Assembly (NCBI GenBank): GCA_025363315.1
Contig: JANYED010000203.1
Span: 1-41,977 of the forward strand
Origin: Polaromonas sp.
GTDB lineage: Bacteria; Pseudomonadota; Gammaproteobacteria; Burkholderiales; Burkholderiaceae_C
DNA length: 41,977 nt
Direction of reading: 5' to 3'
Shown: positions 1 through 41,977 of the stretch, in pieces
Layout: the number at the start of each line of letters is the position of its first letter
Numbering within the stretch: position 1 is the stretch's first letter
Program-made: the position numbers and the translations under genes
The notes under the pieces: model-generated
What the model was told of the DNA's origin: nothing
The model's database searches: none
What the model saw: only the letters and a program-made list of their open reading frames with translations

Positions 1-243
1 GTCACGATAAAGCGCATCAGGCAGCTGAATCAAAATCCCAGCCCCATCGCCCATCAACGCGTCAGCGCCCACTGCACCCCGGTGGTCCAGATTCTCAAGA
101 ATCTTCAAGCCCTGCTGCACGATGGCATGCGACTTGTGCCCTTTGATGTGCGCCACAAAACCCACGCCACAAGCGTCATGCTCGTTGCCAGGTGAGTACA
201 AGCCATGGTCTTGGCTGTGTTTGATTTCGGCTTCTGTTGTCAT
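1..243 (-). CDS. gltB: Glutamate synthase large subunit, N-terminal part (runs off window start)
   Basis: Reverse complement from 243 reads MTTEAEIKHSQDHGLYSPGNEHDACGVGFVAHIKGHKSHAIVQQGLKILENLDHRGAVGADALMGDGAGILIQLPDALYRD, typical of the GltB N-terminus with the catalytic Cys (DACGVGF). Confidence 0.93.
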   Translation of the reverse strand, partial: MTTEAEIKHSQDHGLYSPGNEHDACGVGFVAHIKGHKSHAIVQQGLKILENLDHRGAVGADALMGDGAGILIQLPDALYRD

Positions 244-304
244 GGCGCAGTCCCCTGTTTTGATGACTTGATGTTAAGTCACCGCAACAACAATGCCAAC
301 TTTT

Positions 305-329
305 TTAATTGGGGTCAGATTCCAATTAA
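305..329 (+). repeat. RAYT-associated palindrome TTAATTGG-GGTCAGATT-CCAATTAA
   Basis: Perfect 8-bp inverted repeat with 9-nt spacer; same element in opposite orientation at 1124, 1239 and 1274; degenerate copies at ~354-372 and 7612-7636. Confidence 0.85.
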
Positions 330-411
330 GTCTCTTTTATTTCAGGCTTATTTTATTTGGGGTCAGATTAACTAGCGAGAAAATATTCAATTAAATCAAC
401 AGGTTAAAGAA

Positions 412-1113
412 TCAGTCAATAACAGGAACGTCAAACGCGGGCCGCCCCGCCTTGCCTTTCTGAACTCTGCGAAGTGTCTTTTTTTGCAAATCTGCAACAA
501 AATCGTCCGTCCCCAATGCCCAGCCTGCCAAGGTTGATCGCGTCAAAGCCGCTTGTTGGTCTGAGCCAACGCCTGCCCGCACCAAATCTGCGTAAGCCGC
601 CTCGCGCCCAAACGGCGTGTTGGCAAGCTCCCAATACAGCGGATGCGGGGTAATGAGTTTGTCGCTTCGCACACCCATGTACTGCCCGTGACTAGACCAT
701 GGGTAGCTAGCCGCCTCAGCCACCATGCCAGCGCGCACCGGGTTTAAGTCGATATAGGCCATGCAGGCCAGCAAGTAGCGGTCGGTCTGGATCAGCGTCG
801 AGCGGTAACGCCCCTCCCAAAGCGTGCCCGTGCGTGCCTGCAAGTCATTGAAGTAACGCACATACCGCCTGCCCACCGCTTGCATCATCTGCGGCAAGCC
901 CGTGTCTGTTTTGGGGGTGGCCAGCAGGTGAAAGTGGTTGGTCATCAGCACATAAGCATGGATGTCCACCTCAAATTTTTTAGCGTAATCGTCCAGCAGC
1001 GCCAGCAAGTATTGATAGTCCGCCGCAGTTGTAAAAATAGCCTGCCGGTTGTTGCCCCGCTGAATGATGTGATGCGGGTAGCCGGGGAGGGTTAAGCGTG
1101 CTAGTCGTGCCAT
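412..1113 (-). CDS. REP-associated tyrosine transposase (RAYT, Y1_Tnp family)
   Basis: MARLARLTLPGYPHHIIQRGNNRQ..., HAYVLMTNHFHLLATP (HUH-like) and YIDLNPVRAGMV motifs; flanked by inverted copies of a palindrome. Start placed at 1113 instead of 1170 because the upstream part lies in the repeat. Confidence 0.9.
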   Translation of the reverse strand: MARLARLTLPGYPHHIIQRGNNRQAIFTTAADYQYLLALLDDYAKKFEVDIHAYVLMTNHFHLLATPKTDTGLPQMMQAVGRRYVRYFNDLQARTGTLWEGRYRSTLIQTDRYLLACMAYIDLNPVRAGMVAEAASYPWSSHGQYMGVRSDKLITPHPLYWELANTPFGREAAYADLVRAGVGSDQQAALTRSTLAGWALGTDDFVADLQKKTLRRVQKGKAGRPAFDVPVID

Positions 1114-1123
1114 TTTCGCGATT

Positions 1124-1148
1124 TTAATTGGAATCTGACCCCAATTAA
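1124..1148 (-). repeat. RAYT-associated palindrome, inverted orientation
   Basis: TTAATTGG-AATCTGACC-CCAATTAA, directly upstream of the RAYT start codon. Confidence 0.85.
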
Positions 1149-1171
1149 CAATTAACATTTCAATTAACATT

Positions 1172-1228
1172 CCGTTGAATGGTGTGATGCGGGTAGCCAG
1201 GGAGGGTTAAGCGTGCTAATCATGCCAT
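1172..1228 (-). pseudogene. Duplicated remnant of the RAYT 5' end
   Basis: Near-identical to 1056-1113 (gtgatgcgggtagcc-gggagggttaagcgtgctag), but the reading is ATG GCA TGA...; in-frame stop at codon 3. Confidence 0.75.
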
Positions 1229-1238
1229 TTCTGCAATT

Positions 1239-1298
1239 TTAATTGGAATCTGACCCCAATTAACACTGCAATTTTAATTGGAATCTGACCCCAATTAA
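1239..1298 (-). repeat. Two more tandem copies of the RAYT palindrome (1239-1263 and 1274-1298)
   Basis: Both read TTAATTGGAATCTGACCCCAATTAA. Confidence 0.85.
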
Positions 1299-1330
1299 CA
1301 CCAATTAACACCAATTAACACCAATTAACA
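1291..1330. repeat. Short tandem array (CCAATTAACA)x4
   Basis: Four perfect 10-nt units that begin inside the last palindrome's right arm. Confidence 0.9.
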
Positions 1331-1522
1331 CATGCCAATTAACAAATCAACGCTTCAATTAACGCTACTGCAAAAGCGGGCTGCTGGCTTAAATCTAAAT
1401 GCTACTATTTCAGGAGCTGATGACGCCAATATTACTCAGGCTACGGGCCTACTTAATGATTAAAAAAGCGTTAACCAGGGCTTTATAAATTCTTTTGCGT
1501 CGTTTGCAGAATTGGCTGACGT

Positions 1523-3685
1523 GTGTACACTTTGTTTCACAATACAAAGGCACTCTTCATGAATTGGATTGGTTACTTTAGACCTCAAATATTTATCATT
1601 ATGTACGCTGCTGGTAGCAGTATGTCGCTCAGTCATGCGCAGACGTCTACACTGCCCGATGTTCAGATCACTGCGCCTGCACTCAAAAGCAGTACGGAGC
1701 AATCTCTTCAAGCATCCCCTGCCGCAATCGGCAAAGTTTTTGAAGTCAAACTCGAAAGCAACTCAACCGGCGCGCGACTGGAGGACTCGCTGGTTGAATC
1801 CGGCCTGGCGTACTGGGACGCCAGCAACTCACTGGGCTTGTCTTCTGGCGTCGGGTTTCGGGGGTTTGCCTTGAGCAACCAGAGCAACTCACAGTTGCAA
1901 GGTTCACGCGCGTACTTAAATGGACACCCAGATATTGCTTGGCGTTTTGCCCGAGACCCCGCCACCGTGGCGCGTGTGCAGGTGCTGCAAGGCAATGACG
2001 CAACGCTGCTGGGCGCGGGCGCCCCAGGGGGCACGGTTCAGTACATCAGCAAATCGCCAGTGGGCATAGAGTCGTTGCGCTTGCAATCGTCAGGGGTGGC
2101 TGTCAATTCATCTACTGGTTTACGCTTTATTCTGGACGGTGAAAAGCACATTGGCCTGGTACAAGTACGCGCCGTGCTGGCCGCACAAGGCGGTGAACGC
2201 ACATTAGAAGGTGTGCTCGATAACCGTAACGCTGCACTGCTGGCAACCAAGCTCCCGTGGGCTACAGGCGACGTGCGACTGGACATTGAACACCATAGCA
2301 ACTCGTTGCCCTTTCCATTTGGCACCGCCTATGCGGGAAAGCGGTTTTGGCTAGACCAGCCGTATGTTGACCAACGCGCAACTGCGCAGCGCCATTACCG
2401 CCGGCAAGCGCTGTATGTCAGGCAAGAGCTGTCAAGCACCACCACGCTGAACGCACACTGGCAGCGCGTTCGCTCCAGCCGGGACGAGACATTGCTGGGA
2501 TTTTTTGACCCTTTGAACGCCACTCAATTGCGTGGCTATTACCGATTGATCAAAGAAGAAAATGCCCAGACAGACATGGGCCTCAAACTTGATGGCATCC
2601 AAAGCTTTGGCAACTTGTTGCCTAACGAGAACAAGGGTGCAGTCACGCACCAATGGACCGTAGCGTATGCTGAAAATTCTCAAAACCGGGCATTCAGCGG
2701 CCCGCAAAACATTGGCGGGTTTAGCCTGGACTTGGTCAACCCGCAATTTCCTGTCAACCTTGCTGCGCTGACCCTGTCGCCGCGATTCTCTTATGAAACT
2801 TTTCGAGAAAAAGGCCTGGGTGCATCCAGCGTGTGGCAGCTGCAAAATTTTGAATTGCGTATTGGCATGCGGCGCTCAACAGTCGCCATTGACAGCGCTA
2901 CCAGCCCGAATCTGCCACAGCTAAGAGTGTCAGACGCGACGCAGAACACAACATCAGTCGGCCTGGGTTACGCGTTGCCACATGACCAACGCGTTTGGCT
3001 GTCGCATGCCGAATCTTTTCAGCCCAACCGGGGTAGGCTGAGTGGCGGCGCTTATTTGCCGTCTAGCCTGGGCCGACAACGTGAAATTGGCTGGGAGCGT
3101 GCATGGGCGGGCGACATGCCGGGCGCTGAGCTAAACACATTCACAAGCGGAAAAGCAAGCCTTCAACTTTTTGATATTGCCCAAACCAACTTGCCCCGGC
3201 GCGACCCGGCTGACCCAGACGCTTTTGTATTGATTGGCGCTGTGCGTTCAACCGGTATTACAGCCGCTTTAGACCTCGACTACGGCCCAATGTCCTTTAA
3301 ATCAGCAATAACGCAACAAAACGCAAGAATCTTGAACGCAACAGCCGCCCAGGGCAATCAACTGACTGGCGTGCCTGCAAAGTTTGGTTCAGCCGGCGTG
3401 TCGGCCAAAACCGCTCTTGGGGTATTGGCACTGCAAGCGCAAGGCGCTGGCAAGCTGGCTGGTGACGCGACGGAAAGCTTCAGCGCCCCTGGCTACGTGA
3501 TGTATGGCGCACGGTGGCAAGCACCCGCGTCTGCAAGCCCCGCAAACTCTGGCAAGTCAATCCAATGGGGCATTCGCCTAGACAACTTGCTCGACAAGAG
3601 TTACGTGCGGGCACTGACAGGTGCTGACAACGTCTGGCAAGGCCAGCGCCGCAAGCTAACCGTTTGGGCCGACGTTGCGCTTTGA
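1523..3685 (+). CDS. TonB-dependent outer-membrane receptor (siderophore-receptor-like); true start may be 1559 or later
   Basis: Plug-like segment (GVGFRGFALSNQSNSQLQGSRAYLNGHPD...VQVLQGNDATLLGAGAPGGTVQYISK) and C-terminal RLDNLLDKSYVRALTGADNVWQGQRRKLTVWADVAL. Confidence 0.85.
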   Translation: MYTLFHNTKALFMNWIGYFRPQIFIIMYAAGSSMSLSHAQTSTLPDVQITAPALKSSTEQSLQASPAAIGKVFEVKLESNSTGARLEDSLVESGLAYWDASNSLGLSSGVGFRGFALSNQSNSQLQGSRAYLNGHPDIAWRFARDPATVARVQVLQGNDATLLGAGAPGGTVQYISKSPVGIESLRLQSSGVAVNSSTGLRFILDGEKHIGLVQVRAVLAAQGGERTLEGVLDNRNAALLATKLPWATGDVRLDIEHHSNSLPFPFGTAYAGKRFWLDQPYVDQRATAQRHYRRQALYVRQELSSTTTLNAHWQRVRSSRDETLLGFFDPLNATQLRGYYRLIKEENAQTDMGLKLDGIQSFGNLLPNENKGAVTHQWTVAYAENSQNRAFSGPQNIGGFSLDLVNPQFPVNLAALTLSPRFSYETFREKGLGASSVWQLQNFELRIGMRRSTVAIDSATSPNLPQLRVSDATQNTTSVGLGYALPHDQRVWLSHAESFQPNRGRLSGGAYLPSSLGRQREIGWERAWAGDMPGAELNTFTSGKASLQLFDIAQTNLPRRDPADPDAFVLIGAVRSTGITAALDLDYGPMSFKSAITQQNARILNATAAQGNQLTGVPAKFGSAGVSAKTALGVLALQAQGAGKLAGDATESFSAPGYVMYGARWQAPASASPANSGKSIQWGIRLDNLLDKSYVRALTGADNVWQGQRRKLTVWADVAL

Positions 3686-3718
3686 AGCAGCTATTTTCTG
3701 CTTTTTATTTTATCAAAT

Positions 3719-3768
3719 CAGGCTGTAGCCCTTATGATACGGGCGCAAGCAGCTATGATTTATATAGT
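3719..3768 (-). repeat. 48-nt dispersed two-hairpin repeat, copy 1
   Basis: Reverse complement actatataaatcatagctgcttgcgcccgtatcataagggctacagcct matches consensus gctatttattnaatagctgctygcgcccgtatttattgggctgcaggc. Confidence 0.8.
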
Positions 3769-3791
3769 ATTGCCTGATGCGTTACAGCAAT

Positions 3792-5339
3792 CTAGCGCGT
3801 TGCCAAAGGTTTCTTCCAGTCCCGCCCGCCACCTGCCCACAGGACTTCTTTATCAATTTGCGCGGCCAGTTGCTCGCAGGTGGCAATCAAATCGTCCCGC
3901 TCTTTGAGTGCCGCGACACCGCGTTGCCAGTCACTACTTTCTTTGCAAAAAGCAGCGCATCGGTCAAGCGCCAGCACCTGTTGGCGCGCATCACCTGTTT
4001 GCCTGGCCAGCGCCACACCACGCTCATAAAAAGCCGCCTCGGCAGGTGAACGCTGGCTAGGCCACAAGCGCCAATCGTTGCGCATCAAATCTCTGGCACC
4101 GCTGTGCCCAAGCCACAAGTCAGCCAGCATGATGAAGTCCCAGGCACTGTCTTCAGGCAAATCAAATTTTTCGATCAGCGCTTGGCTCAGGCGCCAGGCC
4201 TTGACCACGTCAAACACCACCGCTGCTGACTGCACCAAAGCTGTGTGCTGCAGCTGTAGCGGCCACTGTAAGTGGTAGGCATAGTTAACCAGCACGCCCT
4301 GCAAGTGGTACGGGTCATCTGCCACGGCAAGCCAAAACAGGGCAGCGCAAAAGCTGTTGTTGACTTGCGCATTCACGCGCTGCAACGTGGCCAACTGCGG
4401 TGGCACAGTACGCGCCATTAGCGCTTGCAATTTGCGCCGATAGGTCAGCGCCTGTAGGTTGGCGAGCTCCCACAAAAGCTTGGGCGAGCCTGCCTGGTCA
4501 ATTTGCTGGCCCAAGCGTTCAAAGTTAATTTTATTGGCGTTCTTGGTTGGGTCTGCGTCATACGACAAGCGCGCTGTCTGCATTGTCAGTTCAGCTGTCA
4601 GTGCGCCTTTTGCCTCCCGGTGCGCCCGCGGCACATGCTGCTGTGCGCCTGCGACCAACACCCATGCGGCGTCACGCTGGCCTAACCGGCGCAGCCAGCG
4701 AATCTTGCGCAGTTCAAACACAACAGCGCCGTCAGGCGACAAACTTAGTTGAGCAGCCATTTCACTCAAATGTTTAACTGCGTCCTCGTACTGGGCTTGC
4801 CGTGCCAGCGCGTCAGCCACAACTAGTGCCGCCACTGCGTTTAGGGTAGCCGTCGGCTCACGCTGCAGGGTCAAGCCGGGGCTTTGCGCAGCTTCGCTCA
4901 ATACCGGTTCGCCAACACCGCCAGATTCATGCCCCAGCGCCACCAGCCCCTGCAAATCTGCGGTGCGATTTGGCTTGGAAGCCTCGACGCTCCACTGCTC
5001 ACCAGCAGCAATCTCCAGCCACCACGGCCCCACAGTGGCCTTGCGCGGCAGGCTCATGACGCGGCTGGCTGAACGTACTTCCTGCAAGCCAGCATTGACT
5101 GACTGCAACAACCGCCGCATGGCAGTGCGGTCAGGCTCGCAGGTGCCTGATTGATCGTTCCATATGGCAGACATGGCAGCCAAAGACAAGTGTTTTTCAG
5201 CCAGGCGACCCGTACATTCAGCACGCTGCACAAGCGCTGCCAAAAACGCTGCTGTTTGGTGGTGCCGAAGAGTTACACGCGTTCCCTTGTTTGTTAGGGT
5301 GTTGTTGGCAATATCAATTGAAATTTCAACCTCATTCAT
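3792..5339 (-). CDS. Uncharacterised protein with predicted N-terminal winged-helix (Trans_reg_C-like) fold and helical/TPR-like C-terminus
   Basis: MNEVEISIDIANNTLTNKGTRVTLRHHQTAAFLAALVQ...LSLAAMSAIWND...PDRTAMRRLLQSVNAGLQEV...WWLEI has the strand-helix layout of an OmpR-type wHTH, followed by long helical Ala/Leu-rich sequence. Start at 5339 chosen by similarity to the second copy. Confidence 0.6.
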   Translation of the reverse strand: MNEVEISIDIANNTLTNKGTRVTLRHHQTAAFLAALVQRAECTGRLAEKHLSLAAMSAIWNDQSGTCEPDRTAMRRLLQSVNAGLQEVRSASRVMSLPRKATVGPWWLEIAAGEQWSVEASKPNRTADLQGLVALGHESGGVGEPVLSEAAQSPGLTLQREPTATLNAVAALVVADALARQAQYEDAVKHLSEMAAQLSLSPDGAVVFELRKIRWLRRLGQRDAAWVLVAGAQQHVPRAHREAKGALTAELTMQTARLSYDADPTKNANKINFERLGQQIDQAGSPKLLWELANLQALTYRRKLQALMARTVPPQLATLQRVNAQVNNSFCAALFWLAVADDPYHLQGVLVNYAYHLQWPLQLQHTALVQSAAVVFDVVKAWRLSQALIEKFDLPEDSAWDFIMLADLWLGHSGARDLMRNDWRLWPSQRSPAEAAFYERGVALARQTGDARQQVLALDRCAAFCKESSDWQRGVAALKERDDLIATCEQLAAQIDKEVLWAGGGRDWKKPLATR

Positions 5340-5500
5340 TGCCGAGAGTTTCAATGACTTACGAACAAGAAGCATTAAGTAGCAACCCTAGCTGCCGACT
5401 TAGACACAAGTGACACATTTCAAAACGTTGTGTATCAAATAGTATTTCTGTGCGACTTCAAACATTAGTGCCGTTAAACCCGAATCGAGGAAACTGGAAA

Positions 5501-7099
5501 ATGAAACTGACATATCAAAAATTATTCAAGCTGGCGGCAGCGAGCTTAGCTCTTGCAGGCTTGGCTGCTTGCGGTGGCGGCAGCGGGGACTCTCCAAGCG
5601 TAGCTCCACCACCAACAGCACTTCAAATTGCCACAACATATTTGGCTTCATTGGACAGCTCAATTGCAACTTCACTTGTGTCAACTGGCGCTGCCGTTAC
5701 GAGCACGTACGACGGCTGCTATTTGAATGGCGGGCGAACAAAAGCTAACGCCATTAGCAACTACGACGCGGATTGGGCAGTGAACCCTTCATCCAGCGCT
5801 TATCGAATCGGCTCCACTCGAGTCAATCCGGTCGTTACAGCTGACCGCAACACTACCAACCCTGACGGTACGGCCCGCCGGGAAATTGATGTGCAATACG
5901 CCATCAATTACAAAGACGGCTCAGTGGACAACGCTGCGAACTTGACATTGATTACTGGCAGCTCGTCTGGCAGCTGCGCAACCGCACAAAACAGCCCCGA
6001 TGTGCGCTTGTTTGGCGACCGCCAGATGGTGAGCGTCGACATACGCGCAGAAACGACGCGTACCGACCAATTTGAGCTTCGTAGTAGGTTGAGGCTTTTG
6101 GCACCAGGCCAAACAACTCCCTTTTCAACGACAACGATCCCTGGCTTTACGCAAACATACGCCAACGTCCCTGCAGGCCAGCCGCAAGTTGTCCCGGTGT
6201 TTTACAGTAGACAGGTCAGCTTTCGCATCCAGGACCCAATGGGCAATGCAACCTACGCCGTTGTTACAGGTCCGGGCTTTTTGACGGTGTCAAACGTCTT
6301 AACCCCTTGGAGCATCAAGATGCTATCGCCCCGCCTGTTGAAATCAGACCCACTGTTAGCGGGCAAACTCGGCAATTACACAAGTCTGACTGAAGACAGC
6401 GTCTTTCCCCTCTGCCGCCTACCGAATGGCAGCTCCCCTGGAAGTGCGGCTTTAGCTGACTGCGCAACTGGCGGGGCCAGCAGTTCGCAATGGGGGGTGT
6501 CGATGAATCTGCCAGATAGCACTACGGGTAACTCCACGACATTGGCGGCTGCATCCGATGATCGGCTAAGTCAAGTAGGCATCACCACCGGAACCTACAC
6601 CTTCAAAATTTACAACGACGATGGCTGGAAAACCGTTAATGGACAAGCTGGCAAGACGCCCATTGCCACATATACAGCGCAATTAGACAGCCTGCCGATC
6701 AGTTTTGTAGACATGAACGTAACTGGTAATGTCAATAACGATAAATTCCCTAAAATATCGTCGTCAAGTTCGACTGCAGCAGTCGCCGCTTCAGAGTTGT
6801 CCGGACAAGCTTACGTGGGGGCACTATCCTGGACAGCGCCGCTGTTTGTCGCGACCAACGCCTTTAAATTAAGTTTTGTTGAGGCATACGCGGAAGGAGC
6901 ACTGTCCACAACGGGCCTTCCGGCATTTCCTAGGGTCGCAAAATTCACAGACATTTACCCAGCAAGTAACGCCCTTTCCGGAACCATCAACGTGACAGCA
7001 GATCCAGTTACCCTTGCGCTCAAAAATTATTCTGAGGTGCAAGTGAACTACACAAATCGCAACGGGTCGCGGATCCGGTCACTTATCAGTTTCAATTAG
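5501..7099 (+). CDS. Large putative lipoprotein of unknown function
   Basis: MKLTYQKLFKLAAASLALAGLAACGGGSGDSPSVAPPP: signal peptide with lipobox (LAAC) and Gly/Pro linker; 5450 is an alternative upstream start. Confidence 0.75.
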   Translation: MKLTYQKLFKLAAASLALAGLAACGGGSGDSPSVAPPPTALQIATTYLASLDSSIATSLVSTGAAVTSTYDGCYLNGGRTKANAISNYDADWAVNPSSSAYRIGSTRVNPVVTADRNTTNPDGTARREIDVQYAINYKDGSVDNAANLTLITGSSSGSCATAQNSPDVRLFGDRQMVSVDIRAETTRTDQFELRSRLRLLAPGQTTPFSTTTIPGFTQTYANVPAGQPQVVPVFYSRQVSFRIQDPMGNATYAVVTGPGFLTVSNVLTPWSIKMLSPRLLKSDPLLAGKLGNYTSLTEDSVFPLCRLPNGSSPGSAALADCATGGASSSQWGVSMNLPDSTTGNSTTLAAASDDRLSQVGITTGTYTFKIYNDDGWKTVNGQAGKTPIATYTAQLDSLPISFVDMNVTGNVNNDKFPKISSSSSTAAVAASELSGQAYVGALSWTAPLFVATNAFKLSFVEAYAEGALSTTGLPAFPRVAKFTDIYPASNALSGTINVTADPVTLALKNYSEVQVNYTNRNGSRIRSLISFN

Positions 7100-7114
7100 C
7101 AGGTATTTGAGACC

Positions 7115-7140
7115 ACTTTGGGCCCGGACGAGCCCAAAGT
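7115..7140 (+). terminator. Candidate hairpin terminator after the lipoprotein gene
   Basis: ACTTTGGGC-ccggacga-GCCCAAAGT perfect 9-bp stem followed by a weak T run (TTGTT). Confidence 0.55.
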
Positions 7141-7199
7141 TTGTTAAGCAGCAGTGAACAAACCTGCTGCGCTTCATTCTTGCCGAGTAACCTGTCGCC

Positions 7200-7577
7200 A
7201 TATTTGATTTGGCTGAGAAACCTCGACGCTCCACTGCTCACCAGCAGCAATCTCCAGCCACCATGACCCCCCACAGTGGCTTTGCGCGGCAGGCTCAACA
7301 CCTGGCTTGCTGACCGTACTGCCGCCAAGCCCGCATTGACTGACTGCAACAATTGCTGAATTGCAGTGCGGTCAGGCTCGCAGGTACCAGAGTAGTCGTT
7401 CCACACGGCCGTCATGGCAACCAAAGACAAGTGTTTTTCAGCCGGGCGACCCGTACATTCAGCACCTTGCACAAGCGCTGCTAAAAACGCGGCTGCCTGA
7501 TGATGTCGAAGCAGAACGCAACCACCCAGGCTAGTCAAAGTGTTTGCTTGTTTATCAACTGAAATGATTACTTGCAC
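7200..7577 (-). pseudogene. Truncated, frameshifted second copy of the 3792-5339 regulator (N-terminal domain only)
   Basis: Translated similarity: AAFLAALVQGAECTGRPAEKHLSLVAMTAVWNDYSGTCEPDRTAIQQLLQSVNAGLAAVRSASQVLSLPRKATVG vs AAFLAALVQRAECTGRLAEKHLSLAAMSAIWNDQSGTCEPDRTAMRRLLQSVNAGLQEVRSASRVMSLPRKATVG; 2-nt insertion at ~7264-7272 shifts the frame, and homology ends at ~7205. Confidence 0.8.
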
Positions 7578-7611
7578 CATTGACTTAAGTCTGATGGATA
7601 AACACGGTGGC

Positions 7612-7636
7612 AAAATTGGGGTCAGATTCTAATTAA
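7612..7636 (+). repeat. Degenerate copy of the RAYT-associated palindrome
   Basis: aaaattggggtcagattctaattaa; close match to 305-329. Confidence 0.7.
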
Positions 7637-7668
7637 GCTCTGTTCCCGTTTATCTCCACCTATGTTTT

Positions 7669-7718
7669 AGGCCTCTAGACCAATAGATACGGGCGCGACC
7701 AGCAACTAATTAAATAGC
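7669..7718 (-). repeat. 48-nt dispersed repeat, copy 2
   Basis: aggcctctagaccaatagatacgggcgcgaccagcaactaattaaatagc. Confidence 0.75.
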
Positions 7719-7733
7719 AGTAATCAAAATCCC

Positions 7734-8882
7734 TCAACGCACCACTTTCCCATCCGGCGTGATGGTCACCAGGTCTACGGCGCGGACTGACTCGTACTTT
7801 TTGGCGCGCAGGTTGACTCTAAATCCACTCATGTCGTAGTCGGTCATGGACTCAAACGCTTTTTGCAATCCTGCTTTGTCTGGCTTGCCGCTACCAGACG
7901 CAGCGCGCCGCACGCCTTCGGCGAACGCGCGCGCGGCAACGTAGCCTTCTACGCTTTCGTAGCTGGGCGTTTGGTCAGTCTGGTTGAGCACGTCCAGATA
8001 TTCCTTGACCAGCGGCGTGCCGATGCTACGTGGCGAGGGCACGACCTGTGAAATAACGATGCCGCCGATTTCTTTGCCCAGCGCGGTATACAGGGGGTCA
8101 ATGCCGACGACGGAGAAAGTCAAGAACTGACCGCCATACCCAGCCTTTCGCGCCTTGCGAATAAACGCTGCTGATGAGTTAAACAGGCTGACTTGAACGA
8201 TGGCCTGGGGGTTAGCTTTCATCAGCGTGGCTACAGCCGCGTCGACCTTGTCGCTGTTGACGGGCGACAGCGCACTGGCTACCACTGCCGGGCGTTTCAG
8301 ATCAACCAATGCTTGCGTGATGGCGGCAATGCCGGCGCGGCCCATGGCGTCGTCTTCGGCAAACACGGCGATGCGGTCCTGGTTGAGCGTGGCGCAGTGG
8401 CGCACGACTTTGTAAGCCTCGTCAGATAAAGCGGGCCGCACATGAAACACATTGTTTGAACCGGCCTCGTGCAGCGTGTCTGAAGCCGCAAAGGGCGCAA
8501 AAAACGGTATGCCTGATGTTTTGGTCACGGCATAAGCGGCATCACAGCTGGCAGTACCGGCAAAGCCGAAAAGTGCGTCAACGCCCTCGTCTATCAACAG
8601 CTTGGCATTGGCAGCGGCTTTGGTGGCGCTGTAGCCGTCGTCAAGTGTTTTGAGCTCGATCTTGTAGCCAGCGGCGCCGTTTTTGGCGTTGATAGCGTCA
8701 AAGTACATCTTGGCACCATTGAAGTAGGCCAGGCCGATCTGGTCGGCTGCGCCGGTTAGTGGCACAGACTGCCCCAAGACTAGTTTGCGCCCGCTTTTGG
8801 CTTGGGCAAAAAGCGCCGGACTCGCCACCAGCGCGCTGCCAGACAAGCCGGTTCGAATGAATCTGCGGCGGTTGAAATGCAT
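7734..8882 (-). CDS. ABC transporter periplasmic substrate-binding protein (branched-chain amino acid / LivK-like)
   Basis: MHFNRRRFIRTGLSGSALVASPALFAQ signal; VLGQSVPLTGAADQIGLAYFNGAKMYFDAINAKNG and YESVEGYVAARAFAEGVRRA typical of periplasmic-binding-protein family Peripla_BP_6. Confidence 0.9.
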   Translation of the reverse strand: MHFNRRRFIRTGLSGSALVASPALFAQAKSGRKLVLGQSVPLTGAADQIGLAYFNGAKMYFDAINAKNGAAGYKIELKTLDDGYSATKAAANAKLLIDEGVDALFGFAGTASCDAAYAVTKTSGIPFFAPFAASDTLHEAGSNNVFHVRPALSDEAYKVVRHCATLNQDRIAVFAEDDAMGRAGIAAITQALVDLKRPAVVASALSPVNSDKVDAAVATLMKANPQAIVQVSLFNSSAAFIRKARKAGYGGQFLTFSVVGIDPLYTALGKEIGGIVISQVVPSPRSIGTPLVKEYLDVLNQTDQTPSYESVEGYVAARAFAEGVRRAASGSGKPDKAGLQKAFESMTDYDMSGFRVNLRAKKYESVRAVDLVTITPDGKVVR

Positions 8883-9138
8883 GACTTGACCTTTGGTTTT
8901 TGGGGTAACTCAAACCATGAGGGCAAGCACCTTTAATGCCGGACCAGATGCGTTTGCGGGCCGACTTGTGAAAATGTCACAAAATGTTGATATTTTCATT
9001 AGCCTAACGCCTGCGGGCCTTAAAAGCCAGACTGGCCATATGCCAAGACGTCATAAGCCTATGCCGCACTGGAAAACCGGATTTAACCGGCAGCAAACCC
9101 GCTGGGTTGGCCCAATCACGGTCAGCGCGCCGGCTTGC

Positions 9139-10359
9139 TCACGCCGCAAACATGGCCCGTCCGCTAAGCCGCTCATGCTCTTTTGCAGCAAAGCGGTCTG
9201 TCATGCCGGCAATGTAGTCGGCCACCCCGCGCTCGCGCTTGGCAGAGGGCGAATGCAGGATATCAGCGTCCAGTTTTTCGGTGTTTTCTGCCGTTTCGGC
9301 ACGCCGCATTTGCGCTGAGTCGGCCATATAGGCGGCAAATAATTCGCGTACGACTTGCTGGGCGGCCTCGGTTTTATCTAGCACGCGCGGGTGGCGGTAA
9401 AGGTTGTGAAGTAAAAAGTTTTTCAAAGCCGCTGACTGGGCAGCCATCGCAGGGCTGAACCGCACCAGCACCGCGTGCCGGCGCACAGCCGTCACGTCTG
9501 GCGGCACGGCTTGTTTTAATGCCTGACCAGTGGCGTGCATCACGTCGTACACCTGGGCACTGAGCATCAGGCGGATGGTTTCAAACAGCAGCCGGCGGCC
9601 TTTGAGAGCCGGGTGCGCCAGCAGGGCTTTGCGGCTGTGATACTGGAACAGTTCCACGCTTTGCAATTGCTCCAGGCTCAAAAGGCCGGAGCGCACACCG
9701 TCGTCAATGTCATGGGCGTTGTACGCAATCTCGTCAGCCAAGTTGGCCAGCTGCGCCTCCAGGCTGGGTTGCAGCCAGGGTGCGGGGCTACCCGCTTGAT
9801 CAATAAACCGCCGCGCCACACCGCCAGGCTCGCGCGCTTCGATGTGCCGGGCATTGCGGCGCGAACAATGCTTCAAAATCCCTTCGCGGGTCTCAAACGT
9901 GAGGTTCAGGCCGTCGTAGCTGGGGTAGCGTTCTTCAAGGCAATCCACCACGCGCAGGCTTTGCAGGTTGTGCTCAAACCCAGCGCTGTCCGGGTTGTGG
10001 TTCTTCAGGCATTCGTTGAGGGCATCTTGCCCGGCATGCCCGAACGGCGTGTGGCCTAGGTCATGCGCCAGCGCAATGGTTTCTACCAAGTCTTCGTTCA
10101 GGCGCAGGGTTCGGGCAATCGAGCGGCCGAGCTGGGCCACTTCCAGCGAATGCGTCAGGCGCGTGCGAAACAGGTCACCTTCGTGGTTCAAAAACACCTG
10201 GGTTTTGTAGACCAGGCGGCGAAACGCGGTGGAATGGACGATGCGGTCACGGTCGCGTTGAAAGTCAGACCGCGTCGGCGCTGGGGTTTCCACAAACCGC
10301 CGGCCTCGCGACTTTGCCGGGTCGCAGGCATAGGGCGCCAAAACAGATGCAAGAGCCAT
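9139..10359 (-). CDS. dgt: Deoxyguanosinetriphosphate triphosphohydrolase-like protein (HD domain)
   Basis: RDRIVHSTAFRRLVYKTQVF, TRLTHSLEVAQLGRSIAR, IALAHDLGHTPFGHAGQDALNE. Confidence 0.92.
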   Translation of the reverse strand: MALASVLAPYACDPAKSRGRRFVETPAPTRSDFQRDRDRIVHSTAFRRLVYKTQVFLNHEGDLFRTRLTHSLEVAQLGRSIARTLRLNEDLVETIALAHDLGHTPFGHAGQDALNECLKNHNPDSAGFEHNLQSLRVVDCLEERYPSYDGLNLTFETREGILKHCSRRNARHIEAREPGGVARRFIDQAGSPAPWLQPSLEAQLANLADEIAYNAHDIDDGVRSGLLSLEQLQSVELFQYHSRKALLAHPALKGRRLLFETIRLMLSAQVYDVMHATGQALKQAVPPDVTAVRRHAVLVRFSPAMAAQSAALKNFLLHNLYRHPRVLDKTEAAQQVVRELFAAYMADSAQMRRAETAENTEKLDADILHSPSAKRERGVADYIAGMTDRFAAKEHERLSGRAMFAA

Positions 10360-10387
10360 GTAAAGCGCCGTTTTAAGTGTTAAATAT

Positions 10388-10435
10388 GTCTCTAGGCCAA
10401 TAAATTCGGGCGCGAGCAGCTATTAAACGTATAGC
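10388..10435 (-). repeat. 48-nt dispersed repeat, copy 3
   Basis: gtctctaggccaataaattcgggcgcgagcagctattaaacgtatagc. Confidence 0.8.
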
Positions 10436-10446
10436 AATTAAATACT

Positions 10447-11574
10447 TCAAGCGCAGCAAGTGTCAAGCACTTCCCGCACCAGTGCGGCAGGCGCAGGGCG
10501 CACAACAGCCTTGCCTGGCCCATCAATCAGTACAAAACGGATCTCGCCGGCTTCGGATTTTTTGTCGATCTGCATCAGGTCAAGGTAACGCCCGGCGTTG
10601 TCACGTTCGTCAAGAACGGGCCCTTTAACGGGCAGGCCGGCGCGTTCAATCAAGCGCGTCAGGCGCTCGACAAAAGCGCTGTCTACCAAACCCAGGCGCT
10701 GCGACAAATGCACCGCCATCACCATGCCGCAGCCCACGCCTTCGCCATGCAGCCAATGACCGTAGCCCAGGCCAGACTCGATGGCATGGCCAAAGGTGTG
10801 GCCAAAGTTCAAAATGGCGCGCAGCCCCTGTTCACGCTCGTCCTGGCCCACCACATGCGCCTTGATCTCGCAACTGCGCTGAATGGCCTGCGCGAGGGCG
10901 GCTGGCTCACTGGCCATCAGCGCATCGATATAGGTTTCAATCCAGTCGAAAAAGGCCATGTCGGCAATTGGGCCGTACTTGATGATCTCTGCCAGGCCAG
11001 CGCTCAACTCGCGCTTTGGCAAGGTTTTCAGCGCGTCTAGGTCGCACACCACCAGCTGTGGCTGGTAAAAAGAGCCAATCATGTTCTTACCCAGCGGGTG
11101 ATTGATGGCAGTTTTACCGCCAACGGATGAATCGACCTGCGCCAGCAGCGTTGTAGGCACCTGCACAAACGGGACGCCACGCATGTAGCTGGCAGCGGCA
11201 AAACCTGTCATGTCGCCTACCACACCACCGCCCAAGGCAAACAGCACGGTTTTGCGGTCACAGCCATTGCCCAGCAGCGCATCAAATATTCGTTGCAGCG
11301 TGGGCCAATCTTTGTGCGCTTCGCCATCGGGCAATTCCAGCAACAGAACCTTTGGGTAGCGTGCCTGCAAGGCGTTCTGCAGCTGCACGGCATACAGCGG
11401 CGCAACGGTGGTGTTGGAAACGATCAAGGCGGTGCTGGCATGCGGCACATGCTGGTAGGTTGACGCATGCCCGAGCAAGCCGGAACCGATGACGATGGGG
11501 TAGCTGCGGTCAGCCAGGGCGATGTGCACTTGCGCAGATGCGGTAGCGGAACGAAAAGGAGAGCTCACTTGCAT
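10447..11574 (-). CDS. aroB: 3-dehydroquinate synthase
   Basis: [74 protein letters not shown]. Confidence 0.97.
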
Positions 11575-11623
11575 GCTTGAAGTGTAGGCGCTGAATTTTC
11601 AAGCTCATGCCCCGCACGCACTT

Positions 11624-12214
11624 TTAGCGCTGCTCAGTGACAAGACCGGCCAGCTCCAGCTGCATCAAAATCGTATGAACAAGGGTTGACACCGAGGGCC
11701 GACCTGTTTCAATAACAAACTGCGCCGCCTCGCGGTAGAGCGGATCGCGAACCGCGTAAAGCTCGATCAGGCGCGCCAACGGGTCGGCCACTTGCAGCAG
11801 CGGCCGGTTTTGGTCGTGACGCAACCGCCTGAAAACCTCATCAGGTGCGGAGTGCAGGTATACCGTGTGGCAGCGCTGGCGCAAGTTGTCGCGGCTGGTT
11901 TGCCTTAAAACCACGCCGCCGCCAGTTGACAGCACGCAGCCGGCATTTTGAGTGAGATCACCGATCACCTCCTGCTCAATATCGCGGAAAGCGTCTTCGC
12001 CTTCCCGCTCGAAAAACTCACGTATCGACACGCCAATACGCCGCTCGATGATGTTGTCGGAGTCGAAAAACCGGACGTCAAGCCGTCGGGCCAATTGCCG
12101 GCCAATCGTCGACTTGCCTGAGCCCGGCAAGCCGACGAAGGCGATGGCGATGGCGATGGCGACGGATGCGGGATTCAATTTTTTAAGGCCGGGCACAGGG
12201 CATATTGCCCGCAA
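11624..12214 (-). CDS. aroK: Shikimate kinase
   Basis: FVGLPGSGKSTIGRQLARRL, FFDSDNIIERRIGVSIREFFEREGEDAFRDIE, LSTGGGVVLR; precedes aroB. Start codon uncertain. Confidence 0.95.
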   Translation of the reverse strand: MRAICPVPGLKKLNPASVAIAIAIAFVGLPGSGKSTIGRQLARRLDVRFFDSDNIIERRIGVSIREFFEREGEDAFRDIEQEVIGDLTQNAGCVLSTGGGVVLRQTSRDNLRQRCHTVYLHSAPDEVFRRLRHDQNRPLLQVADPLARLIELYAVRDPLYREAAQFVIETGRPSVSTLVHTILMQLELAGLVTEQR

Positions 12215-12231
12215 ACCCGAGACCCGCTTAG

Positions 12232-14397
12232 TTAACGCAGCGGTGCGCCATTGGTCAAGGTTTTGGGCGTGATGAACACCAGCAGCTCAGACTTGGTGGC
12301 GGTACGCGTTTTTTGCTTGAAGAGGTTGCCAAGAACCGGCAAATCGCCAAAAAATGGCGTTTTGGTTTCGTCGTCGCGATCAGCTTGTTCGTAGATGCCC
12401 CCTATCACCACCGTTCCGCCATTTTCGACGAGCACTTGAGTCTGAATGTGCTTTGTGTTGATGGCAAAGCCGTTGGCAGTAGATTGACCCACGCTGTCTT
12501 TGTTCACGTCAACATTGAGGATGATATTGCCTTCGGGGGTGATTTGCGGAGTAACTTCAAGTTTCAGATTGGCTTTGCGAAACGCAATTGACGTGGCGCC
12601 ACTCGAGGTCGCCTGCTGGTAGGGCAGCTCTGTGCCCTGCTCGATCAACGCTTTTACCTGATCGGCAGTAACGATGCGCGGGCTCGACACAATTTTGCCC
12701 CTGCCATCCGATTCAGCAGCCGAAATCTCAAGATTGAGCAGTCTTGACAAGCTAGACGAAAAAAGGGAGATGGCGAAGGTGGATGCAGGAAATCCGTTTT
12801 GACCCAACGCGGGCAGGTTGATGAAGTCGCCACTGTTGGTGCCGAAGTTTCCACCAAGCGGTGGCGCGGTTCCAACAGGGATATTTGGGGCGATATAGGT
12901 TGAGCCGAATTGCGAATTATTGCTGTTGTTAACTGTAATGGGCCTGCCACCCAATCGGACGCCCAGTGACTTGCCAAACGAATCTGAAGCCTCAACGATC
13001 CGCGCTTCAATCAACACCTGCCGAACCGGAATGTCGAGCTTGGCGATCAACGCCTGAACCTGCTCGAGTTTTGAAGGGATGTCCGTCACAAACAGCTGAT
13101 TGGTGCGCGCCTCTGCCAGCGCACTACCGCGGGCGGACAGGATTCGACTGGCGCCAGTCGTTCCGGTTGTCACTCCTCTGAGGGCGGTTGCAATATCCAC
13201 CGCTTTTGCGTAGTTGAGCCTGAAATCCTGGGTGCGCAGAGGTTCGAGGTTTTCGACCGCGTTTTTAGACTCCAGCTCCTGCTTCTCCTTAGCGATCAGC
13301 TCGTCTTTCGGGGCAATCAACAGCACGTTGCCAGTCTTGCGCATGCCCAGGCCTCTGGCCTGCAAAATAATGTCCAGCGCCTGGTCCCACGGCACATCTT
13401 TCAAACGCAGCGTCACGGCACCCGTCACAGTGTCGGATGCGACGATGTTGAAATTGGTAAAGTCGGCAATCACTTGCAGAAGTGAGCGGATTTCGATGTT
13501 CTGGAAATTCAATGACAGTTTTTCCCCGGCGTATCCTGGGCCCTGGGTTAACTTGTTGGCGTCAATTTTTTGTTGCCTGACTTCCACCACAAACTGGTTG
13601 TCACTTTGGTAGGCACTGTGCTCCCACAAACCCTTGGGCTCGATCACCATGCGGACTCTGTCGCCCGTTTGAAAGGTGGTGACGCTCTGCACTGGGGTGC
13701 CAAAATCAGACACGTCAAGTTTGCGTCGAAGGCCTTCGGGCAACGCCGTCTTGAGAAACTCAACGACCAGGGTTTGACCTTGTTGGCGGATATCCACACC
13801 GACCTGGTTGTTGGGCAAGTCAACGACGATTCGCCCCGAATTGTCTGTGCCGCGCCGGAAGTCGAGGTCTTTCAAAGGCAAGATGTCACGGTTGCGATTT
13901 TCGGCAAATGCAGGCGGGGCAATGGCGCTGGGGGCGGTGGCCACTACCGGGTCAAGCGTGATGAAAAGCGATTTGCCTTGAATTTCAGCTTTGTATGCAG
14001 TGGCGGCTTTTAAATTCAAAACTACCCGCGTGCGCTCTCCGGCCTGCACCACATTGGCCGAGCGCAGGTTGCCCAGATTCATGTCTACGGCGGTTCGGCC
14101 CATGGCGTTGGAAACGCCAGGAAAATCAAGCGCGATACGGGCTGGAGTTTGAATGCTAAAACCAGTTGGAACAGCCGTTAAAGGTTCGGTCAGGTCAATG
14201 CGAATCACTTCAGAGCCGCCCCGCACAGAGCCAGCCACGGACTGGATGGCGTTCGTGCCTTGTGACTGGGCTGCGGGAGTGAGCAAAAAAAACAGCGTGA
14301 TCAAAAACGCCTGCTTTGTGATCGTCGTCATGTCCCGCAAAAACCGCCATGCCGTTGACGCACCGCCTGCTTGTATAAAACCTGCGTGCTTGTTCAT
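12232..14397 (-). CDS. pilQ: Type IV pilus secretin PilQ
   Basis: AMIN and secretin domains (NFQNIEIRSLLQVIADFTNFNIV; VLIEARIVEASDSFGKSLGVRLGG; TPFFGDLPVLGNLFKQ). A start at MTTITKQAF (~14330) is possible. Confidence 0.95.
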   Translation of the reverse strand: MNKHAGFIQAGGASTAWRFLRDMTTITKQAFLITLFFLLTPAAQSQGTNAIQSVAGSVRGGSEVIRIDLTEPLTAVPTGFSIQTPARIALDFPGVSNAMGRTAVDMNLGNLRSANVVQAGERTRVVLNLKAATAYKAEIQGKSLFITLDPVVATAPSAIAPPAFAENRNRDILPLKDLDFRRGTDNSGRIVVDLPNNQVGVDIRQQGQTLVVEFLKTALPEGLRRKLDVSDFGTPVQSVTTFQTGDRVRMVIEPKGLWEHSAYQSDNQFVVEVRQQKIDANKLTQGPGYAGEKLSLNFQNIEIRSLLQVIADFTNFNIVASDTVTGAVTLRLKDVPWDQALDIILQARGLGMRKTGNVLLIAPKDELIAKEKQELESKNAVENLEPLRTQDFRLNYAKAVDIATALRGVTTGTTGASRILSARGSALAEARTNQLFVTDIPSKLEQVQALIAKLDIPVRQVLIEARIVEASDSFGKSLGVRLGGRPITVNNSNNSQFGSTYIAPNIPVGTAPPLGGNFGTNSGDFINLPALGQNGFPASTFAISLFSSSLSRLLNLEISAAESDGRGKIVSSPRIVTADQVKALIEQGTELPYQQATSSGATSIAFRKANLKLEVTPQITPEGNIILNVDVNKDSVGQSTANGFAINTKHIQTQVLVENGGTVVIGGIYEQADRDDETKTPFFGDLPVLGNLFKQKTRTATKSELLVFITPKTLTNGAPLR

Positions 14398-14942
14398 TTT
14401 GTTACCTCTTGAAGCTGTAAAGTCGCTGTCCGTTCAATCCATTCACCAGCAGCGTCCTGGACGATCTCACGCAGGCTGATGCCTGTTTCGGAAACCTTTG
14501 TGATTTTTCCGAAGTTCTGGCCCAGATAGTTACCCACCCGGACCTGGTAAAGCAAGTTGTCAACCCGTACCAAGGCGACAGGTTGCCCAACCTTGACGAG
14601 GCTGCCGACCATGGCAACTGCATCCAGCGGGGAAGCCTCCAGCGGCTCTTTGCGGCGTGCCAGTTCCGGGGCAATCAGGGCTGCGTTGGCAGTTGCCTGG
14701 TTTGAGTCTCGCTTGAGCGCTTGTGCCAACTTCTGACTGCTAAACGGCTCGACCGACGCTTCCTCGGCGTACGCTTGCGGCGTAAATTTTGTCGGCTCGG
14801 GCAAACGTTCGACTTTTGGTCTGGTCTGGTTGCGCTGCTCGGTCATCCACTGTTGCAATTGCTCTTCGTCAGACGCGCTGCAGCCCGCCAGAAGTGACAG
14901 GCAGAACATGCAAAGGGTTAGATGTTGACGGCTGACGGTCAT
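14394..14942 (-). CDS. pilP: Type IV pilus assembly lipoprotein PilP
   Basis: LLAGCSASDEEQLQQWM lipobox; VRVGNYLGQNFGKITKVSE; operon position. Confidence 0.93.
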   Translation of the reverse strand: MTVSRQHLTLCMFCLSLLAGCSASDEEQLQQWMTEQRNQTRPKVERLPEPTKFTPQAYAEEASVEPFSSQKLAQALKRDSNQATANAALIAPELARRKEPLEASPLDAVAMVGSLVKVGQPVALVRVDNLLYQVRVGNYLGQNFGKITKVSETGISLREIVQDAAGEWIERTATLQLQEVTK

Positions 14943-15616
14943 TTTTTATCGCCCTTGCCTGGAGCTGCTGCCTTGCGCTGCAACGCCACTTCTTCACTGT
15001 CCAGATAGCGGAAAGTTTTAGCTGTAGTGTCCATCGTCAGCGTTCCTTCTTTGGACGGTGTCAACGTCAAATTGTTGAGCGTCACAATCCTGGACAGATT
15101 GGCAATGTCAGCCGCAAAAGCGCCCATGTCGTGGTAGCGACCTGTGACACGCACAGCGATCGGCAACTCGGCGTAGTATTCCTTGACGCTGACTTGGCCC
15201 GGCCGGAACAACTCAAACTGCAAGCTGCGCCCCAAACCAGCCTGGTTGATGTCAGACAGCAGTGCATCCATTTCAGCTTTGCTGGGTAACTGCTTTTCAA
15301 TTTGGGTGACGTACTGCTGAACCTGCTCGCGCTGCTTTCTCAAAGCATCAAGGCTGGCGGCCTGTCCCAGCTTTTTGGTGAAGTCATCGCGAAGTTTGAC
15401 TTCCGTGGCGCGCTCTGCTGTCAATTCATCGTCAGACGCGCTGAGCCACGCAAACCAGAGCGCGACGATCACAACCACCGCCACAGCGACGCATAACAGG
15501 TAACGTGGCAGTGCGGGCCATGAAGGCGGGTCGTTCGGGTTGAGCCCGACAAATTGCGCTTTCAAAGTGTCTTTCACACCAGCGAGATCAAGCTCTAATT
15601 TTGGAATTTTTGCCAT
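14939..15616 (-). CDS. pilO: Type IV pilus inner-membrane protein PilO
   Basis: PilO-like TM, coiled coil and C-terminal ferredoxin-like region (LFRPGQVSVKEYYAELPIAVRVTGRYHDMGAFAADIANLSRIV). Confidence 0.93.
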   Translation of the reverse strand: MAKIPKLELDLAGVKDTLKAQFVGLNPNDPPSWPALPRYLLCVAVAVVVIVALWFAWLSASDDELTAERATEVKLRDDFTKKLGQAASLDALRKQREQVQQYVTQIEKQLPSKAEMDALLSDINQAGLGRSLQFELFRPGQVSVKEYYAELPIAVRVTGRYHDMGAFAADIANLSRIVTLNNLTLTPSKEGTLTMDTTAKTFRYLDSEEVALQRKAAAPGKGDKK

Positions 15617-15627
15617 AAATCTCTGCC

Positions 15628-16293
15628 TCAGATTTTCGCAGCGCTGGCGGCTGGCTGCGGAGGTTTTGCGGCAGGGGACGCCGATGTTGCAGGCGTTGCA
15701 ACTGCCGCCGAAGCCGATGTTTTTGGCTGATCGCTGGCACGCTTGAGAGACACCCGCATCGAAAAGTTGGACACCCGCCGCTGGTCGCGCGCCGTCAAGG
15801 CAACGCTGGAAGCGGTGATTTCGACCAGTTCGGGCCGCGTCAGCCAGGGGCTGTTGTTGGCCAAATTACGCAGCAACTCCGACACCCGCTCGTTGGACTG
15901 CGCAACGCCCGTCATCAAAACGAGCTGGTTGTCCTGCTTCATGCTGGTGATGTAGACACCGTCTGGCAGTTGCTTGACCAGTTCTGTCAGCAAATAAACC
16001 GGAAGATTGCGGTTACCCTGCAGTTCTTCGACAGCACTTTGCCTTGCGCGAAGGGCCGCAATTTCCTGCTGCAGCCCGGCAATGTCCTTGATTTGACCTT
16101 CGAGCTTGGTGATCTCTCTTTTCAGAATCGTGTTTTTGTCTCGTTGGCCAGAAATTTGGGCCTGGTACCAAGAGTAAACACCCCCACAGACAAGCCCGCC
16201 AATAAGCGCTGCAATACCCAGCGTGATGAAAAAGAATTCACGCTTTTGCTTGCGGGCCACCTCTCGGTGCGGCAACAAGTTGATCAAAATCAC
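15628..16293 (-). CDS. pilN: Type IV pilus assembly protein PilN (GTG start overlapping the pilM stop)
   Basis: VILINLLPHREVARKQKREFFFITLG; GTG at 16293-16291 overlaps the pilM TGA at 16292-16290. Confidence 0.9.
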   Translation of the reverse strand: MILINLLPHREVARKQKREFFFITLGIAALIGGLVCGGVYSWYQAQISGQRDKNTILKREITKLEGQIKDIAGLQQEIAALRARQSAVEELQGNRNLPVYLLTELVKQLPDGVYITSMKQDNQLVLMTGVAQSNERVSELLRNLANNSPWLTRPELVEITASSVALTARDQRRVSNFSMRVSLKRASDQPKTSASAAVATPATSASPAAKPPQPAASAAKI

Positions 16294-17381
16294 CGCAGAT
16301 ACCTCCGCAAGGCCAGGCCGCAAGCGGTCAGATAAGACGCAACTTCACGCCGCATTTTCTTTTCACGCACATTACTTCCCACCGTCATGCCTTCAAACGG
16401 ATCGGCTTGCATGCAGGCAAAACTCGTTTGCTGGGTCACTGATTCGGTAAGCCCGGGCAAAGAGGACGACCCGCCCGCCAGCATGACATAGTCGACTTTG
16501 TTGTGCGGTGTGCTGGTAAAGAAAAATTGCAGCGCACGCCCGATTTCCTGGGCCATGCTTTCTACAAAAGGTTTCAACACGCCCGACTCATAGTCTTCGG
16601 GCAAATCGCCGCTGCGTTTTTTGCTTTCAGCTTCTTCTGGAGAAAACCCATACTGCCGCACGATCAACTGTGTCAGCTGCGCACCGCCAAACGCCTGATC
16701 GCGTTCGTACAGCACCTCGTCGTTTTTGAGCACCTGCATGCTGGTTGTCAACGCGCCCACTTCAAACAGCGCAACGAGTGTGTCCAGGCCTTTGGCCGGC
16801 AGATTTTCGATCAAACGGGCTGTGGCCAACCGCGAGGCATACGACTCAACGTCCACCACAATGGGCTTCAGGCCTGCCGCTTCGGCCAAACCCTGCCGGT
16901 CTTGCACCTTTTCCTTGCGGGAGGCCGCGATCAACACCTCGACATCGCCGGTAGACGTTGCACTGGGCCCGACTACACAAAAATCGAGGCTGACTTCATC
17001 GAGCGAGAAAGGGATGTATTGATTGGCTTCTGACTCGACCTGCGCTTCCAGTTCCGACTCGCTCAAACCGCCAGGCAGGATAATTTTTTTGGTGATGACC
17101 GCTGACGCTGGCAAAGCCATGGCCACCAATTTGGTTTTGGTGCCGCTTTTTTTGACGACGCGGCGAACGGCCTCAGCGACCTCGTCGAACTTTTCGACAT
17201 TGCCATCGGTGATCCAGCCGCGCTCCAGTGGCTCAATGGCGCACCGGTCAAGCACAAGATTGCCCGCCCTGTCACGGCTGAGTTCAACCAGCTTGACGCT
17301 GGACGAGCTGATGTCAAGACCCAGCAAAGGCGGGTCTTGGCGGTTTAATAAAGACCCCAAAGAGATCAAAACGGTTCCCAA
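16290..17381 (-). CDS. pilM: Type IV pilus assembly protein PilM
   Basis: LLGLDISSSSVKLVELSR, actin-like fold motifs, YVMLAGGSSSLPGL. Confidence 0.95.
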   Translation of the reverse strand: MGTVLISLGSLLNRQDPPLLGLDISSSSVKLVELSRDRAGNLVLDRCAIEPLERGWITDGNVEKFDEVAEAVRRVVKKSGTKTKLVAMALPASAVITKKIILPGGLSESELEAQVESEANQYIPFSLDEVSLDFCVVGPSATSTGDVEVLIAASRKEKVQDRQGLAEAAGLKPIVVDVESYASRLATARLIENLPAKGLDTLVALFEVGALTTSMQVLKNDEVLYERDQAFGGAQLTQLIVRQYGFSPEEAESKKRSGDLPEDYESGVLKPFVESMAQEIGRALQFFFTSTPHNKVDYVMLAGGSSSLPGLTESVTQQTSFACMQADPFEGMTVGSNVREKKMRREVASYLTACGLALRRYLR

Positions 17382-17484
17382 ATCATGGCTAAATGTAAGT
17401 GTTGCATACTTAAGAAATCACTTCAATATTATCAGTAAGCTCTTTGTGCAGTAAGGATTTTTTCGATTTTGTGAGTTGCGACCG

Positions 17485-17509
17485 TTGTCAAAAACCGACG
17501 TTTTGACAA
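17485..17509. promoter_or_regulatory. Perfect 9-bp inverted repeat, candidate operator between divergent pilM and ponA
   Basis: TTGTCAAAA-ACCGACG-TTTTGACAA. Confidence 0.5.
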
Positions 17510-17638
17510 AACATGCTGAATCGCTGAAAAAAAAGCTGCCGGACATCGCAACGTAAGAATCTGTACTTTGAAGACGTCGCCCGGCTTTTTACCAACGGCG
17601 CGTTTTTATAATGGAATTGTCCGTCTACGATTGCCACC

Positions 17639-20074
17639 ATGCCTTTTTCAAAGTCCCCTTCCACACCCCCAGAGTCAGCGACGGCCCTTCAAGCCAGCCT
17701 GAAGCGACAGCCGCAGCCAGTCTGGCTGACCTGGCTGCTGAGGCTGACGCTTTGGGGAGGTGGCCTGGCGGTAGCCGGGATCTTGAGCTTGTTGATGGTG
17801 ATCGCTGTGGCGCTGGCTGTTGCGTATCCCAATTTGCCAGACATTTCGGACCTGTCGGACTATCGGCCCAAGTTGCCGATGCGGGTTTACTCGTCGGACG
17901 GCATTGTGATGGGCGAGTTTGGCGAAGAGCGCCGCAGCCTGACACCGATCAAGGACATCCCCAAGGTCATGAAAGATGCAGTGCTGGCCATCGAAGACGC
18001 CCGCTTTTTCTCGCACGGCGGGGTGGACTACCTCGGTGTGATTCGCGCGGGCTTGGCCAATGTGGGGCGGACCAAGGCGCAGGGTGCGTCGACCATCACC
18101 ATGCAGGTGGCGCGCAATGTGTACCTGTCGGCTGAAAAAACCTACACCCGGAAAATCTACGAGATTTTGCTGACGTTCAAGCTGGAACACATGCTAAGCA
18201 AAGACCAGATTCTGGAAATCTACATGAACCAGATTTTCTTGGGCAACCGGGCTTACGGCTTTGCAGCCGCATCGGAAACCTACTTTGGCAAGCCGCTCAA
18301 AGACATCAGCATTGCAGAAGCCGCGATGCTGGCGGGGCTGCCCAAAGCACCTTCGGCCTACAACCCGGTCGTCAACCCAAAACGCGCTAGGGCCCGGCAG
18401 CTGTACATCATCGAGCGGATGCAAGACAACGGTTTTATCACTGCCGAGCAAGCCGTTGCCGCCAAAGCAGAAGAGTTGGTCGTCAAGACCGGACCGGACG
18501 CTGGCCGTGTGCACGCTGAATACATTTCAGAAACAGTGCGCCAACTGGTCTTTAACCAGTACGGCGAGCAGACCTACACGCGCGGCCTGAACGTGTACAC
18601 CACCTTGAGCGCGGCCGATCAGACCGCTGCTTACAAGGCGCTGCGCAAGGGCATCATGGACTACGAGCGCCGCCAGATTTACCGGGGCCCGGAAAAGTTT
18701 GTCGACGTTCCGCAAGATGCCAAAGAAGCCGAAGACGCGATTGACGACGCGCTCACAGACAGCCCAGACAACGGTGATGTCATGTCAGCCGTGGTGCTGG
18801 ACGCCAATCCGAAGCGGATTTTGGCGATGCGGCAAAACAGTGAAAGTATTGAAATCACGGGTGAAGGATTGAGACCTGCACAGTCGGGCCTGGCCGACAA
18901 GGCAGCGCCCAACATCAAGATACGCCGCGGCGCCGTGATTCGGGTGGCAAAAACACCCAAGGGCAGCTGGGAGATCACCCAGTTGCCGGAAGTTGAAGGC
19001 GCTTTTGTGGCGCTCGACCCAAGAAGCGGCGCCATCCGCGCGCTGGTCGGCGGCTTTGACTTTGAAAAAAACAAATTCAACCACGTGACACAGGCCTGGC
19101 GGCAACCGGGTTCAAGCTTCAAACCGTTTATTTATTCAGCCGCGCTTGAAAAGGGCTTCACGCCCGCCACCGTCATTAACGATGCGCCGCTGTTTTTTGA
19201 TGCGGGCGTCACCGGTGGCCAGCCCTGGGAACCAAAAAACTACGATGGCACCTTTGAAGGCCCGATGAGCATGCGCACTGCTTTGAAGAAATCAAAAAAT
19301 ATGATTTCTATTCGCATCCTGCAGTCCATCGGCGCGTCATATGGCCAGGACTGGATCACCCGCTTTGGCTTTGAGGCTGAAAAACACCCTGCATATCTGA
19401 CGATGGCCCTCGGCGCGGGCTCGGTCACGCCGATCCAGATGGCCACGGCTTATTCCGTTTTTGCCAATGGCGGGTATCGCATCAGCCCCTATCTGATCAC
19501 CAGGATCACAGACCAAAGAGGCAAGGTCCTGGTGGAGACCAAAGCTTCAGTGCTCAAGGAGTCTGCACGCGGCATTGATGCACGCAATGCTTTCATCATG
19601 TCCAGCCTGCTGCAGGAAGTCGCGCGCTCCGGCACGGCAGCCAAGGCGCAGGCAACCTTGAAGCGGCCTGATCTATACGGCAAAACCGGCACCACCAACG
19701 ATTCGATCGACACCTGGTTTGTGGGCTACCAGCCCACGCTGACTGCAGCCGTGTGGATGGGTTACGACACGCCGAAAAAACTCGGTGACCGCGAAACCGG
19801 CGGCGGCTTGAGCCTGCCGGTCTGGATTGACTTTATGGGCCACGCGCTCAAGGGCGTTCCGGTTGCCGAGATGGCCGTGCCCGAAGGCGTGGTAAACGTC
19901 GGCGGCGAGTGGTATTACGACGAATACGCACGAGGCGCAGGTGTCAGAAGCGTCGGCGTACCGGCCGCCGCGCCCGCAGCAGATGGCGCGCCAGCACCGG
20001 TGACCGGCTTGCCGATCTCGGTCTTGCCGCCGGTTGATGAGAAAAAGCGGATTCTTGATTTGTTCAATAACTGA
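17639..20074 (+). CDS. mrcA: Penicillin-binding protein 1A (bifunctional transglycosylase/transpeptidase)
   Basis: Transglycosylase [36 protein letters not shown]; transpeptidase [20 protein letters not shown] and KTGTTND motifs. Confidence 0.96.
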
Positions 20075-20393
20075 AAACGACGGCCTGGCCGGCCTGGTCG
20101 GTGGCGCTTTGCGTGAGGGCTGCAAACAATTCATCACCGGTCTTGGTGTCCAGCCACTGGCCGTTGACGAGTTTGTAATGAAAGCCGCCAGAGCGTGCCG
20201 CCATCCAGATTTCCTGCAACGGTTTTTGCAGGTTGATGATGATCTGGCTGTGGTTGCCAAAGGTTAGAGTGATCATGCCGCCAGTGCGTTGATTGTCGAT
20301 GTCGGCATCACTCGCGTCGTTAATGCGGTCGCAGGCCAGCTCAATGGCCGCCAGGGCTTTTTCGGCATGGTTTAAATAGTCGAGGTCGGTCAT
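20064..20393 (-). CDS. cyaY: Iron-sulfur cluster assembly frataxin-like CyaY
   Basis: [24 protein letters not shown]...[25 protein letters not shown]; 3' end overlaps the mrcA 3' end by 11 nt. Confidence 0.92.
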
Positions 20394-20405
20394 TACAATC
20401 CGGTC

Positions 20406-20600
20406 ATGTTTTTTCTACCCCAAATCATAGCGGCCATGTTTGCGTTGGGCACGCTGGCTGCCTGCGGCCAAAAAGGCCCTCTTTTTTTAGCGCCGCAAAG
20501 TGTGTCGTACAGCTCGTTCTCCAGCAGCAATGTCGCCCCGCCGATTACTTCACCCCTCTCACCCGCATCACCCGCATCAGCTCCATCGCCCGCCCAATGA
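20406..20600 (+). CDS. lptM: Small LptM/YifL-type lipoprotein
   Basis: [18 protein letters not shown] motif; lies immediately upstream of lysA with ATGA overlap. Confidence 0.8.
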
Positions 20601-21874
20601 GCCAAGCACACTCACTTCCTGGCCAGCCGTTCGTCGCTTATCAAGATGGTCAGCTTTGCGTTGATGGCATGGCCTTGAGAACGCTGGCGCAAGCGCACGG
20701 CACGCCTTTGTTTGTCTATTCCAAAGCTGCCATGCTCCACGCACTGGCCGCTTACCAGCGCGGCTTTGCCGGGCGCAACGCGCAAATCTGCTACGGCATG
20801 AAGGCCAACTCGACGCTCGGCATCCTGCAGGTTTTTGCCGCAGCAGGCTGCGGTTTTGACATTGTTTCCAGCGGCGAGCTGGCACGCGTGGTGGCGGCTG
20901 GCGGTGATGTTAAAAAAGTCATTTTTTCAGGCGTGGGTAAAACGCGTGTTGAGATGCGCGGCGCACTGACAGCTGGCATCGGCTGCTTTAATGTTGAAAG
21001 CGAGGCCGAGCTCGATGTGTTGTCAGAGGTAGCACTTGAGCTGGGCCTGCGCGCGCCGGTCAGTATTCGCGTGAATCCCAACGTAGACCCCAAAACACAC
21101 CCCTACATTTCGACCGGCCTGAAGGGCAACAAGTTTGGTGTGGCACACAGCGATGCCTTGCGGGTGTACCGCCATGCAGCGTCGCTGCCCGGTTTGAACG
21201 TGGTGGGCATTGACTGCCACATCGGATCGCAAATTACCGAAGTCACCCCGTACTTGGACGCGATGGACCGGGTGCTTGACCTCGTGGACGCGATTGAAGC
21301 GGCCGGCATTCCAATCGCCCACATCGACTTCGGCGGCGGCCTGGGCATTGACTACCACGGCGACACGCCGCCTGCTGCAGACCAGCTGTGGCGGCAGCTG
21401 TTTGCCAAGATTGACGCGCGCAGCCACAGCGGCAAGAAAATAATGATCGAGCCGGGCCGCTCTTTGGTTGGCAACGCCGGGGTCTGCGTGAGTGAAGTGA
21501 TTTACCTCAAACCGGGCGAGCAAAAAAACTTTTGCATCATTGACGCCGCCATGAACGACCTGCCCCGCCCTGCCCTTTATCAGGCGTTTCATGCCATCGT
21601 GCCGGTGTCCATCACGAACAAAACCGCGGCAACTTACGACGTGGTAGGCCCGGTGTGTGAAAGCGGTGACTGGCTTGGTCGCGACCGCGAGCTCAATGTG
21701 GCAGCAGGCGACTTTGTGGCGGTGTTATCAAGTGGTGCTTACTGCATGAGCATGGCCAGCAACTACAACACGCGGGGCCGTGCGGCGGAGTTACTTGTCG
21801 ACGGTGATGCCGTACGTGTGATCCGCCAGCGGGAAACAGTGCAAGACCAGATGCGCGGCGAACAGCTGGTTTGA
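20597..21874 (+). CDS. lysA: Diaminopimelate decarboxylase
   Basis: ICYGMKANSTLGIL (PLP Lys), HIGSQITEVTPY, HIDFGGGLGIDY, EPGRSLVGNAG, CESGDWLGRDR. Confidence 0.97.
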   Translation: MSQAHSLPGQPFVAYQDGQLCVDGMALRTLAQAHGTPLFVYSKAAMLHALAAYQRGFAGRNAQICYGMKANSTLGILQVFAAAGCGFDIVSSGELARVVAAGGDVKKVIFSGVGKTRVEMRGALTAGIGCFNVESEAELDVLSEVALELGLRAPVSIRVNPNVDPKTHPYISTGLKGNKFGVAHSDALRVYRHAASLPGLNVVGIDCHIGSQITEVTPYLDAMDRVLDLVDAIEAAGIPIAHIDFGGGLGIDYHGDTPPAADQLWRQLFAKIDARSHSGKKIMIEPGRSLVGNAGVCVSEVIYLKPGEQKNFCIIDAAMNDLPRPALYQAFHAIVPVSITNKTAATYDVVGPVCESGDWLGRDRELNVAAGDFVAVLSSGAYCMSMASNYNTRGRAAELLVDGDAVRVIRQRETVQDQMRGEQLV

Positions 21875-21900
21875 AGCTGCTCGTTCAAAGCCGGGTAGAC

Positions 21901-21949
21901 GCTATAAATTAAATAGCTGCTTGCGCCCGTATTTGCTGGGCTACAGCCC
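21901..21949 (+). repeat. 48-nt dispersed repeat, copy 4; encodes the C-terminus of msrQ
   Basis: gctataaattaaatagctgcttgcgcccgtatttgctgggctacagccc; the msrQ stop and last ~13 codons lie within it. Confidence 0.85.
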
Positions 21950-22580
21950 TTTTCTTACCCAAATACTGCTGCACACGCCAACCCAGCAGCACTGCAACGA
22001 TAGCGGCGTAAACAAACACTTCGGCAAAGTTGTTTTTGCCCGCGCGCATCCAGAAGAAATGCAGCAAGCCCAAGCCGGAGATCCCATACACCAGCTTGTG
22101 CAGCATTTGCCAGCGCTTGGCCCCCATCGCTTTGATGGCTTTGTTAAACGACGTCGCAGCCAGCGGCGTGAGCAGTAAAAAGCCCAAAAAGCCCACCAGA
22201 ATAAACGGCCGTTTGGCAATGTCCTTGGCGATGTCGGCAACGTCAAAACCCATGTCAAACCAGCTATAGCTCAGGAGGTGCACCACCACATAAAAGTACA
22301 CAAACAAACCCAGCATCCGCCTAAAGCGGGCCAGCTGCGGCGTGTTGCTGATGGTGCGCAGCGGTGTCACAGCCAGCACAATGCAGATAAAACGCAGCGT
22401 CCAGTCGCCGGTGGCGCGGATCAGATACTCCTGCGGATTGGCACCCGCCCCATTGGTGGCAACCAGGTAAGCCAGCCAGACGATGGGCACCATGCACAAC
22501 GCAAAAAGCGCTGGCTTGGTTGCTGGGTGCAGCAAGCGTTTTTTCAAGCTCAGCACTGTGGTGTTGGCCAACATGATCAA
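21909..22580 (-). CDS. msrQ: Protein-methionine-sulfoxide reductase heme-binding subunit MsrQ
   Basis: YedZ-like multi-TM protein ([56 protein letters not shown]), overlapping msrP. Confidence 0.92.
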
Positions 22581-23587
22581 AAATTCTTTTTCAGGTCCAT
22601 GCCCGCATACAACTGACCAACCTGCGCTTCATAGCCGTTGAACATCAGTGTTTTGCGCTTTTTGGCAAACAGCCCGTCTTCGCCAATCCGGCGCTCAGTC
22701 GCCTGACTCCAGCGCGGATGGTCCACATTCGGGTTGACGTTGGAATAAAACCCATATTCGCTGGCGGCAGCCTTGTTCCACGCGGTTTTGGGTTCTTTGT
22801 CGGTAAAACGGATTTTGACAATGCTCTTGCCGCTTTTAAAACCGTACTTCCACGGCAGCACCATGCGCACGGGCGCCCCGGACTGATTGGGCAGCACCTC
22901 GCCGTACATGCCAAAACTCAGCAGCGCCAGCGGGTGCATGGCTTCGTCCATGCGCAGCGCCTCCACGTACGGCCACTCCAGAACGCGAGAGCCAACAAAC
23001 GGCATGGTTTTCGGGTCGGCCAGCGTCACAAACTCAACATATTTGGCGCTGCCCAACGGCTCAACTTTTTTGATCAATTCTGACAGCGAATAACCCACCC
23101 ATGGGATCACCATCGACCAGCCCTCAACGCAGCGCAGGCGGTAAATACGCTCTTCTTGCGGTGCCAGCTTGACGAGATCTTCCAGCGTGTAGCTTTTGGG
23201 CTGCTTGACCAGGCCCTCAACCGCCACGCTCCAGGGCTTGGTCACCAGCGTGCCCGCATTTTTGGCAGGGTCGGCTTTGTCGGTGCCGAATTCATAAAAG
23301 TTGTTGTACGTCGTTGCGTCCTTGTAGTCGGTGATTTTTTCCATCGTCACCGCGCCAGCAACGGCCGATTTGCCGCCTGCCAGTGCAGCGCCCTTGCCGG
23401 GTTTGGCAAAACTGGCCGCATCGGCCTGAGCCATCGCCTCACGCCCAGCCCAGCTGGCCAGCGCGGCGCCTGCCGCACCGGTCGCCATCAACTTCATCAG
23501 CTCGCGGCGGCTCTGGTAAGCGGCTTGCGTGGTGATGTCACTAGGCACATTGTGGCGAAAGCCGTCGGCGTTGGTTTTAATCAGCAT
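22577..23587 (-). CDS. msrP: Protein-methionine-sulfoxide reductase catalytic subunit MsrP (molybdopterin)
   Basis: Tat-type N-terminus [71 protein letters not shown]. Confidence 0.94.
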
Positions 23588-23653
23588 GGGTTTCCTTTGA
23601 TAACTAGTTAGTCTGGGTACGCAGAGAACTCTTACACGGATTTTCGAAAACGC

Positions 23654-23688
23654 ATAAAAAAAGCGAGACTTTTTGCAAAGACTCGCTT
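23654..23688 (-). terminator. Rho-independent terminator for the cytochrome c gene
   Basis: AAGCGAG-a-CTTT-TTGC-AAAG-a-CTCGCTT hairpin with T7+ tract on the minus strand. Confidence 0.75.
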
Positions 23689-23753
23689 GATAAGAGCTTT
23701 TAAAAGCGCGGCGGTTCCATCATCCGCACTGACCCGCGCCGCGCGTGGGTCAG

Positions 23754-24416
23754 TCAGCGCAGCCCGGCGATGTAGTCGGCTAGCGCCTTGATTTCACGGT
23801 CATTCAGTTTGGCGGCGTTTTGCGTCATTTGCAGGTTGTTTTTGCGAATCCCATCGCGGAAATAAGTCAGCTGGGCGGCGGTGTATTCAGCATGCTGCCC
23901 AGACAGGCGTGGGTACTGCGCCGGAATGCCAGCGCCGTTCGGGCTGTGGCAGCCCGCGCAAGCGGCAATCTGCCGCTCTTGTATGCCGCCGCGGTAAATC
24001 TTTTCGCCCAAAGCGGCCATGTCTTTATCCGTGGCTGCGCCCGGCTTGGCTTTGTTGGTCGTGACCCAAAAAGCGATGTTTTTCATGTCTTCTTCGCTCA
24101 GTGCCGTTGCAAAACCAACCATGATCGCGTTGGCCCGCTTGCCGGACTTATATTCAGTCAATTGCTTGACCAGATATTCGGGGTGTTGCTGGGCCAATTT
24201 TGGATACGCTGGCGTGCCCGAGTTGCCGTCGACACCGTGGCAGCCCGAGCACACCGCGAAGCTGGCCTGGCCCTTGGCCACATCGGGCTTGTAGGCCACC
24301 GGAGCGGCCTTGGCTGGCTCAGGTTTGGCAGCATCTGCTGCAAAAGACGTTGCGCTGGAGATGGCTAGAACGAGGCCCAGAGTGGCGTTTAAAAAAGAGG
24401 TGGTGAACAGCTTCAT
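23754..24416 (-). CDS. Diheme cytochrome c (c4/c553 family)
   Basis: Signal peptide plus CSGCHG and CAGCHS heme motifs; ALADYIAGLR C-terminus. Confidence 0.92.
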   Translation of the reverse strand: MKLFTTSFLNATLGLVLAISSATSFAADAAKPEPAKAAPVAYKPDVAKGQASFAVCSGCHGVDGNSGTPAYPKLAQQHPEYLVKQLTEYKSGKRANAIMVGFATALSEEDMKNIAFWVTTNKAKPGAATDKDMAALGEKIYRGGIQERQIAACAGCHSPNGAGIPAQYPRLSGQHAEYTAAQLTYFRDGIRKNNLQMTQNAAKLNDREIKALADYIAGLR

Positions 24417-24519
24417 GTCGGGGATGCTTTGATGGTTGTAGCAATAGTCGACACTGATTTTACAATGGGTTCAAGGCACGTCTCGCCACTCGGGTATTGA
24501 CAAGCTCCAACAGACCACC

Positions 24520-25215
24520 ATGACCACACCCGCCAAACCGCCTACCAGCACTGACAAACCCGACCCCAAAATTGCGATGGGCTGGCTGCACACAGCCAAG
24601 TTTTTGACCACTGCGCCCGAGCTCAAGCACTTGCCGCGGCTCGATGTCCCTGAAATCGCCTTTGTGGGCCGGTCCAACGCCGGCAAATCAACCTGTATCA
24701 ACACGCTGACGCAGCAGCACCGGCTGGCCTATGCGTCCAAAACACCGGGCCGCACGCAGTCGATCAACCTGTTCACCCTAGGCAAACAGGGCGTGACAGA
24801 CGCAGTGCTCACTGACTTGCCGGGCTATGGCTACGCGGCCGTGCCCAAAGAAGCCAAGCTGCGCTGGCAGCAGGTGATGGGCAACTATTTGCAAACCCGT
24901 GACAACCTGAAAGGCGTGGTGCTGATGTGCGACCCGCGCCGCGGCATGACCGAGCTGGACGAGATTTTGCTCGACGTCATTCGCCCCCGGGTTGAAGAAG
25001 GCATGAAGTTTTTGATCCTGCTGACCAAGTCTGACAAGCTTAACAAAACCGAAGGCGCCAAAGCCCTGCAAATTGCCAAACTGAACGCGGCGGGCGGCGA
25101 TGTGAAGCTGTTTTCAGCGCTGAAAAAGCAGGGTGTTGAAGAGGTGGCCCAGCATTTGTGGGACTGGACGCATGCAGCTAACATTTATCTAACCAATGCG
25201 GCTTCAGCCCAATAA
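24520..25215 (+). CDS. engB: Ribosome biogenesis GTP-binding protein EngB (YsxC/YihA)
   Basis: IAFVGRSNAGKSTCINTL, TPGRTQSINLF, LTDLPGYGYA, LLTKSDKLNK. Confidence 0.96.
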   Translation: MTTPAKPPTSTDKPDPKIAMGWLHTAKFLTTAPELKHLPRLDVPEIAFVGRSNAGKSTCINTLTQQHRLAYASKTPGRTQSINLFTLGKQGVTDAVLTDLPGYGYAAVPKEAKLRWQQVMGNYLQTRDNLKGVVLMCDPRRGMTELDEILLDVIRPRVEEGMKFLILLTKSDKLNKTEGAKALQIAKLNAAGGDVKLFSALKKQGVEEVAQHLWDWTHAANIYLTNAASAQ

Positions 25216-25247
25216 AAACCGGCGCGAGCAGCTACTGAATACATAGC
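25201..25247 (-). repeat. 48-nt dispersed repeat, copy 5; contains the engB stop codon
   Basis: gcttcagcccaataaaaaccggcgcgagcagctactgaatacatagc. Confidence 0.8.
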
Positions 25248-25249
25248 AA

Positions 25250-26158
25250 ATGATTGACCTGACCCGGCTCGTATTGCCCCATGGCATCACCCTGTCGTGC
25301 CGCAGCGCGGGCGAAAAAGGCCGACCCGTGCTGGTGTTTTTGCACGGCTTTCCAGAAGCGGCGTTTGTATGGGACGAGTTGCTGATTCACTTTGCCAAGC
25401 CCGAGAACGGCGGCTACCGCTGCGTTGCGCCCAATTTGCGCGGTTTCGAGCAGTCAAGCGCGCCCACCGATGTGAGCGCCTACCGACCCAAGCATTTGGT
25501 GCAGGACATTGCGGCCTTGATCACGCTTGAAGGTGGACAGATTGAGTGCCTCGTCGCCCACGATTGGGGCGGCGCAGTGGCGTGGAATTTAGCCGCCAGC
25601 CAGCCGCAGCTGATCAAAAAACTCGCCATTCTTAATTCACCCCACCCAGGCACGTTTTTGCGTGAATTGCAGCATTCGCCCACCCAGCAGACCGCCAGCG
25701 CGTACATGAATTTTTTGATTCGACCCGACGCCGAAAAGCTGCTGGCTGAAGACGACTTTCGGCGCTTGTTTGAGTTTTTCATGCCTTTTAGCAGCGTTAA
25801 GGGAACGAAGGGTCCAAGAGTCGCGCCCGGCTGGCTCACAGACGCGGTCAGGGCGCAGTACCGGGACGTGTGGCAGCGCGGCTTGACCGGCCCGCTCAAT
25901 TTTTACCGCGCGTCGCCGCTACGGCCGGGGCCGGACATTGCCAAACTGGTGATTCCGCGTGCGCTGCTGGACGTGCAGCTGCGCACGCTGGTGATTTGGG
26001 GCATGGGCGACATTGCCCTGCCACCGGGTTTGCTCGACGGGCTGGAAGCCTTTGTGCCGCGCATGGAACTGCAGCGAATCGAGGGCGCAACGCACTGGCT
26101 GATTCATGAACAACCAGCGCTGGTAGCGCAGCATTTGCAGCGGTTTTTAGCAAGCTGA
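25250..26158 (+). CDS. Alpha/beta hydrolase (epoxide-hydrolase-like)
   Basis: VLVFLHGFPEAAFVWDELL, PNLRGFEQSSAP, LVAHDWGGAVAWNLA, IEGATHWLIHEQP. Confidence 0.92.
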   Translation: MIDLTRLVLPHGITLSCRSAGEKGRPVLVFLHGFPEAAFVWDELLIHFAKPENGGYRCVAPNLRGFEQSSAPTDVSAYRPKHLVQDIAALITLEGGQIECLVAHDWGGAVAWNLAASQPQLIKKLAILNSPHPGTFLRELQHSPTQQTASAYMNFLIRPDAEKLLAEDDFRRLFEFFMPFSSVKGTKGPRVAPGWLTDAVRAQYRDVWQRGLTGPLNFYRASPLRPGPDIAKLVIPRALLDVQLRTLVIWGMGDIALPPGLLDGLEAFVPRMELQRIEGATHWLIHEQPALVAQHLQRFLAS

Positions 26159-26160
26159 GT

Positions 26161-26208
26161 GCTATTTAATCAGGAGCTGCGCGCACCCGTATCTATTGGG
26201 TTGCAGGC
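26161..26208 (+). repeat. 48-nt dispersed repeat, copy 6
   Basis: gctatttaatcaggagctgcgcgcacccgtatctattgggttgcaggc, between convergent genes. Confidence 0.85.
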
Positions 26209-26259
26209 TTTTTTATTACCTAAAACAGGTCTTTAGCCTGGTTTCATTGGCTTTAAGCG

Positions 26260-27156
26260 TCAATAAACATCTGGCGCGCCCGCAGGCCGGGTTTTAAAGC
26301 GTTTGTGCACCCAAAAATATTGCGCCGGCTGACTGCGGATGTAGCTTTCAAGCTCGCGGTTCATGCGCGCGGTGTCCAGCGCCGCATCGTCTGTTGGAAA
26401 GTTGTCCCAGGCGGGCAGCACCACCACCTCGTAGCCGGTTGGCGTCATGCTGACCACCACTGGCACCACCTTGGCGCGCCCCAGCCGGGCAAAACGCGAC
26501 AGCGACGGCACGGTGGCGGTAGGGATGCCAAAAAACGGCACAAAAATCGATTCTTGCGGGCCAAAATCCATGTCGGGCAGCAAATAAAGCGGCTGGCCGC
26601 TGCGGATCGCCGCCACGATGGGTTTGACCCCTTCTACCCGGCCAAACAGCCGCATGTTGCCCCAGCGGCTGCGACCACGCAGAATCCAGCGGTCGATGAG
26701 TTTGTTCGACTGGTCGGTGTAGATCGTGGTCGACGGGCGCGGGATGCGCAGGGTGACGCCGCCCCAGGCAGCGTCCATGCCCACAAAATGCGGCACAAAC
26801 ACGACGGTCGGCTCGGTGCCGGCCAGTTCGTGGGTAGCGCCGGTAAACGCCACGCGCCGCAGCACCCAGCTTTGGGGGGCATGCCAGACCCAGCTCCTGT
26901 CCAGCCATGCCTGCGCAAAATAAACAAAGGTTCGGCGCGCCAGCCCTCTAATTTCGGGCGCGAGCAGCTCCGAAAAGCATAGCGTCAGGTTGGTGGTGAC
27001 AACCCGGCGGCGCGCGCCCACCAGCGCATACAGCGCCATGCCCAGCAGCCAACCCAGCGCGCGAACCACGCGCAGCGGCAGCATGGCCAAAAGCCGCATA
27101 AACAAAATACCCAATTGCGTGACCAGGCGGCCGGCGAGCTGGCGCAGCGCTGTCAA
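26260..27156 (-). CDS. Lipid A biosynthesis acyltransferase (LpxL/HtrB family)
   Basis: VTTNLTLCFSELLAPEIRGLARRTFVYF; FVPHFVGMDAAWGG; LYLLPDMDFGPQESIFVPFFGIPTATVPSLSRFARLGRAKVVPV. Confidence 0.92.
   Translation of the reverse strand: MTALRQLAGRLVTQLGILFMRLLAMLPLRVVRALGWLLGMALYALVGARRRVVTTNLTLCFSELLAPEIRGLARRTFVYFAQAWLDRSWVWHAPQSWVLRRVAFTGATHELAGTEPTVVFVPHFVGMDAAWGGVTLRIPRPSTTIYTDQSNKLIDRWILRGRSRWGNMRLFGRVEGVKPIVAAIRSGQPLYLLPDMDFGPQESIFVPFFGIPTATVPSLSRFARLGRAKVVPVVVSMTPTGYEVVVLPAWDNFPTDDAALDTARMNRELESYIRSQPAQYFWVHKRFKTRPAGAPDVY
26940..26983 (-). repeat. 48-nt-family repeat sequence located inside the acyltransferase coding region (copy 7)
   Basis: Minus strand: gctatgcttttcggagctgctcgcgcccgaaattagagggctg; 15-nt core AGCTGCTCGCGCCCG identical to the groS-groL copy. 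Confidence 0.65.
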
Positions 27157-28061
27157 AGCGCTGCCTTTGCTGCAGAGTCTTTGCCGGGGCTGTCTTGTTT
27201 AGGGGCGTCTTGCCGGGGCGTTTTGTAGCGGCCATAGCCCCACAGGTACTGGCCGGGCTGGCTCAGCACAATCGCTTCAATGGCTTGGTTGATGTTTGTC
27301 ACAGTACTCAATAGGTCAGAGCTATCAGTCAAGTGGATAGGCGGCCAGATCTTAACGATGTAACCGCGTCCCTTTGGCAGCCGCTCGCAGCTTACCGGCA
27401 GCAGCGCCGCACCGTTTTGCATCGCCAGCCGCGCGGCCAGCGTCATGGTGTAGGCCGGTTTGCCGAAAAACGGTGCCCACAGCCCTAGGCCTTCGGGCGG
27501 CACCTGATCGGTCAGCAGCGCCACGGCGCGTCCGGCTTTGAGCGCCTTGTGCATCGCCTTGATGGCGCTTAATGAGGCGGGCAGCACTGCAAAGTGCGGG
27601 CGCTGGCGGGCGGCCAGCTCAATAGCCGCCAGCCAGGCCTGCCGCGCCGGGCGATAAATGGCCGTGATCGCGCCGTAGCGCAGGCCAAACACCTCGGACA
27701 GCGCCTGCGGGCCCAGCTCAAAGCTGCCGCAATGCGGGCCGAAAAAAATCACACCTTTGCCCAGCGCGAAGGCTTGCTCAGCCAGTTCTTGGCCCTGCAT
27801 TTGCACGTTGGCCAGGCAAGACGCGTCAGCGGGCCGCAACCACAGCTTGGGCAGTTCCGCTACAAAGCGCCCGGCCTCGGCTATCGCTGGCCGGGCCATG
27901 TCAAACGGCACGCCGGCCTGCGCGCAATTGCTGCGAAAGCGCTCGCGGTAGGCCGGGCTGAACGCCCACACGCCCCAGCCCAGCGCGCCGCCCAGCACAT
28001 GCAGCGCCGTCAGGGGCCACACAGAAAAAAAGCGGAACAGGGTAAGCATCGGTAAAAGCAA
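27153..28061 (-). CDS. Lipid A biosynthesis acyltransferase, second paralog
   Basis: FRSNCAQAGVPFDMARPAIAEAG, FFGPHCGSFELGPQAL, ALLTDQVPPEGLGLWAPFFGKPAYTMTLAARLAMQNGAALLPV. Confidence 0.92.
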   Translation of the reverse strand: MLLPMLTLFRFFSVWPLTALHVLGGALGWGVWAFSPAYRERFRSNCAQAGVPFDMARPAIAEAGRFVAELPKLWLRPADASCLANVQMQGQELAEQAFALGKGVIFFGPHCGSFELGPQALSEVFGLRYGAITAIYRPARQAWLAAIELAARQRPHFAVLPASLSAIKAMHKALKAGRAVALLTDQVPPEGLGLWAPFFGKPAYTMTLAARLAMQNGAALLPVSCERLPKGRGYIVKIWPPIHLTDSSDLLSTVTNINQAIEAIVLSQPGQYLWGYGRYKTPRQDAPKQDSPGKDSAAKAAL

Positions 28062-28083
28062 TCACCACGGCGCGGCTGCGCCT

Positions 28084-28089
28084 TATAAT
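28084..28089 (+). promoter_or_regulatory. Candidate -10 box of the metK promoter
   Basis: Perfect TATAAT; a start ~7 nt downstream (28096) coincides with the first base of the riboswitch P1 stem. Confidence 0.55.
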
Positions 28090-28095
28090 CCACGG

Positions 28096-28151
28096 GTCGC
28101 TGAGTTATTTGAACAACTTGCAGAGCGACGTTAAACCAAACTGCTAAAGCG
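28096..28151 (+). ncRNA. SAM-II-like riboswitch upstream of metK
   Basis: GTCGCT(28096-28101)...AGCGAC(28124-28129) P1; GCAG(28120-28123) in the loop can pair with CTGC(28141-28144) as a pseudoknot; conserved-looking ATTTGAAC..CTTGCAG..ACGTTAAA...GCTAAAG. Confidence 0.75.
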
Positions 28152-28207
28152 TTCGCCAAAGCATTCCGCTGGCAACGCGCCCAGCAATTTAAATGGAGTG
28201 TACTGAC

Positions 28208-29392
28208 ATGGCGAACGACTTTTTATTCACCTCTGAATCTGTTTCTGAAGGCCACCCGGACAAGGTCGCCGACCAAATCTCCGATGCCATCCTGGATGCG
28301 ATCTTCAAGCAAGATCCCCTGAGCCGCGTGGCAGCCGAGACGCTGACCAACACTGGCCTCGTTGTGTTGGCAGGTGAGATCACCACCAATGCGCATGTCG
28401 ACTACATCCAGGTTGCACGCGACACCATTAAGCGCATTGGCTACGACAACACCGACTACGGCATTGACTACAAAGGCTGCGCGGTGATGGTTTGCTATGA
28501 CAAGCAGAGCAACGACATCGCCCAGGGCGTTGACCACGCAAGCGACGACCACTTGAACACCGGCGCGGGCGACCAGGGCCTGATGTTTGGCTATGCCTGC
28601 GACGAAACGCCCGAGCTGATGCCCGCGCCGATTTACTACGCCCACCGTCTGGTCGAGCGCCAGGCGCACTTGCGCAAAGACGGCCGCCTGCCGTTTTTGC
28701 GTCCCGACGCGAAAAGCCAGGTGACGATGCGTTACGTAGACGGCAAACCGCACAGCATCGACACCGTGGTGCTGTCAACCCAACACAGCCCGGACCAGAG
28801 CGAGACGATGCACAAAATGAAGGCCTCATTCGTCGAAGCCATCATTGAAGAAATCATCAAACCCGTGCTGCCCAAGCACATGCTGACCGAACACACCAAG
28901 TACCTGATCAACCCGACAGGCCGCTTTGTAATTGGCGGGCCGCAAGGCGATTGCGGTTTGACCGGCCGCAAAATCATTGTCGACACCTACGGCGGTGCCT
29001 GCCCCCACGGAGGCGGCGCCTTCAGCGGCAAAGACCCGAGCAAGGTGGACCGTTCAGCCGCCTACGCTGCCCGTTACGTCGCCAAAAACATTGTGGCCGC
29101 AGGCCTGGCCAAGCAGTGCCAGATTCAGGTGGCGTACGCAATTGGCGTGGCCAAACCGATGAACGTGACGGTCTACACCGAAGGCACCGGCGTGATGAGC
29201 GACGAGAAACTGTCAGCCTTGGTGCAAGAGCACTTTGATTTGCGCCCCAAAGGCATCATTCAAATGCTGGATTTGCTGCGCCCGATTTACGAGAAGACGG
29301 CGGCGTATGGTCACTTCGGCCGCGACGAGCCAGAATTTACCTGGGAGCGGACGGACAAAGCTGCGGCTCTCAAGGCTGCAGCCGGCCTTTAA
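28208..29392 (+). CDS. metK: S-adenosylmethionine synthetase
   Basis: [72 protein letters not shown]. Confidence 0.98.
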
Positions 29393-29667
29393 TCGTCAGG
29401 CAAACCCAGCGTCACCCAGCCATCGCCCAGTTCCAGCCCAACGCTGATCGACCGGGCCATGGCCCAAATGTCGGCTGAAGCAATCGGCCGGTAACTGCAA
29501 ACGATGGCCCTTTACCCCTCGCGGTGCGGTAAGACTGCGGACACAGGTGCGCCGAAAATCCGCGACATGCGGCTTGTAGGCGTGAAGCTCATGCACTTGT
29601 AGGACAGCGCTTTGGTTGCGCTTGATTGCTGCCTGATGTTTTCGATCACTTTAAGTTGCCGCGTATT

Positions 29668-29715
29668 GCTACATTTAGCATAGATGTACACGCCCGTTAT
29701 TATTGGGCTACAGCC
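29668..29715 (+). repeat. 48-nt dispersed repeat, copy 8 (diverged)
   Basis: gctacatttagcatagatgtacacgcccgttattattgggctacagcc. Confidence 0.7.
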
Positions 29716-29919
29716 AGATTCTGCCAAATAAGAGCAGGTATTGAATCAGTCCGGTCAGGCAGCGCCTTGCCCAGCTGTGAGACCGTCCTTGATCTGCGTT
29801 TGTTTCGCCTCAATAACGTTTTGGCACACTAAATTTGAATCTAGTTGGAAAAATGTCGCGCAAGTTCATCGCGGCTCTTGCTGCACCTTTATTCGCCGAG
29901 TCCAAACCAGGAGTTCAAT

Positions 29920-31512
29920 ATGACCATTCGATTCAAGCAAATTGCTAAAGCCTGCCTGCTAGTCGTTGCCGCCGGCAGCGCTATGGCATCTAGCCACCGT
30001 GAAGCGCCCTTTACTGCTGGCAGCCCTAGGGTTGATGGCACTGACTTTTATATGTTTCGCAGTTACGAAGGCGTTGCCGCCAACGGTTCGGGTGGCCGGT
30101 CTGACTACGTGACGCTGCTAGCCAACTGCCAGCCACTGCAGTCCCCGTACGGCGGGCCTAATTACTTTCAGTTGGACCCGAATGCGCTGTATGAAATCCA
30201 CTTGGACAACAATGGTGATGCGGTCGAAGACATCACCTTTCAGTTCCGCTTTAAAAACAACCTCAAATCAATTCCGCTGATGATCGGCTCTGCCAGCGTG
30301 CCGATTCCGCTGGTTCAGGCCGGTGCCGTGGCAAATTTGAACGACGCGAACCTGAATGTCAATGAAACCTATGAGGTCAAAGTTGTACGCGGCGAGCGGC
30401 GCAAAAGCCAAGGCATCCCACTGACCAAAACCGCAGGCGGCAGCGCAACGTTTGAAAAGCCGGTTGACAACATTGGCACCAAAACGATTGCCGACTACCC
30501 AGGCTATGCGGCCAAACACATCCATAACGTGACCATTCCCGGCTGCCCCGCAGGCAAAGATCAGGGCAAGGTGTTTGTTGGCCAGCGCCAGGAAGGCTTT
30601 GCAGTGAACCTGGGCCCGGTGTTTGACCTGGTGAATGCGCCAGCATCATTTTTGCTTGATCCGGCCAACAAGGACGCCGCAGGCATGGGCGGCAAGCACA
30701 TCATTCAAAAGGCCAACATCACAACGCTGGCCATTGAGGTGCACAAAGACTGCTTGACCGCTGGCAGCGAGACTGTAGTTGGCGGATGGACAACAGCCAG
30801 CGTGCGCCAGGGCCGGTTGATTGACGGTAAACCCGGCTCGGGCAACGACAAGGCCGAAAAAGCTGGCGGCGCATGGGCGCAGGTGTCCCGACTGGGCAAT
30901 CCGCTGGTCAACGAGCTGGTGATTGGCTTGCCAGACAAGGACAAGTTCAATGCCTCGCAGCCCAAAGACGACGCGCAGTTTTTGACTTACGTGTCAAACC
31001 CAACGCTGCCTGCTCTGCTAAGCATCGTGCTGGGTGCTGACGTGGCGCCAAAAAATCTGCCGCGAACCGATTTGCTGACCACCTTTTTGACGGGTATCAC
31101 CGGCATCAACAAACCAGCGATGCCCAAACCTTCAGAAATGTTGCGCTTGAACCTGGCGTATGCACCTGCGCCATTTGCCGCGCAAAACCGTTTGGGCGTG
31201 GCGGGCAATGCACTGGCAGGCGGCACGGACAACGCCGGCTTTCCGAATGGCCGCAGGCCAAAAGACGACGTGGTTGACATCGCCCTGGTGGCCACGGTGG
31301 GCGGCTTGTGCATCATCAACGGTGACAACGATGCGCTCAAACTCAATAGCGTACCGGGCGTTCCATCATTGACATCGGCTTGCAAGCCTTCGAGCGTGCC
31401 GTTGGGCGCCTCGTCGGCAAACATTCACGATGCTGTTGACCAGGCCACCGTACCGTTTTTGGCGACCTTTCCGTACCTGAACACGCCAAACGCTGGCTCG
31501 GCCACGTATTAA
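29920..31512 (+). CDS. DUF4331-family secreted protein
   Basis: Signal peptide then SSHREAPFTAGSPRVDGTDFYMFRSYEG; RBS aggag at 29909-29913 before ATG 29920. Confidence 0.88.
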   Translation: MTIRFKQIAKACLLVVAAGSAMASSHREAPFTAGSPRVDGTDFYMFRSYEGVAANGSGGRSDYVTLLANCQPLQSPYGGPNYFQLDPNALYEIHLDNNGDAVEDITFQFRFKNNLKSIPLMIGSASVPIPLVQAGAVANLNDANLNVNETYEVKVVRGERRKSQGIPLTKTAGGSATFEKPVDNIGTKTIADYPGYAAKHIHNVTIPGCPAGKDQGKVFVGQRQEGFAVNLGPVFDLVNAPASFLLDPANKDAAGMGGKHIIQKANITTLAIEVHKDCLTAGSETVVGGWTTASVRQGRLIDGKPGSGNDKAEKAGGAWAQVSRLGNPLVNELVIGLPDKDKFNASQPKDDAQFLTYVSNPTLPALLSIVLGADVAPKNLPRTDLLTTFLTGITGINKPAMPKPSEMLRLNLAYAPAPFAAQNRLGVAGNALAGGTDNAGFPNGRRPKDDVVDIALVATVGGLCIINGDNDALKLNSVPGVPSLTSACKPSSVPLGASSANIHDAVDQATVPFLATFPYLNTPNAGSATY

Positions 31513-31536
31513 GCCAAGCGCCATCAAGGAGTCAAC

Positions 31537-31815
31537 ATGAAGCAGCAATTGAACAAACGTGTTTTAAAGGTCGTTCTGGCGACAGCAATAGCCGTGACGC
31601 TGGTCACGGGTTGCGGCAGCGGCGGTGGTGACGGCGGCGGCAACGGCGGCGGCGGTGGCGGTGGCGGGGTGCAACCCGTCAGCGCGGCACAAAGCGTGGT
31701 GGACTACATCCTCGCGTTGATCAACTCCAGCACCAGCGACTTGGGCGACCCAATAGCGCTGGACGGTGTGACGCTGGCCAACGACGATGCGGCCGAGGCG
31801 ATTCCGTTGAACTGA
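31537..31815 (+). CDS. Small poly-glycine lipoprotein of unknown function
   Basis: MKQQLNKRVLKVVLATAIAVTLVTGCGSGGGDGGGNGGGGGGGGVQPVSAAQSVVDYILALINSS; lipobox (VTGC), 25 nt after the DUF4331 gene. Confidence 0.75.
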   Translation: MKQQLNKRVLKVVLATAIAVTLVTGCGSGGGDGGGNGGGGGGGGVQPVSAAQSVVDYILALINSSTSDLGDPIALDGVTLANDDAAEAIPLN

Positions 31816-31858
31816 CGATGGTAGGACGCGCACCGAGCGCGTCTTAAGCCGACAAGTG

Positions 31859-31900
31859 AACCCATCTGGTGGCCACAAGCTGCTGCCAGATGGGTTTTTT
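31859..31900 (+). terminator. Rho-independent terminator after the DUF4331/lipoprotein pair
   Basis: AACCCATCTGG...CCAGATGGGTTTTTT hairpin. Confidence 0.85.
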
Positions 31901-31948
31901 GCTATTAGTTTATGAGCTGCTTGCGCCTGAACCTATTAGGCCTGCACT
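31901..31948 (+). repeat. 48-nt dispersed repeat, copy 9
   Basis: gctattagtttatgagctgcttgcgcctgaacctattaggcctgcact. Confidence 0.8.
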
Positions 31949-31977
31949 GCATTGTTCTTTTCAACCAGCGTACTGGG

Positions 31978-32379
31978 CTATTTGTTCAAGTAATCCAGCG
32001 TCACTTTGCCGACTGTTGCCGCAACACCGCTGACCAGCGTGCCCCAGGCCATGTCGATAAACGTCAGGCCCAGTGGCCAGTCCTTGACCACCGCCAGATT
32101 GGTCAGATCGTAGGTTGAATAGGCAAACAAGCCGAACAGCGCGCCCATCAAAGCCGCCTTCCACACCGGGCTGTCAGCCTGCGGCAGCACCGCAAAAATC
32201 AGCAAACCCACCGGAAACATCAAATAAAAAGCCGCTGCAGCCCACAGGTTGGGGTTGGGGCTAAGCAGTGGCCCCATGGCGTTGGCGTAAGTTGATTTGG
32301 CAATTACGCCGAGCCACAGCATGTCAATCACGAACATAGTCAAAAAACTGGCGAGGTAAATTCCGGCATATTTCATCTT
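31978..32379 (-). CDS. DUF2177-family membrane protein
   Basis: MKYAGIYLASFLTMFVIDMLWLGVIAKSTYANAMGPLL...AAFYLMFPVGLLIFAV; four-TM layout. MRQDHKMKYAG extends to 32394. Confidence 0.85.
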   Translation of the reverse strand, partial: KMKYAGIYLASFLTMFVIDMLWLGVIAKSTYANAMGPLLSPNPNLWAAAAFYLMFPVGLLIFAVLPQADSPVWKAALMGALFGLFAYSTYDLTNLAVVKDWPLGLTFIDMAWGTLVSGVAATVGKVTLDYLNK

Positions 32380-32485
32380 GTGGTCCTGTCGCAAATAATC
32401 AAAGTGAATGGTTGATACCCAACCAATTTTGATTCAAATCACAAAAGGCAAGTTGTAAGAATATTTCCCCTTTTGACGGCCAAGA

Positions 32486-32513
32486 CTTGAAAATGCCACA
32501 ATTCGCCCCTATC
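32486..32513 (+). promoter_or_regulatory. Sigma32-like heat-shock promoter of groSL
   Basis: CTTGAAA - 13 nt - CCCCTATC, close to consensus CTTGAAA-N(11-16)-CCCCATnT. Confidence 0.65.
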
Positions 32514-32514
32514 A

Positions 32515-32541
32515 TTAGCACTCGACAGTATTGAGTGCTAA
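32515..32541. promoter_or_regulatory. CIRCE element (HrcA operator)
   Basis: Perfect TTAGCACTC-N9-GAGTGCTAA. Confidence 0.97.
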
Positions 32542-32630
32542 CAACGCGCTCAAGTCGCATGTTCGCTGGCGCCGGCTGCCATCAGGCGGTGCCTTTGATT
32601 AAAAACCACTGTTTTATAACTGGAGAACCC

Positions 32631-32921
32631 ATGAAACTTCGCCCTCTGCACGACCGCGTGATCGTCAAACGCGTGGAAAACGAAACCAAAACCGCTTCTG
32701 GCATCGTCATTCCTGACTCAGCTGCTGAAAAGCCTGATCAGGGCGAAATTTTGGCCGTTGGCCCCGGTAAGAAAAACGACAAAGGCGAAGTTCAGCCTGT
32801 TGGCGTCAAAGTCGGTGACCGCGTTTTGTTCGGCAAATACAGCGGCCAAACGGTCAAAGTTGACGGCGACGAGTTGCTGGTCATGAAAGAGGAAGACCTT
32901 TTCGCCGTTGTTGAGAAGTAA
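32631..32921 (+). CDS. groS: Co-chaperonin GroES
   Basis: [48 protein letters not shown]. Confidence 0.98.
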
Positions 32922-32926
32922 TTCTT

Positions 32927-32975
32927 CACTATTTATTTAATAGCTGCTCGCGCCCGTATTTATTGGGCTGCAGGC
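32927..32975 (+). repeat. 48-nt dispersed repeat, copy 10, between groS and groL
   Basis: cactatttatttaatagctgctcgcgcccgtatttattgggctgcaggc. Confidence 0.9.
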
Positions 32976-32983
32976 ACTTTTAA

Positions 32984-34666
<1,683 letters not shown>

Positions 34667-34726
34667 TGCCAACCTGAATTAGTTCTTTGCACCAGCTTAT
34701 GCACGGTGTAAGTACTTGAACAGCCA

Positions 34727-34758
34727 AACCCGCAGTGCGAAAGCCTGCGGGTTTTTTA
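34727..34758 (+). terminator. Rho-independent terminator after groL
   Basis: AACCCGCA-gtgcgaaagcc-TGCGGGTTTTTT. Confidence 0.85.
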
Positions 34759-34771
34759 ATTAGGAAAGACC

Positions 34772-36136
34772 GTGACCTTAAATGAAATAACAGATACAGC
34801 GAAGTCAATTCAAAACAAATGGACCTCGAACATTATGGGCCAGCGCCCAGGTGAACAGCCACAGTTGCAGTCGCATCTTGGAAGTGCAGCCACTTATCAA
34901 TCTGTCAGTGATGAATTGACCCGTTGGGTGTTCGTGCTGTCCAAGCTTTCGAAGATGCCCAGGGTGTCACAAACTATTTCGAAACAACTGTTGGTGCCGC
35001 TTGGCGCAAGTCTGCAGTCGGTGAGTAAAGCCCTTGACTACGCAGGCAACGGTGTGGAGTGGATATGTACCGAACGAGGTTTTGCTACGCAGTATGCATT
35101 GGTAATATATTTCATACGAGCCTTGTCATTTGATTCGGCTCGTGAGGCGACAGAAATAACAGACGCTGCAAAAGACCGTATCTCTCACGACGTTAACGCA
35201 ATTCAAGACGCAACTGCAAACGCAAAACTATTCTGTAACGGCTGGTCAGACCTAAATACCAAAATTTCAGCAATTGAAAAAGCGGAAGAATCGGCTAGTG
35301 CAACTCTAACGGCGGTCAGTGCAGCGGCAGCAAAAGCTGTCGGGGACATTTCTGCGGAACAGAAAAGCGTAGTCGACGCGGCGGCGACCAAAAACGGCGA
35401 AATTACCGACTCCATGGAGGACTTCAACACCAAGGTAAAAGCAGCAAAGGACGTGCTCGCAGACGTTCAAAAACTGCACGATGAAGCGCAAAAAATTCGT
35501 GGCGAAACACAGTCGACTGCGGCTAAGTCTAAGACAGACTTAGACAACTCAGCTGCGGCACTTAGCGGTGCCATTGAAAAGCAAGAACTCACGCAAAAAA
35601 GACTCACAAAAGCTCTACAAAACGCCCAAATGGAAGGTCTGGCTGGGTCATTTACGCGAATGAAGGAAGACACACAAAAGGTTATAAAGAGTGAACAGAT
35701 ACGGTTTGAAATAGCTCTTTTTTACCTCACAGTAATAGCATTGTCCGGCGTCGCCATTGAAGGCTATTTGGGTTTTCCAAAAACGACATTGGAAGAGTTT
35801 GGGATTCGCATGCTAAAAATGCTGTCGTTAGCTGCGCCAGGCATTTGGATCGCTTGGGTAACATCAAAAAAACTGAACGCGTTAAACCGAGTTTTTAGCG
35901 ATTACGAATACAAATCGGCCTCAGCTTTAGCTTACGAAAGCTACCGCCAAACAGTATCTGAAGCGGGCAGTGACGAACTTAAGCAGCAACTGCTCGCGTT
36001 CGCCATACGTTCGTTTGGCGAGAACCCAACCCATTATTACGAGTCAGCAAAAAATGATGCTGCCACGCCACTTGAATCGTTCCTAGAAAAGTTGCCTTTT
36101 TTAAGCAAAAGTAGACCCGATTCAACAAAAGGCTAA
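34772..36136 (+). CDS. Uncharacterised coiled-coil protein with two predicted TM helices
   Basis: Long Ala/Lys/Glu-rich helical region, then IALFYLTVIALSGVAIEGYL and MLSLAAPGIWIAWVT, then a charged C-terminal domain; intact 454-aa ORF, AT-richer than its neighbours. Confidence 0.7.
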   Translation: MTLNEITDTAKSIQNKWTSNIMGQRPGEQPQLQSHLGSAATYQSVSDELTRWVFVLSKLSKMPRVSQTISKQLLVPLGASLQSVSKALDYAGNGVEWICTERGFATQYALVIYFIRALSFDSAREATEITDAAKDRISHDVNAIQDATANAKLFCNGWSDLNTKISAIEKAEESASATLTAVSAAAAKAVGDISAEQKSVVDAAATKNGEITDSMEDFNTKVKAAKDVLADVQKLHDEAQKIRGETQSTAAKSKTDLDNSAAALSGAIEKQELTQKRLTKALQNAQMEGLAGSFTRMKEDTQKVIKSEQIRFEIALFYLTVIALSGVAIEGYLGFPKTTLEEFGIRMLKMLSLAAPGIWIAWVTSKKLNALNRVFSDYEYKSASALAYESYRQTVSEAGSDELKQQLLAFAIRSFGENPTHYYESAKNDAATPLESFLEKLPFLSKSRPDSTKG

Positions 36137-36204
36137 CCTTCAGAAAATCAGAGCGCTTTTGGTTAGTGACCAGTAAACTCGGGCAATCGTTAGGAAAGCA
36201 AGAC

Positions 36205-36411
36205 ATGTCAAATCAATATATCACCCGAGACCCCAAACTGATGAGCGGTACACCCTGCTTTTCTGGTACGCGTGTCCCAGTTAAGTCGTTGTTTGATTAT
36301 CTTGAAGCAGGTGACAGCTTGGACGAGTTTCTAGACCAGTTCCCCACAGTGACGCGCGACATGGCCGTCAATGTGCTGGAAGCGAGCAAGCAGGCATTGC
36401 TGGCGGCCTGA
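36205..36411 (+). CDS. DUF433-family antitoxin-like protein
   Basis: YITRDPKLMSGTPCFSGTRVPVKSLFDYLEAGDSLDEFLDQFPTVTRDMAVNVLE. Confidence 0.88.
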   Translation: MSNQYITRDPKLMSGTPCFSGTRVPVKSLFDYLEAGDSLDEFLDQFPTVTRDMAVNVLEASKQALLAA

Positions 36412-36416
36412 ACGCC

Positions 36417-36746
36417 ATGCGTATTCTTCTCGACGAGTCAGTTCCTCGTGCGCTCGGTTTTCTGATTCTGGGGCACTTTGTGCGCACCGCTCAAACAGCC
36501 GGATTTGCAGGGCTTTTCAACGGTGAATTGCTCGCTGCCATGAAGTTGGCTGAATACGATGCGCTCATCACTTTTGACCAAAACCTCCCCTACCAGCAGA
36601 ACAACAACTTACCTGTTGCCATACTTGTTTTGGTTGCCCCCAATAATCGGGTCGAGACAGCGCTGAAGTTTGCGCCGCTCATCCTGGACGCACTAGTTAA
36701 TTTGAATTTGGGCCAACTTTTAAAGCTAGGACTAACCACAGATTGA
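36417..36746 (+). CDS. DUF5615-type PIN-like toxin
   Basis: MRILLDESVPRALGFLILGHFVRTAQTAGFAGLFNGELLAAMKLAEYDALITFDQNLPYQQN; directly after a DUF433 gene. Confidence 0.85.
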   Translation: MRILLDESVPRALGFLILGHFVRTAQTAGFAGLFNGELLAAMKLAEYDALITFDQNLPYQQNNNLPVAILVLVAPNNRVETALKFAPLILDALVNLNLGQLLKLGLTTD

Positions 36747-36757
36747 ACGCCGATCAG

Positions 36758-38335
36758 CTACCGCCGACCTGGACCCAGGCGTTGCAACAGTCCAGCAGTT
36801 GAAGCGTCGAGCCCAGCCGCATCACCGCTGTGCAAACGCGGCTCAATGTCTTGTGCCAGCACCTTGCCCAGCTCCACGCCCCATTGGTCAAAGCTGTTGA
36901 TGCCCCAGATGCTGCCGCTGACGAAGACGCGGTGTTCTTGCAGCGCCAGCAGCGCGCCCATGCTAGCCGGGGTCAGTTCGTCCAACAAGAAAAAGGTGCT
37001 GGGCCGGTTGCCAGGAAAGTTTTTGTGGCCACCCGCATCGGATCTGCCCACCATCAAAGCCTGGGCTTGTGCCAGCACATTGGCCAGCAGCTTACTGTTG
37101 TGTCCGGGCAGAGCATGGGCTGGTGTTTTGACGGCGATAAATTCAACTGGTACTACCGATGTGCCCTGGTGCAGCAGTTGAAAATACGCATGCTGGCCGT
37201 TGGTGCCTGGCTCGCCCCACAGCACGGGTGCAGTGTCAAAGGGCAGCGCCTGGCCTTGTACATCCACGCGCTTGCCGTTGCTTTCCATCTCCAGTTGCTG
37301 CAGGTACGCAGGCAGGCGGCGCAACGCGTGGCTGTAAGGCGCAATGCTGCGGCTCGCAAAGCCGTGAAAGTTGCGGTACCACACGTCCATCAGGCCCAGG
37401 CGCACGGGCAGGTTTTGCGCCAGTGGTGCACGGCGAAAGTGTTCGTCCATGGCGTGGGCGCCTGCCAAAAATTCACGAAAGCCCTGGCTACCTATCGCAA
37501 TGGCGATGGGCAAACCAATGGCAGACCACAGCGAATAACGGCCACCCACCCAGTCCCAAAAGCCAAAGGTGGTGGTGATGCCGAACGCATTGGCAGCTGC
37601 CACGTTGGTCGTCAGCGCAGCAAAGTGGTCTTGCGTGCTGCCGCCGCCGTTGGCTACAAACCAGTCACGCGCCGACTGCGCGTTTGTCATTGTCTCCACC
37701 GTGGTGAAGGTTTTGGAGGCGATCAAAAACAGCGTGCTTTCAGGCTTGCACTGCGCCAGCACATCGGCCAGATGCTGCCCGTCAACGTTGGATACGAAAT
37801 GAAACCGCCGGGATTTTTCAGCAAAGGCATCAAGTGCCAGCACCGCCATTTGCGGCCCCAGGTCAGACCCGCCGATGCCGATGTTGACGATGTCTGTGAT
37901 GTCGCTGTTTGCCCTGACCTGGGTTGCAAAGGCCAGCATCGCGTTTAAAGTGGCCTCAACTTCGGCCTGTTTGTCTGCTATTTTATCGATAGCTGCTTGC
38001 GCCGGTATATATTGGCCTGCAGGCGGATTTCGGAGTAGAAAATGCAGTGCTGGGCGGTTTTCAGTGGTGTTCACGGCCTCGCCTGCAAACATCGCGTCGC
38101 GGTGCTGCTCAACTCCGCATTGCCGGGCCAGGTCAAACAGCAGCGCCTGTGTTGCCTTATCCAACAGGTTCTTTGACAGGTCCGCAAAAACGTATGGCGC
38201 GTGCTGGCTAAAGTCGGCAAAACGCTGTACATCCGCTGCAAAGGCATCACGCAGGTCCAAAGTTTTACCAGTCGATTCAAACTGCGATTGCAGCAAAGGC
38301 CAAGCCGCGGTGCGGTCGCATCTTGTACGCATCAC
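36758..38335 (-). CDS. pgi: Glucose-6-phosphate isomerase
   Basis: [65 protein letters not shown]. Confidence 0.97.
37977..38024 (+). repeat. 48-nt dispersed repeat, copy 11, inside pgi and read in frame
   Basis: gctattttatcgatagctgcttgcgccggtatatattggcctgcaggc; on the pgi strand it encodes [16 protein letters not shown]. Confidence 0.85.
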
Positions 38336-39279
38336 AGCGCCTCCATCAGTTGCTCAAGTTTGATGGCATCCGTGACAAATCCGCGGATGCCTTCAGCCAG
38401 CTTTTCAGTGGCCATCGCATCCTGGTTCAGCGCAAACCTGAAGCCCGCTTCATCAAAATTGACCGCTGGCAAATCAAGCGCTTTGGCGGCATTGGTATTC
38501 AATGCCTGAGTAAGCGGTGCGTCGCTGGCGGCCAGTTGCGCGAGGAGTTCAGGACTGATGGTGAGCAAGTCGCAGCCCGCCAGCGCGGTGATTTGCCGAA
38601 CATTTCGAAAGCTCGCGCCCATGATCTCGGTGGCGATACCGAAGTGTTTGAAATAGCGGTAAATATCACGCACCGACTGAACACCAGGATCGTTTGCACC
38701 GGTGTTGTCAGCTTCAACCCAGGCCGCGCCGCAGGCTTTTTTATGCCAGTCATAAATGCGGCCCACAAACGGGGAAATAAGCTGCACTTTGGCTTGCCCG
38801 CAAGCCACAGCCTGGCAAAAGGCAAACAGCAGCGTCAAGTTGGTGTGAATGCCGCGTTGCTCCAGCTTTTCAGCCGCTTGTATGCCCTCCCAAGTGGCTG
38901 CAACCTTGATCAACACGCGGTCAACCGGTATGCCTTCTGCCTGGTACAGCGCAATGATGCGTTCACCCCGCGTAAAGGTGGCGTTTGCGTCAAAGCTCAG
39001 CCGCGCATCAACTTCTGTCGACACGCGGCCTGGCACGATTGCCAGAATTTCGCAGCCAAAACGCACCAGCAGCCGGTCCATGACTTCATCTAGAGCGCGG
39101 CCCTTGAACTTGGCTACAACGCCCGTCATTAACGGCTGATAGTCCGCCTTCTGCACCGCTTTCAAAATCAACGACGGGTTAGTGGTTGCATCTTGTGGCT
39201 TGAACTGCGCCAGCTGCTTGAAGTCGCCCGTATCAGCAACAACGGTGGTGAACTGCTTAAGTGCCTGGAGTTGGTTCAT
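38332..39279 (-). CDS. tal: Transaldolase
   Basis: [87 protein letters not shown]. Confidence 0.97.
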
Positions 39280-39334
39280 GAGAAATTTGAGGCTTTTGAA
39301 AGTGTTTCTGAGTTACCATTATGCCAACTGAGCA

Positions 39335-39349
39335 TGAAACTTAATTACA
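39335..39349. promoter_or_regulatory. HexR-like operator between tal and zwf
   Basis: TGAAACTTAATTACA, 12/15 match to a TGTAATTAAATTACA-type HexR palindrome (consensus from memory). Confidence 0.45.
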
Positions 39350-39377
39350 CAATTCTTCTCGATCATTGCCTGCTGAT

Positions 39378-40844
39378 ATGAGTTTTGACCTGATTTTGTT
39401 TGGCGGTACCGGCGACCTGGTGTGGCGCAAGCTCATGCCTGCATTGTTTCAGGCTTTCAGGCACGGCTCACTGCCTGCCAACGGACGCATTGTGGGTGTG
39501 GCGCGTGATGACTTGACCAACGATGCTTATCGCTCGCTGATCAAGTCGCGTTTTGATGGCGTTGAGCTGGCCAAGCGGCCCACTGACGAAGAGTTTGCGC
39601 GCTTTGCAGCGATGCTGTCTTACCTGCGCATGGACCTGTCAAACCCGGCCGACTACCCGCGCCTGGCCACCAAGCTGGATGAGCATACCGCTGACACGGT
39701 GGTCATGTACCTGGCCACCGCGCCTTCGCTGTTCACGACGTTTTGTGAGCAGATTGCCGCAGCAGGGATGAGCCGCCCCAACATGCGGGTGGTGCTTGAA
39801 AAACCGCTCGGCCACGACCTGGCGTCCAACATGGCCATTAACGCCAGCGTTCGCAAAGTGTTCAGTGAACGGCAGATTTTCAGGATCGACCACTACCTGG
39901 GCAAGCCGTCGGTGCAAAACCTGTTTGCACTGCGGTTTGGCAACGCCTTGTTTGAGCCGCTGTGGCGGCGTGAGGACATCGCGAACATTCAAATCACCAT
40001 CGCCGAAGAGCTGGGTATTGAAAAGCGTGGCGCGTTTTACGACAGCACCGGGGCGCTGCGCGACATGGTGCAAAACCACGCGCTACAGCTGCTGTGCGCC
40101 GTGGCGATGGAGCCGCCCATCAATGCACATGCCGACGCCATACGCGATGAAAAACTCAAGGTGCTTCGCTCTTTGAGGCCGTGGACACCTGAAACACTTC
40201 GCCAGCACGTGGTGCGCGGCCAATACGCAGTGGGTACGGTCGATGGCGCACCCGTTGCTGCCTACCGCGCAGAGCCCGGTGTTGGCCCAGCGAGCAATAC
40301 CGAAACCTTCGTTGCGCTGCGCTGTGAGATTGCTAATTGGCGCTGGGCCGGTGTGCCTTTTTACATTCGCACCGGCAAGCGGCTGGCCGGGCGCAGTGCA
40401 TACATTGAAGTGAACTTCAGGCCGGCGCCGCATGCAATTTACAAGTCACCCATTGGCGCTGCCAACCGGCTGGTGATTCACCTGCAACCCAAGGATGGGC
40501 TGGAGCTGCACCTTTTCGCGCAGGGCCAGCAAAACCGCATGACCAGCCAGAGCCTGGACAACCAGTTGTCGCCAGTGCAGCTTGACCTGGACTTTGACAA
40601 ACGGTTTGGCTCTGAGCGTGTGGGTGCTTACGAGCGCCTGCTGCTAGACGTGCTGGACGGGCGGCTCAACTTGTTTGTGCGCAGCGACGAGCAGGAAGAA
40701 GCGTGGCGCTGGGTGGAACCCATTATGCAAAGCTGGGCGGCTGACCCTGAAGGCCCGAGGCAGTATGCGGCGGGAACTTGGGGGCCGAGTGCGTCAAGTG
40801 CCATGATTGCCAGAGATGGCTATTGCTGGACCGAAGAATGCTAG
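39378..40844 (+). CDS. zwf: Glucose-6-phosphate 1-dehydrogenase
   Basis: FDLILFGGTGDLVWRKLMPALF; RIDHYLGKPSVQNLFALRFGNALFEPLWRR. Confidence 0.97.
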   Translation: MSFDLILFGGTGDLVWRKLMPALFQAFRHGSLPANGRIVGVARDDLTNDAYRSLIKSRFDGVELAKRPTDEEFARFAAMLSYLRMDLSNPADYPRLATKLDEHTADTVVMYLATAPSLFTTFCEQIAAAGMSRPNMRVVLEKPLGHDLASNMAINASVRKVFSERQIFRIDHYLGKPSVQNLFALRFGNALFEPLWRREDIANIQITIAEELGIEKRGAFYDSTGALRDMVQNHALQLLCAVAMEPPINAHADAIRDEKLKVLRSLRPWTPETLRQHVVRGQYAVGTVDGAPVAAYRAEPGVGPASNTETFVALRCEIANWRWAGVPFYIRTGKRLAGRSAYIEVNFRPAPHAIYKSPIGAANRLVIHLQPKDGLELHLFAQGQQNRMTSQSLDNQLSPVQLDLDFDKRFGSERVGAYERLLLDVLDGRLNLFVRSDEQEEAWRWVEPIMQSWAADPEGPRQYAAGTWGPSASSAMIARDGYCWTEEC

Positions 40845-41704
40845 ACCGCATCAAAGCGTCGCTGCCTTCATTGGCCCCTGCTGAGCAACGCGTTGGCAAG
40901 CTGGTGCTGGCCGACCCGCGCGCCTTTGCCAACCTGCCGATCACTGAGCTTGCGGGCCGCGCGCATGTCAGCAAGCCAACCGTCGTGCGGTTTTGCCGCA
41001 GCGTGGGTTACGACGGGCTGAGTGACTTCAAGCTCAAGCTGGCGGGCAGTGTGAGTGAGGGCGTGCCTTTTGTTCACCGCAGTGTTGATGTGGACGACAA
41101 AACATCGGACGTACTGGTCAAGGTGATTGACAACACCGTCGCTGCATTTCTGAAGTATCGCAACGATGCATCGTCGTTTGCCATTCAAAAAGCCACCGAT
41201 GCACTGGAAGCCACCTGCACAGCGGGCAAACGTATCGAGTTTTTTGGGGTGGGCAACTCGGGCATCGTGGCCCAGGATGCGCAGCACAAGTTTTTTCGTC
41301 TGGGTGTCAACACAGTGGCCTACAGCGATGGCCATATGCAGGTCATGAGCGCGTCGATGATGGGGCCAGGCGACTGTGTGGTCGTGATTTCAAACTCAGG
41401 CCGGACGCGCGACCTAATGGACGCTTGTGATATTGCTCGCAAAAACGGAGCAACGACCATTGTCATCACCGCCAGTGGCTCGCCTTTGGCTAATTTGGCT
41501 AATTTGGCTAAAGACGCTCGGCACATTCACTTGGCCGCTGACCACCCGGAGGGATACGACCGCTACAGCCCCATGGTCTCACGGCTGCTGCATTTGATGA
41601 TCATCGATATTCTGGCGACCTGCCTTGCACTGCGCATTGGCGGCAAATTGCAGCCCCTGCTTAAAGAGATGAAGAATAATTTGCGCAGCAAACGCTACGC
41701 GTGA
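40838..41704 (+). CDS. hexR: RpiR-family transcriptional regulator (HexR-like; HTH + SIS domain)
   Basis: MLDRIKASLPSLAPAEQRVGKLVLADPRAFANLPITELAGRAHVSKPTVVRFCRSVGYDGLSDFKLKLAG; SIS motif EFFGVGNSGIVAQDAQHKFFRLG; overlaps zwf by 7 nt. Confidence 0.9.
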   Translation: MLDRIKASLPSLAPAEQRVGKLVLADPRAFANLPITELAGRAHVSKPTVVRFCRSVGYDGLSDFKLKLAGSVSEGVPFVHRSVDVDDKTSDVLVKVIDNTVAAFLKYRNDASSFAIQKATDALEATCTAGKRIEFFGVGNSGIVAQDAQHKFFRLGVNTVAYSDGHMQVMSASMMGPGDCVVVISNSGRTRDLMDACDIARKNGATTIVITASGSPLANLANLAKDARHIHLAADHPEGYDRYSPMVSRLLHLMIIDILATCLALRIGGKLQPLLKEMKNNLRSKRYA

Positions 41705-41713
41705 CGGCCCAGG

Positions 41714-41977
41714 TCAGGGCTTGCCAGGCATCAACGCTATCGGCCCATACCAGGCGCGTGCCAAGCTTTTCGTGTTGTCGGTATCCGTCATGATAGAAAT
41801 GCTGGTCAGCACGCCGGGCTCTTCACCAAAGGCCTTAACGAAATCTGCATGCACGTTGCGCTCATAGTTCATCCAGCGATTGAGCTTTGCAGGGCCTGAC
41901 TCGAGCGGCAGTTTGCGGATACGGTCGGTATGCGGGTTCACAATAATGCTTTCTGGCGCGCAAACGTTGCACCACAC
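41714..41977 (-). CDS. DUF3047-family protein, C-terminal part (runs off window end)
   Basis: CAPESIIVNPHTDRIRKLPLESGPAKLNRWMNYERNVHADFVKAFGEEPGVLTSISIMTDTDNTKSLARAWYGPI. Confidence 0.82.
   Translation of the reverse strand: MWCNVCAPESIIVNPHTDRIRKLPLESGPAKLNRWMNYERNVHADFVKAFGEEPGVLTSISIMTDTDNTKSLARAWYGPIALMPGKP

Follow-up and report, generated by a model that had tools for sequence, protein, structure and literature searches.

A dispersed 48-nt repeat and its genomic setting

The window, the whole 41,977-nt stretch of a Polaromonas sp. contig analyzed here, holds a RAYT gene (PF01797) accompanied by several copies of another repeat, TTTTAATTGGAATCTGACCCCAATTAA (412–1300), together with further genes that include metK, the groES–groEL pair, a lipid A acyltransferase gene and pgi (36758–38335, minus strand; Pfam E=1e-171). 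Two stretches of ~300 bp, at 4967–5270 and 7206–7511, are diverged direct duplicates spaced ~2.24 kb apart, with blocks 85–91% identical. Dispersed among and within the genes of the window is a repeat of ~48 bp, imperfectly palindromic, with the core GCTATnnATTnAnWAGCTGCTnGCGCCCG...TGGGCT.nAG and a T/A-rich 3′ tail (table 1).

Table 1. Copies of the 48-nt repeat in the window and their neighboring genes
Feature	Coordinates	Strand	Setting	Basis
Repeat copy, 37 bits	1401..1448	+	230 nt upstream of RAYT gene	matrix scan
Repeat copy	3721..3768	-	in the spacer where 1523-3685(+), TonB receptor, converges on 3792-5375(-)	
Repeat copy	7671..7718	-	16 nt past stop of 7734-8882(-), periplasmic binding protein	
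Repeat copy	10388..10435	-	12 nt past stop of 10447-11574(-), 3-dehydroquinate synthase	
Repeat copy	21901..21948	+	behind 20597-21874(+); provides C-terminal codons and stop of 21909-22580(-)	
Repeat copy	25200..25247	-	provides last codons of 24520-25215(+), GTPase	
Repeat copy	26161..26208	+	2 nt past stop of 25250-26158(+), alpha/beta hydrolase	
Repeat copy	26936..26983	-	within lipid A acyltransferase gene 26260-27156(-); length unchanged vs solved homologs	
Repeat copy	29668..29715	+	between 28193-29392(+), metK, and 29845-31512(+)	
Repeat copy	31901..31948	+	immediately behind terminator-like hairpin 31858-31897	
Repeat copy	32928..32975	+	groES-groEL spacer; congeners with or without copy	
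Repeat copy	37977..38024	+	within pgi (36758-38335, -), antisense; encodes 16 residues	

All 11 copies named by the first-pass annotation are present in the sequence, and their 48-nt core aligns without gaps; together with the genome-wide scan, this bears out the description of a repeat of constant length whose copies are solitary and dispersed. A matrix scan of the window added a weaker twelfth copy. The copies are not purely intergenic, as had been supposed: in the window, one lies in pgi (37977), one in the lipid A acyltransferase gene (26936) and two overlap gene 3′ ends (21901 and 25200), and of all copies, about 28% fall inside a gene.

Iterated over 753 kb of the genome's own assembly, the 48-nt matrix recovered 170 copies; the reversed sequence of the same 753 kb gave 0 matches at every threshold from 6 to 30 bits. 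The resulting density of ~1 copy per 4.4 kb, slightly biased upward because the scanned stretches came from hit-bearing contigs, corresponds to ~800 copies per genome; a sequence-only model returned at least 150 strong matches over the whole assembly, and a congener (herein G013) holds ~240 copies in 1.2 Mb. The repeat has no match in Rfam at the gathering score. Many pairs of opposite-strand matches spaced by 31 nt in G013 arose mostly because the first half is palindromic, and these artefacts were discarded. The coefficient of variation of copy spacing is 0.81 in the own genome (0.94 at random) and 1.07 in G013 (0.99 at random), and because these values disagree, there is no consistent evenness of copies. 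A replichore strand bias, suspected from a genome of another genus (G128) in which the first 13 matches listed lay on one strand, was not seen in Comamonadaceae bacterium OS-4.

Position relative to genes (called with a simple script of our own, in genomes that are mostly drafts) is strongly structured. Copy density per kb is 2.4–2.9 in convergent spacers, ~0.9–1.1 in co-directional spacers, ~0.5 in divergent spacers and 0.06–0.07 in genes; spacer copies lie a median of 30–40 nt from gene 3′ ends, and the co-directional copies of G013 have no orientation bias relative to genes (stop-facing vs. start-facing, 49 to 50). Genic copies favor two of the six reading frames, antisense frame 2 (26/30 of the own antisense copies and 30/34 in G013) and sense frame 0 (14/18 and 26/32, respectively), with the own antisense frame-2 copies encoding about AVAQSIRAQAAIEVIA. 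Beyond the window, internal copies occur in cca, waaC, an asparaginase gene, hrpA, comEC and kefC; the copy inside comEC, the DNA-uptake channel gene (L054:5161-7761, minus strand), is a strong one in sense frame 0.

The statement in the first-pass annotation that similar sequences occur in Comamonadaceae proved sound, since related forms are found in other genera: of 299 genomes of the phylum, those with an abundant core 14-mer all belong to certain genera of this family. Several of the congeners have loci identical to records of Polaromonas sp. NC_groundwater_594, LF-bin-444 and C1_concoct.bin.30 and of P. jejuensis NBRC 106434, which makes the genus Polaromonas as GTDB defines it. Within Polaromonas, exact 14-mer counts run from 0 to 200 per genome, a gradient that rests on the 14-mer of the own dialect, with some low-count genomes keeping good copies (such as the 42-bit copy in cca of G010). 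The first half, GCTATnnAAATnAATAGCTGCTnGCG, also occurs in Comamonadaceae bacterium OS-4 and in two further genera, there joined to other second halves. In G128 (L259–L265), some copies are paired in inverted orientation, with ~79 nt between their ATAGCTGC ends, to give a MITE-like composite of ~105 bp. Plasmids, phages and viral contigs hardly carry the repeat (one partial match, none and three, respectively).

In Acidovorax facilis (L203), the family takes the form GCGCTTAT..AAGCGC, in which lies the spaced motif GCTTAT(N)5AAGCG reported for Acidovorax ebreus TPSY; in the A. facilis members it coincides with the second stem. The 114 copies reported for A. ebreus are for the most part intergenic, close to the ends of genes and frequently in convergent spacers (PMC5217627). 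That report concerns a statistical word pair only, without the full element, in-frame genic copies, orthology or evolution. It also gives a P. naphthalenivorans motif, ATAGCT(N)22CAAAAG, which fits the register of the repeat but was not found in the loci examined. The claim that the repeat belongs to no named family is consistent with the literature found, except that its Acidovorax form had already been reported statistically (PMC5217627).

Filled sites, orthologous copies and conservation at the DNA level

Orthologous loci with and without the repeat, a comparison suggested by the first-pass annotation, were found in cca and in the groES–groEL spacer. Six congeners that are almost copy-free genome-wide have a short form of cca, DLTINAIAQDADGVLTDPYGG, and repeat-bearing congeners have an additional 12 or 16 residues, the old copies there ranging from 60 bits down to unrecognizable; the groES–groEL spacer measures 45–64 nt when empty and 92–113 nt when it bears the repeat. 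A loop in pgi is longer in most congeners than in repeat-free ones such as G024. The net length gain at filled sites is usually <48 nt, and the acyltransferase copy in the window brings no gain relative to solved homologs, which suggests that some of the 48 nt can coincide with codons native to the gene. Other groES–groEL spacers, from species without the repeat (L280, L281, L283, L285, L288 and L289), contain unrelated inserts (GTGGGACTGACC..GGTTCGCTCTGTCCC and AGCTACTGCGCGGCCGCCATGCG..), so that this spacer appears to be a hot spot of small insertions.

Signs of an active mobile element were sought in several ways. Target-site duplications gave no signal above chance over the many offsets and lengths tested, the inverted flanks around copies likewise gave nothing above chance given the number of offsets tested, and the defining MITE combination of terminal inverted repeats and target-site duplication was not found over that range. 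Nearest-copy identity among own copies has a median of 85%, and closest copies that are only ~85% identical argue against a recent burst; current transposition is not supported. The search for a co-occurring transposase found none linked to the repeat family. The first-pass annotation had separated the repeat from the local RAYT (412–1113), and rightly so: a Y1/RAYT homolog (PF01797) is present in 60 of 61 congeners while 14-mer counts range from 0 to 200, so that RAYT is not an evident driver, and the two Y1/RAYT genes of the own genome each have their own GGGGTCAG-type repeats. At L276:1050-1400, two inverted 48-nt copies lie between trpA and a second RAYT gene, which has its own GGGGTCAGGTCTGAC repeats.

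The age of the copies was assessed by comparing own genes with 1.2 Mb of G013, at a median reciprocal-best protein identity of 67%. Where an own gene has an internal copy, the G013 ortholog has one in 8/9 cases, compared with 4/135 of the other genes (Fisher p=1e-9), and strictly syntenic spacers with an own copy have a G013 copy in 4/8 cases, all in the same orientation, compared with 0/47 of the others (p=2e-4); these samples (9 genic cases and 8 strictly syntenic spacers) are small. A looser synteny rule, which gave 9/11 shared spacers, was dropped because it counts copies up to 60 nt inside neighboring genes and one genic copy.

The shared copies are conserved as DNA. Across nine orthologous copy pairs, conserved columns are 91% identical and variable columns 46%, against 37% for random pairs, and hence nearly saturated. 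At fourfold-degenerate sites in conserved repeat columns within genes, 26/29 (90%) are identical, compared with 1010/1868 (54%) elsewhere in the same genes (p=4e-5), whereas amino-acid identity is 66/122 (54%) within the repeat and 3442/4741 (73%) outside it (p=2e-5). Conservation of core fourfold sites in the face of lesser conservation of amino acids indicates that selection or biased conversion acts on DNA. Fourfold identity in cca, waaC and pgi fades along with family density in the genome compared (40/52, 38/55, 34/57; background 52%). The own and G013 consensus sequences differ at 13 columns (each p<1e-6) and hence constitute species dialects, which implies that many loci shifted in parallel. 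The data fit either recognition-site selection or biased exchange among copies as the form of this DNA-level maintenance; if conversion among copies made them evolve in concert, DNA-level conservation and dialects could both result.

The first-pass annotation described the repeat as two hairpins. Both stems can be drawn in the consensus; however, there is no compensatory change within the genome, and pairing as the conserved feature is not supported. Among 148 own and 221 G013 copies, paired combinations are close to the expectation under independence at every stem pair tested; copies with both stems intact make up 17% in the own genome and 43% in G013. In the own genome, a common TA-to-GG change at positions 13–14, on the 3′ side of the first stem, often breaks that stem and is not compensated on the 5′ side. 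RNAalifold over the 11 copies yielded a weak result and no useful structure. Folded as single-stranded DNA, the own consensus is slightly stabler than shuffles (z -2.1). Stems can be drawn in the second half for each genus (GCCC/GGGC, GCGC/GCGC and GCGCTT/AAGCGC), but second-stem compensation between genera was not counted as covariation because the register shifts by two. The conserved elements are short sequences (CTA, AGC, GCGC and GGGCT) and, 3′ of the core, tracts rich in T/A with roughly helical spacing. Conservation of sequence without stem covariation suggests that the repeat is read as DNA and not as an RNA fold.

Explanations for the persistence of the repeat

We hypothesize, with a probability of about one half, that the repeat is an ancient REP- or RPE-like insertion family whose copies are now kept as putative double-stranded DNA recognition sites. 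Insertion in the ancestors of Polaromonas and its relatives would have brought the 48-bp sequences to their loci, and the ~800–900 copies per chromosome may now be held in place as such sites, with a putative abundant DNA-binding factor (acting in chromosome organization, topology or DNA uptake) recognizing them and supplying selection or drive. Copies that occupy the same places in distant species, preserved as DNA and not as protein or RNA hairpin, make a recognition site likelier than an ordinary jumping repeat. Indeed, the initial picture of a simple mobile repeat awaiting its transposase does not suit copies that are ancient, orthologous and maintained at the DNA level.

It is unlikely that the repeat is instead a selfish, non-autonomous element of the REP, MITE or RPE kind, without host function and only slowly lost, in which likeness among loci reflects conversion or repeated re-insertion. 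Such an element would account for the insertion-like filled and empty sites in cca and groES–groEL, for the variation of 14-mer copy number across the genus and for in-frame genic copies resembling Rickettsia palindromic elements (PMC3733652); however, species at 67% protein identity share copies with the core kept, core fourfold sites are conserved when amino acids are not, nearest copies are no closer than a median of 85% without target duplication signal, and Y1/RAYT genes do not track copy number.

The known families of this kind match in part. Like REP/BIME sequences with RAYT (GTAG-/CGTC-tagged families; PMC3733652), the present repeat is short and palindromic, has several hundred copies, favors spacers near gene 3′ ends and is sometimes intragenic, but it is solitary and lacks a constant GTAG tag: at the tag position, 156 own copies have CTAC (GTAG on the other strand) 38 times, CTGC 30 times and CTAG 30 times, and G013 has mostly CTAG. 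A constant hairpin-foot tag, compensatory stem pairing and a cognate RAYT that is flanked by the repeat and co-occurs with it are all three lacking. Rickettsia palindromic elements, discussed in PMC3733652, resemble it in having in-frame copies in unrelated protein genes with preferred frames (as in the filled and empty cca and the frame bias of two genomes), a likeness limited by the lipid A acyltransferase copy, which leaves length unchanged; the present repeat differs in its lesser length (48 nt), its largely intergenic location, its cross-species conservation as DNA and its occurrence in another bacterial class. The Bordetella BRE (PMC3110155) is also a betaproteobacterial repeat and is reported in Polaromonas too, but is described as 75–91 bp long, 69% G+C, tandem and of few copies. 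Filing the repeat as REP, MITE or terminator fails on the features tested, and the behaviors of RPEs and of uptake sequences are partly reproduced.

That the repeat is a candidate DNA uptake sequence, with a competence receptor preferring site-bearing DNA and transformation fixing sites at permissive places, seems quite doubtful. Known DNA uptake sequences are ~10–12 nt in length. The present motif is far longer and arose at some loci by insertion and not by point mutation, and the literature found describes no uptake specificity in Comamonadaceae. However, it resembles the uptake sequences of Neisseriaceae and Pasteurellaceae in its hundreds of chromosomal sites (with almost none on plasmids and phages), in preferred genic frames and 3′-end spacers, and in genome-wide over-representation kept at orthologous sites; the roughly helical spacing of the A/T tracts would also suit an uptake site, and the species dialects recall those of Neisseriaceae (PMC3630211).

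A 3′-UTR RNA element or intrinsic terminator is highly improbable, for although copies cluster within tens of nucleotides of gene 3′ ends and the consensus has drawable, slightly stabilized stems, their orientation relative to genes shows no preference, some are antisense within genes, stems do not covary and are intact in a minority of copies, one copy sits between groES and groEL, Rfam holds no match, and no terminator-like call, for a G+C-rich hairpin with a T run oriented with the upstream gene, coincides with a copy in a scan of 20500–40000.

Implications for Polaromonas and the Comamonadaceae

Short palindromic repeats are usually classed as selfish or as RNA hairpins. The present repeat instead leaves an old, orthologous, DNA-level footprint within housekeeping genes such as cca and waaC, and unrelated proteins change in parallel with its DNA dialect. 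We tentatively suggest that it may represent a genome-wide recognition system outside those known, with several hundred long, dialect-specific sites per chromosome, even in housekeeping genes, and a putative dedicated reader (an uptake receptor or chromosome organizer), across Comamonadaceae. If such a binding protein or uptake receptor exists, common freshwater and soil bacteria would share a widespread recognition system; if there is no such protein, the repeat would be a clean case of the concerted evolution of a dispersed repeat.
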